Source: Actinomadura madurae | Lineage (GTDB): Bacteria; Actinomycetota; Actinomycetes; Streptosporangiales; Streptosporangiaceae | DNA: 64,000 bases | Reading direction: 5' to 3' | Assembly: GCF_900115095.1 (NCBI RefSeq) | Contig: NZ_FOVH01000004.1 | Span: forward strand, 290,127-354,126 | In this document: positions 1 to 64,000 of the stretch, piece after piece | How the letters are laid out: each line of letters opens with the position of its first letter | How positions within the stretch are numbered: the first letter of the stretch is position 1 | Made by a program: the position numbers and the translations under genes | Notes under the pieces: generated by a model | What the model saw: the letters and a program-made list of their open reading frames with translations, nothing else | Database searches by the model: none | Told to the model about the DNA's origin: nothing

Positions 1-746
1 GCGACGCCCGCCATGCCGAGGCCGTTGCGCGGCGAGGCGATCGTGGACGCGACGTGCGTGCCGTGGTCGTTGTCGTCCCAGTCGTTGGGGTCGACGCACG
101 ACGTGAACTCGCACGGCCCGTCGACCTCGTCGCCGTTGGCGTCGGTCGGGATGTCGTGGGTGAAGTTGCGGCTCAGCTTCCGGTCGAAGTTCGGCGCGAT
201 GTCCGGGTGGTCGCCGTCCACGCCGGTGTCGAGGACGCCGACCAGCACGCGCCTGTCACCCGGCTCCTTCTTGTACGAGCCGTTCGCCGTCGCGTGGATC
301 TGCTTCATGTCCCACTGCAGGTCCGCGAGCGGCTCGGTGTCCTTGGACGGCTTGCCCGCAAGGGAGAGCTTGTTCGTGGCACCGCTCGTGACGCCGGCGA
401 GCTTCTCGACCTTCGCGGCCTTCTTCTTGGTCTTCGGCGCCTCGCCGATGACCCGGTTGTGCGCGACGCCCTCCAGCTCCCGCCGGCTCATCGCGGCGCG
501 GATGAACCCCGGGTTGCTCGACCGGACGGTCGCGACGCCCACGTCGCGGTTCTCGTGGACGACCTTGCCTCCGGCCGCCTTCACGGCACGGTGGGCCCGG
601 CCCGTGGACACGCCCTCCTTGTAGAGGACGACGTACTCCGACGCCTCACCCTTCGCCTGCGATGGGTTCGGAGCCGCTGACACTGGAAACGCGAGGGCCG
701 TCATGGTGGCGACGGCGCACGCGGCGGAAATCAAGGCTCGCCGCAA
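1..746 (-). CDS. S8 family (subtilisin-like) serine peptidase, N-terminal part
   Basis: This is a secreted subtilisin-type protease; the gene runs off the window start, so only about 248 residues are present. The TTG start at 746 is chosen because AGGAGG lies 6 bases upstream and a signal peptide (RR, hydrophobic stretch, VSA-A) follows at once. Residues of about 37-115 look like an I9 inhibitor propeptide. The catalytic Asp is in VLDTGVDGDHPD (Asp173) and the catalytic His in DDNDHGTHVAS (His228). The serine motif lies outside the window, so activity cannot be judged. The PCEFTSC segment between them may form a disulfide. It probably acts outside the cell in protein degradation. The family call is firm; substrate and role are unknown. 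Confidence 0.9.
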   Translation of the reverse strand, partial: MRRALISAACAVATMTALAFPVSAAPNPSQAKGEASEYVVLYKEGVSTGRAHRAVKAAGGKVVHENRDVGVATVRSSNPGFIRAAMSRRELEGVAHNRVIGEAPKTKKKAAKVEKLAGVTSGATNKLSLAGKPSKDTEPLADLQWDMKQIHATANGSYKKEPGDRRVLVGVLDTGVDGDHPDIAPNFDRKLSRNFTHDIPTDANGDEVDGPCEFTSCVDPNDWDDNDHGTHVASTIASPRNGLGMAGV

Positions 747-852
747 GGCAGACCTCCTGGCCGTGGGGGTGAATAGCCCGGTTTTCTGTTGATCAGCCAG
801 GAGACGTTACGTGTGCGCTTGTTGAGAGACGCGTACGGAAATGTAACGAATA

Positions 853-889
853 GGGACATCTCTTGTAAGCGGGGAACAGGAGACGTCCC
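853..889 (-). terminator. Stem-loop downstream of holB
   Basis: GGGAC (853-857) pairs with GTCCC (885-889). After one A/C mismatch, TCTCTTGT pairs with ACAGGAGA using one G-T pair, leaving a 9-base loop. It lies about 70 bases past the holB stop, in the gap before the protease gene. No U-run follows on the minus strand, so it is at best a weak terminator; it could equally be an mRNA structure ahead of the protease. Confidence 0.4.
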
Positions 890-956
890 GCGATCGTCGT
901 CGGCTCGGTGCGGCCACGGCCGAATGGTCCGCTCGGCGCCGTCCGCCCAGTGGGTG

Positions 957-2096
957 TCAGCCGGTCCGCAGAGCGAGCGTGAGGGCCTCGAACGCCAGCT
1001 GCGGGTTGACGTTCGCCGCCAGCCGCTCCCGGCAGTCCATGATCGCGTCAAGGCGGCGGAGGGTGTCCTCCGGGCGGCCGTTGCCCGCCGCCGTCCGCAG
1101 CTCCGGCCCGAGCTCGATGTTCACCAGCTCGCCGCCCGCCCCGAGCTGCAGCGTCAGCAGGTCGCGGTAGTAGGACGCGAGGTCGAGCAGCGTCCGGTCC
1201 AGGGCGTCCCGCAGGACCCGCGTCGCCCGCGACTTCTGCCGGGCCTCAAGGTCCTTGAGGGCGCCCGCCGTCCCGCGGGGCATGCGGCCCTTCTCGCTCT
1301 CGCCGAGCGCCTTGCGCAGCGCGGACGTCTCGGTCTCGTTCAGCTCCGCCGTCTGCGCGTCCCGCTCCGCCTCCGCCGCCTTCACGAGGGTCTCCGCCGC
1401 CGCGACCGCCGGGCTCACCCCGGTCAGCCGGCGCGGGATCGCCACCACGCCGTCGCGCACCTGGCGCATCGCCGGGTCGGCGGCGAGGCGGCGGGCCCGG
1501 CTGATGTGGCCCTGCGCGGCCCGCGCCACCACGTCGGCGGTGTCGCGGTCGACGCCGTCCCGCTGGACGAGGAAGTCCGCGATCGCCGCGATCGGCGGGG
1601 TCTGCAGCGTCACCAGCCGGCAGCGGGACCGGATCGTCACCAGCAGGTCCTCCGGCGACGGCGTGCACAGCAGCCACACCGTCCGCGCCGGCGGCTCCTC
1701 GATCGCCTTCAGCAGCGCGTTCGCGGCGCCCTCGGTGGCCCGGTCGGCGTCCTCGAACAGCACCACCTGCCAGCGGCCCCCGCTCGGCGACGACGACGCC
1801 CGCAGCACGAGCGACCGCGCGTCCTTGACGCCGAACGACAGGCCCTCCGGGCGGACGACCTCGACGTCCGCGTGCGTCCCCTGGAGGATCTGGTGGCAGG
1901 ACGCGCAGTGCCCGCACCCGCGCGGCGTCTCCGTGCACTGCAGCGCCGCCGCGAACGCCCGCGCGGCGGCGACGCGGCCGGAACCGGGCGGCCCGGTGAA
2001 CAGCCACGCGTGCGCCACGCCGCCCGTCCCGCCGGCGGCCGCGGACAGCTGCGCGATGACGGGCTCCTGCCCGACCAGGTCGTCCCACACGCTCAT
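957..2096 (-). CDS. holB: DNA polymerase III subunit delta' (clamp-loader AAA+ subunit)
   Basis: Delta' subunit of the clamp loader that places the beta sliding clamp on DNA. The 379-residue protein opens with the family signature MSVWDDLVGQ. It has a P-loop-like GPPGSGR at 35-41 ending in Arg rather than Lys, consistent with the non-ATP-hydrolysing role of delta'. Cys54, Cys61, Cys64 and Cys67 form the zinc module of DnaX-type clamp-loader subunits. NALLKAIEEPP and the sensor-like TIRSRCR follow. Length is normal for actinobacteria. It lies 18 bases downstream of the thymidylate kinase gene on the same strand; tmk-holB is a common bacterial pair, so they are probably co-transcribed. Confidence 0.95.
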   Translation of the reverse strand: MSVWDDLVGQEPVIAQLSAAAGGTGGVAHAWLFTGPPGSGRVAAARAFAAALQCTETPRGCGHCASCHQILQGTHADVEVVRPEGLSFGVKDARSLVLRASSSPSGGRWQVVLFEDADRATEGAANALLKAIEEPPARTVWLLCTPSPEDLLVTIRSRCRLVTLQTPPIAAIADFLVQRDGVDRDTADVVARAAQGHISRARRLAADPAMRQVRDGVVAIPRRLTGVSPAVAAAETLVKAAEAERDAQTAELNETETSALRKALGESEKGRMPRGTAGALKDLEARQKSRATRVLRDALDRTLLDLASYYRDLLTLQLGAGGELVNIELGPELRTAAGNGRPEDTLRRLDAIMDCRERLAANVNPQLAFEALTLALRTG

Positions 2097-2114
2097 GGAG
2101 AGAGGCTAGCCGGG

Positions 2115-4187
<2,073 letters not shown>

Positions 4188-4215
4188 GTCGGTCAGGGTA
4201 TCGGCGTGGATGTCC

Positions 4216-6906
4216 CTAGGAGCCGGACTTTGCGGAGGTTCGGCGGCGCGTCGCCGTCTTCTTCTTCCCGCCGCCCGCGGCCACCTTCTCCCGGCGCTCC
4301 GCGAGCAGCTCGGCGGCGCGCTGGATCGTGATCGACTCGACCTCGTCGCCCTTGCGCAGGCTCGCGTTCGTCTCACCGTCGGTGACGTACGGGCCGAACC
4401 GGCCCTCCTTCACCACCACCGGCTTCTCGCTCGCCGGGTCCTTGCCCAGCTCGCGCAGCGGCGCCGCGGCCGCGGCCCGCCGTCCGCGCTGCTTGGGCTG
4501 CGCGAACAGCTCCTTCGCCTGCTCCAGCGTGACGGTGAACAGCTCGTCCTCCGAGCCGAGCGACCGGCTGTCGGTGCCCTTCTTGATGTAGGGACCGAAC
4601 CGGCCGTTCTGCGCGGTCACCGGCTCGCCGTCCAGCTCGCCCAGCGTGCGCGGCAGGGACAGCAGCTTCAGCGCGTCGTCGAGCGTGATCGTGTCGAGCG
4701 ACATCGACTTGAACAGGGAACCCGTGCGCGGCTTGGGGGTATCGGCCTTCTTCGTCCGCTTCTTCCCCTCGGCGGGCGGCGCCGGCTCGGGCAGGATCTC
4801 GGTGACGTACGGCCCGAACCGCCCCGACTTCGCGACGATCGTGTGGCCCGTCTCCGGGTCCTTGCCGAGCTCCCGGTCGCCCGACGGCTGCGCCATCAGC
4901 TCTTCGGCCTTCTCGGCGGTCAGCTCGTCCGGCGCGATGTCGTCGGGGATGTTGACGCGTTCCCCGTCGCGGTCGAGGTAGGAGCCGTACCGGCCGACCC
5001 GGACCACGATGTCGGTGCCCTTGATCGGGAAAGAGCTGATGCCCTTGGCGTCGATGTCGCCGATGTCGCCTACCAACTCCTTCAGGCCCTCTTCGCCGTT
5101 GTCGCCGAAGTAGAACCGGGTCAGCCAGCGGACGCGCTCGGCCTCACCGCGGGCGATCTCGTCGAGACCGTCCTCCATGTGCGCGGTGAAGTCGTAGTCG
5201 ACCAGGTTGCCGAAGTGCTGCTCCAGCAGGTTCACCACGGCGAATGCCAGAAACGACGGGACGAGCGCCGTGCCCTTCTTGAACACGTACTCGCGCGCCA
5301 GGATCGTCCCGATGATCGAGGCGTAGGTGGACGGGCGGCCGATCTCCCGCTCCTCCAGCTCCTTGACCAGGCTGGCCTCGGTGTAGCGGGCCGGCGGGCG
5401 GGTCGAGTGGCCCTCCGCGTCCACCGCGTCCGCGGTCAGCGGGTCGCCCTCCGCCAGGTTCGGCAGCCGCCGCTCCTGGTCGTCCCGGTCGGTGGACGGG
5501 TCGTCCGCGCTCTCCACGTACGCCTTGAGGAACCCGTGGAACGTGATCGTCTTGCCGGTCGCGCCGAACTCGGCCCGCTCGTTCTGCGTCGAGAGCCCGG
5601 TGACGCGGATCGACACCGACTGGCCCACGGCGTCCTTCATCTGGGACGCGATCGTCCGCTTCCAGATCAGCTCGTAGAGGCGGAACTGGTCGCCGGACAG
5701 GCCCGTCTCGGCCGGCGTCCGGAACGTGTCGCCCGCCGGGCGGATCGCCTCGTGCGCCTCCTGGGCGTTCTTCACCTTGGACGCGTAGACGCGCGGCTTG
5801 TCCGGAACGTACTCGCCGCCGAACAGGCTCGCCGCCTGCCTGCGGGCCGCCGTGATCGCCGTCTCCGACAGCGTGATCGAGTCAGTGCGCATGTAGGTGA
5901 TGAAGCCGTTCTCGTACAGCTTCTGCGCGACCGACATCGTGTACTTCGCGGAGAAGTTCAGCTTGCGGCTGGCCTCCTGCTGGAGGGTCGTCGTCCGAAA
6001 CGGGGGGTACGGGCGGCGCGTGTACGGCTTGCGCTCGACCGACTTGACCTCGTACGGGCGGTCCCGCAGCCGCTCGGCCAGGGCGCGGGCGGCGGCCTCG
6101 TCCAGGTGCAGCGCGTCCCTGGTCTTCAGGGTGCCGTCGGACGCGAAGTCGCGGCCCTGCGCGACGCGCTTGTCGTCCACCGAGACGAGCCCGGCCTTGA
6201 AGACCTTCGGCTCCTCGTCCTTACCGGTGTCGAACTGCGCCGCGATGTCCCAGTAGTGGGCGGGGACGAACGCGATCCGCTCCCGCTCCCGCTCGACGAC
6301 CAGGCGCGTCGCCACCGACTGCACCCGGCCCGCCGACAGCTTCGGCATGACCTTCTTCCACAGGACGGGGCTGACCTCGTACCCGTAGAGGCGGTCCAGG
6401 ATCCGGCGCGTCTCCTGCGCGTCCACCAGGCGCATGTTCAGCTGGCGCGGGTTCGCGGCGGCGCGCTGGATCGCGTCCTTGGTGATCTCGTTGAAGACCA
6501 TCCGGTGCACGGGGACCTTCGGCTTCAGGACGTCCTGGAGGTGCCAGGCGATCGCCTCGCCCTCCCGGTCCTCGTCCGTCGCGAGGAACAGCTCGTCGGC
6601 CTCCGCGAGCAGCTTCTTGAGCTTCTGCACCTGCTGCCGCTTGTCGGTGTTGACCACATAGAGCGGCTCGAAGTCCTGCTCGACGTTCACGCCGAGCTTG
6701 GCCCACGGCTCGCCCTTGTACTTGGCCGGCACCTCCGAGGCGCTTCCCGGGAGGTCCCGGATATGGCCGATACTGGACTCCACGATGTAGCCACGGCCCA
6801 GGTACCCGGCGATCGTCTTCGCCTTCGCAGGCGACTCGACGATCACCAGGCGGGTCCCGGAGCCATTGCCCCGGCCACTGTTCGCGGTGCCGTTCTTGGC
6901 TGGCAC
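4216..6906 (-). CDS. topA: DNA topoisomerase I (type IA)
   Basis: Relaxes negatively supercoiled DNA through a transient 5'-phosphotyrosine link. The 896-residue protein has the TOPRIM Glu in VIVESPAKAK (Glu24), the acidic ATDEDREGE at 109-117 and the active-site tyrosine in GFITYMRTDS (Tyr338). The C-terminal third carries repeated units of the pattern GRFGPYV and no cysteine zinc fingers, as expected for actinobacterial enzymes. A Lys/Arg-rich tail ends the protein. It lies 28 bases upstream of the tmk fusion on the same strand, so transcription may continue into tmk-holB. About 250 bases of non-coding DNA lie upstream, up to the divergent DUF5703 gene, and should hold the promoter; I could not assign -35/-10 boxes. 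Confidence 0.97.
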   Translation of the reverse strand: MPAKNGTANSGRGNGSGTRLVIVESPAKAKTIAGYLGRGYIVESSIGHIRDLPGSASEVPAKYKGEPWAKLGVNVEQDFEPLYVVNTDKRQQVQKLKKLLAEADELFLATDEDREGEAIAWHLQDVLKPKVPVHRMVFNEITKDAIQRAAANPRQLNMRLVDAQETRRILDRLYGYEVSPVLWKKVMPKLSAGRVQSVATRLVVERERERIAFVPAHYWDIAAQFDTGKDEEPKVFKAGLVSVDDKRVAQGRDFASDGTLKTRDALHLDEAAARALAERLRDRPYEVKSVERKPYTRRPYPPFRTTTLQQEASRKLNFSAKYTMSVAQKLYENGFITYMRTDSITLSETAITAARRQAASLFGGEYVPDKPRVYASKVKNAQEAHEAIRPAGDTFRTPAETGLSGDQFRLYELIWKRTIASQMKDAVGQSVSIRVTGLSTQNERAEFGATGKTITFHGFLKAYVESADDPSTDRDDQERRLPNLAEGDPLTADAVDAEGHSTRPPARYTEASLVKELEEREIGRPSTYASIIGTILAREYVFKKGTALVPSFLAFAVVNLLEQHFGNLVDYDFTAHMEDGLDEIARGEAERVRWLTRFYFGDNGEEGLKELVGDIGDIDAKGISSFPIKGTDIVVRVGRYGSYLDRDGERVNIPDDIAPDELTAEKAEELMAQPSGDRELGKDPETGHTIVAKSGRFGPYVTEILPEPAPPAEGKKRTKKADTPKPRTGSLFKSMSLDTITLDDALKLLSLPRTLGELDGEPVTAQNGRFGPYIKKGTDSRSLGSEDELFTVTLEQAKELFAQPKQRGRRAAAAAPLRELGKDPASEKPVVVKEGRFGPYVTDGETNASLRKGDEVESITIQRAAELLAERREKVAAGGGKKKTATRRRTSAKSGS

Positions 6907-7162
6907 AGTCGCTCCAACCTCGCTGTCTCGGTCCTCTTACACAGGCTCTTTCTTACCGGCTTCGTACAACGTCGCATGACGGCGCGTTCAATCCCGTGGG
7001 TCCTTCCCCGCCGCCTCGCGATCATCGTGCCGCCCCCTGGGGAGGGACGGGATTCTCACCGTCGCGCGCCTCCGACAGGATGACATGCCCCCGGCCGCCG
7101 CGCGGACGCGGACGCCGCGGTCGGGTGCCGCACGCCCGGTCGACCACGTAATAATGGTCTCA

Positions 7163-7348
7163 ATGGCGGAGTACACCTACCTCGTCCTGTCGCTGCCGCG
7201 CGGCACCACGCGTGATACCGCCCGGCAGATCCTCACCGAGCACGCGGAACGCGGCGGCTGGGAGATCGATCGGTTGCGCCTGTACCCGGACGGCCGCCGA
7301 CGTATTCAGCTTCGCCGCAAGGTCATCCGCGCCGTCCGCACTTTCTGA
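7163..7348 (+). CDS. DUF5703 family small protein
   Basis: A 61-residue protein beginning MAEYTYLVLSLPRG, rich in Arg and ending in VIRAVRTF. It matches the short actinobacterial DUF5703 family; its molecular function is unknown. ATG 7163 is preferred over the longer start at 7085 because the conserved part begins there and the extra N-terminus is Pro/Arg-rich with no family match; a further ATG at 7154 would add three residues. It is monocistronic, divergent from topA and convergent with the chaplin-like gene. Confidence 0.8.
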   Translation: MAEYTYLVLSLPRGTTRDTARQILTEHAERGGWEIDRLRLYPDGRRRIQLRRKVIRAVRTF

Positions 7349-7472
7349 CCGTTCCCCCGTGGCATCGCCCGGAGCGTAGCACCACGTTCGGTCCGCTTGA
7401 CGCATCGTCACCCCCGCCTGCAGCGGTTCGCCCGCCCCGGGCCGCGCCTCCCGGGACGGGCGAAGTCTTCCG

Positions 7473-7529
7473 CTCACCGTGCGCGTGGCCGCTCGCCGTG
7501 CGCGTGGCCGCTCGCCGTGCGCGTGGCCG
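7473..7529. repeat. Three tandem 19-bp repeats
   Basis: The unit CTCGCCGTGCGCGTGGCCG occurs at 7492-7510 and 7511-7529; the first copy at 7473-7491 differs by one base. They lie in the non-coding stretch just past the stop of the chaplin-like gene. A role in transcript ending or protein binding is possible but not shown. Confidence 0.85.
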
Positions 7530-7551
7530 CACCGCCACGCCCGCCGGCCGG

Positions 7552-10011
7552 CTAGCGGCGGCCCACGCGGAGGCGGCGGGCCAGCGCCAGCGTTCCGGCC
7601 GCGAAGGCCAGCACCCCGGACACCGCCAGCACCCACACCGAACCGGAGTCCTTGCCGGACGGGGCCGCGCCCTTCGCCGCGACCCCCGCGACCGGGCCGA
7701 TCTCACTCGTCACGGGCACCTGCCCGCCCGGCCGGAGCATGCCGTCCGTGCTGACCGGCGTGGCGGGCAGCACGCGCCCGCCCGGCAGGTTCCGCAGCGG
7801 AAGCTTCGGCGTGCCGTGAGACCGCGCGTTCGAGCCCGCGGCCGCCAGCGGCCGTCCGGCCGCTCCGCCCCCGGGAACCAGGGCCCGGACACCGTCCACG
7901 GTCTCGCCCAGCGCACCGTCCGCGACCAGGGTCTTCTGGCCGCCGTCCTGGACGAGGGCGTCCGTCCGGGGCACCGCGAACAGGCTGGGCAGCCCATCCA
8001 CCCGAGCCAGCGCACTCACCGGGGGCAGCCCGCCCACCCCACGCCGCTCAGCCAGGAGCGCCTTGCCACCCACGGGCAGCACGCGAACCCCCGACAGACC
8101 GTCCGCCTTCGGCAGCGCCACGAGACCACCGGCGTGGGGCAGACCGCTCACACCGGGCAGCGCACCTGCTTCACGCCGCTCCCCCGAGAGGGACTCGCCG
8201 CCCACGGGCAGCACGCTCAGCCTGGGCAGACCGTCCGTCCGCGGCAGCGCGACCAGCCCACCAGCCTTGGGCAGACCATTTACACCGGGCAGTGCGCCCG
8301 CCCCACGCCGCTCGGCTGAGAGGGACTCGACTCCCGGCAGGGCGTCCGTCGTGTGGCGGTCGGTCACCTGGGAGTGGCCGACGATCGCGGGCTGCGCGTT
8401 GACCTCTGCCAGGCCGTCCGTCTCGGGGAGCGGGTGGGAGAGGCCGTTCACGCCGTTGACCCCGGGGTTTCCGGCGTGGCGGGCGTTCAGCTTCGGGAGG
8501 CCGATGCCGCCCGGGAGCGCCTGGGTGTCGAGCAGCGAGACGGCCAGCGGCTCGTCGTGCACGGTGTCCAGGCCCTCGCCGGCGATGGCCGTGGCGGGGC
8601 GGGGCTTCGGGAGCGTGGTCCCGCCGTGCCGCGCGGCCTTCAGGTTCTTCGTGCCCTTGAACTGGTGCCCGGCGGGTGGGCGCGGAGTGTCCACCGTGGG
8701 GACGGCGACGAGCTTGGTGAGGCCGCGCACGCCGTCCGCCTTGGGCAGCGTGTTCTCGCTCGGCAGGCCGCCCATGGCGGGGACGGTGCCGGTCGTCCGG
8801 GAGTAGGGCTGGTAGCCGCCGTAGCCGGGACCGTCCTGGCACAGGCCGGAGGCGAGGCCGACGATCGCGGCCGCGTTGCCGCAGGCGTCGGCGGGGGCCT
8901 TGACCAGGGCGTTCGCCTGGTTGCCGCCGCCGACTCCGTGGTCACCGGACGTCTTGGCGCCGGAGCCCTGCGAATCCTCGACGAGCGTCTGGCCGTTGCA
9001 GCTCGTGCCCGCCAGGCCCACGACGGCCGCGGCGTTGCCGCAGACCTCGGCCGGGGCGGTGACCGGCGTGTTTCCCTGGTTTCCGGCCAGGATCCCACCC
9101 ACGCCGGACGTGCGCTGGTCGCCGCCGGAACTGCTGCGCGCGTGGGCACCGCCCTCGCAGAACGCACCGGCCTGCCCGGCGACCGCCGCGGCGTTGCCGC
9201 AGACGGTCAGCGGGATGCTGACGGGGGCGTTGCCCTGGTTTCCGGCGATCACGCCGAGGTCGCCCGTCGTGGTCTGCCGTCCCGTCCGGTGGCCGCCGTT
9301 GCGGACGGACGCGCCACCCTCGCACGCCGCCGCCGCGTTGCCGACCGCGTTGCCGCATATGTCCACGGGCACGCTGATCGGGACGTCCGCCTGGTTGCCG
9401 GCGCCGACGCCGACGATGCCGGACGTCTGCTGTCCCGACCCGGTGTCGCCGCCGGTCTTGACGCGGGCGCCGCCCTCGCAGCCGCCGACCGCCTCCCCGG
9501 CGACCGCGACGGCGTTGCCGCACACGTTGACCGGGATCGAGATCGGGGCGTGCACCTGGTTCCCCGCGAGGACGCCGCCCGTCCCGTCGGTGCGCTGGCC
9601 ACCGCCCGCGCCTCCGCCGCCGACACTTGCGCCGCCCCGGCAGCCCGCGTCGGCCTCGCCGAGGACCGCCGCGCTGTTCCCGCAGACGTTCACCGGCAGC
9701 GAGATCGGCGCGTTGACCTGGTTGCCGGACGCGATGCCGTGCGCACCGGACGTCCGGCCGTCCCCGCCGCGCTTGCGAACCTTGACGCCGCCGCGGGATG
9801 TGGCGTGCGTGGTGCCGAGCAGCGCGGCGCCGTTGCCGCTGACGTCGACCGGGGCGGAGATGGGGACGTCCACCTGGTTGCCGCTCAGCACTCCGGCGCC
9901 GCCGTTCGTGACGTCGGCGAAGGCGTTGGCGGGGATGGCGCTGACACCGAGGGCGACAAAGCCCGCGGTGAGCACCGCGGCACGCGATGTGCCTTTTGCC
10001 CACGTTCGCAT
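7552..10011 (-). CDS. Multi-module chaplin-like cell-surface protein
   Basis: An 819-residue secreted protein. ATG 10011 is chosen because a signal peptide (about 1-31, ending NAFA) follows directly. Seven chaplin-like modules of about 54 residues span roughly 38-425, each built around GNQ-x-(N/D)-x-P(I/V)S-x-P-x-(N/D)-V-C-G-N. Modules 2-7 carry two cysteines each; module 1 has Ser at the first Cys position. The middle region is Leu/Pro/Gly-rich with near-identical 44-residue repeats. The C-terminus is a hydrophobic helix followed by RRLRVGRR, which looks like a membrane anchor; no LPxTG/LAxTG sortase motif was found. Chaplins coat aerial hyphae and spores with amyloid-like films, so a surface role is likely. 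Ordinary chaplins have one to three modules, making this one unusual. Confidence 0.8.
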   Translation of the reverse strand: MRTWAKGTSRAAVLTAGFVALGVSAIPANAFADVTNGGAGVLSGNQVDVPISAPVDVSGNGAALLGTTHATSRGGVKVRKRGGDGRTSGAHGIASGNQVNAPISLPVNVCGNSAAVLGEADAGCRGGASVGGGGAGGGQRTDGTGGVLAGNQVHAPISIPVNVCGNAVAVAGEAVGGCEGGARVKTGGDTGSGQQTSGIVGVGAGNQADVPISVPVDICGNAVGNAAAACEGGASVRNGGHRTGRQTTTGDLGVIAGNQGNAPVSIPLTVCGNAAAVAGQAGAFCEGGAHARSSSGGDQRTSGVGGILAGNQGNTPVTAPAEVCGNAAAVVGLAGTSCNGQTLVEDSQGSGAKTSGDHGVGGGNQANALVKAPADACGNAAAIVGLASGLCQDGPGYGGYQPYSRTTGTVPAMGGLPSENTLPKADGVRGLTKLVAVPTVDTPRPPAGHQFKGTKNLKAARHGGTTLPKPRPATAIAGEGLDTVHDEPLAVSLLDTQALPGGIGLPKLNARHAGNPGVNGVNGLSHPLPETDGLAEVNAQPAIVGHSQVTDRHTTDALPGVESLSAERRGAGALPGVNGLPKAGGLVALPRTDGLPRLSVLPVGGESLSGERREAGALPGVSGLPHAGGLVALPKADGLSGVRVLPVGGKALLAERRGVGGLPPVSALARVDGLPSLFAVPRTDALVQDGGQKTLVADGALGETVDGVRALVPGGGAAGRPLAAAGSNARSHGTPKLPLRNLPGGRVLPATPVSTDGMLRPGGQVPVTSEIGPVAGVAAKGAAPSGKDSGSVWVLAVSGVLAFAAGTLALARRLRVGRR
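8042..8305. repeat. 132-bp tandem repeat inside the chaplin-like gene
   Basis: Two in-frame 132-bp copies (8042-8173 and 8174-8305), with a partial third from 8306. They encode the 44-residue unit running from ESLS-x-ERR to VLPVGG. Copies 1 and 2 differ mainly at synonymous or conservative sites. The exact 132-bp period indicates expansion by slippage or unequal recombination. Confidence 0.8.
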
Positions 10012-10147
10012 GATGCTCCGTTCGAAAGGAGAAAAGGGTGAAGAGACAGGTGTGTCTCGGGGGGATGCCGCGCATGAGGGCACGGCGGATGACCGGACCG
10101 GCGTGCCCGAGCCGCACGGGCACGCGTCCGGAGACTGTGATCAGGGA

Positions 10148-10828
10148 TTAGTCGGGCGCGAAGGAAGGCTCGTCCGCGGCGGTGCGGACGGCCGGGGGCA
10201 TCGCGCAGGAGGCGCGCGGAAGCGCCGCGCGCGGCGGGGCCGGAGCCCATGTCCCGACGTCGGGCAGCCCTGCGGTCAGGGCGCCGGTGACGACGCCACC
10301 GACCGTCGAACCACCGTCGGGGTGGTCGGGCGCCGGCATGGGCGCCCGATGCTGCTGGACGGCATGGCGCGCCTCATGGGCGACGGCCGTCCGATCGACG
10401 GAAACGCTGGAAACCCGGTGCACGTCCAGCTCGCGCGCTGGCCGCTGGGCCTGGGAAACCTCACCCGCGGCCGCAGCCGGAGGGGTTTCCCGCACCGTCA
10501 CCGGATCGTTCGAAGCCTCCGGCAAGACCACCTGCTGCACCGGCACCTCGCGCGGCGCCTTCTTCGCCACGGCCCGGACGACTCCGCGCACCGGTTCACG
10601 CTGATGGACGGCCGTGACCGCGTCCCCGAGGACGGGCGTCTTCGCGACGACCTCGGCCGGCGCGGCGGGCCCCTCGTCGGCATGCGCGGACTGCGCCGCG
10701 CACCCGAGGAGCCAGCCCGCGATCAGGAGCCCGCCGAGAACGAGCAGCCGCCGGACGGCGCGTCCGGCGGAGACGCGACGCGGCCGGGCGATGACCGCCC
10801 CGACCCGCGCCGCGTCCCCTGCCACCAC
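10148..10828 (-). CDS. Secreted Ala/Pro-rich hypothetical protein
   Basis: A 226-residue protein with an Arg-rich N-terminus, a hydrophobic segment at about 26-44 (RRLLVLGGLLIAGWLLGCA) and a likely cleavage site after AHA. A Cys directly after the hydrophobic segment could instead be a lipobox-like site. The rest is Ala/Pro/Val-rich without a recognisable domain; one HEARHAVQQH stretch is His-rich. It lies upstream of the chaplin-like gene on the same strand, separated by about 135 bases, so it may belong to the same cell-surface programme. Function unknown. Confidence 0.65.
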   Translation of the reverse strand: MVAGDAARVGAVIARPRRVSAGRAVRRLLVLGGLLIAGWLLGCAAQSAHADEGPAAPAEVVAKTPVLGDAVTAVHQREPVRGVVRAVAKKAPREVPVQQVVLPEASNDPVTVRETPPAAAAGEVSQAQRPARELDVHRVSSVSVDRTAVAHEARHAVQQHRAPMPAPDHPDGGSTVGGVVTGALTAGLPDVGTWAPAPPRAALPRASCAMPPAVRTAADEPSFAPD

Positions 10829-10901
10829 ACACCCTCCGTTGCGACGGACCCGTCAACGAATGGTGACGATAGCACCACGGAACGCAGTGGTGATGGCAAA
10901 T

Positions 10902-12221
10902 TCAGCAGCGATCAAGGAATGTGTCGAGAACCCTGACGCCGAAGCGCAGCCCGTCCACGGGAACGCGCTCGTCAATGCCATGGAACATTCCGGAAAAGTC
11001 CAACTCTGGGGGCAATTTCAGCGGCGCGAATCCGAAGCACCGCATGCCCAGCCGCGCGAACGCCTTCGCGTCCGTCCCGCCGCTCAAGCAGTACGGCACC
11101 GGCAGCGCGCCCGCGTCCTCCGAGGTCAGCGCCGCCTCCATCGCCGCGACGAGGGCCCCCTCGTAGTCCGTCTCCACCGCGTGGTCATGGTGGACGAAAT
11201 CCCGCTCGACGTCCGGCCCGAGAAGTTCGTCCACTACCGCGAAAAACTCCTCCTCATATCCGGGCAAAAAGCGTCCATCGATCTGAGCCGTGGCACTCTG
11301 CGGAATGACATTCGTCTTGTACCCGGCGTCCAGCCGCGTCGGATTGAGCGTGTGCCGGAGCGTCGCGCCGATCATTCGCGCAAGCGGCCCGATCTGTTCA
11401 AGGCACTTCTCCGGACGATCCGGATCGAACTCCACCCCGTACGCCATGCACGCCCGCTCCAGGAAGGCCCGCACCGACTTCGTCAACTGCACCGGGAACT
11501 CGTGCGCCCCCAGCCGCGCGACCGCCGCCGCCACCGCCGTGACCGCGTTGTCCGGATGCACCATCGACCCGTGCCCGGCCGTCCCCTTGGCGGTCAGGTT
11601 CATCCACGCGATGCCCTTCTCCGCCGTCTCGATGAGGTACATCCGCCGGTCCCCGGGCACCGTCAGGCTGAACCCGCCGACCTCCCCCACGGCCTCGGTG
11701 CACCCCTCGAACAGCTCCGGATGCTCCTTCACCAGCCACTGCGCACCCCAGTTCCCCCCGGCCTCCTCATCGGCCAGGAAGGCGAGCACGATGTCCCGCG
11801 GCGGCCTGCGCCCCTCCCTGAGCCGCTGCCGCGCCACGGCCAGGATCATCGCGTCCATGTCCTTCATGTCGACGGCGCCGCGCCCCCACACGCACCCGTC
11901 CGCGATCTCCCCGCCGAACGGGTCCCGCGTCCAGTCCTCCCGGCGCGCCGGCACGACGTCGAGATGCCCGTGCAGCAGCAGCGCGTCCCGACCCGGATCC
12001 TCCCCCTCGATCCGCGCGACGAGACTCGCCCGCCCCGGATGCGACTCGAAGATCCGCGTCTCCAGCCCGACCTCCTCCAGCTTCTCCGCCACGTACTCGG
12101 CCGCCACCCGCTCCCCCGGCCCCGAATGATCGCCCGGGTTGCTGGTGTCGATCCGGATGAGTTCCTGGCAGAGCCGGACGACCTCGTCCTCAGCGGTCGG
12201 CTCGTGCGCCACAGTGATCAC
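10902..12221 (-). CDS. M20 family zinc metallopeptidase / amidohydrolase
   Basis: A 439-residue cytosolic hydrolase of the M20 family (dipeptidase, ArgE/DapE and acylase relatives). Metal and catalytic motifs are present: LLHGHLDVVP (His, Asp), GRGAVDMKDM (bridging Asp), ADEEAGGNWG (catalytic Glu pair) and a late KAFARLG/FGF region. Family members cleave peptide or N-acyl bonds with two zinc ions; the substrate here cannot be read from sequence. Two GTG starts are possible: 12221 and 12212. GAGGTGA lies 6 bases before 12212, which makes the shorter form at least as likely. The gene stands alone between the secreted protein and tRNA-Leu. Confidence 0.9.
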   Translation of the reverse strand: MITVAHEPTAEDEVVRLCQELIRIDTSNPGDHSGPGERVAAEYVAEKLEEVGLETRIFESHPGRASLVARIEGEDPGRDALLLHGHLDVVPARREDWTRDPFGGEIADGCVWGRGAVDMKDMDAMILAVARQRLREGRRPPRDIVLAFLADEEAGGNWGAQWLVKEHPELFEGCTEAVGEVGGFSLTVPGDRRMYLIETAEKGIAWMNLTAKGTAGHGSMVHPDNAVTAVAAAVARLGAHEFPVQLTKSVRAFLERACMAYGVEFDPDRPEKCLEQIGPLARMIGATLRHTLNPTRLDAGYKTNVIPQSATAQIDGRFLPGYEEEFFAVVDELLGPDVERDFVHHDHAVETDYEGALVAAMEAALTSEDAGALPVPYCLSGGTDAKAFARLGMRCFGFAPLKLPPELDFSGMFHGIDERVPVDGLRFGVRVLDTFLDRC

Positions 12222-12328
12222 CTCGTGTCCTCGCGTACCGTCCCATGGTGCCCCGCCGATCGACTTCGCCGCGACTCGCCACCTTTGGTATGGTGAAGCC
12301 CGCCGCAGCCCGCTGCGGCCTGCGACCG

Positions 12329-12414
12329 GTCCGGGTGGCGGAATAGGCAGACGCGCTAGCTTGAGGTGCTAGTGCCCTTTACGGGGCATGGGGGTTCAAG
12401 TCCCCCCTCGGACA
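12329..12414 (+). tRNA. tRNA-Leu (anticodon GAG)
   Basis: The acceptor stem GTCCGGG pairs with CTCGGAC (one G-T), followed by discriminator A. The anticodon stem CTAGC/GCTAG encloses TTGAGGT, giving anticodon GAG (Leu, CUC). A long variable arm and the T-arm GGGGG-TTCAAGT-CCCCC are typical class II features. CCA is not encoded. Its 3' end is partly duplicated at 18383-18399, consistent with use as an integration site. Confidence 0.97.
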
Positions 12415-12416
12415 CA
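12400..12416 (+). repeat. Candidate attachment site, left copy (tRNA-Leu 3' end)
   Basis: GTCCCCCTCGGACACA-type sequence at the tRNA 3' end matches 18383-18399 in 16 of 17 positions, in the same orientation. tRNA 3' ends are classic integration targets. The DNA between the copies is full of recombinase debris. The short length keeps confidence moderate. Confidence 0.45.
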
Positions 12417-12457
12417 CAGTTCGTACATATCCGGGTATTTCCGGGCACTCTGGAGTG

Positions 12458-12486
12458 CCTCTCGGGGCTGGTTTACACCCGAGAGG
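12458..12486 (+). terminator. Terminator after tRNA-Leu
   Basis: CCTCTCGGG pairs perfectly with CCCGAGAGG around an 11-base loop, followed by GTTGGCTTTT. A smaller inverted repeat (GGCACTC/GAGTGCC, 12444-12459) lies just before it. Position about 45 bases past the tRNA and the T-run fit an intrinsic terminator. Confidence 0.6.
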
Positions 12487-12599
12487 GTTGGCTTTTCGCT
12501 GTTTGATCACTTCCTTTCGCCGTGGTTGTGGATGCCGTGAGCACACCAGCCGCAGTCTGCGCCGGAACGGCGCGTGCAACGACGCGAGGCGCCTCGGTG

Positions 12600-13170
12600 T
12601 CAGCGTCGGTGGTGGATGGTGTCCTTCACCTCCCTCGGGGTGCCGGTCCGCAACGTGCGGGTCTCGGGCTCATAGGTGAGCGTGAGCTTTCGGGTGCGCA
12701 GGTCGCCGATGACCTCCCCGGGGTCGGTGGACGCGCCGTCCGGCACGGCATCGGACAGGCCGGTCAGGCGAAGGTGCAGGGTCGGCAGATGGGGCAGGAT
12801 GTGGTCCTCGCGGACGTAGAGGTTCCTGGGCCGATCCGGTTCTGAGCGCGACGAGCTGCTGTGGCCGTGCCGGCACCGATACGCGGGCCGGTTGTTGGCC
12901 CAGCACGATTCCGTCCGGCGGCCGCAGACGCCGCACCGCAGCAGCCCGGCGAGCAGGTAGCAGCGGTCCGAGCGGGCGGTGGCACCGCGCGGGGTCTGGA
13001 TGCCCTGGACCGCGATGAAGTCGGACTCGCTGACCAGGGCCGGGTGCGCGGGACGGGCGGAGATGACCCAGCCATCGGGCAGGTTCCACCGCTGCACCTG
13101 CCGATGCCCAAGCCCCGCTGGGTGAACATCCATTGCACGATCGGCGCCGTCTGCGAGTCGGGGTCTGCGC
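12600..13170 (-). pseudogene. Serine recombinase remnant (middle and C-terminal part)
   Basis: Fragments of a large serine recombinase in two frames. APIVQWMFTQR (near 13120-13160) fits the end of the recombinase domain. After a frame change come WNLPDGW and a zinc-ribbon region (LLRCGVCGRR ... YRCRHGH), then a tail ending VKDTIHHRR at 12600. The catalytic N-terminus is absent and replaced upstream by a piece of an unrelated regulator, so no functional integrase can be made. It points to an old integration event beside tRNA-Leu. The remnant at 18440-18821 has a different C-terminal sequence, so it comes from a second recombinase. Confidence 0.7.
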
Positions 13171-13174
13171 CGCG

Positions 13175-13527
13175 CGCAGTGCCTCCAGCGCGGGCTCGGG
13201 CGGATCCTCGGCCGAGCACTGCGGCAGGTTCGGCACGATGACCAGATCGGCGTCCCGAACCGCCCGCAGATCGTAAGGAACCGCGCAGGCCAACCAGCCG
13301 CCCACGATCGTCGTGTCCGGTTCGCCCGCGACAACGGCCACCTCCATCCCAGGAAGGCCCCCGTAGTGCGCGGCAAGGTCGAACACCCCGAACGCAAAAG
13401 ACATGCTGCTCGGCAAGGCCCCGTCGAAGAGCAGCACGACAAGATGCTGAATCTCCCTCGCCTCAGCCTGATCACCAACGAAGATCTCACGGTATAACTC
13501 GGTGACGCCGGAGGGGTTTGGAGTCAT
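13175..13527 (-). pseudogene. 5' fragment of a GlxA-type (DJ-1/PfpI-AraC) regulator
   Basis: From ATG 13527 the frame reads through QHLVVLLFDGALPSSMSFA and on to DADLVIVPNLPQC. This is the N-terminal DJ-1/PfpI-like domain of GlxA-family AraC regulators. About 115 residues remain; the rest of the domain and the whole AraC helix-turn-helix are missing. At about 13175 the sequence passes into recombinase debris, so the 3' end was probably lost by recombination. The family is inferred from pattern; no function is expected. Confidence 0.6.
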
Positions 13528-14068
13528 ACGGCCCACGGCCGCACGGGATTGTCAGCGATTGGCCCCGATGACCGGGCAAGACCCCGCACCTGCTGTGCCG
13601 GGGTCGGATGCCGCCGGGGTCGACGGCGCGGCGCAAGACTGTTCGCCAGCGTGCGGACGCGGACGACTACCAGCCTCTCTCCCCCGACCCCGACCCCGAC
13701 CCAGCACTGGATCCCCTCGTCCACGAGCAGCACCCCGAGTCGTCCCCGAGGTGCTGGAAGACGTACTCGCGCAGGTCATCGCGCATCCCCGACACATCCC
13801 AGCGGACGTTTGCCCAGCAAGCGCTGTATCCGGTCCGGCGCCAGCAGCCCGGTCACATACGCCCGCGCCTGCCACCGCGGCTCCACCCGAGGAAATCCTC
13901 CGCCCACCTCGTCCCGACGGAACTCCGCGCCCCGAACCGCATGCCGCCCCGGACCAACATTTCCCTTTGCGGACGCATCTAACGAGCGAACGACCGCGGC
14001 TGAAGGAATGGCATGCACGCACCCGATTCCACACCCCCACGGAGACGTCCAGGACCGTACGGCTGGCC
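13528..14068. other. Region without a convincing gene
   Basis: About 540 bases. Open frames exist on both strands but are Pro/Arg-rich with no recognisable domain and switch frame repeatedly. One plus-frame patch (near 13610-13740, with a DPDPDPALDP run) may be residue of a decayed gene. Nothing here is called as functional. Confidence 0.5.
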
Positions 14069-14470
14069 ATGTACGTGATGCTCGCGCGTTGGGTACCCGC
14101 CGCCCTCGTGAACCTGGCGATTTGCGTGAGATTCGCCCAGGAATCGGGCAACGACCCCCTTCCCCTGGTTGTCGCCGCCACAATCGGCGGCGTGATCAGC
14201 GCGACCGTCGCCGTCGCCGCTCTGCTCACTCCCTCTGCCCGCCGGTTCTTCACCCAGCCGGGCCACCACCGAGCCGCAGTAGTACCCCGCCGGACCAACG
14301 ATCCCAAGACCTGGGAAAGGATCAATGTGCAGCGTGCAGCGGTGAGCCTGACCCTGGTGGGAACCCCCCGCCGGCAGGCCGCAGATGGGGGGCACGGAAC
14401 CGCTCTCCTGATCGGGGGCGACCAGCCAGGCCTCTTCAACGGGAATCACATGAAAAGGGAAACGCTGTGA
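14069..14470 (+). CDS. Small putative membrane protein
   Basis: A 133-residue frame starting MYVMLARWVPAALVN, with two hydrophobic segments (about 4-22 and 31-52) and a polar tail. Third positions are strongly G/C, as in real genes here, whereas the open frame upstream of 14069 looks non-native. Its TGA overlaps the GTG start of the next gene (GTGA), suggesting translational coupling. No family recognised; the true start is uncertain because no clear ribosome site is visible. Confidence 0.45.
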   Translation: MYVMLARWVPAALVNLAICVRFAQESGNDPLPLVVAATIGGVISATVAVAALLTPSARRFFTQPGHHRAAVVPRRTNDPKTWERINVQRAAVSLTLVGTPRRQAADGGHGTALLIGGDQPGLFNGNHMKRETL

Positions 14471-15057
14471 CGCCGAGTACAACCCTGAGCACGCGTCCGC
14501 GCCAGGTACGCGGACCGGTGCTTACCCTGGGCGCGGTGACGGCGGTCGGAACGGCCTTGTTCTGGTTCTTCCTGATCAACCCGTGGAACTTCGCCTACGG
14601 TGGCCGGATCGCGTCGGTCGCATTCGGGGTGGTCATCGCCGGTGCCGCGCTCACGGCGAGCGTTCCCATTCCGAGCAAGCCCGCGAGAAGGATCGCGGCG
14701 TTCACGGGCGTGAGTGTGGCGCTCTTGCTGAGCGTCCTGTTCCTCCTGTTGTCCTTGTGGGGGGCTTCTGGGGTACGGAGCAGCCGCGTCCATGACGTCT
14801 CTCCTGACGGTGATACGCGGCTGGTGCTGGTCATCAGAGACGGGTTGCGTAAGAACTCCGCAGCGGAGGTCAAACTCCAGTCCGGCCGGAAGCCGTTCCA
14901 CCAGGAACGGACCGTGTGGTCGACCTCTTCCTTGGGAGCTCCGCAACGGATACGTTTCACCGGCTCCCGCACCATCGAGATCGTCTTCGCAGGAGACACT
15001 TTCCGTACCAAATACGACCCGGACACCCTGGAGGCCGGCCGTCGTTATACCAGCTGA
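14467..15057 (+). CDS. Putative membrane protein with C-terminal extracytoplasmic domain
   Basis: A 196-residue protein from GTG 14467, preceded by AAAAGGGAAACGCT. Three hydrophobic helices lie at roughly 17-36, 43-60 and 75-97. An approximately 90-residue soluble part follows (RLVLVIRDGLRK to LEAGRRYTS), probably beta-rich and likely outside the cytoplasm. The GTG overlaps the stop of the small membrane protein upstream, so the two are probably co-translated. No known domain recognised; role unknown. Confidence 0.6.
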   Translation: MTPSTTLSTRPRQVRGPVLTLGAVTAVGTALFWFFLINPWNFAYGGRIASVAFGVVIAGAALTASVPIPSKPARRIAAFTGVSVALLLSVLFLLLSLWGASGVRSSRVHDVSPDGDTRLVLVIRDGLRKNSAAEVKLQSGRKPFHQERTVWSTSSLGAPQRIRFTGSRTIEIVFAGDTFRTKYDPDTLEAGRRYTS

Positions 15058-15138
15058 GTGCATCTTTGAGAAAGAACTCGTCGGCGGCGCCAGGGGAGCA
15101 GGGGAACCCGGAGACGGATTCGCACCGTCGAAGACGGC

Positions 15139-15829
15139 ATGAGCGGCAGAAGGGGGATCGCTGCGGGTGTTGTCGTCGCCGTGCTCGCGTTGGCCGGGGC
15201 GGCGACGGCGATCCTCCGGCCGGCGAACGGCCCGCGCGTCGCACCACCGGACCGGACGGTGATGGGGAGGCGGTGGTGCTGTTCTCCTACACCGGCGGCT
15301 GCGACACCGCCCGCGGCGCGCGCCTGACCAGCGACGGCCCTGGGCGGCTCAACATGGACCTCACCGGCGTGACCGAACACGGGGAGTGCGACACGCCCTA
15401 CAAGAACCTGGCGATGTTCGCCGTCGACAAGGCCAAGGCACCCCCGGGCGGGCTCACGCTGGGAGGCACCCGTACAGGCAGTCCCGACCCGGTGAGCCCT
15501 GGGAAGCTGGTGGCGTTCGAGAAGCTCGCCGCGCCGCCGCCCCGTTCTGCGCGGGCGGCCGAGGTGAGCCAGCCCGACCAACTCGAAGGGTTCCTCAAGT
15601 CGCTCCCCGGTGCGAGGCTGGGCGGCGGGACGCCCGGTCAGAGGGGTGGGCGCCGCTTCGCCTTCGTCCTCTCCGGCTGCGCCGCGAGGACCGCGATCAT
15701 GATGATCGACGAGGACCGGCTGGCGGCCGAGCCGGTCGGCGACGGCATCACGCGGTGCGAGATCGCCGAGCACTACGCGGCCGTGTTCACCGTCGAGGCG
15801 CAGAACGTGCCGCCTACTGGATCGGCTGA
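15139..15829 (+). pseudogene. Signal-anchored secreted protein, frameshifted
   Basis: From ATG 15139 a signal anchor reads MSGRRGIAAGVVVAVLALAG. Near 15255-15270 (GATGGGGAGG) coding sense moves one frame back and continues as EAVVLFSYTGGCD ... RTAIMMIDEDRLAAE ... YAAVFTVEAQNV. Near 15810 it appears to slip again, giving a short ending AYWIG and stop at 15829. Both breaks fit single-base losses. The ectodomain has paired cysteines. The frame left after the second break runs on to 16085 as low-quality Arg-rich sequence. Either a young pseudogene or assembly errors. Function unknown. Confidence 0.6.
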
Positions 15830-16069
15830 CCAGTCCTCGGCACTCTCCGACTCGGCAGCCCGGGGTCCGCCCACCCGGGAGCGGGTTTCCAGAACACATC
15901 GCCCCAGGCCACAGCGCCGATGCCGGTTGCCATGCCGATTTTCGACGTTGGCTGCGCGGATGCCCAAAGCCTCGACTCGCCGTAGGTCGAGGGGCCGTCG
16001 CATGGTGAGCCCCGGGGCGGGTCGTTTTGGATCCGTGGATTCCCAGGCGATCATCGGACTCGTCCGAGG

Positions 16070-16648
16070 TCAGTCCATACGCTGAGGGGCGCTCAGTGCA
16101 TCGATCTCGGCGGTGCGTACCGCGGGCTTGTGGTGCGTGGCGGCGTCGGCGAGCCGGTCCATCCGCATCCGCCATCCGGTGATCTCCAAGCGGGCGAGCG
16201 GGGGACCGGTGCGCGGTAGGGCAGCGTGGACGTATACGTAGCGGCCCTTGCTGACCTGGCTTCGCCAGGGCAGGTCCAGGAAGTTCAGCAGCGTCCATTC
16301 GCGGGATCGATGGTGCACTACGTCGATCGCCGCGACCTGCTCCCAGGGAATCAGCAGGTCGACGGGGGTGCCCAGCCAGACGCCCTTACCGGTGACCGAG
16401 AACGCGATCTCGCGGCGCAGTCGGCGGCGTGCTGCGCCGCCCGCCCGTCCGAGCGTCACCACGGCCGGGCACATCACGCCGAACGCGGCCGCGACCACGG
16501 CGAACTGCCGCGGGCCGATGTTCCCGTCCCAGATCACCGTGAGCGCAGCACCGGTGCACAGGGCGACCAGAGCGAGCGCGACCAGGGCGAGACTGAGCGG
16601 ATGCCGCCAGGTGTGCGGCACGACGTAGGTCTCCCGATCATCGATCAT
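16070..16648 (-). CDS. Membrane protein with PH-like soluble domain
   Basis: A 192-residue protein from ATG 16648 (MIDDRETYVVPHTWRHPL). Two transmembrane helices lie at about 19-37 and 47-62, followed by a soluble region: IAFSVTGKGVWLGT, then LLIPWEQVAAIDVV. The helix-helix-PH layout, with a W-x-x-(V/I) motif, is common in actinobacterial membrane proteins of unknown role. A longer start at 16750 adds 34 Arg/Gly-rich residues and is less likely. It is convergent with the frameshifted gene at 15139. It probably acts at the cytoplasmic membrane. Confidence 0.6.
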   Translation of the reverse strand: MIDDRETYVVPHTWRHPLSLALVALALVALCTGAALTVIWDGNIGPRQFAVVAAAFGVMCPAVVTLGRAGGAARRRLRREIAFSVTGKGVWLGTPVDLLIPWEQVAAIDVVHHRSREWTLLNFLDLPWRSQVSKGRYVYVHAALPRTGPPLARLEITGWRMRMDRLADAATHHKPAVRTAEIDALSAPQRMD

Positions 16649-16942
16649 GCCGGGTGTGACGGTGCGAGGATCCCCGAAGTTCGCCGCTGCGTGTCCAGCC
16701 GGGCCCGGCCGCCTTCCGTGTCGCGACCGCTCGTCCAGCCCAGCGGGCACCGCACCACCACCGCAGCCTTCTCCTGCCTGGGCGTTGTCCTGATCTGGCC
16801 TCGAACTTTACAGCCGCCTCAGCAATCACAGCTCATGTGATCGTTCGTCGTACTCGCTGCCGCATCGGCTGCACGCGTTTCCCTGGCGGGCCGTAGCGGG
16901 CGCGTCCACCGCTGACCTGAACATCGTCTGGAGGCCACGAGC

Positions 16943-18120
16943 GTGATCGGCCCACTCTTCCGGCGGCTGCGCACCAACCCCCGGCGCACCGCAGCCGTCG
17001 CGGCAATCACCGTGATCGTCCTGGTCGCCGCCGGCGTCGGCGGCGTGTATGCCGACAGGACGGGACCGCGCCCCCTCGCGTCCACGGCGTCGCGGAGGGG
17101 CCGTTCGAGGCTCCGCGCCGTGGCCCCGACACCGTTCCCCGGCTTCCCGACCTGCCCGACGGATGCGGCGTGTCCAGCGAAACGGCCAAGGCTCTGGTCC
17201 CACTGAACCGGGACGACGACCCCGACGACTGCGTATGGCTCTCCCAGTCCAGCACGGGCGCCCACAAGAAGGTCCTCACCGTAAAGGCCGACGAGCTCGA
17301 CACCGCCCGGAACATGCCCGCGACCTCAGCCTACGACACCGCGTTCACCACGCTCCACCCACCCGCCGAACGCGTGGACGGCCTCGGCGAACAGGCGATC
17401 TCCAGATACTCCCGCGTGGCGAAGGGCGGGCGGGGGGAATACGTCTTCACCGCCCGCGGACGTTTCTACGCCATCGTCTACGAGGGACACGAGCACGGGC
17501 AGACCCTCCCCAAGCAGACAGCGCTGGCCGGAGCCCGGCGGGCCGCGATCGAAGTCGCCCGCAAGCTCGGCCTGCCCGCCGAACCCACCCCGCACAAGCA
17601 GGAGAACCCGCGGGGACCCGCCCCACTGCACCAGGTCCCACCAGCCTGCCGGCTCGTGTCAGCCGAAACGCTCGGCAAAGTGGTCCGCGACGGTAGGAAC
17701 CTCGGTCTCTGGGACGAAGACCCGCTCCTCACCGGCTTCCGCGACGTCCACGCCACCGCCTGCCGCTGGAAGGCTGACAAGACGGTGGAAGCGAAGCTGC
17801 AGACCGCGGATCTGATCGTTGAGGTGGCCTCGGTCTTCGACTACTGGCCAGGCGCCGGATACCAGGCGGCATCCCACGGTTACGCGGGACTGCACCATAG
17901 GTCGCGTGAGACCCTGAAGGGGTTCCGTCCCTTGGCAGGACTGGGCGAGCAAGCATTCGGAGGCCGCCTGGAGGACTACGCCCACGTGGGCTTCCGCATG
18001 CGGAACGTGGTCGTCCTGATCGCGTACAACGCTCCGTCTCTCCCCTCAGGCTCCGGCGATGCCGACCTCGCGGGCGCCTACACGGTCGCTCGCGACGTCA
18101 CCCGGACGTTGCAGCCGTGA
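16943..18120 (+). pseudogene. Signal-anchored protein with two tandem DUF3558-like domains, frameshifted
   Basis: GTG 16943 follows GGAGG by 8 bases and starts a signal anchor (hydrophobic AAVAAITVIVLVAAGVGGVY). At about 17055-17080, near GCGCCCCCTCGCG, the coding sense moves one frame back. It then reads DLPDGCGVSSETAKALVPL and on to 18120. The ectodomain holds two similar halves, each with a GLGEQA motif and cysteines placed as in DUF3558-like lipoproteins. The single -1 break is the same kind as in the gene at 15139. If the break is an assembly error, this is an intact protein of about 390 residues. Function unknown. Confidence 0.6.
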
Positions 18121-18439
18121 ACCCGCAGCGAACCTAAACCATGCCCGGCCGCCCGTTCAAGGCCGCGGACCAGGCGTCGGGACCAGAGGCAGCCACAAGC
18201 CCTGACCGAGAACGATCAAAGCGGAAAACCTGCGCATGACGGTAATGTCGAGCCGCACGCACCAGTCCGAATCTGCGTGCGGGCTCGCATCAATCCGACC
18301 AGGTGGCTGCAGGCTATGCACCAACCGAAATGCGGTCAGAGCGACGAGCGATGAATGGATGGGCCATGTGCTGTCGGGGCGTGTCGCCCCTCGGACACAA
18401 ATCATTAGCACATGTGGAAGGCGGGACCACCCTGGCTTC
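18121..18439. other. Non-coding gap with the right-hand att-like copy
   Basis: No gene is supported. A minus frame runs through it as read-through of the recombinase remnant, losing family resemblance beyond YYPEKN. The notable element is the tRNA-Leu-like repeat at 18383-18399. Confidence 0.5.
18383..18399 (+). repeat. Candidate attachment site, right copy
   Basis: Matches 12400-12416 (tRNA-Leu 3' end) in 16 of 17 bases, including 13 identical bases CCCCTCGGACACA. It lies close to the 3' end of the second recombinase remnant, as expected for the distal end of an integrated element. Too short to be certain. Confidence 0.45.
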
Positions 18440-18821
18440 CACAAGTTTTTTTCGGGGTAGTACGTCATCTTCAACCCGAGCCTCGCGTACAGATCCGCCT
18501 TGTCATCAGGATGCGCCCGGACGACCGCGTTAGCGAGTTCACCGGTCCGACGCAGCAGCTCCGCGAGTCCGTTACGGCTGACCGTCTGGTCTGGTGGGAC
18601 GGCGTTCAGCTCGCCTTCCAATCGGGCACGCCCCTGCTCGGTCTCGCTGTTCCGCTTCGCGACGCCGCTGCCACGCCACCGCCCGAGACTGCCCTACGTC
18701 GAAGAACTCCGCCCACGGTCGACAACCAGCCGCTCAGCACGTGACAACTGCCACCGATGCGACTCCCCGGATCCTGCAGTTCCTCCGTCGACACCCGCCC
18801 CAGAAATGCAAATCTCACCAT
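18440..18821 (-). pseudogene. Serine recombinase with large internal deletion
   Basis: ATG 18821 has the ribosome site GAGGGAGGTGG and begins MVRFAFLGRVSTEELQDP, the start of a catalytic serine-recombinase domain (GRVST holds the nucleophile). After about 45 residues, with at least one frame change, the sequence jumps to the extreme C-terminus of such enzymes: RARLEGELNAVPP ... HPDDKADLYARLGLKMTY. Several hundred residues, including the rest of the catalytic domain and the zinc ribbon, are missing. Non-functional remnant of a mobile element. Confidence 0.75.
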
Positions 18822-19105
18822 TACCACCTCCCTCGTCGCAAGCCTCCAGCATGCATCTCACCTTCGCCAACGACACAACCGAGGGTGAGCGACGCCACCA
18901 TCGGACAAAGCATCCTGCTCAACGCCACCCCTGTGGCTGCAAAGCAGGCGATCTCGAAACTTGGAGAGCCTGCGTACATGAGAGCACCGCTCAGGGCAGC
19001 CGAAGATAAGAGCCATCCTCGAATCAACTGCATCGGCGGTGGGCTATCGCGGACGGTCACCAAGTTTTTCTGCGGCACATCGCCGCCGGGGGCACGCGTC
19101 ACGTT

Positions 19106-22100
19106 CTAGGTGGCCGTCTTCGTGTCACCGCCGTGCTTTGTTACTCGTGGTCGTAGTCGCATTTTTCCAGCGCTGCGCGTAAAAGCGACATCGCTTGCCT
19201 TGCTAGACCAAACATAGGCTTCGCCAGGACCGAGATTGGCCATTCTCGCGGGCGTCAGATCAGCAAGTGATGCATTAGCCTTTTGCAAGTGTTTCAACCA
19301 GGCAGGCGACGTGAACTTGTGCAGGATGATGTGATTGGACAGCTCGATCAAGGAGATCGGCACCGATGGCGGATCCTGGCTGGCGACCAACACGCTCATC
19401 CCCTTGTGCCGCATCTCCCGGACACTCTCGACCAGGCCGGCCACTAGATCTGGGCTCTCAATGTACTTGTGCGCCTCGTCGAAAACGACAAGCTTGTTGA
19501 AGCGTTCACTGTCACCCCCGGCCTCGGCGAACAGCTGCATAAGAACGACGAAAAGGCCGAGGGCCTCGTCCTTCTCGATGTATTCGTCTCGCAAGTCGAC
19601 GATGATCATGCGGCCCGGCCGCACGAGCGGCTTCACCCGGGCGCCATCGTCGATGTAGTCGGCGGCCAGGTCGAGTCGCTGCTGCGCGAGCTGTTTCAGG
19701 TTGTCCGACAGGCTGGATTGCTCGACACCGGCCCGGATGAGGTCCAGGCGCAGGTCCCGGCGGTGCGCCTTCATGATCCGTTGCAGTTGCCGAATGTACG
19801 TGGACTGGTTCCCGATCGCGCCCATCAGGAAGCGCCAATGCTCTGCGCGGAGTTCGGCCGAACCGAACTTCAAGGGCAGTACTCGGATGCCGGGGTGCTC
19901 TGCGCGACGCTGGTCCAGCTGGTCTCCGGGGACCAGCATTACGACGTCGGTGAGGGCTGCGGGACGGCCGCCGTACGTGTCTCCGAGGATGCGCGTCTGC
20001 TCTGGATCGTCATTGGCGGCGAGCATGCTCGTGAACTCGGGTGCGTAGTCAAGCGTCGGGCTGTAGTGGAACACGATCGTGGCGAGCGGGCTCGGAAGCC
20101 GGTTCACCGGAGGTGCCGACAGCGACGCCGCCTCGATGATCGACCCGAGCGTGTAGCTCTTGCCGCCGCCTTGGACGCCGAAGAGGCTGATCGTATGCGT
20201 CTCGTTGAGGTCCAGCGCGATCCGACGCCCCGCGGCCTCACCGAGCACACCATATTGAGGAGACGGCCCGCTGGTCCCCAGGAAGACGTCCGGGATCTCC
20301 CCCTGACCAGCGGGTGCATCCTCCAGGCCGACTGGTACCGGACCGGGAACCGGCTCGATTTCGGCGCTCGGTGGAGGGTCTGCCTCCGCCGCGATGGGTT
20401 CGGATCCCGCAACGCCGGGTTCCGGCGACCCCGATTCGGGGACCGCTTCTTCGGCGAGATCAACAGAATCGATGCGGATCGGTTCCTCGGGTGTTGCATG
20501 ATCGCGGGCGGGGGCGCGGAACGCCGCGTCGGATAGCCGTGGCATCGTCAGGTCGAGGCCGCTCAATGTGGTCTCTGTAGTGGGCAGGACCGGGTCTTTG
20601 GGGACGGAATCCAGTAGTTCCTCCGCGAGATTCCGGCCGATCCGGTGGAACTCGACTCCGGCTTCGAACTCCGAACTAGTGCCCCTCCCGGAAAGGTCGA
20701 AGATCAGCCCGGTACGGGTGAAGTCCAGCCTGTATCCGGCGTCGAGCCGGTCAAGGAGCCATCGGGCCTCGGCCGCGGCGTCCGGTCGCATCGTGCGGTG
20801 CCGGACCGCTCGACCGACGTAGAAGCGCAGCATGGCGCCGAGTTCGGCATTGCGCACCGCGCGATCCGGACGGTCGGGATTCTCGCGGTGCGGGTCGAAG
20901 TGCTCCGCCAGCACGGTCTGGCTGCCGTCGAGTTGCTCGATCATTCTGCTCTTGAGCTGCTCGTAGGCCGCGAGCCCGGACAGGGTGCTGTAGCACTTGA
21001 CCTCGACGAGGCGGCAGGTGATGGTTCGGCGCCGTGCGTCCAGGCTCAGCAGAGCGAGGTCGGTGCGTTTCAGGCTGACCGCCTCGGCGACCTCATCGGC
21101 GCGCTTGCGTGATTCCCGGTACAGCCCGAGATGCGCGTCGAGCGGCACGAGGATCTGATCGGCCAGAACACCCTGGTAGTCGAGGAAGAGCCGGGCCAGC
21201 GCGAGCCCCAGGACCTCGGTCCGTTCGGTAGGCGTCGCCGAGGCCAGTTTGAAGGCCAGCCGTCCCGAGAGCAGCCGCAGCTGGTCGAAGAACGTCCCGG
21301 TGTGCCGTGCGTCCACGCTGAAGCCGTGCTGCGCGCACGCCGGTGCGAGCAGCGCGCGGAGCTCGCCGACCGATCGCGAGCTCACGACCAGGTGGTGGCC
21401 CAGGCCCTCGGCGCCCTCCACATCGAAGTCGATGACGTAATCGGGCCGGCGTTCGCTGCCCGGGCTGTCGAAGTACTCCAGGCCCATCGTACGGTCGACG
21501 GTGATCACCCAGTCGCTGCTTCGGTGCGCCTGGTGGAGGAGGGCCCCGTCGTGCGCGTCCAGGTTGAGCGTGACGCGTGGCACCATGTCGGTGCCCACTT
21601 GACCGGTGGCCACCGCCGCGGCCGCCGAAGAGAGCGTCGCGGGCAGGGCGGACAGCAGGTCGGAGAACTCCTCGGCGCCTGTGATCGGCTGGGCCGGGCC
21701 ATGCTGCGGCTGCTTGTGCCAGGTGACGGCCTCCTCGTCCTCCACATACATCGTGGAGACGTCCTGAACAAGGCCGTGAACGGGGGCCATCCGGAGATCG
21801 CCGCGGGGAGCGGCGTTGAAGCTCTCCCCGCTCAGAGCGTCGAAGAGCATGGTGATGTGGGCAGGATGCTCGCTGGTCGCCGCACGGAACTCGGGCAGCG
21901 GCCGGACGGCCACCGCGAGCTTCGGAACGATCCCCGTGGACGTACGGGTGTGGAAGACCTCGGCACCGGCTGCCGATTCCCCCTCGCCCCGCAGGAGTTC
22001 GGCGAGCGCCTCTCCATTGCCGGCGGCCTGGGCATCGGGCGCGAAGAGGCGGATGTCATAGCTGACGTCCGCCAGGTCTTTGCGCCGTTGCAGTTCGAGC

Positions 22101-24478
22101 AGCATCTCCGCGAGATGGTCGGCTCGGCCGGCGTTCACCGCGCTGATCACCAGCGTCCTGACATAGGGATGCAGGCGCAGGTACCGTTCGACCCGGTCGG
22201 CGAGCACCCGACCGGAGACGGCCTGCCCTGCGGTCCACCCGCCCGGCAGGCGCAGCGCCGAGGAGAGCATCGACAGGAGCCCTTGGGGATCGACGGCTCC
22301 GGTGGGGAGGCACACTCCCCAGTACGGGTTGAGATCGCCGGCGGCGATGGTCAGTGACCCATCCGGCAAGGGAACCGCGAGTGGAAAGCCGAGCGGGGTC
22401 AGGTCCTCCAGCGTGCGCCCGGCCGCGGCGATCACCGGGGCCGTGTTCTCCCTAGCGTTTTCCAGCCATCGGTGACCGAGTTCCGACCAGGTCACCAGCC
22501 ACAGCAACCGGAGCGGATGGGTGGGGCCGACCAGCACGACATCCTGCCGGTCTCCGTCCTGATTCGTGAAGCCGACCTCGACGGTGTCGATCTGGAGCAG
22601 GGCGGCGAGTTCCCGGAGCAGTCCGCTCTGCCGGTCTTCGGCGGCACGTTCCGCACGGCGGAGCTGCCAGGAGACCAGCTCGCCATAGGCCTCGGCGTAG
22701 CGCTGTATCTCGCTGCGCAAGTCCAGGAGTTCCCGGCCCTCGACCACCAGGCCGTCATCACCCGCCACGGCCGTGAGCACCGCCTGGCGTGCGGTGATGA
22801 ACGCGTCCACGGCGGCGTCGGTCCCGTCGTGAATCCGCAGGTCTTCAGGGAAGGCGTCACCGGCATGGTCGACCTTGACCGGAATCCGCCAGCGGCGGAG
22901 ACGGCCGGGCTCGGCGAGGACTCGCCGCTGCACGTCCAAGAGCGTGGGAGCGAGCGGGATATCGGCGGATCCGTGCCCCCCGAACGTGGCGTGCAGAACG
23001 TACCGTCCCGCACCCTCGCCGCTCTTCCACGAAACGCTCTTGGCTCGGAGGCCGCGCCATTCGCGGGAGTCTTCGAGCGCTTTGAATTCCAGCCTGCGGA
23101 GAGCCTGACTGACACCGACCTCCCGGACGACGCGCTGCCTGGGCGGCGGCTCGTCGAAATCGTCATCGGCGATGACCATGAACCGGTCGCTCTCGTTGCC
23201 GGGACCGGAGTCGTCGGCACCGTCCCCCCAGGCGGTCCGCACCGGAAGCGGGACGCCTTCGTCGTCCTGCGGCGTGACCCGAATGAAGTGCCAGCCCTGC
23301 TCCAGCTCGGCGGCTCGGAGCTTCTTGAGTGTCGCCTTGTAGGTGTTCTTCGCGGTCTTACCGAGCCGGACGGTCGCGGTCACGCCGGTGGGCCCGGAAT
23401 CCTCCGAGAGCAGGTGGACGACGAACTTGGCGAGGCCGGCCACCCGCCGCGGGTCGGGTTCCACCTGGAAGGTGATCGCGAGCTGGGTCAGACCGTGTCG
23501 TCCACCGTGCAGGAACGGCTGTCCGGTGATGTTCTTCAGGACGTGATGTCCGGTGTGATCGGCCGAGTCGCCGGCCTTGGGCAGTTGCAGCTCACCGATG
23601 GTGATGCGCAATGCCTCGGTGATCCGTTCCTCGCGCAGGGGCCAGCGATGAAAAGCGAGGTTCCAGTTCGCCTTGTCGACCACGATCTGTCGCGTCCAGG
23701 CGCGTGGGTCTTCGAGCCCCGTCCGCGCCAGGAAGTCGGCCAAACGCGCACGGAACGCGGTATCGGTCAGGCCAAGTTCGATCACCCGCTGACGCTCGGG
23801 CCGTTCGGTGTTCCCCAACACCCGGGCCTGCCGGATGTTCATCCCTGTGCGGGTCTTGACCTGCGCGGGGTCGCGGAACAGGTCGAAGTCGGGCACGAGA
23901 CCCAGTTCGAAGACGGCTGCTCCTGCGGCCAGGGGGTCGTTGTCGTTGAGCTGGATCGTCAGCAGAAAACGGCAGCGGGCGTAGTCCTCCGCATAGGCCC
24001 ACGCCTGTTCTTCGACGACCTCGAACACCTCCTCGACCAAGTACCGGAGGGTCTCGGGAAGTTCGGCGTGAAGCCGCGCGGCGAGTTCGGCGTAGACGTC
24101 ACCGAGCGGCACGTCCTCGAAGGTGGCCACGCCGAAGGAGTCCTCGGCGCTGGCGTGCGTCCGCGGCGTGACGAAGACCAGCAGCGGGGGGCGTTGCCGG
24201 CCATGCGCGTCCGGGTTGCGCAGCTCCACCAGCTTGGTGCTCGTCACGGCCACATCGGAGGGAACAGCGGAACCCAGCACGTAGACCTGGCCGTCTTCGC
24301 CGGTGGCGCCGCGTACGCGCCGGCACAGCCGGGCCGCCAGGGAGGGGCCGACATCGGTGACGCGCATGCAATGGCCTGGGCCGCGTTCAAGCAGGTATCG
24401 CGACAGCCGGGGCGCCAGCACCCGTTCCAGAGCCGTCTCCAGATCCTGTTCGCGCAGCTCGTGAAGTCCGGTGCTCAT
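19106..24478 (-). CDS. mad8: MADS protein MAD8: HerA-type ATPase with nuclease-like motif
   Basis: A 1,790-residue protein. The C-terminal part is a HerA/FtsK-type ATPase: Walker A FGVQGGGKSYT near residue 1430, Walker B KLVVFDEAHKYI near 1665, then LVASQDPPSVP. Around residue 1159, LVEVKCYS following an acidic strand (LLSLD) resembles a PD-(D/E)XK nuclease core. The N-terminal 1,100 residues have no domain I can name. A Pro/Glu-rich linker (about 1300-1390) joins the ATPase. It overlaps mad7 by 4 bases and ends the minus-strand operon. I recognise it as the ATP-binding component MAD8 by size, ATPase type and position after the kinase gene. Expected role is DNA translocation or cleavage in antiphage defence. 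Confidence 0.75.
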   Translation of the reverse strand: MSTGLHELREQDLETALERVLAPRLSRYLLERGPGHCMRVTDVGPSLAARLCRRVRGATGEDGQVYVLGSAVPSDVAVTSTKLVELRNPDAHGRQRPPLLVFVTPRTHASAEDSFGVATFEDVPLGDVYAELAARLHAELPETLRYLVEEVFEVVEEQAWAYAEDYARCRFLLTIQLNDNDPLAAGAAVFELGLVPDFDLFRDPAQVKTRTGMNIRQARVLGNTERPERQRVIELGLTDTAFRARLADFLARTGLEDPRAWTRQIVVDKANWNLAFHRWPLREERITEALRITIGELQLPKAGDSADHTGHHVLKNITGQPFLHGGRHGLTQLAITFQVEPDPRRVAGLAKFVVHLLSEDSGPTGVTATVRLGKTAKNTYKATLKKLRAAELEQGWHFIRVTPQDDEGVPLPVRTAWGDGADDSGPGNESDRFMVIADDDFDEPPPRQRVVREVGVSQALRRLEFKALEDSREWRGLRAKSVSWKSGEGAGRYVLHATFGGHGSADIPLAPTLLDVQRRVLAEPGRLRRWRIPVKVDHAGDAFPEDLRIHDGTDAAVDAFITARQAVLTAVAGDDGLVVEGRELLDLRSEIQRYAEAYGELVSWQLRRAERAAEDRQSGLLRELAALLQIDTVEVGFTNQDGDRQDVVLVGPTHPLRLLWLVTWSELGHRWLENARENTAPVIAAAGRTLEDLTPLGFPLAVPLPDGSLTIAAGDLNPYWGVCLPTGAVDPQGLLSMLSSALRLPGGWTAGQAVSGRVLADRVERYLRLHPYVRTLVISAVNAGRADHLAEMLLELQRRKDLADVSYDIRLFAPDAQAAGNGEALAELLRGEGESAAGAEVFHTRTSTGIVPKLAVAVRPLPEFRAATSEHPAHITMLFDALSGESFNAAPRGDLRMAPVHGLVQDVSTMYVEDEEAVTWHKQPQHGPAQPITGAEEFSDLLSALPATLSSAAAAVATGQVGTDMVPRVTLNLDAHDGALLHQAHRSSDWVITVDRTMGLEYFDSPGSERRPDYVIDFDVEGAEGLGHHLVVSSRSVGELRALLAPACAQHGFSVDARHTGTFFDQLRLLSGRLAFKLASATPTERTEVLGLALARLFLDYQGVLADQILVPLDAHLGLYRESRKRADEVAEAVSLKRTDLALLSLDARRRTITCRLVEVKCYSTLSGLAAYEQLKSRMIEQLDGSQTVLAEHFDPHRENPDRPDRAVRNAELGAMLRFYVGRAVRHRTMRPDAAAEARWLLDRLDAGYRLDFTRTGLIFDLSGRGTSSEFEAGVEFHRIGRNLAEELLDSVPKDPVLPTTETTLSGLDLTMPRLSDAAFRAPARDHATPEEPIRIDSVDLAEEAVPESGSPEPGVAGSEPIAAEADPPPSAEIEPVPGPVPVGLEDAPAGQGEIPDVFLGTSGPSPQYGVLGEAAGRRIALDLNETHTISLFGVQGGGKSYTLGSIIEAASLSAPPVNRLPSPLATIVFHYSPTLDYAPEFTSMLAANDDPEQTRILGDTYGGRPAALTDVVMLVPGDQLDQRRAEHPGIRVLPLKFGSAELRAEHWRFLMGAIGNQSTYIRQLQRIMKAHRRDLRLDLIRAGVEQSSLSDNLKQLAQQRLDLAADYIDDGARVKPLVRPGRMIIVDLRDEYIEKDEALGLFVVLMQLFAEAGGDSERFNKLVVFDEAHKYIESPDLVAGLVESVREMRHKGMSVLVASQDPPSVPISLIELSNHIILHKFTSPAWLKHLQKANASLADLTPARMANLGPGEAYVWSSKASDVAFTRSAGKMRLRPRVTKHGGDTKTAT

Positions 24479-26181
24479 GCTCTCCCCCCCGAACGCTCCG
24501 CCGAGCGGAGCTCGTCCGTTGAATGGCGGTGGGCGGGGGCTGGAGGACGGTCTGGCCCGCCGACCGTGTAACGCGGCGTGATCGTCTGTGTCAGATAGGC
24601 GTCGGACAGGTCCGAGTAGAAACCGATCTCTCTCAGCCGGGCCGTGAACGCCCCGACGTTGGCGCGGAACGCGGCCTGCTGGTCGATGGTCGACCGGGCG
24701 AAGCCGTCACCGGCGGGCAGCCGGTCGATGTACAACCCGTAGCGCTCGCGGAGGATGTCGAGGAATTCGTCCACACGCAACGCGGCGGTGTAGTACTCCC
24801 CGTCGTCTCCCTGCTTGAGCAGGGACAGCTGGAGCAGCACTTCCAGGAGTCGGCTGTCCAGGACGAACCGCCGGTCTCCCCCGCGCGGTTGAGCGATCAG
24901 TGCCCCGGGCCGTTTCTTCAGCAGCAGGGAGTCCAGGCAGCCGGTGAGGTATTTGCGGTGGAAGCCGACCCGGTAGGCCGTGATGATCTGGATGTAGGCC
25001 GTGAAGTCGTCAAGCCCGAGCTGGAGGATCTGCTCGATCTCCCGATCGGTGTCGGCATCGCTCGTGCGCGTCCCTTCGATCACTGCCAGGCGTCCGCCGG
25101 CGAACCTGTCGCGCTCCTCCCGGTGCTCTGGCCCGAGCAACCGGAGGAGTTCGCCGACGAGGAAGAACCCGCGGTCCGGCATGCGCAGGGCGCCACGCCG
25201 CACCAAGTGCCGCGCCAGGTCGTCGAGCCGCTTCACCGTGAACGTCGCCTCGATGAAATCGGGTATGCGCCCGAACCACACGGCGGCGCTGCGCTCGGCC
25301 AGCCGCGCCGCCGATGTGCCCGGGATCCCTGCCACGTCCAGGAAAAACCCTCCGTTGGGCCGGGTCCGATCGCTGTAGGAGGACGACCCCCCGCGCCGCC
25401 CGAAATGGCCCGGCTCACCGCCGACGAGCGCGGGCAGCAGCTTGAGGATCCGCAGGTGGTAGAGCGCGAGATGGAAGGCGAAGAGGATCTTGAGATGGTC
25501 GACCAGGACCGAGCGTGGGATCAGGTCCCGGTGGAACAGCAGCCGGAGCACGTCGTCCACCAGGACGTCGGATGCCTCCGGGTAGAGGGGAGGATGCGAA
25601 CGGCGGTCCTTGCCACTGGCGGCGCGGTCGGTGATGTCGCGCTTCACCGCCTCGGAGAGACTGATCAGTGCCTGGGTTTCCACATCGATGTCGGCGTCGG
25701 GCCGCGGTATCTCGGTGCGCTGGTCCATGCCGTCGAAGAAGAAGTTCTTCAGATGCTCCAGCGTCCGGGTACCGCGCCGCGGATCCGAGGCGTGGTGGAT
25801 CATCTCGTAGAGCTGTTCGTCGGCGCCATAGGCACGGGATCGGCGCGCATTCCTGAATCGGTAGGTGAACCCGTGCAACGGCCGCAGCCCGGCGACCGCC
25901 TGAGTCGGCTTTCCCCGGTTCACGATGTCCAACAGGTGGGTTTCCAGCCACCTGCGGGTGGTGTCGGTCTCGAAGCCGACGAACGATTCCGGGTGCTCCC
26001 GGAATGTCTCCGTGAAGTCCTCGACGTCGAGGTCGGCGGTCCGGGAGAGGATGCTGGATTTCCCGCCCCACCACAGCCGGGGCAGGAAGGCGGTCAGCAC
26101 CCGGTCCATTTCCAGCTGCTTGTAGTCCAGGTAGCTCACTCCTGGATGGCGGAACTCCTTGTCACCGCGGCTCAGTGTCAT
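24475..26181 (-). CDS. mad7: MADS protein MAD7
   Basis: A 568-residue protein beginning MTLSRGDKEFRHPGVSYLDY. ATG 26181 is preceded by GAGGAGGGCGGG and overlaps the end of mad6 by 20 bases; a longer GTG start at 26646 would lie wholly inside mad6 and is rejected. No catalytic motif or known domain is visible; the C-terminal quarter looks winged-helix-like (LEVLLQLSLLKQGDDGEYYT), which is a guess. Its stop overlaps the start of mad8. The name rests on gene order between the kinase protein and the HerA ATPase. It probably forms a complex with both. Confidence 0.7.
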   Translation of the reverse strand: MTLSRGDKEFRHPGVSYLDYKQLEMDRVLTAFLPRLWWGGKSSILSRTADLDVEDFTETFREHPESFVGFETDTTRRWLETHLLDIVNRGKPTQAVAGLRPLHGFTYRFRNARRSRAYGADEQLYEMIHHASDPRRGTRTLEHLKNFFFDGMDQRTEIPRPDADIDVETQALISLSEAVKRDITDRAASGKDRRSHPPLYPEASDVLVDDVLRLLFHRDLIPRSVLVDHLKILFAFHLALYHLRILKLLPALVGGEPGHFGRRGGSSSYSDRTRPNGGFFLDVAGIPGTSAARLAERSAAVWFGRIPDFIEATFTVKRLDDLARHLVRRGALRMPDRGFFLVGELLRLLGPEHREERDRFAGGRLAVIEGTRTSDADTDREIEQILQLGLDDFTAYIQIITAYRVGFHRKYLTGCLDSLLLKKRPGALIAQPRGGDRRFVLDSRLLEVLLQLSLLKQGDDGEYYTAALRVDEFLDILRERYGLYIDRLPAGDGFARSTIDQQAAFRANVGAFTARLREIGFYSDLSDAYLTQTITPRYTVGGPDRPPAPAHRHSTDELRSAERSGGRA

Positions 26182-29100
26182 CGCTGCCCGCCCTCCTCTC
26201 GCTCGCGAGCGGCTCCATGACGAGCCTGCCGCCGGGCTCGCGGCGGACGCGGTGCAGGTCCCGAGACCCGGCGGCGAGGACGATCTCCTGGTAGGGCGCC
26301 GCCGAAAGCTCGTTCTTGAAGATGGTGAGCCCCAGATAGTGCCCCTGCTGCTCGGCGATTCCCGGTAGGTAGCCGTCGTGCAGCCTGTCCAGCAGTTCGA
26401 AGAGGTCGAGCTGGATGCGCAACCGGGCCGTCTGGCCTCCGACGCCGTGATAGGTGAGCACCAACCCGTCGGGTTCCTGTTCGAGGTAGGGGGACGCGTC
26501 GCCGCCGGAGGCGGAGAGCGACAGTGATTCGATCGGGAAGAGCCGGTAGCTCCGGATCGTGCCGCCGGGCACCTGGCGGACCTGGAGCGCGAGCGTGTCA
26601 CCGAGCCGCCGGGGATCGGGCAGGCCCTCGCCCCGGTTGATGGCATGGATCAGCTCCGGCATGCGTTCGGCGGCCTGCTCAGGGCGGGCCAGTACCGACA
26701 GGAGGCGCTCGGCCGACTTGAAGGGGGTCATGGCCCGTGCCCGCTTGTCGTCCAGGCCCTCGAAGTAGAACCGGCGCCGTACTGACGCCTGGTACAGCGC
26801 GAGGGCTCCGGACGCGTCACGCGGTGTGGAGCCAGCGCCCGCCACCCTCTCGAAGAGCGCGCGCAGCAGCGACAGGTCGTACTCGCCGCGCTGGTCGATG
26901 GTCATCATCGCCTGTCCGGCGCCCGGTCCGATATGGGCGAACCGGCGGTCCAGCGCGGGTGCCGGGGGCACGGCGACGTCGATCTCCTGGAGGAAGGCCA
27001 GCAACCGGTCGCGGGTGCCGGGCCGTCCCAGCCAGGCGTTGAAGTAGAACCCGGAGAGGATCTCTTCGACGGCTCCGCCGGTGTTCCTGTCGTACAGCCC
27101 GTGGATCTGCGCGCAGTCCTTGCCGGACGTCAGGGTGAACGCCAGCGCCGAACGCAGATCGCGCAGTGTGATGTGCATGCGCCCGCGCAGGTGCGCGAGC
27201 GTGTACAACTCCCGGAGCCGCCTGACGACCTTCGGCCCCGCGCTGGGATGGGCCAGCGTCCGCACGTTGTGCGGAACATAGCAGGACCGCACCAGATCGC
27301 AGGACTCGCAGGCCTCCCAGAAACGGTCGTGGGTCATCCTGGCCAGCATCCGGTCGAAGATGGGCCCGTCCAACTCGTCGGAACCTGCCACGATGCTGCG
27401 GCGGTTCAGGTTGACGACGGCGATCCCGTCGGCCGGTGGACCGTCCTCCGAACCGGCCCGGACGGCGGCCTCAAGGAACGCGAACCGTTCCTTGTGAGAG
27501 GTCAGGAAGTCGACGAGCCGGCCTTCGTTGATGGCGATGAGCCGGGTCTCCGGGGCCGCCTCGGCATCCGCGCTCGCGGCCCCCGCCTGCCCGGCAGTGT
27601 CCGCGAACGGCGCGAAGAACTCGGCCAGGACGTCGTCATTGGCCTTGTCGCCCTCGTCCTGGCTGCCGTCGTGGTTGGTCCGCAGCCACCGGCCGTTCAG
27701 GAGGCGGACGTCGGCGCCGTTCTCGCGCGTCTCGCCGGCCGTGGCACCGCGTTCCATCGCCGCGGTGACAAGGTGCTCGAGGAAGGCGGTCTTGCCGTCT
27801 CCCGCGTTCCCAGTGATCACGACCAGGCGGTACTTGCCGGCGAGGACGTCCGGGATCAGCTTCGCGTCCAGCGCGGTCGCCACATAGAGGTCATGGGGGT
27901 CCTTGCCCCTGGTGCCGGCGTTGCTGCTGGTGCTCTGGCTGTAGAGGGTCGCCAGGTGGGCGACGAACGGGTTGACGTTGCGCTCCGCGATGACCGGCCG
28001 GGGCTCGGGCGGCGGCGTGGACGGCGGGCGGCGGTGCACCTCGCCGCCGATCGCCTCCAGCGCGGCCAGGAACTCACCGGCGTCGCGGTAGCGCGAGCTG
28101 CGCAACGGGCCGATCGCCTTGGTCACGGTGTCCACAAGCGTGTCGGACAGTTCCGACAGCCCGCTCATCGACCGCGGGTCCACCGGCGGCTCACCCAGCG
28201 TCGGACGGCCCGAGGCGAACGGGTAGCGGCCGGTCAGCACCTGGTAGAGCGTCACGCCGAGCGCGTAGACGTCGCGGTCGACGAGGTCGGCGGCCGTCGG
28301 CGGGACGCGGGTGTCGATGTCCGGCGGCAGATATTTCGCCGTGCCACCGGCCCTGGACATGCTCGATTCCGCCGACACTGACACGTTGAAATCGATGATC
28401 TTGCAGCCCCGGTCGGTCCACAGCAGGTTCCCGGGCTTGATGTCGCAGTGGTAGATGCCGCTGCCGTGCAGGAACGCGAGGCCGCCGGCGACCTCGACGC
28501 CGAGCTTCACCGCGTCGGCGGGGCCGAGCGCATGCTCCTCGACCAGCGCGGAGACGTCCTGCCCCTCGACGTACTCGAACACCAGGTACGGGGTCTCACC
28601 GCCGTCGAGGTAGTCGGCGCCCTCGACTTTGATCACGTTGTCGTGCGGCCGCAGACCGAGCAGGATCTGGTACTCGTGCTTGAGCCGCTCCACCAGCGAC
28701 TCGCGATCACGGTCCACGATCTTCACGACCCGGTCGGCGCCCGCGAGGTTGTCGTACACCTGGTAGGCGGCGCCGAACGAGCCGGGCTTTCCCAGCCTGC
28801 GCTGGATCGTGAACTTGCGGGTCAGCTGGTGTCCCTCGGGCAAGTTCCGGTAGTCGGCGTGCGTGGCGGTGCCGCGGCCTGACGTCGCACGGGACGCGCC
28901 GGCCAATGCTCGCAGCGCTTCGGCCGCCGAAGGACGCGCACCGGGATTCTGCGCACACATCCGCCTGAGCAACTCGGCGACCTGTCCCGAGACTCCGGCG
29001 GCCTCCAAGGGCTCGGTGGGCAGCACGCTCCGCTTCTCGTACTGATCGGACGTGGAGGCGAAAGGCAGCTCCCCGGCCAGCAACTGATAGGCGATGACGC

Positions 29101-30271
29101 CTGCCGCGTAAACGTCCGACGCCCGGCTCATCGCCCGTGCCCGGGACTGGCATTCGGGCGCCACATACGCGGGATCGAGGACGTCGGCGAGCCGGTCGAC
29201 CACAGTGTGCGTTCTGGGGTCCTCCGGACGGGCGTAGTCGAATCCGGTGAGCATCCCCTTCCCGCCTGTGGCCACCAGGACGGACGCCGGGGACAGGGCA
29301 CGATGGATCACACGATGCGCGTGCGCGTGCGCGAGCCCGCGCAGGATGTCAGCGATCACCCGGTACCTGGCGTCCACCGCCAGGGCCAGCCGCGGGTTGC
29401 CGAGCCGCAATCGCAACGCGCCGCCGCGAACGTCGTCGAGGACGAGGACGAACTGGCTCTCGTCCTCGGTGGCGAAGAAGTCGCGGCACCCGACCACGCA
29501 CTCGTGCCTCGGCATCTTCGCCAGCACCTCGTAGGCGTTGGCAATGGCGATGCGCTCGGCCTGGCGGACGCTCTCCGGCTGGAAGGGGTCGGCCTTGTAG
29601 ACCCTGAGCAGCACCGTCTGCGAGGTGGTGACGGTGGCGTTCCCGGCGCGGTACTCGGTGATCTCGTCGGTGACCCCCAGCCGCTCCCGCACCACCCAGT
29701 TCCCGAACCGCTGCGGCCCGGTCGGGACCTGCACGACACCCTTGAGCGACTCGAGGATCGCCCGGCGATGGCGCCGGATGTCGCGCGGGAAGCCGCTGCG
29801 CACGCGCGACCTGTCGGCGAGCACGGTGATCAGATCGTCGAGGCGCGCAACGTCGTGGGCGTCGGCGTCCGGACGGTCACTGGCGTCGATCAGCACCGCG
29901 TCTTCGGCGGTGAGGACTACCAAGGCGTCAACATAGACGCGGTTCAGGGCCGGGTTCCGGCGTGCGAGCTCACCCTTCAGCGCCCTGGCGTGGTCGCGGA
30001 GCTTGGCCACCGGAGAGTGGAAGGAGCCGCGATTGGACGGGTACCACCTGCGCCCTGCCACCTCAACGCGTCCCCTGGTCCCCTTGACGTCGATGACGCA
30101 GACCGCATGGGGCATCACCACGACCAGGTCGACCTCGTACATGTCGCCGCGGACCGGGATCTCGATGTTGTGCAGTACCAGCCAGTCGTCGGGCCCGTGG
30201 TCTCGCAGGTGCGCGATGGCCGCGCGCTCGGCGTCGTTGACCGGTGGCCCCCCGCCGACGATGTCCGCCAT
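26162..30271 (-). CDS. mad6: MADS protein MAD6: NERD + pseudokinase + kinase + P-loop ATPase
   Basis: A 1,369-residue fusion. Residues of about 12-120 are a NERD (nuclease-related) domain with Asp48, Asp61 and Lys63 in EVDLVVVMP...VIDVKG. Residues of about 190-470 form a kinase fold with HRALSPASV replacing HRDLKPxN and GFDYA replacing DFG, so probably inactive. A second kinase (about 510-790) keeps VVKIV lysine and HCDIKPGN (near 610) but has DFN instead of DFG. A P-loop, VITGNAGDGKTA, lies near 824 and starts an approximately 540-residue ATPase-like C-terminus. Kinase-bearing proteins in MADS and BREX-like systems are thought to sense or signal infection. It is the first gene of the mad6-mad7-mad8 operon, and a 0.2-kb divergent promoter region lies upstream. 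Confidence 0.78.
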   Translation of the reverse strand: MADIVGGGPPVNDAERAAIAHLRDHGPDDWLVLHNIEIPVRGDMYEVDLVVVMPHAVCVIDVKGTRGRVEVAGRRWYPSNRGSFHSPVAKLRDHARALKGELARRNPALNRVYVDALVVLTAEDAVLIDASDRPDADAHDVARLDDLITVLADRSRVRSGFPRDIRRHRRAILESLKGVVQVPTGPQRFGNWVVRERLGVTDEITEYRAGNATVTTSQTVLLRVYKADPFQPESVRQAERIAIANAYEVLAKMPRHECVVGCRDFFATEDESQFVLVLDDVRGGALRLRLGNPRLALAVDARYRVIADILRGLAHAHAHRVIHRALSPASVLVATGGKGMLTGFDYARPEDPRTHTVVDRLADVLDPAYVAPECQSRARAMSRASDVYAAGVIAYQLLAGELPFASTSDQYEKRSVLPTEPLEAAGVSGQVAELLRRMCAQNPGARPSAAEALRALAGASRATSGRGTATHADYRNLPEGHQLTRKFTIQRRLGKPGSFGAAYQVYDNLAGADRVVKIVDRDRESLVERLKHEYQILLGLRPHDNVIKVEGADYLDGGETPYLVFEYVEGQDVSALVEEHALGPADAVKLGVEVAGGLAFLHGSGIYHCDIKPGNLLWTDRGCKIIDFNVSVSAESSMSRAGGTAKYLPPDIDTRVPPTAADLVDRDVYALGVTLYQVLTGRYPFASGRPTLGEPPVDPRSMSGLSELSDTLVDTVTKAIGPLRSSRYRDAGEFLAALEAIGGEVHRRPPSTPPPEPRPVIAERNVNPFVAHLATLYSQSTSSNAGTRGKDPHDLYVATALDAKLIPDVLAGKYRLVVITGNAGDGKTAFLEHLVTAAMERGATAGETRENGADVRLLNGRWLRTNHDGSQDEGDKANDDVLAEFFAPFADTAGQAGAASADAEAAPETRLIAINEGRLVDFLTSHKERFAFLEAAVRAGSEDGPPADGIAVVNLNRRSIVAGSDELDGPIFDRMLARMTHDRFWEACESCDLVRSCYVPHNVRTLAHPSAGPKVVRRLRELYTLAHLRGRMHITLRDLRSALAFTLTSGKDCAQIHGLYDRNTGGAVEEILSGFYFNAWLGRPGTRDRLLAFLQEIDVAVPPAPALDRRFAHIGPGAGQAMMTIDQRGEYDLSLLRALFERVAGAGSTPRDASGALALYQASVRRRFYFEGLDDKRARAMTPFKSAERLLSVLARPEQAAERMPELIHAINRGEGLPDPRRLGDTLALQVRQVPGGTIRSYRLFPIESLSLSASGGDASPYLEQEPDGLVLTYHGVGGQTARLRIQLDLFELLDRLHDGYLPGIAEQQGHYLGLTIFKNELSAAPYQEIVLAAGSRDLHRVRREPGGRLVMEPLASERRAGSDDTEPR

Positions 30272-30483
30272 GACCTAACCGGACCGCCTTTCCGCCGCTT
30301 CGCCGTCCGCGTCGCAGCCCATCTAACAACGCCGGGCCGCGGTCATCCACCGTATTGGTCAAGAGCGCCGCAGAAGCCTCACACCGGGTCCCGGGAAGAC
30401 CGATTCCGGCCTCCGCTTTGCCTGCGGTCGTCCCGGTGAGTTCGAGATACTCCGCCCATCGGAGCCGCCGATGAGGGAGAGCC
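30272..30483. promoter_or_regulatory. Divergent promoter region between mad6 and the zinc-motif gene
   Basis: 212 bases separate mad6 (minus) from the gene at 30484 (plus). Both operons must start here. The plus gene has AGGGAG 4 bases before its GTG. I could not assign convincing -35/-10 boxes or an operator; no long palindrome is visible, unlike the mad2/jetA gap. Confidence 0.5.
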
Positions 30484-32763
30484 GTGCCTGATTTCGCGTT
30501 GCCCGCCGACATTCCTTTGGGCCCGTTCGAGGGCACGTTGATCAACGTCCATGCCGCCAAGGGCAAGAGCGCCCGCGTGCACGCCGACCGATCGTGTTCA
30601 GCGTTGCGAACGAAGGACGTCCGCTCGCTGACACTTCCGCTGAACGCCGAGACCATCGGACGCATGTGCAGACAGTGCGCCGTCTGGAGACGCTGGGCGC
30701 GCCCGGGCACCGCCTTGGACATTTTCCTGCAAGCGGTCACAGGAATGGGGCTGTCCTACGAACTCGATACCCACTCGGCACCGGACGACGAGGACTGGCC
30801 CGAGGAGGAGGTAGCGGCGGCAGCACTGTTGCTATGCGAGGGCGATAGTCCTCCCGGGGAGGACGATGACGAAGACCGGTGGCCGGAGTTCGAGAAGGCT
30901 CGCACCGTCCGCCAAGCGGTCTTCCAGCGGTGGACGAATGCCGCCGAGAGCCTCAATCAAGCCCTCGCCGTTGTCGGACGGTACCCGTGGCTGGAGCCCT
31001 GGGCGCGAACCAGATTGGCTCGGAAGAGCGAATACGTCGAGGCGTCGCGGGTACTGGCGGCACGGTTCTGCCGTCCGGAGGCGCTCCTGGCGGCGACCGC
31101 GGTCTTCCAGGCTCCGGATCCGGACCTTCCGGCCGAGGACCCCGCCTTTACCGTTCTGGGTGACCCGGCGGCCGTGCAGTTCCGCCTACAAAGACTGTGG
31201 CGACGCTGGAAGGAGCGCGCCGCAGCGGACTGGCTCACGCCGGATCAACAATCCCTTCTCACCTACGATCTCGAAGAGGGAATCCAGCGCAAATACAAGC
31301 AACTCCGGGTGGTACTGGCACGGGGAGCAGAACTGATAACCGAGTGGGCGGCGCGGGCCCAATCCCAAGCCGACAGGCAGCCCGAATATCCGGAGTGGCC
31401 AATCCTGGCGCGGGTTCCCGAGGCTGAAACATCCGAATCAGGATTCCGCGGCGATTTCGAAGAAGCGGTGACTCACTGGGATCTGGCGGTGCTCGCCGCG
31501 TACACCGTGGAAGCGGACTGGGGGCGGCGCACCATGCTGCTGCGCGTCCCGGCCGTGATCGGCGAACGGTTGCTCGCGGGCGGCTCCACTCTTGTCTGCG
31601 AGCCCGGCGATGACGGGCTGCCCGCCCCGCCGAACATCCGGGCGACCGACGAATTGCTTACCCCCGGAGTCCTCGACGACACGCCGGTAGTGGAGCGGCG
31701 GCCCATCACGGCGGCGCATCTGCGAGCGCTGCGCGCGGCCGCCGGCCTCGCCACCGATCAACTCGCCATCGTCGCCTCCGTCGAGAACGGCGTCGAGGTT
31801 CTGCCCGTGAGCGTCATCGAGGAGCGGTGCGCGGCCGGATGGCGGGGAGTCTTCATCGCGGGCGCATCGGACCTGCCCGCATCGATGATCGCCCCGTGGA
31901 TGGAGCGAATCACCGCCGACGACGCTGCAGATCCCGAACGGGAGTGGGCTCCCCAGCACCACCTGTCGCCCCGTGATCCCGACTTCGCCCGGCATCTCGG
32001 GGCAGCGGCGGGCGAGGCATGGCTTCAGACCATGCTCAGTGCGTCTCATTACAGTCATGGGGAGCGGGAGCGCACCCTGCGCTGCCTCGCACTGGCACGG
32101 AATGTCCATGACCTGCGAACCCTGAACGGCTCCGTCGACCCCAGACACCGCACCGTTCCGATGGGGGTGTGGGAGGCTCTCCTCGCGGCGGACGGTCTCG
32201 ACCTGCGACCGTTTCAGCAAGAGGACGAGACCAAGATGTGGGGTGGCGGAATCGGGGCCCCGCTGGGTGTGCTGGCCGACGTGCAGATCTACACCACCAA
32301 CGCCGATCCGGCAGTCATGGGCAAGGGACATTCGCCCTACTGCTCTCACGCGCACGGTAGAGACGTCACCGAGAACGACGACCTGCTGACCGCAGCCGAC
32401 CTGCTCAGGCGCGAGGATTTCGACTGGTGCTCGAAATGCGGCGGGTACGCGGTACGTAGGCTCACAGACATCCAACTCGACTACTATCGCGCCGCTCATC
32501 GCCTTCATTCGGTCGCGAAACGGCTGAGACCAGGGTTCTCGCGGCCCGATGCCGAGGAGACGGCGACCATCCTCGCCGAACTGGAAGCGCTGAGAAAATG
32601 GCGACCTGGAAAATACTCGGATTGGCATGGTGGACAGGCGTGGCGTTGGCAGGGAATCGCTCGCGACCTCTCCGCACAGGCGCGAAGACTCACCTCAGCA
32701 GAGCCGGGGACTTCGGCCAGCGGGAACGTCGTCCGATTCCCCGAACCGGATGAGCAACGATGA
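30484..32763 (+). CDS. Unknown protein with zinc-binding motifs at both ends
   Basis: A 759-residue cytosolic protein of unknown family, GTG start at 30484. Near the N-terminus, His33, Cys38, Cys62 and Cys65 (VHADRSC ... RMCRQC) make an H-x4-C-x23-C-x2-C module. This is the spacing of Ada-type or treble-clef zinc sites that often bind nucleic acid. A second set lies near 617-655 (HSPYCSH ... WCSKCG). Between them are mostly helical, acidic stretches (PDDEDWPEEE near 98) and a beta-rich part. It is followed by the tiny ORF at 32792 and the AIPR gene, almost certainly one transcript. An antiphage role is inferred only from context; the zinc motifs could sense nucleic acid. Confidence 0.7.
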   Translation: MPDFALPADIPLGPFEGTLINVHAAKGKSARVHADRSCSALRTKDVRSLTLPLNAETIGRMCRQCAVWRRWARPGTALDIFLQAVTGMGLSYELDTHSAPDDEDWPEEEVAAAALLLCEGDSPPGEDDDEDRWPEFEKARTVRQAVFQRWTNAAESLNQALAVVGRYPWLEPWARTRLARKSEYVEASRVLAARFCRPEALLAATAVFQAPDPDLPAEDPAFTVLGDPAAVQFRLQRLWRRWKERAAADWLTPDQQSLLTYDLEEGIQRKYKQLRVVLARGAELITEWAARAQSQADRQPEYPEWPILARVPEAETSESGFRGDFEEAVTHWDLAVLAAYTVEADWGRRTMLLRVPAVIGERLLAGGSTLVCEPGDDGLPAPPNIRATDELLTPGVLDDTPVVERRPITAAHLRALRAAAGLATDQLAIVASVENGVEVLPVSVIEERCAAGWRGVFIAGASDLPASMIAPWMERITADDAADPEREWAPQHHLSPRDPDFARHLGAAAGEAWLQTMLSASHYSHGERERTLRCLALARNVHDLRTLNGSVDPRHRTVPMGVWEALLAADGLDLRPFQQEDETKMWGGGIGAPLGVLADVQIYTTNADPAVMGKGHSPYCSHAHGRDVTENDDLLTAADLLRREDFDWCSKCGGYAVRRLTDIQLDYYRAAHRLHSVAKRLRPGFSRPDAEETATILAELEALRKWRPGKYSDWHGGQAWRWQGIARDLSAQARRLTSAEPGTSASGNVVRFPEPDEQR

Positions 32764-32791
32764 TTCGGCACAAGCGACTCCGGAGGCGACC

Positions 32792-32872
32792 ATGACGGAG
32801 CACGCAGGTCGGCGGGCTCTTAGGATGGCGGGGGATCAGCTCAACGAGGTCTTGGCGGAGGCACCCCCGTGA
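32792..32872 (+). CDS. Tiny ORF (26 residues) coupled to the AIPR gene
   Basis: ATG 32792 is preceded by GGAGG with a 5-base spacer. The frame encodes MTEHAGRRALRMAGDQLNEV plus six residues, and its TGA overlaps the GTG of the AIPR gene. An in-frame ATG at 32750 would add 14 residues and overlap the upstream gene. The peptide is a likely short helix. It may be a leader that couples translation or a small partner; no homology recognised. Confidence 0.45.
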   Translation: MTEHAGRRALRMAGDQLNEVLAEAPP

Positions 32873-34995
32873 ATCCCGTGCAGATCGGACATGTTCGCGA
32901 CGCTCTCAAGCAGCGCTTCACGGACTGGATCGATATGTCAGATTTCACGTGGCCCAGCGACGAGGCACGCGAGGATGCGTTCCTGAGCCGGGGGCTCGCC
33001 GCGCTCGCCGTCCAGATCCAGCAGCCGTGCGGCGCGAGCGAGGCGGCACGGGCGGTGTTCGACGGGCGCGACGACCACGGGCTTGACGCGATCACCGTCG
33101 ACACGCAGGGCGACAGCGCCCGGATCACGCTGGTCCAGGCCAAGTGGAGCCGGAAGGGCAAGGCTCGCTTCGGCGAGGACGACGTCCGCAACATGATCGA
33201 CGGTCTGGAGCGGATTCTCCAGCGCGAGTTCGATTCGTTCAACAGCCGCTTCCAGCGCCATGCCAAGGTGCTGGAGCAGGCACTGGACTCGGCCGGGCCA
33301 AAGATCACGCTGGTTCCCGCCCTGCTGCGCGCGGAACCGCTGAACTCCGATGTGCGCACCTTGCTGGAAAAGAAGATCGGCCAGCTCAACTACGCCGGGG
33401 AGATGGTCGACTACGAGGTCCTCGACCTCCGGGACTTCGTCCGCGCCGTCCTCGGCGACGCGGCCGCGACGAAGATCAAACTGGTCGCGCGCCTGGAGAA
33501 CTACGGCCGCGAGGCCGAGCCCTACAACGCGTTCTTCGGCACGATCACCGCGGAGGACATCGCCTCCTGGTACTCCGACCACGGACGTGCCCTGTTCGCC
33601 CGGAACATCCGCGATTCCCTGGACCTGACCGACGTCAATGTCAAGATCCGGAACACCCTGCTGGAGACACCGGAGAACTTCTGGTACTTCAGCAACGGCA
33701 TCACCCTGCTGTGCGACTCGATCAAGAAGTCGGGAAGCGGCCGGCCAGGCGGCGTGGGCGACTTCCACCTGACCGGAGCCAGCGTCGTGAACGGTGCCCA
33801 GACGGTGACCGCGATCCACCGGGCCTGCCTCGCGGACATCGAGAAGGCCGGACAGGGACGGGTGCTCGTCCGCCTCATCTCGCTGGAAGACTGCCCGTCC
33901 GGATTCGGCGACCAGGTCACCACCAGCACCAATACCCAGAACCCCATCGAAGATCGGGATTTCAAGGCGCTCGACGACATCCAGATCACGCTCCAGCAGG
34001 ATTTCGCGCACCGGCTGCACCTCGCCTATGCGATCAAACGCAGCGGGCAGCGCATCGACGAGGACAAGGGCTGCTCGATGACCGAGGCCGCGCTGGCCCT
34101 CGCCGCGACGCACCCGAACGCCGAGTTCGCCGCCAGGGCCAAGCGCGACACGTCGGCTCTATGGGAGGACCGAACCTACCCGGCGCTGTTCACCCCCGGC
34201 CTGGACGCGTACAGCGTCTGGCGCCGAGTCCAAGTGCTGCGTGCGGTGCGCGGTCGGCTCAAGGAGCTCAACGAGGGCCTGATCAGGCGTGCGGCGGCCA
34301 TGGCCAGTTATGGCGACCTGCTCATCACACACGTGGTCTTCGGCCAGCTCGACACCGCGCGGATCAGCGAGCCGGACACCGACTGGGACGCCCAGCTCAC
34401 GCGGGCCACCGAGCTCACCGAAGACGCGTTGAACTGGGTCATGAACAGCATCGACGCGGAGTACGGCCCCAAAAGCCAGGTCCTTCCCGCGATGCGCAAC
34501 ACCGAGCGCATCCGGCGGGTCGCTCAGCGGGCGGCCAAGGGCATGGCCTCAGGAAGTCCCGTCCCGGCGCTCGAATCCGACTACCAGGTTTCCGGCTCGC
34601 TTCCGCTGCAGCAGGGGCGGCATGTCGACGCGGTGCGCACCCTGGTCGACGCTGGACGTATCGAGGACGGAACTGTTTTGGAGTTCCGCCCGGTCACCAG
34701 GCCCGAACGCCGGGATCTGGCGGAGTGGCTGGAAGAGAATCCGAACCGGCTCCGGGCGGTCTGGCGGAACAGCAAGACCAAGCAGTTGCAGTGGCAGGCC
34801 GACGGTAAGTCGTATTCGCCGAGCGGCCTGGTCAAGATGATGCGCCGGGAGGCATCCGGAGTCGATCAGCAAGTCCAGGGGACACGGCACTGGCATGTTC
34901 CCGGCGAAGGGTCGCTCGCCGACCTCGCCGCGAGAGTCCGTGCCGAAACCGGCCTGGACGTGGGCGACGAGGACGAGGGGGCCGACGAGGCGTGA
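32869..34995 (+). CDS. AIPR family abortive-infection protein
   Basis: A 708-residue protein of the AIPR family (abortive infection phage resistance), known from plasmid-borne Abi proteins such as AbiF-like and AIPR relatives. Characteristic stretches: FDGRDDHGLDA and VQAKWSRKGK near the N-terminus, a restriction-enzyme-like D...QAK pattern; then NFWYFSNGITLLCD, SVVNGAQTV and TSTNTQNPIEDRDF in the core. GTG 32869 has GGAGG 7 bases upstream and overlaps the tiny ORF. The C-terminal 150 residues (PERRDLAEWLEENPNR) are less conserved. Family members act by killing or halting infected cells, possibly by cleaving nucleic acid. Transcribed opposite to the flanking MADS genes. Confidence 0.88.
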   Translation: MNPVQIGHVRDALKQRFTDWIDMSDFTWPSDEAREDAFLSRGLAALAVQIQQPCGASEAARAVFDGRDDHGLDAITVDTQGDSARITLVQAKWSRKGKARFGEDDVRNMIDGLERILQREFDSFNSRFQRHAKVLEQALDSAGPKITLVPALLRAEPLNSDVRTLLEKKIGQLNYAGEMVDYEVLDLRDFVRAVLGDAAATKIKLVARLENYGREAEPYNAFFGTITAEDIASWYSDHGRALFARNIRDSLDLTDVNVKIRNTLLETPENFWYFSNGITLLCDSIKKSGSGRPGGVGDFHLTGASVVNGAQTVTAIHRACLADIEKAGQGRVLVRLISLEDCPSGFGDQVTTSTNTQNPIEDRDFKALDDIQITLQQDFAHRLHLAYAIKRSGQRIDEDKGCSMTEAALALAATHPNAEFAARAKRDTSALWEDRTYPALFTPGLDAYSVWRRVQVLRAVRGRLKELNEGLIRRAAAMASYGDLLITHVVFGQLDTARISEPDTDWDAQLTRATELTEDALNWVMNSIDAEYGPKSQVLPAMRNTERIRRVAQRAAKGMASGSPVPALESDYQVSGSLPLQQGRHVDAVRTLVDAGRIEDGTVLEFRPVTRPERRDLAEWLEENPNRLRAVWRNSKTKQLQWQADGKSYSPSGLVKMMRREASGVDQQVQGTRHWHVPGEGSLADLAARVRAETGLDVGDEDEGADEA

Positions 34996-35005
34996 CCGGC
35001 GGTCA
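34993..35005. terminator. Short hairpin formed by two convergent stop codons
   Basis: TGACCGGCGGTCA: TGACC pairs with GGTCA around GGC. The left TGA is the AIPR stop and the right TCA is the stop of the convergent minus gene at 35003. It could act weakly in both directions, but no T-runs follow. Confidence 0.3.
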
Positions 35006-35917
35006 GACGCCGAGCTTGCGTCCGATGTTCGCGACCGTCGCCTTCCGCTGCTCCGGGACGAGCCGGAAGTAGACACGCCCCGGCGTTGGCGGGAATCGCC
35101 CGTGCAAGTCGAAGAGCCGCACGACTCCATCGAAGTCCTCGAACTCGCAGTAATGCTTGCGGCTCGCCGACTCAGGCGTTACATAAGACCGCCACGCAGG
35201 CTCGGGTGACCGCGCCGGGTCCCAGTGGCCGATCGTTTCGTTGATTCGCAGGAGTTCGCGCGCCCCCGGAACCACCCATCGGGACTCCAGAGTGGCGAAC
35301 TGCTCCTCGGTCCGTGGCAGGAACAGCAGGTGAGGGTAGAGGTCCGCACGAGCTTCCCAGATCTGCGCACCATTCTGAATTTCAGAGATCCCGGCAGCGC
35401 CGATCCATTCGTGGTGGACGTCGACGTGATCGAGCGTGGCGGCATGCCGGATTTCCACGTCGTCTTCGTGGATGTCGTCGTCCGGGTCGTCCGGCAAGGT
35501 CGCACGCCGAGCCCGGACCCACGGCACTTCCCAGGCCGAGGCCACAGGCAGGCTCACCGAAGCGCCGTCCATGAGGTGCGCGGCCCCTAAGCCCTTCGCG
35601 GGCCGGCCGTCCCAGAAGTACTCTGCGCCTTCCTCCGCGCCGGGCGGGAGGACCGAGCGGAACGGTGCGCGATTCTGCAAGCCGCGGATCCAGCGCCACA
35701 GGTCACGGTTGGCGGGACGTCCGGACCATTCGCCGAGGTAGTAACCGGGAGCCAGTTCCACCTCCGCGAGTTTCATCTCAGAGATGAGGGCCGTGTCGCC
35801 GCGCTGTGCCGCTACCTTACGGAGCACTCCGACGAACTGCTTCATCGCTTCGTCCACCCGATCCTTCGGCAGGACGACCGTGCAGGACAGTTCGTTGAAG
35901 AACAGCAGGACGCGCAC
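35003..35917 (-). CDS. Unknown protein of the DUF262/DUF3696 operon
   Basis: A 304-residue protein of unknown family. GTG 35917 is chosen because AAAGGGG lies close upstream and coding quality begins at VRVLLFFNELSC; the ORF extends further 5' only as a shadow of the ATPase gene. It contains acidic runs (LPDDPDDDIHEDDVEIRH) and a C-terminal part with HYCEFEDFDGV and GRVYFRL. No membrane segment or signal. Third gene of the minus-strand trio, 37 bases after the DUF3696 ATPase, so it is probably a partner or effector of that ATPase. Nothing in the sequence shows catalysis. Confidence 0.7.
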   Translation of the reverse strand: MRVLLFFNELSCTVVLPKDRVDEAMKQFVGVLRKVAAQRGDTALISEMKLAEVELAPGYYLGEWSGRPANRDLWRWIRGLQNRAPFRSVLPPGAEEGAEYFWDGRPAKGLGAAHLMDGASVSLPVASAWEVPWVRARRATLPDDPDDDIHEDDVEIRHAATLDHVDVHHEWIGAAGISEIQNGAQIWEARADLYPHLLFLPRTEEQFATLESRWVVPGARELLRINETIGHWDPARSPEPAWRSYVTPESASRKHYCEFEDFDGVVRLFDLHGRFPPTPGRVYFRLVPEQRKATVANIGRKLGV

Positions 35918-35954
35918 GAGGCCCCTTTCGCGCCGAGCGGAAAGCGGAAGGTCG

Positions 35955-37118
35955 TCAGTCGAGAAGCTGGTCGAGCGAACGGTCCCACTCGTCGAAGAAC
36001 CCCTGCGGCCAATCCGACAGCATCCCGTCCGGCCCGATCGTCGGGTTGACGATATCGATGATCCCGTCGTCTTGGCGGTGGAAGTAGAGCAGACGCACAT
36101 CATCGGCGGGAATCCTCTGGCGCTTCACCGCTAGACGGACGCCGTTCAGGATGTGGTCGCTATGCGTCTCGACGATCACTTGGGCACCTGCGGCAGCGGC
36201 GGCGCAGGTCAGCCCGGCCAGCGCGCTCTGCCCTTGGGGATGGACGTGAGCCTCCGGGTTCTCGATCAGTAGCAGGGCCCCAGGCCGGGCCGTGAGGCAG
36301 GCAACGACGACCGGGAGCACGTAGGTGAGGCCGAATCCGACATTGGTCGGCCGCCGCGAGTTGCTCGTCGGTTGACCAGGACGGTTGAACTCGAAGCCGA
36401 GCCGTACCAGATCGGTCCGCTCGATGGCCTCCGTTGAGAGCTTGACCCCAGGGCAGATCTCCCCCATCCAAGCTTCCACTTGATCGAGGAGGCGTGGCGA
36501 GGCCCCAGGATGATGCAAAGTCGGCGCCGAGACCGCCTCGTCTCGGTTGTGGCGCAGGAAGTCGATCGTGTACTCGCCGCCAGTTCCGAGGAACCCCCGG
36601 CGCACGGCCATCTCATGTGACCGCGGGTATGTCACAGCAGGGTTGATCCGGTCAGCCTTCAGATACTGAAAACCCCTGTTCAACAGACTAACCCTGGCTT
36701 CCTCATCATGCCAGGGCCCGACTTCTTCGGGTTGCAGGCCATGCGTTAGCGGCAGGAGATCACCTTCGCGTCTATAGGCGGCACGAATCTCAAATGAGTT
36801 ATCACCCGCGACTATCTCGAATCCGATCTCTGGAGTTTCACTCTGGCCGACAACATAGTCTTCATGGAGAAGATCTTGCCCGGTCCCCAACTCAACAAGC
36901 CGACCGTTAAGTGGAAGGCCGCCTGGAGATGCATTTTCGTCGAACCAGCTGTAATCCACAAGCAGGTTGGCTTCGTCTGCTTGACGCAGGAGGGCCAGGG
37001 CTTGCAGGACGGTGCTCTTCCCGGAGGAGTTCAAGCCGGAGAGGAGCGTATAAGGGGCGAGTGGGATTTCCGCCTTGGCGAATGCCTTGAAGTTGGTGAT
37101 GGTCAGCTTGTCGATCAC
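35955..37118 (-). CDS. AAA ATPase with DUF3696 (OLD/AAA15-like)
   Basis: A 387-residue ABC/SMC-type ATPase: Walker A SGLNSSGKST at 27-36, the Walker B-like LLLIENPEAHVHP and a switch motif VETHSDHILNGVR. The C-terminal part (DIVNPTIGPDGMLSDWPQGFFDEW) is the DUF3696 signature. Such proteins resemble OLD-family and RloA-like ATPases found in defence loci. ATG 37118 overlaps the stop of the DUF262 gene by 4 bases (ATGA). The preceding DUF262 protein and following unknown protein form a tight operon. A role in sensing invading DNA is inferred from family and context. Confidence 0.85.
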   Translation of the reverse strand: MIDKLTITNFKAFAKAEIPLAPYTLLSGLNSSGKSTVLQALALLRQADEANLLVDYSWFDENASPGGLPLNGRLVELGTGQDLLHEDYVVGQSETPEIGFEIVAGDNSFEIRAAYRREGDLLPLTHGLQPEEVGPWHDEEARVSLLNRGFQYLKADRINPAVTYPRSHEMAVRRGFLGTGGEYTIDFLRHNRDEAVSAPTLHHPGASPRLLDQVEAWMGEICPGVKLSTEAIERTDLVRLGFEFNRPGQPTSNSRRPTNVGFGLTYVLPVVVACLTARPGALLLIENPEAHVHPQGQSALAGLTCAAAAAGAQVIVETHSDHILNGVRLAVKRQRIPADDVRLLYFHRQDDGIIDIVNPTIGPDGMLSDWPQGFFDEWDRSLDQLLD

Positions 37119-38278
37119 GTGGCCACCTGCCGGAGGAGTTCTTCGACGGCACGGAAGCGCAGGCGCACCTTCTTCGCGTCGCCGGTCGCGACGGAGATGG
37201 CCTGCAAGAACCAGTCGTCTTCGATGAGGGTCATGAACCGTGCCTGTGCCATGTCTCGTCCTTCGACCAACGCGCCGATCTCTTGGGGCTTCATCTTCGC
37301 CAGGTTCACCGAGACCGCCTCGAACAGAGCCTTGTTGATCGGAAGGCGTCGATCCTGCCCTGGGAATCGCTTACGGAACGCGTGCTCCTCGAAGATGTCG
37401 CGGGCCGCCCACATCGCCCGCTCGAAGTCCGACCGGAGCCGTTCGATCTCATCCGGATCGAGGCTGTTGAGCCGCTTCATCGCCTGGCGGAGGAAGTCGT
37501 CGAGATCTCCGCGTGGATAGTCCGCCGGGTCGGTGAGCCGGAAGGCGAGGAAGCGCAACACCATCTCGCGGTCAGCCATTCGGTCCGGCTTGACACTGTG
37601 TTGGGTCGCTTCGAGGAACGCTTCGCTAGTGGCCAGCTCGGCGAGCAGCGTGCGGGCGCGGCCCGGGATGAGGGCGTGCCGGAGTTCCTGGAGTGTGAGG
37701 GTCTTGCCGCCGATGTTGATGCGGGCGAAGATGTTGAACTTCACCGGCTCCGGCGTCCCCGCCCGGATCAGGTGGACGATCAACTCGGTCTCGTCGATCC
37801 TGGTCTGGAGCCCGCCCGGCAACTCTGAATAGGTACGGCCCTCGTAGGCATCGAGGTATTCCAAGCCACGGAGCCTGAGCGGCTCCGCGCCGATCACTTC
37901 CGGGTCGACGAAACGGGCGATCGTGGTGAGCCGCTGAATGCCGTCGACAACGGCCCAGCTCTCCTCGCCGCTCTCGGCCGCGTAGAGGGTGGGCAGGGGG
38001 ATGCGGAGCAGCAGGGACTCGATGAGCCTGCTCTGGGCGGTCTCATTCCAGATCCCGGCAAGGCGCTGAAAGTCCGGAGTCAGATCGAGGACGCCGCGTC
38101 GCAGCCGGGCCAGCAGCAGGGCCACCGTCGGGTTTCTGGTCTGGACGTCGATCTTGGCCGGATCGAACGGCTCGTGGATGGACTCGGCGAGGGACGGCTC
38201 CTCTTCCTTCTCGACGCCCGTACTGAAGCCCTGGTAGGTGTACTCCACCGGGACGTCGAGCTCTTCCTGCCTGCTCAC
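37115..38278 (-). CDS. DUF262 domain protein
   Basis: A 387-residue protein with a ParB-like DUF262 domain. The NTP-binding/cleaving signature appears as VVDGIQRLTTIARF at about 110-123 (DGIQRLTT, where the usual motif is DGQQRLTT). LTPDFQR and FNIFARINIGG also match the family. DUF262 is the N-terminal half of GmrSD enzymes and of several antiphage proteins, but the DUF1524 HNH half is absent here. GTG start at 38278; its stop overlaps the DUF3696 ATPase start. Upstream, about 80 bases separate it from the HATPase gene on the same strand. Likely a nucleotide-dependent nuclease or sensor partner. Confidence 0.85.
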   Translation of the reverse strand: MSRQEELDVPVEYTYQGFSTGVEKEEEPSLAESIHEPFDPAKIDVQTRNPTVALLLARLRRGVLDLTPDFQRLAGIWNETAQSRLIESLLLRIPLPTLYAAESGEESWAVVDGIQRLTTIARFVDPEVIGAEPLRLRGLEYLDAYEGRTYSELPGGLQTRIDETELIVHLIRAGTPEPVKFNIFARINIGGKTLTLQELRHALIPGRARTLLAELATSEAFLEATQHSVKPDRMADREMVLRFLAFRLTDPADYPRGDLDDFLRQAMKRLNSLDPDEIERLRSDFERAMWAARDIFEEHAFRKRFPGQDRRLPINKALFEAVSVNLAKMKPQEIGALVEGRDMAQARFMTLIEDDWFLQAISVATGDAKKVRLRFRAVEELLRQVAT

Positions 38279-38357
38279 GCCGATCGTGCCCGTCCTTCGC
38301 CGCGTCCGTTCACCCGCGTGCGTCTTGTGACGCGATCCAACACTATCCGGGGTCTTC

Positions 38358-39152
38358 TCACCGCCGGCGAGTCTCGGTGATCGCGTCGGCCTCGCTCCAG
38401 CGGACGATGTCTTCGCCGGCGTCGTACAGGTCGGCGATGGGACGGCGCACGCGGGTGGCGCCCGCGTTGTAGGAGAGGTGGGTCGGCTCGATCCACACGT
38501 TCAGTTCCCGTCCGGCCTCGGCCAGGACGCTCACTACGGAGACGCGTCGGCCGTAGCCTTCGACCACGTTGAGCCCGCGGGACCTGAGGCTGGACGCGAG
38601 GTGGCCGGCGGTCGCCGTCGGCGGAGAGGTGAGGGGCCTGTGCGGCCACGGGTGCGGCAGCGCGAAGGCGCACCACACCGCCTTTCCCCGGACGCCGTCC
38701 CCGGCCCAGGAGCGAGACGGGTGCACGCCCCAGGAGTCGGCGAGCAGGTCGACGATGCTGAGGCCCTTGCCGTGATCGTCTAGGACGTCTTTCGGAGCGA
38801 TGGTCGGCTGGGACGAGCGGCATGCGTCGAACACCGACACCACCAGTTGCGGCTTCGGGGTCGTTCTCGCCCACATCCACAGCTCGGACGGGACTGGCGG
38901 CATGGGCGCGATGTCGGCCCAGGCGCGAAGCGCGTGGTTCAGCGCGTTGGTGACCAGCTCGCTGGCGGCCAGGACCACGTCCTCCACGATGCCGCGTTCC
39001 AAGCCGAGCGGCGCCGCCGCCCCGCGGACCAGGGAACGCGCGATGGACGCGCACCTCTCGTCCGGCGGAAGGCGCCACGCGCACATGCCGCCCTTCGAGA
39101 TATCGCGCGAAAAGGCGCCGCCAATATGTCCAGACTGCACCATGTGTGCCAT
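38358..39152 (-). CDS. ATP-binding regulator, RsbW/SpoIIAB-like (HATPase_c_2)
   Basis: A 264-residue protein with an HATPase fold: VVLAASELVTNALNHA is the N-box, and DDHGKGLSIVDLLADSWG the G-box region. Actinomycetes use many such proteins as anti-sigma or signalling ATPases, often beside XRE/DUF397 pairs as here. ATG 39152 has an ideal GAGGTGA 7 bases upstream; longer starts are rejected. The C-terminal 80 residues have no recognised domain. It is divergent from the XRE gene across 120 bases that presumably hold both promoters. Confidence 0.85.
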   Translation of the reverse strand: MAHMVQSGHIGGAFSRDISKGGMCAWRLPPDERCASIARSLVRGAAAPLGLERGIVEDVVLAASELVTNALNHALRAWADIAPMPPVPSELWMWARTTPKPQLVVSVFDACRSSQPTIAPKDVLDDHGKGLSIVDLLADSWGVHPSRSWAGDGVRGKAVWCAFALPHPWPHRPLTSPPTATAGHLASSLRSRGLNVVEGYGRRVSVVSVLAEAGRELNVWIEPTHLSYNAGATRVRRPIADLYDAGEDIVRWSEADAITETRRR

Positions 39153-39272
39153 TTGGAACTCACCTCGCAGGTCAGAAGCCCCTTGCTTTGTCAACACAGG
39201 GTGCGCCCAGCTGACTAATCTTGCCTTGTTCCTGTGGAACTTCGGAACTTGCACCGAGCTGAGGATTATCAA

Positions 39273-40082
39273 ATGAACATCAACGAGCCGCCGGACCCCC
39301 GGTCCTCAATGTGGGCATGGATCGCCTACTCACTGCGGTTCCACCGCATGCAGCGCGGCCTCACGGGTGACGCTGTGGGCAAGCTGCTGAACTGTGCGCG
39401 TTCGTCTATTTCCAGACTCGAGAACAGCGAAGCGAAGCTAACCGACAAGCAGGCCGCCATCCTCGACGAGGCGTGGAACACCGGTGGGCTCTTCTCGATC
39501 ACGCTCTGGTTCGCCCGGCAGGGACACGACCCGACCTGGTTCCGGACCTTCACCCAGTTCGAGGCCCGATCCCTATGGATGAAGATCTACAGTGGCCAAC
39601 TCGTCCCTGCGCTCTTCCAGACTCCCGCCTACGCTCGCGCGCTCTTCGCGGAGGGCCGCGCGTCCGACCTCGACAAGGCCGTGGAAGATCGGATATCGCG
39701 TCAGAGCATTCTGACCAAGCTGGACCCACCGGACGTGTGGGTGCTCATAGCCGAGTCAGCCTTGGCGTGTCAGGTAGGTGGCGCTCAAGTCATGCGGGAA
39801 CAACTCGCCAAGCTGCTAGAGATCTCAGAGCTGGCCAACGTCTTCTTGCGCGTGGTGCCCAACACTGCTGGCGCGAACGCAGGCCTCGACGGCTCCTTCA
39901 AGATCATCAAGGTCAAGGAGGGGCAGGTGGGGTATGTCGAGGCCTCCAATGGTGGGAGGCTGGTAGCCGATCCTGCCGAGGTCGAGAGGTTTGGAGTAAA
40001 GTTCGATCGCATCGGGACGGTGGCGCTCCCGGTCGTCGCCTCCCGAGCCTTGATCAAGCATCTGATGGAGACCATGAAGTGA
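39273..40082 (+). CDS. XRE-family regulator with DUF5753
   Basis: A 269-residue DNA-binding protein. The N-terminal helix-turn-helix (about 22-72, LNCARSSISRLENSEAKLTD) is followed by DUF5753 (IPGLLQTP-like VPALFQTPAYARALF), the standard actinomycete BldB/XRE layout. ATG 39273 has GAGGA nearby and avoids the poor N-terminal extension of the longer ORF. Its stop overlaps the GTG of the DUF397 gene; XRE-DUF397 pairs often work together, with the DUF397 protein as partner or antitoxin-like element. It may regulate the divergent HATPase gene; no operator was identified. Confidence 0.88.
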   Translation: MNINEPPDPRSSMWAWIAYSLRFHRMQRGLTGDAVGKLLNCARSSISRLENSEAKLTDKQAAILDEAWNTGGLFSITLWFARQGHDPTWFRTFTQFEARSLWMKIYSGQLVPALFQTPAYARALFAEGRASDLDKAVEDRISRQSILTKLDPPDVWVLIAESALACQVGGAQVMREQLAKLLEISELANVFLRVVPNTAGANAGLDGSFKIIKVKEGQVGYVEASNGGRLVADPAEVERFGVKFDRIGTVALPVVASRALIKHLMETMK

Positions 40083-40264
40083 GATCTCTGACCTGGCGAA
40101 AGAGCAGCTACTCATCGGATGGGACCAGCACTCAGTGCGTGGAGCTCGCCGAGATGGGGGGTGCTATCGGGGTTCGAGACAGCAAGAATCCTGGCGGGGG
40201 CCACCTCATCTTCGCCCCAAAGACCTTTGCCACCTTGGTGCGCCGCATTAAGGACGACATGTAG
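40079..40264 (+). CDS. DUF397 small protein
   Basis: A 61-residue protein, VRSLTWRKSSYSSDGTS at its start, then CVELAEMGGAIGVRDSKNPGG: every DUF397 signature is intact. GTG 40079 overlaps the XRE stop (GTGA), so translation is coupled. DUF397 proteins are the small partners of XRE/DUF5753 regulators in actinomycetes; the precise role is unsettled. A broken paralogue follows at 40315. Confidence 0.9.
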   Translation: MRSLTWRKSSYSSDGTSTQCVELAEMGGAIGVRDSKNPGGGHLIFAPKTFATLVRRIKDDM

Positions 40265-40314
40265 CAATCGAGTGCCCGTCCCGGTCACGATGATGGGCAG
40301 GTTCTGGAGTGCAC

Positions 40315-40509
40315 ATGAGCACTCCCGTTTGACGCAAAAGCAGCCACTCCACGGAGGGCACGTCCGCTCAATGCGTGGAAGTCGCCCGGTTGACCGAGGC
40401 GATCGGCATGCGTGACAGCAAGAACCTTGGCAGGGGCCACCTCGCCCTTAGCAAGCCTCAGTTCGCCGATCTGGTCGATCTGGTCTTGCGGATCAAGAGC
40501 ACCCGCTGA
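40315..40509 (+). pseudogene. DUF397 paralogue with a nonsense codon
   Basis: ATG 40315 reads MSTPV, then TGA at 40330-40332, then RKSSHSTEGTSAQCVEVARL and RDSKNLGRGHLALSKPQF to a proper stop at 40509. The TGA sits exactly where DUF397 has its conserved Trp (TGG), so one base change has truncated the gene. Everything downstream is in frame and family-like. Recent duplicate of the upstream gene. Confidence 0.85.
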
Positions 40510-40545
40510 GCCCGCTCCTGAGTCGTCAACTTCTAAACCTGACCT

Positions 40546-40585
40546 GAGCGGGGCCCCCGACGGTTATCCGTCGGCGGCCCCGCTC
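40546..40585. terminator. Bidirectional terminator hairpin between DUF397 and mad5
   Basis: GAGCGGGGCC (40546-40555) pairs perfectly with GGCCCCGCTC (40576-40585), with an inner GACGG/CCGTC stem and TTAT loop. It lies 10 bases past the mad5 stop on the minus strand and 37 bases past the DUF397 pseudogene on the plus strand, so it can serve both. No long T-run, as is common in high-GC genomes. Confidence 0.75.
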
Positions 40586-40594
40586 GCAGCTTGA

Positions 40595-42010
40595 TCAGCC
40601 CTTCTTGGACGCTTCGGCCATTGCGGTAGCCAGCAAGGCCTGTGCTTCGTCCTCCAGTGCATCGGCTTCGTCACGCCACCGGAACGCCTGCCGTACCGTT
40701 TCCGCGATCCTCTCCCGATCTTCGGGAGTGCACTCCGGCACGGGGATGTGTTTCCGCAGCCTTTCGTGGATGTCCTGCTGCTTGCCACCGACGCTCATTG
40801 AGCGCATGATACGAAAAGCCACCTCAGATCGCATGAAAGCGAAAAGATAGGCACCAGAGAAATCCAGGTCTCCTGGAAGTATGCGCAGAAAATGCTGCGT
40901 GTAAGCATGGTCAAGCCAGTTGCCGGTGACAAAAATTGCTCGACAGAATACTTCAGAGTCGCCAAGGGTCCCCTGTGCGGCAATCAAGGTCGATTCGTTC
41001 TCGGCGAAGATTCCAGGTGGGGACTTATCTGGATTGATCCATCGCCCCTCGGGCTTAAGCCAGAATCCCTGCCGTTGACCGATCAGCTTTACGCCGCGCT
41101 CTGGATCGCTATCTATCCGCACGAACCTAACCCCAGACCCAAGAGCACCCCCGTCACATATCTCACCCAGTTCTCGATGAGGGATTCTCGTTAGTTCCTC
41201 GATTAGATTGTGCGCACGCGGAGAGAAGTTAAAAGCGCGCAGCGTACTGGCATCAAGCCCTGAAACGCTAAAGTCAACATCACGAGGGAGGTCGTGCCAG
41301 CGAAGGTCGACCAACTCAGGGAGACCAGCGCTCTCGAAGAGGTCCCGAGTGGCCTCTGTGACGCCCGTCTGGAATCGTGATCGGCGCATCATCGCTTCTT
41401 GGAAGAGGTCGTCGATCCGGTGCTCGGTCTCTTCGTCCAGCCTAGGTATTGGCAGGTCGGTCAAGTGTGCTGGTTCGATGTGCTTGACGCTCGTTCCATA
41501 TACAGCACTCTTAATCATCGGTGAGCCGTACGAACTGGAGAGGAATGTGTAGAGGTATCCGGCAGGTATGATGTCGACGTCTGGGACGGCACGGATGACG
41601 TGCTGACTGCAAGCGAACCCGTTCATGTCGCTGCGAGCATAGGTGACACGTCCTGCTGTCATACCAGCACAGGTGATGAGTGTCCATCCTGGCTCTAGCC
41701 CCAGCTTAGGAATCTTCTTAAAGGACTTCTTCGTGATCATAGCCAGGGAGGACAGGTCTGCCTGAAAGATGTCGGCGCTTGAGAGGTAGGGGACGCCGAA
41801 CTCTGGGTGTGTCGTCCAGTCGCGTTTGAAGATTCCCGGGCGGAAGATGCGGCCGCTGGTGACCTCCGCGAGGGTTTGGGTGCGCGGGAAGTTCTTCAGG
41901 AGCATCCGGGCCGCGTAGCCGTCCGAGACGTAGGGGCCGGGGCTGAGGCGGTGGCCCTGGTCGGTCAGCCAAGAAAATCGTACGGGGTTGTCGGGCTCGG
42001 CGAGTTTCAC
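40595..42010 (-). CDS. mad5: MADS protein MAD5: type I-like specificity (S) subunit
   Basis: A 471-residue HsdS-type protein that would give the methyltransferase its DNA target. Two target-recognition halves separated by helical spacers are visible: the first around FKRDWTTHPEFGVPYLSSAD to YGTSVKHIEPAHLTDLPIPR, the second around HRELGEICDGG to SVGGKQQDIHERLRKHIPVP. Each ends in the usual spacer helix (EETEHRIDDLFQEAMMR; PEDRERIAETVRQAF). GTG 42010 overlaps mad4 by 4 bases. The stretch 40.8-41.8 kb is visibly more A/T-rich than its neighbours, consistent with exchanged recognition domains. Last gene of the mad2-5 operon, ending at a strong hairpin. Confidence 0.85.
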   Translation of the reverse strand: MKLAEPDNPVRFSWLTDQGHRLSPGPYVSDGYAARMLLKNFPRTQTLAEVTSGRIFRPGIFKRDWTTHPEFGVPYLSSADIFQADLSSLAMITKKSFKKIPKLGLEPGWTLITCAGMTAGRVTYARSDMNGFACSQHVIRAVPDVDIIPAGYLYTFLSSSYGSPMIKSAVYGTSVKHIEPAHLTDLPIPRLDEETEHRIDDLFQEAMMRRSRFQTGVTEATRDLFESAGLPELVDLRWHDLPRDVDFSVSGLDASTLRAFNFSPRAHNLIEELTRIPHRELGEICDGGALGSGVRFVRIDSDPERGVKLIGQRQGFWLKPEGRWINPDKSPPGIFAENESTLIAAQGTLGDSEVFCRAIFVTGNWLDHAYTQHFLRILPGDLDFSGAYLFAFMRSEVAFRIMRSMSVGGKQQDIHERLRKHIPVPECTPEDRERIAETVRQAFRWRDEADALEDEAQALLATAMAEASKKG

Positions 42011-42645
42011 GTGTTCTCCGGGAACCAGGTGCGCAGGCGGTCACAAAGCAAAGTGAAGGCGGGGTCCTTGCAGTGCTCCACCGGCATCTGCTCGGCGACC
42101 CTGGTGAAGTCGGAACTGAAGGCCCGAACCTTATGGTGGCGGCGGAGGTGGTCGAGCGCGCCCTCGGGGTCCTTCGGATGCGTCTCGTCCTTCTTCCAAT
42201 GCTCGCTGCGAACGAGGATCTCCCGGTAATCGTTCGGGAGCGACAAGACGTCGGCCACATCAGGGGCCTGCCACACCCAGGCTTCCAGGCAGGGGTCGAT
42301 CACTATGACGGCGAGCTCATCCCACGTGCGGACCAGCCGGCGATTGAGATCTTCTGCAAGCCTGGCGGGGCCTGGGCTGCCCGGCCAGTTCGCGTTCAGG
42401 ACGACCACGGCGCGGCGGTGAAGCCGCTCGAATGGGCTCAGCAGTTCGGGCGCGACGCTGAAGACTCCCTGGTCCCTGCCGGGAGCGACGAAGACGTCCT
42501 CCTCGGGATCGAAGGCGAATCGGCCGCAGCCGAGCCTCTTGCCGGGATCGCCCGAGCCGCCGAAGAGCCCGCGCAGCATATGTTCCGCTGCGCAGGAGGC
42601 GACGAGGAACACGACGTCTCGCCGGGAATCCTGAATCTCGGTCAC
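42007..42645 (-). CDS. mad4: MADS protein MAD4 (TOPRIM/RloB-like)
   Basis: A 212-residue protein from GTG 42645, which overlaps the mad3 stop (GTGA). Early VVFLVASCAAEHML, a central RAVVVLNANWPG strand and late VIVIDPCLEAWVW resemble the strand-acid pattern of DUF4276/RloB TOPRIM-like proteins that pair with AAA15 ATPases. The first acidic motif is not clean, so the fold is an inference. Its place between the ATPase and the S subunit fits MAD4 of MADS. It may be the nuclease partner of MAD3. Confidence 0.65.
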   Translation of the reverse strand: MTEIQDSRRDVVFLVASCAAEHMLRGLFGGSGDPGKRLGCGRFAFDPEEDVFVAPGRDQGVFSVAPELLSPFERLHRRAVVVLNANWPGSPGPARLAEDLNRRLVRTWDELAVIVIDPCLEAWVWQAPDVADVLSLPNDYREILVRSEHWKKDETHPKDPEGALDHLRRHHKVRAFSSDFTRVAEQMPVEHCKDPAFTLLCDRLRTWFPENT

Positions 42646-43928
42646 GAGAGCACTCCGGCGGCGAAGAGGGTTCCCATGTCGAGGGAGCCGCGCCATTCGC
42701 GTAGCCGGGGGTGTCGCTCCCCGGGAACCACATCCGCGCCGCCGTCGTCGTTCAGCCGGGCCGCGAGGACCTCGTCCTTCGGAGTGTGCGCCAGGACGAT
42801 CGGTGAGTGGGTCGACACCCACACCTGCGAGGCGCCGATCGATCTCAGGGATTGGGTGACCGTCTCGATCGCCCTGGGGTGGACACCGTTCTCCGGTTCT
42901 TCCGTCATCAAGAGCCTGGGCAGCGCTGTCTCGTCCAAGAAGGGCAGCAGTGTCAGCGTCAGCAGCCGCAGTGTGCCCTCCGACAGGCCGGTGGAGGTGA
43001 CGCCGTACCCGCTCGCATGCTTCACGTCAAAGTAGGCGTGGCTGTCCTCTTCCCGTTCGACGACCTTGACGGAGGCTACCTGGGGCAGTGCTACGCGTAG
43101 ATGGGCAAGCCAGGCGGCGAACCGGTCGGGGTCGTTCTCTTGAAGAGCGAGTGCGAGCCACGGGATGTTCTGTCCGGACGGCTCCAGCACATCGGGGCCG
43201 CCGGGAGGGGCCGGACGCCGGAGCGTGTCCCAGTGCGGTGCCAGGAAGGTGACGTCCTCGCGCAGGAATTGGGCGAACCACAGGGCCGCTGGGAAGAGCG
43301 TCGGGTCGGCGGGGATCGTGTCGAGCGAGAGCCGTTCCGGCGGTACCCGGAAGGGCGGGATCTCGGTGTCCCGCGTCGTCGTCTCCGGAATGAACTTGGT
43401 GGGGCCGTTGCGTTCCCGGGCTATCACCGCCTGCCAGTCGTCGTGCGGCAGCGGCGTATCGTCCCTCGTGCCCTGCGGGAACGTGCCGGGTTCGGGACGG
43501 TTCCCGTCCCCGGTGAACAAGAACATGCTCTCGTCGGACACCTTGATCGTGCGTTTGGACACGTCCAAGCGGACCTCGTAACGCAGATGGGTGGGCACGG
43601 GCTTGCCGAGCCTGGCCATGCTCGTGCTCGCCAGGCGGTCGACATGGTCGGCGGGCAGCCTCGCCTCGACGGCGAACGAGATCGTGTCTCCCTCCTGGCG
43701 GTGCAGCAGTTCCAGCGGGGCGCCCGCGCGCGGCGTCCGTCCGGGACGTGCGTGGAGGAACGCGCCGGCCACCCGCTGCTCGCGTACCAGGTCGCCGAGC
43801 AGGACGGGGACGTCCAGCAACGTGGTCTTGCCGGAGCCGTTGGTCCCGACGATCACGTGGTGGCGGTCCAGGTCGATCGTGAGCCGGGAGAAGCAGCGGT
43901 AGCCGTACGCCTCGATCCTGGTGATCAT
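42642..43928 (-). CDS. mad3: MADS protein MAD3: AAA15-type ATPase
   Basis: A 428-residue ABC/SMC-like ATPase: Walker A VIVGTNGSGKTTL at about 25-37, TSTGLSEGTLRLL as the signature region, RLLMTEEPENGVHP as Walker B and VSTHSPIVLAHTP as the switch. ATG 43928 overlaps mad2 by 4 bases; the longer ORF to 44882 is only a shadow of mad2. Family relatives are RloA and the OLD ATPases, which act with TOPRIM partners, here probably MAD4. Expected role: ATP-driven sensing of unmodified or invading DNA. Confidence 0.8.
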   Translation of the reverse strand: MITRIEAYGYRCFSRLTIDLDRHHVIVGTNGSGKTTLLDVPVLLGDLVREQRVAGAFLHARPGRTPRAGAPLELLHRQEGDTISFAVEARLPADHVDRLASTSMARLGKPVPTHLRYEVRLDVSKRTIKVSDESMFLFTGDGNRPEPGTFPQGTRDDTPLPHDDWQAVIARERNGPTKFIPETTTRDTEIPPFRVPPERLSLDTIPADPTLFPAALWFAQFLREDVTFLAPHWDTLRRPAPPGGPDVLEPSGQNIPWLALALQENDPDRFAAWLAHLRVALPQVASVKVVEREEDSHAYFDVKHASGYGVTSTGLSEGTLRLLTLTLLPFLDETALPRLLMTEEPENGVHPRAIETVTQSLRSIGASQVWVSTHSPIVLAHTPKDEVLAARLNDDGGADVVPGERHPRLREWRGSLDMGTLFAAGVLS

Positions 43929-46024
43929 CGGCGGCTCCCTCGGGGCAGCCCCGGCTCCTTGTGCCTGACGCGGAACTCCTTGTACGCCTTCGCGATCTCC
44001 TTGAGGTCGTCGTCGATGGCCTTGCGCTTGCGGTGCAGGATGGTGACCTCGTCGCGGTCGCCGATCCGGACCCGCTCCTTCTCCTCCACGACCTCCAGGA
44101 CGATCTCTCCGTCCGGGTGGCGCTTGTAGACCGGGTTGCCGCGCCGGTCTATGCCGACCTTCTCGGCCACGGCCATGAAGACCGGGTAGTCGTCCTGCTT
44201 GCCCATCGTCGTCTCGAGCTTCTCCCGCTCGGTCTTCCGCTTCAGGAAGAGCAGGCTGGTGAGGATGTTGACCCCCGCGTCGTGGATGAAGGTCTCCACC
44301 GGGAGCTCGACGCTGGCGAGGACCCAGCAGTTGTCCAGGATCCACTGGCGGATGCCCTCGTCGACCGGGCCCGGGTTCGACAGGATCCCGTTCGGTAGGA
44401 CGATGCCGATCCGGCCGCCGGGTCTGACCCACTCCACGGCTCGCTGGATGAAGAGCTGCTCTGGCGACACGGCGGCCCGGCGTTCGCCGGTGGGTTCGGC
44501 CCTGCCGGTCTCCTTGTTCCGGATGAAGGCGCTGGCGACGCCGTCCCGGTACATGTCCAGGATCTCGGCGCTCTCGACCTTGATGTCGGTGCCGAACGGC
44601 GGGTTCGTCATCAGGACGTCGACCGAGCCCAACTGGATGCGCTCGCTCGCCGGGGCCACACCGGAGAGATGGCCTCTGGGGAAGGCCAGGGAGTCCAGGT
44701 GGTAGACGTTTCCCTCGCCGCCCGTCAGGGTCATGATGCTCATGCTGGTGGCCCGGACGAGGAATGGGTCGAAGTCGGCGCCGAACAGGTGCTCCTCGGC
44801 GAAAGTGTGCAGCCGGTCCTGGTGGGCGATCAGCTGCTCCTCGGTGTCGGGAAGTCCGCTGGTCTGCTCCTCGTCCCGCCATTTGTTGAGCAGGTGGCGG
44901 AGCGTCTCGCGGAGGAAGCCGCCGGTGCCGCAGGCGGGGTCGAAGACGGTCTCGTCCTCCTGGGGGTCGAGGATCGACACCGTCAGCTCGACCGCGCCGA
45001 TGGGGGTGAAGTACTGTCCCCGGTCACCGCGCAGGTTGGCGCCGAGGAGTTCCTGGTAGGCCATCCCCTTGACGTCGATGTCGGTGCCCGTCAGGTCGTA
45101 GGGCGCGAGCTCGCCGACGATGAACGCCAGCGCCCGGTCGGACATCGTGATCTCATCGCGTGCGGTGAAGAGCGGGTACTCCCGCTTGACCTCCGCGAAG
45201 AGCGCCTCGATCCGCTTGCGGATGGCCTTGCGGCCGTCCTCGGTGAACGGTTCGGACGGTAGCGCGTAGAACTCCGGTGCCCGGCCGGTGCGGCGGCTGA
45301 TCCGCTCGTCGTACATCTTGGCGAACAGCAGGTAGAGGAACTGCCAGAAAGCGGCGTCCTTCGGCATGCCCTCGTTGCCGTGGATGTAGTTGTGACAGCG
45401 CTGGAAGGCCGTCTTGAGCATTTCTCTCTCGCCGCGGCGCAGGCGCGCGACCGACACGACCGTGCCGCTCTGCACCGATTCGTCGGCGAGCGGCCAGTCG
45501 GCCCGCTGCTCGAACCGGGCGCCGAATCGGGTCGATTCCTTGTAGAGGAAGAAGAAGTCGACGCCGTTGGTCCACATGCCGTATTGGGCACGTGGAGTCG
45601 CCTCCGTGCCGAGGAGTGTCTCGAGTTCCTCCAGGTCTTCCTTCGCCTGGGTGTAGGTGCGGATCTTGGTGACCTTGCGGCTCGCCTTGGGCTCGGGCTT
45701 GCAGATCACGACGCGGCGCAGGTTCTCCGGCCGATGCTCGGCTTCATGCTCGAAGATCGCTATGTCGGCCTTCTTGGTCGTCCGGCGCCGTCCGACCGCG
45801 TCCACGGGGATCGGGAAGTCGCGCTCCATGTCGGCGACCGAGATCCCGTACTCGTGGAACAGCGCCCGTGCGACCCGCTGCCGGACGGGCTCGCTCCCCC
45901 GGTCCCGGACTCGCTTGCCGGTGATGAAGTCGATGATCTCGTCGTCGGCGAGCGAATCGGGCGCGCCGTCCTCGGTCCCGGGCGCCTTGCCCGCGTCTCC
46001 GATGTCCAAGCTGACCTGCTCCAT
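43925..46024 (-). CDS. mad2: MADS protein MAD2: N6-adenine DNA methyltransferase
   Basis: A protein of about 699 residues like type I HsdM. An N-terminal region (HEYGISVADMERDFPIPVD ... KADIAIFE) matches the type I restriction R/M N-terminal domain. The SAM motif VFDPACGTGGFL lies near 363 and the catalytic NPPFGTDI near 475, followed by LPNGILSNPG. The enzyme would methylate adenine at sites set by MAD5, marking self DNA. Starts are uncertain: ATG 46024 (MEQVSLDIG) is used; ATG 46045 is the main alternative. First gene of a four-gene operon with 4-base overlaps throughout. Upstream lies the palindrome-bearing gap shared with Wadjet. Confidence 0.85.
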   Translation of the reverse strand: MEQVSLDIGDAGKAPGTEDGAPDSLADDEIIDFITGKRVRDRGSEPVRQRVARALFHEYGISVADMERDFPIPVDAVGRRRTTKKADIAIFEHEAEHRPENLRRVVICKPEPKASRKVTKIRTYTQAKEDLEELETLLGTEATPRAQYGMWTNGVDFFFLYKESTRFGARFEQRADWPLADESVQSGTVVSVARLRRGEREMLKTAFQRCHNYIHGNEGMPKDAAFWQFLYLLFAKMYDERISRRTGRAPEFYALPSEPFTEDGRKAIRKRIEALFAEVKREYPLFTARDEITMSDRALAFIVGELAPYDLTGTDIDVKGMAYQELLGANLRGDRGQYFTPIGAVELTVSILDPQEDETVFDPACGTGGFLRETLRHLLNKWRDEEQTSGLPDTEEQLIAHQDRLHTFAEEHLFGADFDPFLVRATSMSIMTLTGGEGNVYHLDSLAFPRGHLSGVAPASERIQLGSVDVLMTNPPFGTDIKVESAEILDMYRDGVASAFIRNKETGRAEPTGERRAAVSPEQLFIQRAVEWVRPGGRIGIVLPNGILSNPGPVDEGIRQWILDNCWVLASVELPVETFIHDAGVNILTSLLFLKRKTEREKLETTMGKQDDYPVFMAVAEKVGIDRRGNPVYKRHPDGEIVLEVVEEKERVRIGDRDEVTILHRKRKAIDDDLKEIAKAYKEFRVRHKEPGLPRGSRR

Positions 46025-46053
46025 CCGCCACGACCCTGTTCTCATTCCCGCCC

Positions 46054-46090
46054 GCGGAACGGGTTCCGCATGTGCACCTAGGATCCTAGG
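46054..46090. promoter_or_regulatory. Two adjacent perfect palindromes in the mad2/jetA intergenic region
   Basis: GCGGAAC-GG-GTTCCGC (46054-46069) is a 7-2-7 inverted repeat. CCTAGGATCCTAGG (46077-46090) is a 14-base perfect palindrome 7 bases further on. They lie between mad2 (minus) and jetA (plus), whose starts are about 180 bases apart, so a dimeric regulator bound here could control both defence operons. No such regulator could be assigned. Confidence 0.55.
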
Positions 46091-46205
46091 CCCCGACCCT
46101 GGAGCCACCGGCGCGATCCCATCGCGGACGTCGAAGCCCGGTGAATGGTCTACGGGTGCAGTGGAGTCGGCACATTCGCGCTGGTTCGGGGGTGACAATG
46201 GGGCG

Positions 46206-47744
46206 GTGGCGGATCTGGGCTCGGGGGCGGAAGGGCCGCAGCCGTTCGCGCATCTCAGCGCTCCGAACGCGGCTCTCTACCGGGATGTGCTGCGCTCGTT
46301 CGCACGGGCGAAGGAGCGCTTCATCGTCCACCTGCGCCCGGAGGACGTGGCGGCGGAGCTGCGGCGGGGCAGCGACGAGCAGCTCGCGCAGGCGTTGGAC
46401 AAACTGGTGGAGTGGGGGAACCTTCGGGCCGACGCCGACACCGGCCGCGTGACGACCGTCGAGGACTTCCACCGCAAGCGGTTCCTGTACCAGCTCACCG
46501 CGGCGGGTCATGCCGCCGAGCAGGCGATCGCGTTCTACGAGGAGGCGATCGGTCAGCGCGGCGTGCTCCAGTCGGTGGCGCTCGCCGACATCGCCGACCA
46601 GCTCGCGGCCCTGTCGGCGCTGGCGGGCGAGAGCGACCCGGATCCAGCCAAGGTCCATCTGTTGTTGTTGACGCTGGCGGACCGGTTCTCCTCGCTGGCC
46701 GACAACGCGCAGGCGTTCATGTCGTCGCTGCGGCGGGCGATCGATTTCTCCGATGGGGATGTCGAGGGCTTCATCGCCTATAAGGAGCGGCTCATCGACT
46801 ACATCAACCGGTTCATCGCCGAGCTCGCCAACTCCGGCGCACATATCGCGAAGCTGCTGGACCAGGTCGAGGCGCGCGGCCATGAGCGGCTGCTCGGGCT
46901 GGCGGCGCGCCGGGAGGCGTCCGACGCGGTCCCGGACCAGGACGACGCGGACGAGGCGTTCAGCCGGGCTGAGGCCGCCGCGCTGGAGTCGTGGCGCAAC
47001 CGGTGGCGCGGGCTGCGCGACTGGTTCGTCTCCGGTGGGACGTACCGGCCGTCGCAGGCGCGGCTGCTCCGGCAGTCGGCGGTGACGGCGATCAAGCAGC
47101 TGGTCGACACGGTGGGGCTGCTGAACGAGCGCCGCTCCGGCCGCTCGGACCGGTCGGCGGACTTCCGGGCGCTGGCCCGCTGGTTCGCCGAGGCGCCGGA
47201 CGAGGCGTCGATGCACCGGCTGTGGAGGGCGGCGTTCGGGCTGACGTCCGCGCGGCACCTCACCGTGACCGACGCGACGGTGGCGGCCTGGAGCGATGCG
47301 GAACCGCAGGGCCGGCCGTGGGCGGACGCGCCGCCGGTGCGGATTTCGCCGCAACTGCGCCGGACCGGGTCCTACGAACGGCGGGGCAAGCCGAACCGTG
47401 TCCAGGACCGGTCGCACATGCGGCGGCTGCTGCGCGAGCGCGCTGATCAGGAGGCCGCGGAGACGGCGGTGGCGCGGTCGCGACTGTGCACCGACGGGCC
47501 CGATCTCCTGTCGGAGCTGGGGACATTGGACGCCCGGGCCTTTCGGCTGTTTCTGAGTCTGCTGGGGGACGCGCTGGCGGCGCGGCTGCCGGGCGACACC
47601 GAGGTGAAGGCGGTCACCGGGGACGGGTCGATGGAGGTGCGGCTGTCCGTCGTCTCGGGCGGCGGGCAGGTGCGCATCGTGACCGAGGACGGCGTGCTCA
47701 GCGGACCTGAGCACCTCATCGAGATCACTGATCTGCATGAGTGA
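46206..47744 (+). CDS. jetA: Wadjet type II JetA (DUF2397/TIGR02677, kleisin-like)
   Basis: A 512-residue protein of the TIGR02677/DUF2397 family, the kleisin-like subunit of the Wadjet SMC complex. GTG 46206 is used since coding quality begins at VADLGSGAEG; upstream frame is poor. An N-terminal winged-helix-like part (LRPEDVAAELRRGSDEQLAQ), long helices in the middle (FIAYKERLIDYINRFIAEL) and a C-terminal beta region with EVRLSVVSGGG are visible. It overlaps jetB by 8 bases. JetA bridges the JetC ATPase heads and recruits JetB; the complex extrudes plasmid DNA for JetD to cut. Confidence 0.85.
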   Translation: MADLGSGAEGPQPFAHLSAPNAALYRDVLRSFARAKERFIVHLRPEDVAAELRRGSDEQLAQALDKLVEWGNLRADADTGRVTTVEDFHRKRFLYQLTAAGHAAEQAIAFYEEAIGQRGVLQSVALADIADQLAALSALAGESDPDPAKVHLLLLTLADRFSSLADNAQAFMSSLRRAIDFSDGDVEGFIAYKERLIDYINRFIAELANSGAHIAKLLDQVEARGHERLLGLAARREASDAVPDQDDADEAFSRAEAAALESWRNRWRGLRDWFVSGGTYRPSQARLLRQSAVTAIKQLVDTVGLLNERRSGRSDRSADFRALARWFAEAPDEASMHRLWRAAFGLTSARHLTVTDATVAAWSDAEPQGRPWADAPPVRISPQLRRTGSYERRGKPNRVQDRSHMRRLLRERADQEAAETAVARSRLCTDGPDLLSELGTLDARAFRLFLSLLGDALAARLPGDTEVKAVTGDGSMEVRLSVVSGGGQVRIVTEDGVLSGPEHLIEITDLHE

Positions 47745-48900
47745 CGAGGACACCGCGCGGCGGCGGGCGGCGCTGCGAGCGCTGCTGCGGCGCCCGCTGC
47801 TGACCGCCGAGTCCGATCCGGACGTTCTGGTGCTGGTCCGCCGGTACCAGGCGGAGCTGCGCGACTGGCTGAGCAGGGAGACGGGCTGGCGGCTCCAGGT
47901 GGACGCCGAGACGGCCCGGCTGTTCAAGACGGCGCCGACGCTCGACGACGGCACGCATCCGGCGCGCGGCAGGGCCGGGGAGCCGTTCGGGCGGCGCCGT
48001 TATGTGGTGCTGTGCCTGGCGTTGGCGGTGCTGGAGCGCGCCGACGCGCAGACGACGCTGGGGCGGCTCGCCGAGGAGGTGCTGAACGCCGCGGCCGAGC
48101 CGGATCTGGCGTACCCGTTCAGCCTGGACAGCCGGGCGGAGCGGTCCGATCTGGTGGCGGTGGTGCGGCTGCTGCTCAGCTGGGGCGTACTGCGGCGTGT
48201 GTCCGGAGATGAGGAGTCCTACCTGTCGGCGACCGGGGACGTCCTGTACGACGTGCGCCGGGCCGTTCTCGCGTCGTTGCTCACCGGGGTGCGTGGGCCG
48301 TCCACCGTCGTCGCGACCACCTTCGCGGAGCGGCTGGCGGAGTTGACCGACGAACCCGTCCCCGACACCGACGAGTTGCGCAACCGGGCGCTGCGGCGCG
48401 GCTTGACGCGCAGGCTTCTGGAAGACCCGGTGGTCTACTACGACGACCTGGACGACGCCGAACGCGCCTATCTGGTGTCTCAGCGCGCCGCCATCACCCG
48501 CCGGATCGAGGAGGTCACCGGTCTTGTCGCCGAGGTGCGGGCCGAGGGCGTGGCGATGGTCGACCCGGCCGACGAGCTGACCGATGTCCGGATGCCCGAG
48601 CAGCGCACCGACGGGCATGTGACGCTGCTGGTCGCCGAGTACCTGTCAGGACGGGACGAGGCGGGGCGGGACGAGCTGACCGCTTTCGTCCGTGACATGG
48701 CCGTACGGCACCGGGCGTTCTGGCGCAAGGGCGTGACGGAGCCCGGCGCCGCGGAGGAACTGCTGGACATCGCGCTCGGGAAGCTGGCGGCCCTGAGGCT
48801 CGTGGAGGTGCGGGCGGATTGGGTGAGGGCTCGCCCGGCGATCGCGCGCTACGCCGTGGAAGAGCCGACCATCCGGGAACCGAGGAGGGCCGAAGGATGA
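47737..48900 (+). CDS. jetB: Wadjet type II JetB (DUF2398/TIGR02678, KITE-like)
   Basis: A 387-residue protein of the TIGR02678/DUF2398 family, the KITE-like subunit that binds the kleisin. It opens with RRRAALRALLRRPLLTAESD and contains paired winged-helix-like regions (RRYVVLCLALAVLERADAQT; LVAVVRLLLSWGVLRRVSGD) as usual. The C-terminal third includes GHVTLLVAEYLS. The start overlaps jetA by 8 bases and the stop overlaps the jetC start (ATGA), so stoichiometric, coupled translation is likely. Confidence 0.85.
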   Translation: MSDEDTARRRAALRALLRRPLLTAESDPDVLVLVRRYQAELRDWLSRETGWRLQVDAETARLFKTAPTLDDGTHPARGRAGEPFGRRRYVVLCLALAVLERADAQTTLGRLAEEVLNAAAEPDLAYPFSLDSRAERSDLVAVVRLLLSWGVLRRVSGDEESYLSATGDVLYDVRRAVLASLLTGVRGPSTVVATTFAERLAELTDEPVPDTDELRNRALRRGLTRRLLEDPVVYYDDLDDAERAYLVSQRAAITRRIEEVTGLVAEVRAEGVAMVDPADELTDVRMPEQRTDGHVTLLVAEYLSGRDEAGRDELTAFVRDMAVRHRAFWRKGVTEPGAAEELLDIALGKLAALRLVEVRADWVRARPAIARYAVEEPTIREPRRAEG

Positions 48901-51900
48901 GAGAGGTGCCCGCTGCGGCGTCCGAGCGCTGGAAGCCGCTGCGCGCCGGGCTCGTCGACATGTTCTACTACGACGTCGAAGAGTTCTGGTTCCATGACGG
49001 ACGGCTGCTGCTGCGTGGCAACAACGGCACCGGCAAATCGAAGGTGCTGGCGCTGACGCTGCCGTTCCTGCTGGACGGGGAGCTGTCCTCGCACCGGGTG
49101 GAGCCCGACGGCGACAAGCAGAAGAGGATGGAGTGGAACCTGCTGCTCGGCGGAAAGCATCCGCATCCCGAACGGCTCGGCTACACATGGCTGGAGTTCG
49201 GCCGCCGGCATCCGGACGGTACCGAGGAGTACCGGACGCTCGGCTGCGGTCTGAAGGCGGTGAAGGACCGCGGGATCGCCCGGCACTGGTTCTTCGTCAC
49301 GACGCGCCGCGTGGGCGTGGACCTGTCCCTGGTCTCGGACGGTGGCGTGTCGCTGACGCGGGAGAAGCTGCGCGACGCCGTGGAGGGCCACGGGCTGGTC
49401 TACGACCGGGCGTCCGACTACCGGCGGGCGGTCGACGAGGCGCTGTTCGGGCTGGGTGAGCACCGCTACGAGGCGCTGGTCAACCTGCTGATCCAGCTCC
49501 GCCAGCCGCAACTGTCGAAGAAGCCGGATGAACGGCTGCTGTCCCGCGCGCTGACGGAGGCGCTGCCGCCGCTCAGCCCGGCGCTGGTGGCCACGGTGGC
49601 GGAGGCGTTCCGCGGCCTGGACGAGGAGCGTGACGCGCTGCGCGCCCTGGAGGACGCGCACAAGGCCACCATCGGCTTCCTCGGGCACTACACCAGGTAC
49701 GCGCGGATCGCGGCGAAACGGAAGGCGGCAGGGCCGCGCCTCACGCAGAGCCGCTACGAGCATCTCAACCGGGGCCTTACCGAGGCGGAGACGCGGTTCT
49801 CGACGGCGGAGTCCGAGCTGGCGAATGCCGGGCGGCTGCTGGAGAAGCTGGAGGCGGAGAAGACCCGGCTGGAGGCGCGCCGGCATGCGCTTGAGGCAAG
49901 CCCGGAGATGCGCGACGCCGAGCGCATCGAGCAGATTGGCGCGGAGGCACGGCGGCAGAACGCGCATGCGCGGACCCGGGAACGTGATCGCGATGAGCTG
50001 GCCGGCGAGGTCGAGCGCAGGCAACGCCGGGCCGGGACCGCGCTCTCGCGCGCGGAGTCGGCCGAGCGCACGTTCGGCGCCGCCCGGGATGAATCGGCAA
50101 CACTGGCGAAGGCGGCCGGCTGCGGTCGCGCCCACGCCGAGGCGATGGACGGCTGGGATGCCGATCCCGCCAACGCGCAGCGGAACACCGGAAGGCTCGC
50201 AGAAGTCCGGTCCCGTGCCCTTGCCGAACTCGACCGCCTGATGGCTGAGGTCAACGCGGTCCGGACCCGGCTGAAAGCCGCCACCGCCGAGGTGGAACGG
50301 CTGCTCGGCGAACAGCAGGCCGCCGCCGAGCGGATCGCCGCGGCCGACGCGGACACGCAGGCGGGTGCGGCTGCGCTGCTGGACGCCTACACCACCTATC
50401 TCGCCGGGCTCACCGAGATCCGGCTGGACGATCCCGACGCCGTCCTGGCCGCACTGGAGGAATGGGCGCAGACCGCCGAAGGCCGCAACCTCGCCGCGAC
50501 CGCCGTGGACGACGCGGTCCGCGCGGCGACCGCGGCGCTCGGCGGGCAGGTGGCGGACGTCGAGTCCCAGCTGCGGATCGAGCGGACCAACATGGAGGCA
50601 CTGCTCGACGAGATCGGGCGGCTGGAGGCCGGCGGGCACGATGTTCCGCCCGTTCCGCACACGCGCGCCGGCTCCCGCGCGGGCCGTCCGGGCGCGCCGC
50701 TGTGGAAGGTCGTCGACTTCGCCGACACCGTGCCGGACGACCACCGGGCCGGGCTGGAGGCCGCGCTGGAGGCGGCCGGAATCCTGGACGCCTGGGTGAC
50801 GCCGGACGGAGCCCTCCTCGGCGAGGACGACACGTTCGTGCTGTCCGGCGGGGTCGTCCAGGGTCCGTCGTGCGAGCTGGTGCTGCGACCCGCCGTCGAC
50901 CGCGCCGACCCGGCCGCCGCCGCGGTCGCCGACGGTGCGGTGCGGGCCGTCCTCGCCGGGATCGGCCTCGGCCCCGGTGCCCGGACCTGGATCGCGGTGG
51001 ACGGACGCTGGGCGAACGGCGTCCTCGGCGGCTCCTGGCATAAGGACGACGCCCGCTTCATCGGCGAGGGCGCCCGCGAGGCCGCGCGCCGCGCCCGTAT
51101 CACCCGGCTCCGCGCCGACCTCGCCGAGACCCGGTCGCGGATCACGGCGCTGGAGCGGGAACGGGGCAGGCTGTCGCAGCGGCAGGAGGCGTTGGCCGCC
51201 GAGCACCGCGAGATCCCGCCCGACACCGAGTTGCGCGAGGCGCATGTCCGGCTCGCCGCCGAGCATCGCAGGCGGCGGGACCTGGACATCGAGCGCGGAC
51301 GCGCGGATGCGGTCGTGGCCCGGTGCCGCGACGAGGTCGGAGCGGCGGAGCGGCAGGCCGCCGAGTTCGCCTCCGACGTTGGCCTGCCGGCCGACGAGAC
51401 CAGGTTCGCGGCCGTGCGCGAGGCGATCGACGGCTACCGGCTGGCGCTCGCCGAGCTGTGGCCCGCGGCGCGCGCTCTGCTGTCGGCGCGGGAGGCGGCG
51501 CAGGACGCCGCCGAGGAACTAGAGCACGTCCAGCGGCGGCTGGCGAAGGCGGCCGAGGACGCGGCGGAGGCACGCGGGCGGGCGGATGCGATCACAGAGG
51601 AGCATCGGGCACTGGTCGAGACCGCGGGCGCCGCCGTCAACGAGCTGTTCCGGCAACTCGAAGAGGTCAAACTGTCCCTCGACGAACGGGACCGCTCAGA
51701 GTCGGCGGCACGCCTCCGGGAACGGTCGGCACTGGAGGAACGCGGCAACGCCCAGGGCACGCGCGACCAGCTCCGCACCGAGATCACCGATGCCACGGCC
51801 GCCCGCGACGAGGCCGTCACCGCGTTTCGCGCGTTCGCCACGACCGGCCTGCTGGACGTCGCGCTGCCGGGCCTGGACGTTCCCGACCCAGCGCAGGAGT

Positions 51901-52955
51901 GGGCGGCCAATCCCGCCGTGATTCTGGCCCGCGCCGTCAACGCCGACCTGGACGCGATCGACGACGGCGACGGCCCCTGGGACCGTGTGCAGAAGAAGGT
52001 GACCGAGGAGCACAAGCTGCTTTCGGACGCGATGTCCCGGCACGGCCATTCGGTCGGCCTGACCCTGCGCGAGGGGATCATGGTCGTGGACGTGCTGTTC
52101 CAGGGTCGCAACCGGGACATTCCCGGCCTGGCGGCGGCCTTGGAGACCGAGACGGAGCACCGGGCCCGGCTGCTGTCCGCCCGCGAGCGGGAGATCCTGG
52201 AGAACCACCTGCTGAACGAAGTCGCGGGTACGCTCCAGGAGCTCATCGCCGCCGCCGAGGACGAAGTGCGGGAGATGAACGCCGAGCTCACGTCCCGTCC
52301 GACGTCCACCGGGATGCGGCTGCGGCTGGTGTGGAAGCCCGCGAAGAACGCGCCGGACGGGCTGGAGCGCGTCCGCGACAGGCTCCGGCAGACGATCGAC
52401 GCCTGGTCGGCGGACGATCGCGCCGCCGTCGGGCGGTTCCTGCAGGAGCAGATCGCCCGCGAGCACGCCGACAACCCGTCGTCCGGCTGGACCGAGCAGC
52501 TCACCCGGGCACTGGACTACCGGTCCTGGCACGCCTTCACGATCCAGCGGCTCCAGGACGGGCAGTGGCGTCCGGCGACCGGTCCCGCGTCCGGTGGCGA
52601 ACGGGTGCTCGCCGCTTCCGTGCCGCTGTTCGCCGCCGCGTCCGCGCATTACAAGTCGGCCGCCAACCCGCATGCGCCACGGCTCGTCGCCCTGGACGAG
52701 GCGTTCGCCGGTGTGGACGACGACTCGCGTGCAAAATGCCTCGGCCTGCTCGCCACGTTCGACATGGACGTGGCGATGACCAGCGAGCGCGAATGGGGCT
52801 GCTACCCGCAGGTGCCCGGCCTGTCGATCTGCCAGCTGTCCCGGCGGGACGGCATCGACGCCGTCCTGGTGACCCCGTGGCGCTGGGACGGCCGCGAACG
52901 CACCCGCGCCGACCTCCCGCAGCCCGCCAGGGGACAGGCGGACCTGTTCGGATGA
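48897..52955 (+). CDS. jetC: Wadjet type II JetC (TIGR02680, SMC-like ATPase)
   Basis: A 1,352-residue SMC-like ATPase that drives DNA loop extrusion. Walker A RGNNGTGKSK lies at about 40-49. Long coiled coils run from about 290 to 560 and from about 740 to 1,050, on either side of a hinge-like insertion (about 570-740, GAPLWKVVDFADTVPDDHRA). The ABC signature SGGER lies near 1,233 and Walker B LVALDEAFAGVDDDSR near 1,264. ATG 48897 overlaps the jetB stop. All elements for ATP binding and hydrolysis are intact, and its stop overlaps jetD, completing an ordered jetABCD operon. Confidence 0.92.
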   Translation: MREVPAAASERWKPLRAGLVDMFYYDVEEFWFHDGRLLLRGNNGTGKSKVLALTLPFLLDGELSSHRVEPDGDKQKRMEWNLLLGGKHPHPERLGYTWLEFGRRHPDGTEEYRTLGCGLKAVKDRGIARHWFFVTTRRVGVDLSLVSDGGVSLTREKLRDAVEGHGLVYDRASDYRRAVDEALFGLGEHRYEALVNLLIQLRQPQLSKKPDERLLSRALTEALPPLSPALVATVAEAFRGLDEERDALRALEDAHKATIGFLGHYTRYARIAAKRKAAGPRLTQSRYEHLNRGLTEAETRFSTAESELANAGRLLEKLEAEKTRLEARRHALEASPEMRDAERIEQIGAEARRQNAHARTRERDRDELAGEVERRQRRAGTALSRAESAERTFGAARDESATLAKAAGCGRAHAEAMDGWDADPANAQRNTGRLAEVRSRALAELDRLMAEVNAVRTRLKAATAEVERLLGEQQAAAERIAAADADTQAGAAALLDAYTTYLAGLTEIRLDDPDAVLAALEEWAQTAEGRNLAATAVDDAVRAATAALGGQVADVESQLRIERTNMEALLDEIGRLEAGGHDVPPVPHTRAGSRAGRPGAPLWKVVDFADTVPDDHRAGLEAALEAAGILDAWVTPDGALLGEDDTFVLSGGVVQGPSCELVLRPAVDRADPAAAAVADGAVRAVLAGIGLGPGARTWIAVDGRWANGVLGGSWHKDDARFIGEGAREAARRARITRLRADLAETRSRITALERERGRLSQRQEALAAEHREIPPDTELREAHVRLAAEHRRRRDLDIERGRADAVVARCRDEVGAAERQAAEFASDVGLPADETRFAAVREAIDGYRLALAELWPAARALLSAREAAQDAAEELEHVQRRLAKAAEDAAEARGRADAITEEHRALVETAGAAVNELFRQLEEVKLSLDERDRSESAARLRERSALEERGNAQGTRDQLRTEITDATAARDEAVTAFRAFATTGLLDVALPGLDVPDPAQEWAANPAVILARAVNADLDAIDDGDGPWDRVQKKVTEEHKLLSDAMSRHGHSVGLTLREGIMVVDVLFQGRNRDIPGLAAALETETEHRARLLSAREREILENHLLNEVAGTLQELIAAAEDEVREMNAELTSRPTSTGMRLRLVWKPAKNAPDGLERVRDRLRQTIDAWSADDRAAVGRFLQEQIAREHADNPSSGWTEQLTRALDYRSWHAFTIQRLQDGQWRPATGPASGGERVLAASVPLFAAASAHYKSAANPHAPRLVALDEAFAGVDDDSRAKCLGLLATFDMDVAMTSEREWGCYPQVPGLSICQLSRRDGIDAVLVTPWRWDGRERTRADLPQPARGQADLFG

Positions 52956-54187
52956 CGGACACCGACCGGCTGCGACGGCTGCTCGGCGGCCCCGATACCG
53001 CCTGGCTACTCCAGCGGATCCGACGCCGACTCGAACGCGGCGGCGCGCTCAGCGGGACCGTCACACTCACCGGCGCCACCCCATTCCAGCGGCGCGCTAT
53101 CGAACTGCTCCTGGGCCGCCGTACCGTCGCCGGCGCATCACTGTCGGTGTCGCTGGCCGAGGTCGACCGCGTGCTGCGAACCAGCGGCGCCTGCCCCGGC
53201 GGGCTCACCACCGCCGTGGAGATCCTGGACGGTCCCGTCCGCGACCTGGCCAAGGAACGGGCCGAGACGGCCGCCGCTTGGGCGGCAGCCTTCGAACCGC
53301 TAGACGAAGCGGTAGCTACCCGTCCCGAACTCGCCGAATGGCGCGAGCGGCTCACCATTTCCGGCCTCGTCCGCCGCCTGGCATCCCTTGAGGATGCTCC
53401 CGGGATGCTGAAGCAGCTCGCCGCGGTCGTGCGGGCACTGCCCGCCTCCGGCGTCCCGCTGGGCCGGTTCGCCGCCGAGACCTGCGGCAACGCCCACGCC
53501 CTCGACGATGGCCACCCGCTCGCCACGCTGGCGATCTCCGGCGCCCGCGCCATCGCCGGACTGCCGTTCCGCGCGGACGGCGGCGCCGAATCCCGCCGCG
53601 ACACCTGGGCGGCGGTCGGCGTGCACCTGGACGAACTGTCCTCCACCGTCCTATGTCTGGGCCTGCCGGGTGACACAGCCACCCCGACCGGCCGGATGCT
53701 CGCCGCCATGCGCGGCGAACCGGTCTCGCTCACCCTGCGCCAGCTCCGCCACCACACCACCCCCATACGCTCCCGCCTGGTTCGCGTTTGCGAAAACCCT
53801 GTCGTCCTTACGGCGGCGGCCGACGCCCTCGGCCCGTCCTGCCCACCCCTGGTCTGCTGCAACGGGCGTCCGTCCGCCGCGGTCTGGCGCCTCCTGGAAC
53901 TCCTCGCCGAGGGCTCAGCCGAGTTCGCCTACCACGGCGACTTCGACTGGGGCGGAGTGGCGATCGCCAACGCCGTCCACACCCGCATCGGCTGGCGGCC
54001 CTGGCGCTACGACGCCACCGCCTACCTCGAAGCGGCCTCCGACACCCCGTTGACCGGACGCCCCTCCCCCACCCCCTGGGACCCTGGACTGTCCACGGCC
54101 ATGACCGACCGCGGCACACGCGTCGAAGAAGAACAAGTCCTTTCCGACCTCATCGCCGACCTCACCCCGCCGCACAACGCCGGCTGA
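52952..54187 (+). CDS. jetD: Wadjet type II JetD (DUF2399/TIGR02679, TOPRIM nuclease)
   Basis: A 411-residue TOPRIM-type nuclease that cleaves extruded circular DNA. The N-terminal arm (FQRRAIELLLGRR) binds DNA in related JetD proteins. The TOPRIM core shows CENPVVL (Glu), LVCCNGRPSAAVW and AYHGDFDWGGVAIAN near 330 with the paired Asp residues, so the active site is complete. ATG 52952 overlaps the jetC stop. It ends 24 bases before the convergent gene at 54212. Confidence 0.9.
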   Translation: MTDTDRLRRLLGGPDTAWLLQRIRRRLERGGALSGTVTLTGATPFQRRAIELLLGRRTVAGASLSVSLAEVDRVLRTSGACPGGLTTAVEILDGPVRDLAKERAETAAAWAAAFEPLDEAVATRPELAEWRERLTISGLVRRLASLEDAPGMLKQLAAVVRALPASGVPLGRFAAETCGNAHALDDGHPLATLAISGARAIAGLPFRADGGAESRRDTWAAVGVHLDELSSTVLCLGLPGDTATPTGRMLAAMRGEPVSLTLRQLRHHTTPIRSRLVRVCENPVVLTAAADALGPSCPPLVCCNGRPSAAVWRLLELLAEGSAEFAYHGDFDWGGVAIANAVHTRIGWRPWRYDATAYLEAASDTPLTGRPSPTPWDPGLSTAMTDRGTRVEEEQVLSDLIADLTPPHNAG

Positions 54188-54211
54188 ACCCGTGGCCCAC
54201 CGCCCCCACCA

Positions 54212-55639
54212 TCAGAGTCGTCTATCGAGATCGGCGAGCTCTTGTTCGAGTTCGCGTTGACGTTCACCCAGTTCGGCCAGCTCATCTTTGATCTCGCGGG
54301 AGCGGAGGAGTCGCTGGAGCGGCGTCCCGTCGTCGAATAGGGTGAAGACGGTGACAGATTGCTCGGTGACGTCAATGCGCTTCGTCAGCAGGGCACGGGC
54401 AAGCTCGGAGAACGTCCAGCGGGGAGTGTATGCGGCATAGCCCGCCGCATATCGTGTGAGGTCCGCTATGGCCAGACAGCCCTGATCGCGAATCCTGGAG
54501 ACCAGGTCGAGTCCTTCCGCCAGCTGCGACCTGGTCTTGACGAGCTCGTCGACCGACTTCGCCGCTCCGACGCAGGCATCGAAGATCGCCATCTTCCTGG
54601 CGAGGTCGTCGGCGTAGGCTGCGACTGCGCCTTGATCGAACTCCAGTTCCTTGGCGGTGGCCCAAGGCGGATGCTCACGAAGCCTTCGATGCAAGATCGA
54701 ATCGATCCGCTCGTCCACGAGGCTCTTCTCGTGGTGCCGGTACTTACCGTCCTCGTGCCGGTTATCGCACGAATACGCCGCTTCGATCCGTGGCTCACTT
54801 CCAGGGATACCCGGCCACGAACTCAGGGGATCGCCGCATTCACCGCACCGAATGTCCGGTGCCAGGCGCAGCCGAGGAGGATATGCCCGATCGAAGTCCT
54901 CCATGGCCGAAACGGTGGTTCGGTAGTCGTCGGCCCGAGTGGCGTACGTCAAGACCCAGGCGTCGTCTGCTCCAGCGAGCACCGGCGCGACCAGTCCGAG
55001 CGCGACCAGCTCCTTCCCCCCACGGTGAACCCAAGCGGCCAGCCGCCTTCCGCCATTGCGCAGGTGGACGAAACCATGTTCCGAATCGGACGGACAGACG
55101 TAGGAGACCTCAAGAGATCGCGGATCGAAGCTGACGGTCGCCTTGGCACCGCAGTCGTCGCAGGCGACGATCGCGGCGCGGTGTTCCGCCGGATACCGGA
55201 CGGCGAACCTCCTTTCCTCTTCGATCTCCCGGGTCCAGCCGCGCACGATGTATCCAGCACGCTTGTCGATCAAGTCGGCCCGGCGTATGCGATCCCGTTC
55301 CTCCCGCTTGGCCCGCTCCTCTTCAACTACCTGCTGAAGGCGTCTCTCCAGGAGCGGAATGAGTGCCGCAAGCTGCTCGGTCTGGCCCGCGGAGAGCTCT
55401 TCGACGACCGCCCCACCACACGTACGACAGGGTCGGAACTCGCCGCCGGCGCGAAGCTCACTGACGGTTGTGACCTCCTCGGGCGCGGTGTTCTTGCCGA
55501 CCTGTCGACATCGAGGTGCGTGGGTGACGCCGGTCCTGCTGGTCCGGACCCTGATGGTCAGCTGTGCCAGGTCGGCGCCGATCTCGTCCAGGGTCAACAG
55601 CTTTGACGACAGCACTTCCATCGGGAGCGGCTTCACCAT
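54212..55639 (-). CDS. Unknown protein with several zinc-binding motifs
   Basis: A 475-residue cytosolic protein of unknown family. ATG 55639 has GGAGGTGA 9 bases upstream. His40, Cys44, Cys71 and Cys74 (HAPRC ... RPCRTC) form an H-x3-C-x26-C-x2-C module like the one in the protein at 30484. Two more candidates follow: VACDDCGAK with a later CPSD, and RCGECGDP with YSCDNRH. A charged helix (QQVVEEERAKREERDRIRRA) separates the first two. The end is a coiled coil (about 448-475, EIKDELAELGERQRELEQEL). Zinc modules plus coiled coil suggest a nucleic-acid-binding or scaffolding role. Convergent with Wadjet; a defence role is inferred only from position. Confidence 0.65.
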   Translation of the reverse strand: MVKPLPMEVLSSKLLTLDEIGADLAQLTIRVRTSRTGVTHAPRCRQVGKNTAPEEVTTVSELRAGGEFRPCRTCGGAVVEELSAGQTEQLAALIPLLERRLQQVVEEERAKREERDRIRRADLIDKRAGYIVRGWTREIEEERRFAVRYPAEHRAAIVACDDCGAKATVSFDPRSLEVSYVCPSDSEHGFVHLRNGGRRLAAWVHRGGKELVALGLVAPVLAGADDAWVLTYATRADDYRTTVSAMEDFDRAYPPRLRLAPDIRCGECGDPLSSWPGIPGSEPRIEAAYSCDNRHEDGKYRHHEKSLVDERIDSILHRRLREHPPWATAKELEFDQGAVAAYADDLARKMAIFDACVGAAKSVDELVKTRSQLAEGLDLVSRIRDQGCLAIADLTRYAAGYAAYTPRWTFSELARALLTKRIDVTEQSVTVFTLFDDGTPLQRLLRSREIKDELAELGERQRELEQELADLDRRL

Positions 55640-56074
55640 TGGAACTGGTCACCTCCGCATGATGCGGCCGTAGGGCACGACAGGCCGGCAGGTTCCAAGC
55701 GTACGGACAAATCGCGGACCTGGGCAGCACAGCGCGGAGAACCGGCGGCACATCGTGCGTCAAGCCGGCTCGACTGCCACCAGATCCACTCAGCGCTCAA
55801 ATGATCAAGACCATTCCGATGCGACGGGTCAGTGCGAGTATCAGCGGTATGGAGCGAGCATCGTTCAATCCCGCAGCGGACCGCGGGGCGACTATCGACG
55901 ATCTTCGCTGGAGACGGGGCTGGGAGATATGCCGCATGGTTGTGACCTGGTGAGCGATCTTCAGGAACCTGCCTGGTGAGACCGGGGTTCTCGTGATCGA
56001 CACAATTGGAAACAGGAACCCCCTTCCCTTGGTCAACGAAGTGATGGCAATCTCAGCGCAACGGGAGGGATGAC
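55640..56074. other. Gap without a supported gene
   Basis: About 435 bases. Small frames occur but lack codon bias or domains. GGGGTTC (55984-55990) and GAACCCC (56016-56022) form a 7-base inverted repeat with a 25-base spacer, perhaps an operator or weak hairpin ahead of the small ORF. Confidence 0.5.
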
Positions 56075-56161
56075 ATGCACTCACATTTCTTCGCGCCGCG
56101 GGGAACTCCGGGGAGGCCACGCTCGCAGCGACGAACGGTGCTGAGGGGGCGCCACCGGTAA
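56075..56161 (+). CDS. Small basic ORF ahead of the XRE-NB-ARC gene
   Basis: ATG 56075 follows GGGAGGG by 5 bases and encodes 28 residues, MHSHFFAPRGTPGRPRSQRR onward. Its TAA shares one base with the ATG of the next gene (TAATG), a classic coupling arrangement. Basic, no homology recognised. It may be a leader peptide; a chance ORF is also possible. Confidence 0.35.
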   Translation: MHSHFFAPRGTPGRPRSQRRTVLRGRHR

Positions 56162-57150
56162 TGGCAGAACAATCAATCGAGTTCGGGCAGGAACTGCGAC
56201 GACTGCGCGAGGCGGCGGGGGTGTCTCAAGCAGAACTCGCAGTGGCGGTCCAGTGCAGCCGGAGCTGGATCAGCAAGTTGAGACCGGGCAGCGTAGCGTC
56301 AGTCCGGCTGCCGCCCGCAGGTGCGACGACGCGCTGAAGGCCGGCGGTGCCCTAATGGCCCTCGGCCCAGATGGTTCCAGTCGGACCCGGAGAGGAGGGA
56401 TGCCAAACCTGGTAGGGCTGCCGCCGTCTACTCGACGCTTCGTCGGGCGCACTTGGGAGTTGGAGTGGGATGGCCGGGGTCGGGAAGACCGCCATCGCAA
56501 TCCATGGCTCGTGGGAAGCGGCCCCGAGTTCCCTGACGGGCTTCTATTCATCGACTTTGGGGGGCACACCTCTGGCGCATCCCGGCTCACCGCACACGAG
56601 GCTCTCGGCAGCCTGCTCGGGCTACTGAAGGTACCGAGCGAGGAGATTCCGGCGGACACCACCGGGCGCGCCAACCTCTACCAGAGCCAAATGCGGGGGA
56701 AGAGCGTCCTGCTCATTCTCGACAACGTCAGAAGCTCCGACCAGATCCGGGCTCTTCTACCTGCAGAACCGAAGTGCAGAGCGATCGTCACGAGTCGCGA
56801 GCGGCTGAACGGGCTGGACGAAGCCGTACGCATTCCGGTGGGCGTCCTGCCCGCTGCGGAAGCAGCGCAGCTCTTCCTGTCGTGCGTTAGCGAACATGCC
56901 GAGGGTCCCGAGACTGGGACGATTGCTCGCATAGTCGAGTTCTGCGGGCACCTCCCCCTGGCCATTCGCATCGCGGCCGCGCACCTCCGGAGCATCCCGG
57001 GCTGCACATTGGAGGACTTCATACACCTCTTCACCGCCGCCCGATCACGCCTCGACGTGATCAACGATGGGGATACTCATCCCATTTGGCGCGAACTCGA
57101 TCCGCCGGTCGCCTTGATCGGCACGGATCAGTTCGATCCTGACCGCGCTC
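56161..57150 (+). pseudogene. XRE-NB-ARC (STAND ATPase) regulator, broken
   Basis: Starts with an intact helix-turn-helix (MAEQSIEFGQELRRLREAAG; SQAELAVAVQCSRSWISKL). At about 56279 a lost base (TTGAG for TTGGAG) moves the frame to ETGQRSVSPAAARRC ... RRFVGRTWELE. The P-loop MAGVGKTAIAIHGS (from 56470) is in the first frame again, after an apparent internal deletion. Then EFPDGLLFIDFGG to LILDNVRSSDQ and CGHLPLAIRIAA are in the second frame. Only NB-ARC debris remains; the TPR-like C-terminus is absent after about 57060. In life such STAND proteins sense signals or phage. Now non-functional. Confidence 0.75.
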
Positions 57151-57557
57151 CTTTCACTCATGGAGGACCTCCTTCCGTGCTCTTGTGGACGCGGGCTAGA
57201 GTAGCGGCTCAGAGATGACCAAGCGGCCAGTAGCTGGAATTTTCAAGTTTTCACCAGCTTTCCAAAACCACGACAGGCTAGTCATGCAGAGATCGACACC
57301 GAGGCCAACATGGCGACCATTTCGCGCCCTTTACAGGGAGCGAGTTTGACTGAGGCCGTCCCGTCGATCCTGTGGTCCAAAAATAGTCAAGACACACAGA
57401 GCGCACCCGGAGGCTAGCGTGATCGGGTCCCTGTCTACGGGCGATCCGGTAGACGACCGGGACCAGTTCTGTTCGCCTGGAGTTCACATGAGACTGACTC
57501 GCCGTGTATGCAGACGCCAACTCTGACACCCCGGCAAGCTGGCTCCATTGACCGAAG
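57151..57557. other. Gap with a structured element, no gene
   Basis: About 400 bases, less G/C-rich than the surroundings. A two-part hairpin is visible: GGTCCC (57426-57431) with GGGACC (57459-57464), and inside it GTCTAC (57433-57438) with GTAGAC (57449-57454). Otherwise no supported gene. Confidence 0.5.
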
Positions 57558-57965
57558 TCACGGCACCTTTCGGATCGTGATGGTAAAGCCGTCTCCGTCC
57601 AAGGCCCTACCGCCAGCACCAACCCCGTCCTGGGCTGACCCGATCAGCGCGCAACTCGGCCATGCGGCGATGAGCCGGCCGACCACCGATGGTTCGGCGA
57701 CGGCGACATTGGCGGCCAGGCTGGCGGCATTGCCCAACACCAGCAACGTCCACGGCAACACGCCACTGCGGCGACCCTGCCGGGAGTCGACCAGAAGCGA
57801 CATCGAGCCCACCGCGATCATCCCGTCCACACTCACCGGCAACAGCGCCGCCGTCCACGACGTTTCCCCGTACCGCAACACCAGCTGATACATGTGCTTG
57901 TAGCTGATCACCGCGACGATTCCGGCCAACACGATGACGCTGACCGTGGAGGCCCACCGGATCAC
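57558..57965 (-). pseudogene. DUF2637 (SpdA-like) membrane protein, C-terminally altered
   Basis: From GTG 57965 the frame reads MIRWASTVSVIVLAGIVAVI, then three further hydrophobic helices including LLPVSVDGMIAVGSMSLLV. This is DUF2637, common on actinomycete plasmids and integrative conjugative elements where spd genes aid plasmid spread. Family resemblance stops at WPSCALIGS; the last 30 residues look random and the usual cytoplasmic C-terminal region is missing, so the 3' end was probably lost. It marks a mobile-element scar at the right edge of the island. Confidence 0.65.
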
Positions 57966-58128
57966 CCGATCTGCAAAGGAAGGCCCGCATACGGGAGCGT
58001 CGGCGGCACGTTCAGCGGGTCTGAACCGCCCCGGGCAATGCCATGAATCCGGAGCACTCCGGCCGGGCGCGCGATCGGACCGGTGTGCCTGTGCGCCGAG
58101 GAACGCGGCATCGGGGGCGCCTTGAGAG

Positions 58129-60927
58129 TCATGGATGGCGTGCGGTCCGTTCGATGACGATGCGGGTGAGTTCGACGCGCGAGGCGATGCTGAGCTTGCG
58201 GAACGCCTGGCGGAGGTGGTGGGCGACCGTGTGGGGGCTGATGTACATGCGACCGGCGACCTGTTTGTTGTTCAGCCCCTGAGCGACGAGTTCGGCGACG
58301 GTCTGCTCCGTGCGGGTGAGGCTGTTCCACCCGGTGACCGCCTTGCCGGGGAGGGACGTCCAGTGGCGGTGGCGGATGCCGAGTTCGCGCAGCCGGCGCC
58401 GGACGCGGGCCTGATCGCGGTCGGCGCCGACCTGCCGGTACCCGTCGAGCGCCTCTTTCAAGCGGTGGATCGCCCGGTCCTGGTCGCGTTGATCGCCGTG
58501 TAGGACGCCGAGGTCTTCTGCCGCGGAGGCTGTGTCCCATGCGCTGGAGTGTTGCGCGGTGGCCTGGGCCAAGCAGGCCGGGTCGCGGTGGGCGACGCCT
58601 CGGCCGTGCGCCGCTGCGGCCGTGAGAGCCGGGTGATCGGGGTGGGCGTCCGCGAGGCGCTGCGCGGCGTCGGCGGTGGCCGCGGCCAGCCCGTGGTCGC
58701 CTGCGGCCAGTGCGGTGCGCGCCAGCCAGGCCGCGGCCGTCGGGTCACCGAGCAGGAGTCCGGGCCGCGCGTGGAGGTCGACGCGGAGCCGGCGAAGGTG
58801 CCCGAGGGCGGCGGCGGGGCCGTCGACCGCCTCGGTGAGTTGCGCCTCGGCCAGGAGGCTCTCGGCGCGTGCGTAGATGTCGGCGAACTGGGGGCCCGCG
58901 GCGGGACGAGCGGCCAAGTGCCGGGTCGCTGCCGCGATGTCGCCGCGGCGGAGTTCGATCATGGCCAGCACGCAGTGCGCGGTCGCGGCGTAGCCGTGCG
59001 CGCCCAGGGTTTCGGCGGCGGCCACAGCCGCGCCGGCCTCGGTGGCGGCATCGGCGAGCCGTCCGGCGGCACGATGGACACGGCCGCGCAGCAGGGACAC
59101 CACGGCGCCCGCCGGCAGATTCCTCAGCGCCGGGACATCCGCAGCGCACAGGATCTTCTCCGCCTCACCGAGCCGACGCAGATCGATCAGGGCGGCGGCG
59201 AGGGCGAGCAACGGCTGGACGTGGCGCGCGTCGCAGGAACTCCCCGTCTCATGGCGCACCGCTTGCCGCAGCACCTCAAGGCCCTCGCCGACACGGCCGT
59301 CGTCACATTCGACGACCGCTCGGGCGACCAGGGCCGCCGTTGCGGTGTGACCGTCGTGCCGGCCGGGAAGGGCCAGCACGGCGTCGGCCGCCGGGCATGT
59401 GAGCTCGTCGCGCAGTCCGGTGAGAGCCTGGAGGTGCGCGGTCAGGGCCTGGTCTCGCAGGCTTGCCGCCAGCCCGGGCCGGGCCAGTACCGTCTCGGCT
59501 TGGCCGGCGGCCTCCTTGGGCCGGCCCATGGCGCACAGGAGCGAGGACAGCGCGCACCGCAGCCGATCCTCCGTCTCCGGCGGCAGCGGCCGGGCGAGCA
59601 GGCCGCGGACGATCCGGTCGGCCCGCTCCAGCCGGCCGGCCGCGGTCAGTGCCTCCGCGGCGGCGACCGTGCGGGGCAGTGCGGCCGGATCGCCGGGGAG
59701 CGTCAGCTCCAGCGCGCGCACGGTGAGGTCCGCAGCCACCCGCGGCGCGGAGCCCCGGACCTGTACCGCCGCCTCGTCCAGGCCGGCCAGTGCAGCACGG
59801 TCGGCCGGACGCGCCCCCTGCAGGAGGTGACCGGCGGCTCCCTCCGCTGATCGGCCGTCGGCCAGCAGAATCCGGCCGTACTGAAGATGCAGGGCCGTGC
59901 GGGCCGGTTGCGGGGTCATCTCACCGAGGGCGCGGCAGAGCAGTTCGTGCCGGAAGGTGAACGCGTCCTCGGTGGCGGTCGTGATCGCGGCGTCCATCGT
60001 CTCCTCGATCGCGGGCAGCAGCGCCGCAGGAGTCCTGCCGAGCATCTCGGCCGCGTCCGCGAGCCGGAACGCCGGCCCCAGCACCGCGGCCGTCACCAGC
60101 AGTTGCCGGGCGTCCTTGCCGAGGTCGTCGAGCCGCCGCTGGGCGAGCTCGTACACGCGCCTCGGCAGCCGGGACGAGGTGAGCGCGGCGCGCCCTCCGA
60201 TGATCTGGACGCCCTCCTCGTCACGCAGACCCCCGATCAGCCCGGCGACGAGTGCGGGGTTGCCGGCGGCCCCACGGGCGAGGTCCGCCAGGGCACGGTC
60301 CGGCACGGCGCCGAACGCGTCGGCCAGCATGGCCTCCACCGCGTCCTGACCCAGCGCGCCCAGTGCGACCCGGACGGCGCCGTCCTTCTCCAGCAGTCCG
60401 AAGAGATGGTCGGCGATGCGCGGCGGTGCGCTGGACCGGGCCAGCAGCCACGCGATCGGGCGGTCGTCGAGATCTCCCGGCAGCGTCCGGAGCGCGGCCA
60501 GTGTGGCCGAACTCGCCCAATGCAGGTCATCAAGGCATACCAGGACTGGAGCGGTCGCGGCCCGCCGTTCGAGACAAGCCCGTATCGACGCGATCGACCG
60601 CTCGGTCACGTGCTGCGGGGCATGGCCGTCGTCGTCGGCGTTGAGCTCGGCGAACGACTCGTGCAGGGCCGCACGCAGCGCGAAGAGCTCGATCGCCTGG
60701 CCCACCTGGTCCGCTGCCGCCGCGGCCAGGGAGAATCCCTGCTCCGCCGCCTCGTCGATGGAATCGCGGAGGAGCAGGGACTTGCCGCTGCCCTGCTCCC
60801 CGTCCACCAGGACCACCCCGCCGGCTCCGCGACGGGCGCGCCGCAGCAGGTTGCCGACGATCTCCTGCTCCGCGGCACGCCCGTACACGGCCTCCCGGAC
60901 GGCTGAACTCTCGTTGATGCTCGCCAT
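58129..60927 (-). CDS. LAL-type LuxR regulator with AAA ATPase domain
   Basis: A 932-residue regulator. N-terminal ATPase: Walker A VDGEQGSGKSLLL at about 42-54, Walker B VLVCLDDLHWAS. A long helical, TPR-like middle follows. The C-terminal 65 residues are a LuxR helix-turn-helix (LTRTEQTVAELVAQGLNNKQ; HTVAHHLRQAFRKL). ATG 60927 begins the conserved part (MASINESSAVREAVYGR); the longer start is weaker. LAL proteins are transcriptional activators that respond to ligand and ATP, often in secondary metabolism. It is divergent from a paralogue across about 170 bases, suggesting duplication and possibly mutual control. Confidence 0.88.
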   Translation of the reverse strand: MASINESSAVREAVYGRAAEQEIVGNLLRRARRGAGGVVLVDGEQGSGKSLLLRDSIDEAAEQGFSLAAAAADQVGQAIELFALRAALHESFAELNADDDGHAPQHVTERSIASIRACLERRAATAPVLVCLDDLHWASSATLAALRTLPGDLDDRPIAWLLARSSAPPRIADHLFGLLEKDGAVRVALGALGQDAVEAMLADAFGAVPDRALADLARGAAGNPALVAGLIGGLRDEEGVQIIGGRAALTSSRLPRRVYELAQRRLDDLGKDARQLLVTAAVLGPAFRLADAAEMLGRTPAALLPAIEETMDAAITTATEDAFTFRHELLCRALGEMTPQPARTALHLQYGRILLADGRSAEGAAGHLLQGARPADRAALAGLDEAAVQVRGSAPRVAADLTVRALELTLPGDPAALPRTVAAAEALTAAGRLERADRIVRGLLARPLPPETEDRLRCALSSLLCAMGRPKEAAGQAETVLARPGLAASLRDQALTAHLQALTGLRDELTCPAADAVLALPGRHDGHTATAALVARAVVECDDGRVGEGLEVLRQAVRHETGSSCDARHVQPLLALAAALIDLRRLGEAEKILCAADVPALRNLPAGAVVSLLRGRVHRAAGRLADAATEAGAAVAAAETLGAHGYAATAHCVLAMIELRRGDIAAATRHLAARPAAGPQFADIYARAESLLAEAQLTEAVDGPAAALGHLRRLRVDLHARPGLLLGDPTAAAWLARTALAAGDHGLAAATADAAQRLADAHPDHPALTAAAAHGRGVAHRDPACLAQATAQHSSAWDTASAAEDLGVLHGDQRDQDRAIHRLKEALDGYRQVGADRDQARVRRRLRELGIRHRHWTSLPGKAVTGWNSLTRTEQTVAELVAQGLNNKQVAGRMYISPHTVAHHLRQAFRKLSIASRVELTRIVIERTARHP

Positions 60928-61097
60928 GCCGCCAGGGTGCTCGGCCGCCGCCGCCCGGTGCATCACCCGGATAAGCGATCTGTCACCCGTGCGGCCAGGG
61001 CGCTTCACCGGCGTCCATGGTCAGTACAGTCGGCCGTGGCGATGGAACGGGACACTGCGGCTGCGACATCGCACTGGGCTCGAATGGAGGACGAGAG

Positions 61098-63946
61098 TTG
61101 GACGTGAGCGCCATCGGCCCGTTCGTGCCCGTACCTCCCCTGCGGGGACGGGAGGCCGAGATCGATGCGCTGCGCGACCGGCTCGACGCGGTGCGCGCCG
61201 GGCGCGGCGGTACGGTCCTCATCACCGGACTGGCCGGCATGGGCAAGACCGTGCTGATGGAAGCGGCCAAGCACATGGCCCGCGAACGAGGCATCAGCGT
61301 CTTCCACGGCGTCTGCGACGTCGCCGGGCAGGTGATTCCGCTCGCCCCGCTGCTTCAAGCCCTGGTGTACGCGCCCGGCGCGCCGGTGGATCCGCCGTGC
61401 TCCGCGACCTTTCCCAGTCCCTCGACCAGCGATTCTGGTTGCTCCGTGAGCTGCAGGAGGCACTGGAGCGCGCCGCGCTCCGCATACCCGTGCTGATCTC
61501 GGTCGATGACGTGCAGTGGGCCGACGAGGCCACTCTCGCGGCGCTCGGCACGCTCACGCGGCAGCTCGCGACGCACCGGATCCTCTGGCTGCTGTCGACC
61601 CGGTCCGGGGAGGGGGCCGAACCGGCGCGCACGGCCCTGTCCCGGCTGGAGGCCGCCGGCGCGCTCAAGGTCACGCTGGGTCCCCTGAGCGACACCGCGG
61701 TCGCCGATGTCACGGCGGACCTGCTCAGCGGTGCGCCCGACGTCGCGCTGCTGCGGGTCATCGCGCGCGTCCAGGGCCACCCGTTCCTGTTGACCGAGCT
61801 GCTGCGCGGCATGCGCGAGGAGAAACTGGTGGAGGTGTCCGGCGGAGCCGCCCGCCTCACCGGCACCCGGATACCGCTGCGGTTCGTCGACTCGATCGAG
61901 GACCATCTGGCACGGCTGTCCGAGAGTGCCCGCGCCGCCCTCCAGATGGCGTCCGTGCTCGGCCGCCGGTTCTCGGCGGCGGAACTCGCCACCCTCACCG
62001 GCGGCTCGCCCGCCGAGGTCTTCGGCGCATTGCGGGAGGCGATGGCGGCCGGGCTGATCGCCGAGGACGGCGACCGGGTCGCCTTCCGGCACGATCTGGT
62101 CCGCGAGGCGGTCGAGGCGGCCCTGCCCGCGACCGTCCGGCAGAGCCTGCGGCGCCAGGCCGTCGAGGTGATGCTGCGGCACGGCGCGCCACCGCCGGAC
62201 GTCGCGGAGCTCGTCATGAAGGTGGCCGCGCCCGGCGACTCCGATGCGATCACGATCCTGCGGCGGGCCGCCACCGAGACCGGGCAGGTGTCCCCGGCCA
62301 TGGCGAGCGTGCTCAGCCGGCGTGCGCTGGACCTGACGCCACCCCGTGATCCCGGCCGCGGCCCGCTGACCACCGAGACTCTCGGCTACCTCACGCTCGC
62401 CGGCAAGGCCGCCGAAGCGGTACGGCTGGTCGCGGCGGGCGCGGGCGACATCGCCGATCCGGAGGCCGAAGCCGAGGCGAGGCTCAGGCTCGCCCTCCTG
62501 CTGTCCCAGTACGCGCTCGCCGACAGCGCCGAGCAATGCCGCCGGGCACTGGAGTTGCCCGCCCTGTCCGCGGCGCTGCGGATCCAGCTGGAGATCAGCC
62601 TCGCGCTGGCGCTCGACCTGCTCGGGGACGTCGCCGGGGCGGAGCGGGCCACCGGGTCCGCCGCCGACCGCGCGCGGGCGAGCGGCGATCCGGCCGACGA
62701 GATGCTCACCCTGTTCGCGCGGGCTTCGCTGACGCTCGCCCGGGGCGCCTGGCGGCGCTCCCTCGGCCTCCTCGGCACAGCGACCGCCCTCCAGCGCGAG
62801 GCGGAGAGCGCCGAGGCGGCGCGGGTATGGCGCCTGGACGCCTGGATCGCGATCATGTACCTCCGGCTGGCCCGCGTCGACGAGGCAGTCGCGATCGTCG
62901 ATGCCGGGATTCGGGACGCCCAGCGAGAAGGCGTGGCGGTGCACATCCGCAACTGGTCGGTGATCCGGTGCCGTGCGATGTACGCCGCCGGCCGGCTCGC
63001 CGACGCCCGTTCCGACGCCGAGGCGACCATCGAGATGTCCGACGAGATCACAGCGGACGAGAAGTACGGCCAAGCCGACCATCTCTGCTTCTACATCGCG
63101 GGCCGGGTGGCGCTGCACACCGGTGATCCGGATGAGCTCGCCCAGGCCCGCCGGTCGGCGGAGCGGCTTCTCGGCACGCGCGAGTCCCCGTCCGCGCAAG
63201 CGCTGGGCGGCTGGCTCAAGGCGCTGGTGGCCGACGCCGATGCGGACCCGTCGCAGGTGGCCGGGATCGACGTGCGGCTTCTCGACCCGCTGGCCCGCGG
63301 AGCACTGGCCAGCAGCAGCCCGCGGATGCACGCCGACTCGGCCATCGTCACCCGCGTCCTGCTGGACGCGGGCAGGCGCGGCGACGCCGAGTCGGTGGTC
63401 GCCAACCTGGAGGAGTTCGCCGCACGGAACGCGGATTTCCCTTTCCTGGAGTGCGCCGCCCTGCACGCCCGTGCGGTGCTCGACGCCGACCCGGACACGG
63501 CGCTTCTGGCCGTCGCGCGCAGCGACGGCGATCCGCGGCCACTGGTGCGCGCGTCCGTGCTCGAAGACGCCGGGAGGCTGCTTCCGGACACTCGGGCGGA
63601 CGAGGCGGTGCCGCTCCTTGAGTCGGCGCTCGCGTCCTACACCAGGGCCGGGGCCGAGCGGGACGCCGCCCGGGTGCGCAGCCTGCTGCGCGCCCGCGGG
63701 GTGCGTCCCGCCGCGTCCGGCCCCCGTTCTGCTCCCGAGTGGCCGGAGCTGACCGAGTCGGAGTTCGCGGTGGTGAGCCTGGTGGCGCGGGGCGCGACCA
63801 ACCGCGAGGTCGCCGAGCGCCTCTACCTGTCGGCGTACACGGTGAACACGCATCTGCGGCACGTGTTCACCAAGCTCGGCATCCACTCCCGGGTCGAACT
63901 CGCCCGCATCGCCGCCGAACGCGGGATGCCCGCCAAGCAGGGCTGA
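61098..63946 (+). pseudogene. LAL-type LuxR regulator with one frameshift
   Basis: TTG 61098 has GGAGG 7 bases upstream (GTG 61104 is the alternative). The first frame encodes PLRGREAEIDALRDRL and Walker A TGLAGMGKTVL up to APGAPVDP. At about 61393 one base appears lost (GATCCGCCGTG, where GATCCGGCCGTG would keep frame). The next frame continues AVLRDLSQSLDQRFW, Walker B ISVDDVQWADE, the helical middle and a complete C-terminal LuxR domain (LTESEFAVVSLVARGATNRE; YTVNTHLRHVFTKLG). Restoring one base gives an intact protein of about 950 residues, paralogous to the divergent gene. Real mutation or assembly error cannot be told apart here. Confidence 0.75.
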
Positions 63947-64000
63947 CCAGGCACCGGAGGCGTACCACCTGGAGGAGAGGCGCTACCTGGCAGGCCGCTG

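Follow-up and report, generated by a model that had tools for sequence, protein, structure and literature searches.

Overall, we believe that the window, a 64,000-nt stretch of Actinomadura madurae (GCF_900115095.1, NZ_FOVH01000004.1) analysed with PADLOC profiles and Pfam, carries a single MADS system whose mad5|mad6 junction provides a slot for interchangeable effectors, with an AIPR protein as a dedicated effector and possibly a methylation-gated nuclease; we put the probability of this reading at roughly 0.6. Judged by gene content and order, mad2, mad5, mad6, mad7 and mad8 stay together; around this core the accessory modules, mad3-mad4 and AIPR, vary in both presence and position. AIPR itself is probably a working partner of MADS and not a passenger, because it is kept with such clusters in many related bacteria.

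A MADS locus in two halves

MADS, reportedly described by Maestri and colleagues in Cell Host Microbe in 2024, is one contiguous locus, and mad1 is part of the family definition. PADLOC recovers seven genes, mad2 to mad8, where the original prediction had placed them, with mad2-3-4-5 and mad6-7-8 sharing strand and order as it had claimed. On the minus strand, mad2 (43925..46024) encodes an N6 adenine DNA methyltransferase (PADLOC mad2 1.2e-72, outscored by the general type II methyltransferase profile; Pfam N6_Mtase 9.2e-31); mad3 (42642..43928) encodes an OLD/AAA_15-type ATPase (PADLOC mad3 3.2e-32, outscored by HEC-01A; Pfam AAA_21/AAA_15; scored, like mad4, on a longer ORF); mad4 (42007..42645) matches its profile weakly (5e-5); and mad5 (40595..42010) is specificity-subunit-like (2.1e-42). 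The other half, also on the minus strand, comprises mad6 (26162..30271; 1369 aa; PADLOC mad6 1.5e-101, PglW 8.3e-70; Pfam Pkinase and NERD), where weak NTPase matches lie behind the NERD and protein kinase matches, mad7 (24475..26181; 568 aa; PADLOC mad7 2.9e-117, likewise on a longer ORF), and mad8 (19106..24478; 1790 aa; PADLOC mad8 7.4e-38), whose C-terminal part is HerA-like (HerA profiles to 3.2e-5). All seven are open reading frames, and the short overlaps expected in each half are there: 4 bp between neighbours and 20 bp for mad7/mad6. Longer ORFs for mad3, mad4 and mad7 (starts 44882, 42822 and 26646) overlap the preceding genes and were trimmed to short overlaps. The profile check thus assigns both halves to MADS and not to unrelated systems; the PADLOC mad1 profile, which has 60 positions, is unspecific and matches in 14/14 control genomes, found nothing within the window.

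The 10-kb block of other genes that was said to split the locus measures 10,323 bp from mad5 to mad6 and breaks its contiguity. It holds a complete Menshen NsnABC system, AIPR, a 759-aa protein, HATPase/XRE-DUF5753/DUF397 regulators and a DUF397 pseudogene; nine genes and one pseudogene had been counted, of which the pseudogene stands and eight genes are supported, the 'tiny ORF' being uncalled by the gene caller. The 759-aa protein (30484..32763, plus strand) bears Cys-pair motifs, belongs to no known family, has a counterpart at 67% in A. pelletieri, and is encoded in 6/341 family genomes; it gave zero Pfam or PDB matches and zero viral relatives, and its structure model (mean pLDDT 49.9) is unusable. 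An overlapping minus-strand ORF (31438-32628), at 50% against that 67%, was dropped. AIPR follows on the plus strand (32869..34995; 708 aa; Pfam AIPR 2.5e-34, 119.8 bits against a cut-off of 25; PADLOC AbiU 2.9e-31). The DUF262/DUF3696 trio of the original prediction is a full Menshen system, a name it did not use, with three adjacent minus-strand genes that agree with the Menshen definition: NsnC (35003..35917; PADLOC 9.5e-98, scored on a longer ORF, the start coming from a later gene call), NsnB (35955..37118; AAA_15/DUF3696 by Pfam; PADLOC 1.2e-115) and NsnA (37115..38278; DUF262/GmrSD_N by Pfam; PADLOC 6.8e-136). Beyond them lie a HATPase_c_2-like regulator (38358..39086, minus; Pfam 4.9e-6, 27.0 bits, slightly below the cut-off of 27.4), an XRE regulator with DUF5753 (39273..40082, plus; Pfam DUF5753 2.1e-47), a 61-aa DUF397 protein (40079..40264, plus; Pfam 7.2e-20) and the pseudogene (40330..40509, plus), a degenerate second DUF397 copy with an in-frame stop (114-nt repeat at 73%). 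No target-site repeats were found at the block ends, each end being searched on its own.

Just behind mad5 is a hairpin (40546..40585; 18-nt arms; dG -42.1, z -7.1 against mononucleotide shuffles) that has no T-run and is absent from the terminator/promoter listing; it is a possible terminator separating the MADS halves. It is no mark of the split, since eight split loci (G193, G675, L083, L084, L086, L087, L088 and L089) have no strong hairpin (z above -2) and three contiguous loci (L067, L068 and L069) have one inside mad6, with z -4.2 to -5.6. The 212 bp (30272..30483) from which mad6 and the 759-aa gene diverge include stretches that, by eye, are held in common with Actinomadura relatives upstream of mad6, and contain no promoter beyond chance, the one sigma-70-like site equalling the shuffle yield. 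An operator common to both MADS halves was searched for by eye only.

Recurrent use of the mad5|mad6 junction

Among 54 MADS loci, found through mad7 so that an isolated mad2-5 half would be invisible to the sampling, mad2 and mad7 occur together in 51, and the other three (L093, L094 and L098) are short contigs; halves occurring independently in relatives, which had been named as a refutation, were not seen. The mad5-mad6 spacing in 46 measured loci, three mad5 positions having been entered by hand, is -1 to 3 bp in 29 and 842 to 10,323 bp in 17. By a split-locus list entered by hand, the split layout with Menshen is found in 5/54 loci, in the window's lineage, and a split layout with other cargo in 10 further loci, in a separate Streptomyces clade; split relatives otherwise match MADS. 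On a MADS tree from a quick search without bootstrap, which excluded the three short contigs and scored L087, L088 and L099 (0.8-1 kb between mad5 and mad6) as contiguous, a single clade for the 15 split loci is rejected (AU p = 0.000135). A recurrent insertion site at the mad5|mad6 junction is thus supported in the genomes compared, and the suggested insertion hotspot holds up, with split loci in two separate groups.

The other variable module is mad3-mad4, which is missing from 30/51 loci, a count for which L097, G654 and L081, overlooked by the gene caller, were added by hand. In a further comparison mad3 and mad4 co-occur in the identical 18 loci.

Linkage and phylogeny of AIPR

With places entered by hand, 34/50 named genomes have an AIPR gene no further than 14.2 kb from mad7, and within the family it is present in 8/10 strong-mad7 genomes against 53/331 others (P = 2.3e-5, the species being non-independent). 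The 37 linked AIPR genes occupy three places in two orientations: 24 before mad2, 10 between mad5 and mad6, and three behind mad8. Forty places with unlinked AIPRs were fetched, of which six (L130, L131, L144, L145, L159 and L161) had no full ORF and were excluded; five of the remaining 34 were left out of a first tree and eight out of a second as distant or short. In the second tree, a quick search without bootstrap, 36/37 linked AIPRs group in a single clade (SH-aLRT 100), joined by one unlinked protein, and 25/26 unlinked AIPRs fall outside. By this phylogeny the MADS AIPR is a lineage of its own with one exception, G695, whose linked AIPR comes from another lineage. The idea of a composite system with added effectors finds support for AIPR, which looks like an added partner, with its three positions and near-single clade.

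AIPR and MADS distances correlate over all 36 loci (r 0.86). Over nine divergent loci r is 0.14, with 325/2000 permutations equally high; old co-inheritance is unsupported because these loci disagree. Linked AIPR is absent from 14/51 loci, seven of which also lack mad3-mad4, and a mad2-like methyltransferase adjoins 15/40 unlinked AIPR places. A literature search for AIPR and MADS together gave no phage-defence paper by title among the matches listed.

Predicted domains of AIPR

The AIPR structure prediction (one model, pTM 0.39) comprises a nuclease-like N-part, the AIPR core and a RAMA-like C-part, and suggests PD-(D/E)XK nuclease, ParB-like and RAMA-like domains. Fold comparison matched residues 15-198 to FokI (Z 9.2), MspJI (7.6) and HamA (7.0), residues 216-360 to ParB-N (Z 5.8), and residues 583-694 to the MPND RAMA domain (Z 9.8, rmsd 2.5, 89 aligned); since a Z under 8 may reflect merely a common arrangement with this aligner, FokI and MPND remain. 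Foldseek gave zero matches to the model at E <= 0.001, and the window AIPR sequence zero Pfam or PDB matches to nuclease or RAMA; Pfam Mrr_cat_2 appeared below cut-off in two unlinked AIPRs (0.06 and 0.23). D73 and Q90-A-K92 are conserved in all 12 alignment rows that span the N-part fully, and S652 and W675, invariant in 24/24 rows, correspond by eye to MPND Ser115 and Trp135, which bind DNA; the 6mA preference of MPND is unconfirmed. This domain type has been proposed as an adenine-methylation reader, and RAMA-Mrr-NTPase fusions are named as candidate 6mA readers in PMC11037411. The RAMA-like motif also occurs in 24/34 unlinked AIPRs, 12/24 of which have a mad2-like neighbour against 1/10 of those without the motif (P = 0.03, post hoc, with neighbours entered by hand). 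AbiU/AIPR proteins are linked to restriction-modification in PMC3506569 and PMC2292703, and the window protein shares the AIPR domain; it differs in its MADS-tied lineage and in an N-part modelled as PD-(D/E)XK, where a 2012 paper describes HEPN.

An integrated model and its alternatives

Consider how such a locus might act. The mad2 and mad5 products would methylate host DNA at chosen sites, and mad6 (a kinase), mad7 and the HerA-like mad8 would sense or process unmethylated invader DNA. The PD-(D/E)XK part of AIPR would cut DNA. Its ParB/DUF262-like part may act as a nucleotide-driven switch, and its RAMA-like part may check for adenine methylation and so keep host DNA from being cut. Where a split locus has AIPR in the slot, AIPR would be read away from mad6 from one short intergenic region; in the window the 759-aa gene precedes it in this outward-read arrangement. 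In a stronger version, which we offer tentatively, AIPR would be integral to actinomycete MADS as its ninth component, a RAMA-like reader of mad2 adenine methylation and a nuclease supplying the missing restriction step, with mad3-mad4 and AIPR as interchangeable effector cassettes on the five-gene core (mad2, 5, 6, 7 and 8) and mad5|mad6 as one docking place.

Ordinary nesting in a defence island, in which insertions are tolerated, AIPR and Menshen act alone and MADS gains nothing, seems to us a rather doubtful account, if the strongest of the competitors. It fits the 53/331 genomes with AIPR and no strong mad7, the disagreement among the nine divergent loci, the Wadjet system that adjoins MADS both here and in A. 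pelletieri, and Menshen, which looks like a passenger and a separate system because 14/19 strong-NsnA family genomes lack strong mad7. Random landing, however, predicts neither a MADS-tied AIPR clade in three places and two orientations nor the splitting of the same junction in two separate groups. It is still less probable, indeed very improbable, that the block disrupted MADS and left two decaying halves. The strong hairpin directly 3' of mad5, a decayed copy of the layout in G669 and the broken mad3-mad4 of A. pelletieri would suit such a relic, yet the window's mad genes are all open, and in four relatives with its layout, from two genera, mad2, 5, 6, 7 and 8 align in one piece at 65-95% identity, 19/20 alignments being stop-free and the exception a single stop in G722 mad2. 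In A. pelletieri these five genes and AIPR likewise align in one piece and stop-free.

AIPR might instead be a backup for when MADS is beaten, for example by phages that carry the MADS mark, acting as a type IV-like cutter of methylated DNA in phage context. Maestri and colleagues are said to have reported in 2024 that phages escape MADS epigenetically, and the RAMA-Mrr-NTPase fusions above would suit such a role. Backup effectors within BREX loci, with OLD-type ATPase pairs among the accessory nucleases, are described in PMC12839542, whose main text contains neither 'MADS' nor 'AIPR'. The window resembles BREX in placing a predicted accessory nuclease inside a methylation-based core locus and in the PglW-like mad6, and differs in that no PglZ is among the matches listed (PADLOC, 30 translated window ORFs that cover a share of the genes, some antisense, with up to 25 matches per list). 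Host DNA carries the same mark, so a backup AIPR would need a further cue, and we consider this role unlikely.

We return to a probable slot with AIPR as its likely dedicated effector. The window shares with MADS the mad2-mad8 profiles, order and strand, and differs in the split at mad5|mad6, the mad1 not found, the AIPR partner and, among relatives, optional mad3-mad4. A 2026 review (PMC12904381) counts the way in which MADS restricts phage DNA among the unknowns, and a nuclease-like AIPR beside MADS in so many genomes is a direct candidate for that step; that many loci lack mad3-mad4 or carry them in decayed form tells which MADS genes are core. The recurrent split suggests a multi-gene methylation system outside BREX with a preferred site for swapping defence genes, which aids the finding of further effectors.

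Neighbouring systems

Menshen NsnABC was reportedly described by Millman and colleagues in 2022. The window's three Nsn genes stand side by side as in PMC10952713, and its copy, otherwise ordinary, differs in sitting within another system. Next to mad2, type II Wadjet jetABCD (46206..54187, plus; 46206-47744, 47737-48900, 48897-52955 and 52952-54187) agrees with the PADLOC definition (JetA2 1.2e-194, JetB2 1.3e-146, JetC2 E=0, JetD2 3.9e-143); minus-strand ORFs at 46086-51266, antisense to it, were rejected as genes. One relative, G684, carries a second, partial MADS-like locus.

Results and Discussion

A MADS locus split around other genes

The original prediction that the MADS system of this stretch is divided in two is confirmed: PADLOC profiles identify all of mad2 to mad8, which share a strand and form two blocks within a single contig of the 10.25-Mb genome (54 contigs). 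With gene starts fixed by codon scores and overlaps, the 10,323-bp block between mad5 and mad6 reads, from mad6 towards mad5, a 759-aa Cys-motif protein, AIPR, NsnC-NsnB-NsnA, a HATPase-like protein, XRE-DUF5753, DUF397 and a degenerate second DUF397. The three Nsn genes make up a full Menshen system, and Wadjet (jetABCD) lies on the far side of mad2, itself an N6 adenine methyltransferase according to Pfam. MADS, Menshen, Wadjet and AIPR are already known. None of the open-access papers searched was seen to describe AIPR as a partner of MADS or a slot at mad5|mad6; the original MADS paper may describe variants. PMC12839542 describes nuclease effectors embedded in BREX loci, and mad6 is similar (PADLOC) to PglW of BREX/Pgl.

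Further out in the window, next to jetD, a 475-aa protein (54212-55639, minus strand) matches a recombinase zinc ribbon at a borderline score and may mark a mobile element. In two large proteins, at 58129-60963 (minus strand) and 61397-63946 (plus strand), PADLOC gives weak matches to CARF close to the ends; Pfam assigns AAA_16 to the former and, at its end, a GerE domain of LuxR type.

The mad5|mad6 junction in other genomes

The split is not peculiar to this genome. Matches to mad7 occur in 3 of 396 genomes sampled across the phylum and in 14 of the family's 341, and ten of these 14 are strong (E < 1e-100); both counts include the window's own genome. Five loci share the split together with Menshen, namely the window, three in the same genus, which includes loci named Actinomadura (G654, which is A. 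pelletieri, with mad7 90% identical to the window's; G675; G684) and one in another genus (G722), and AIPR occupies the slot in all except G675. Contiguous loci in the family set are those of G695, G696, G613, G672 and G689. Two further features of the split relatives are a single stop in the mad2 alignment of G722 and a further mad6-7-8-like set in G684 (contig C9, ~9-15 kb; L031), distantly related at 22-29% identity and lying ~28 kb from the main MADS locus.

A mad7-alignment scan of 84,980 named genomes returned 50 loci, 28 titled Streptomyces, and extension and removal of duplicates gave a comparison set of 54. Where both ends were found (46 loci), mad5 and mad6 are separated by -1 to 3 bp in 29 and by 842 to 10,323 bp in 17. 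Ten split loci fall in one Streptomyces clade, with an XRE-DUF5753-like match beside mad5; AIPR stands beside mad6 in six of these, before mad2 in three and on another contig in one, and no Menshen was seen in their slots. One member, L078, holds an AbiEii-type toxin gene there; in three loci (L087, L088, L099) mad5 and mad6 are 0.8 to 1 kb apart. The split state takes three changes on a mad2 + mad7 tree of 51 loci, and the grouping of all 15 split loci in one clade is rejected (p-AU 0.000135). The tree being unrooted, gains and losses of the split are indistinguishable on it: either the junction opened two or more times, or it opened once and then closed again.

AIPR is retained within MADS

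AIPR is matched in 37 of the 50 named mad7 genomes (none in 13), and in 34 it lies on the mad7 contig, 5.7 to 14.2 kb away; in G738, G764 and G765 it is found solely on another contig, the MADS contig of G765 ending at mad2. Within the family, AIPR occurs in 8 of the 10 strong-mad7 genomes (7 at the locus) versus 53 of 331 others, for which P = 2.3e-5, kinship ignored, is too small because species are not independent. Linked copies lie before mad2 on the same strand (24 loci), between mad5 and mad6 on the opposite strand (10) or behind mad8 (3). When compared with 26 unlinked proteins, chiefly from the window's family and five from named MADS genomes, 36 of the 37 linked AIPRs form one clade (SH-aLRT 100), the sole exception being that of G695. 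The clade takes in one unlinked protein, UL151, whose neighbours include mad2- and mad5-like ones.

Across 36 loci the AIPR distances follow those of MADS (r 0.86, a value reached in 0 of 2000 permutations), but among nine divergent loci no such agreement is seen (r 0.14, reached in 325 of 2000); we therefore read AIPR as retained within MADS, although it may pass between MADS loci. AIPR genes beside restriction-modification genes are known (PMC3506569, PMC2292703), and a mad2-like methyltransferase lies within ~10 kb at 15 of 40 unlinked AIPR places. At L133, L135, L136, L141 and L142, which lack MADS, AIPR recurs in a small set with an XRE-DUF5753-like regulator and a mad2-like methyltransferase close by. 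The AIPR gene of Streptosporangium amethystogenes (L052, 17080-19194) sits in DNA of ~54% G+C, versus 67% for the window's AIPR, and may be a recent arrival.

A possible nuclease and candidate reader of a methyl mark

The AlphaFold model of AIPR (mean pLDDT 80.8) has a pTM of 0.39, so single domains are readable and their arrangement is not. A Foldseek search with it gave no match at E <= 0.001. In a second-look fold comparison, whose tool warns that Z < 8 may carry little meaning, residues 15-198 matched FokI (Z 9.2), MspJI (7.6) and HamA (7.0), residues 216-360 ParB-N (5.8) and, weakly, SspE (4.1), residues 583-694 the RAMA domain of MPND (9.8), and a wider range BrxU (3.4). All 12 alignment rows in which the nuclease-like N-terminal part is complete retain D73 and Q90-A-K92; a looser pattern occurs in 19 of 36 linked AIPRs, the other 17 (588-618 aa) being truncated at the locus end. 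MPND contacts DNA via Ser113, Ser115 and Trp135 (PMC9963953). RAMA is a proposed reader of adenine methylation, but for MPND such a preference was not confirmed. In AIPR, S652 and W675 are kept in 24 of 24 rows, and the first serine is often alanine. All 36 linked AIPRs carry the RAMA-like motif, as do 24 of the 34 unlinked ones, so that it is not MADS-specific. On the simplest joint reading, AIPR would be a nuclease and the mark of its partner methyltransferase would govern when it acts.

A probable guest, optional genes and transcription

Menshen is best taken as a guest in MADS: strong NsnA (E < 1e-100) occurs in 19 of 341 family genomes, inside MADS in five, and the remaining 14 have no strong mad7. 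The 759-aa gene, present in 6 of the 341, also adjoins MADS in Streptomyces L072. G669 (L168, contig C345) has a decayed copy of the split layout: 90 residues of mad6 remain, a single stop interrupts the 759-aa gene, AIPR lacks its first 252 residues and NsnC reaches the end of the examined stretch.

The two halves are probably separate transcription units, as suggested by a strong hairpin directly behind mad5 (dG -42.1, z -7.1 in the window; -32.0, z -6.7 in A. pelletieri) and by seven split loci with AIPR and mad6 adjacent and both called, in which the two genes diverge across 148 to 179 bp. The hairpin lacks a T-run, and eight other split loci show no strong hairpin behind mad5; three contiguous loci have one inside mad6.

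Finally, mad3-mad4 are optional in MADS. The gene caller finds both in the identical 18 loci, and they are missing in 30 of 51. In A. pelletieri (L054, G654:C1) several stops and changes of frame interrupt them, while mad2, 5, 6, 7 and 8, AIPR and NsnA, B and C each align in one piece with no stop, the Wadjet genes likewise aligning in one piece each. In L081, a Leptolyngbya assembly (MAG), mad4-mad3 lie inverted behind mad8 rather than in the usual place. AIPR and/or mad3-mad4, the broken copy included, are present in 44 of the 51 loci.
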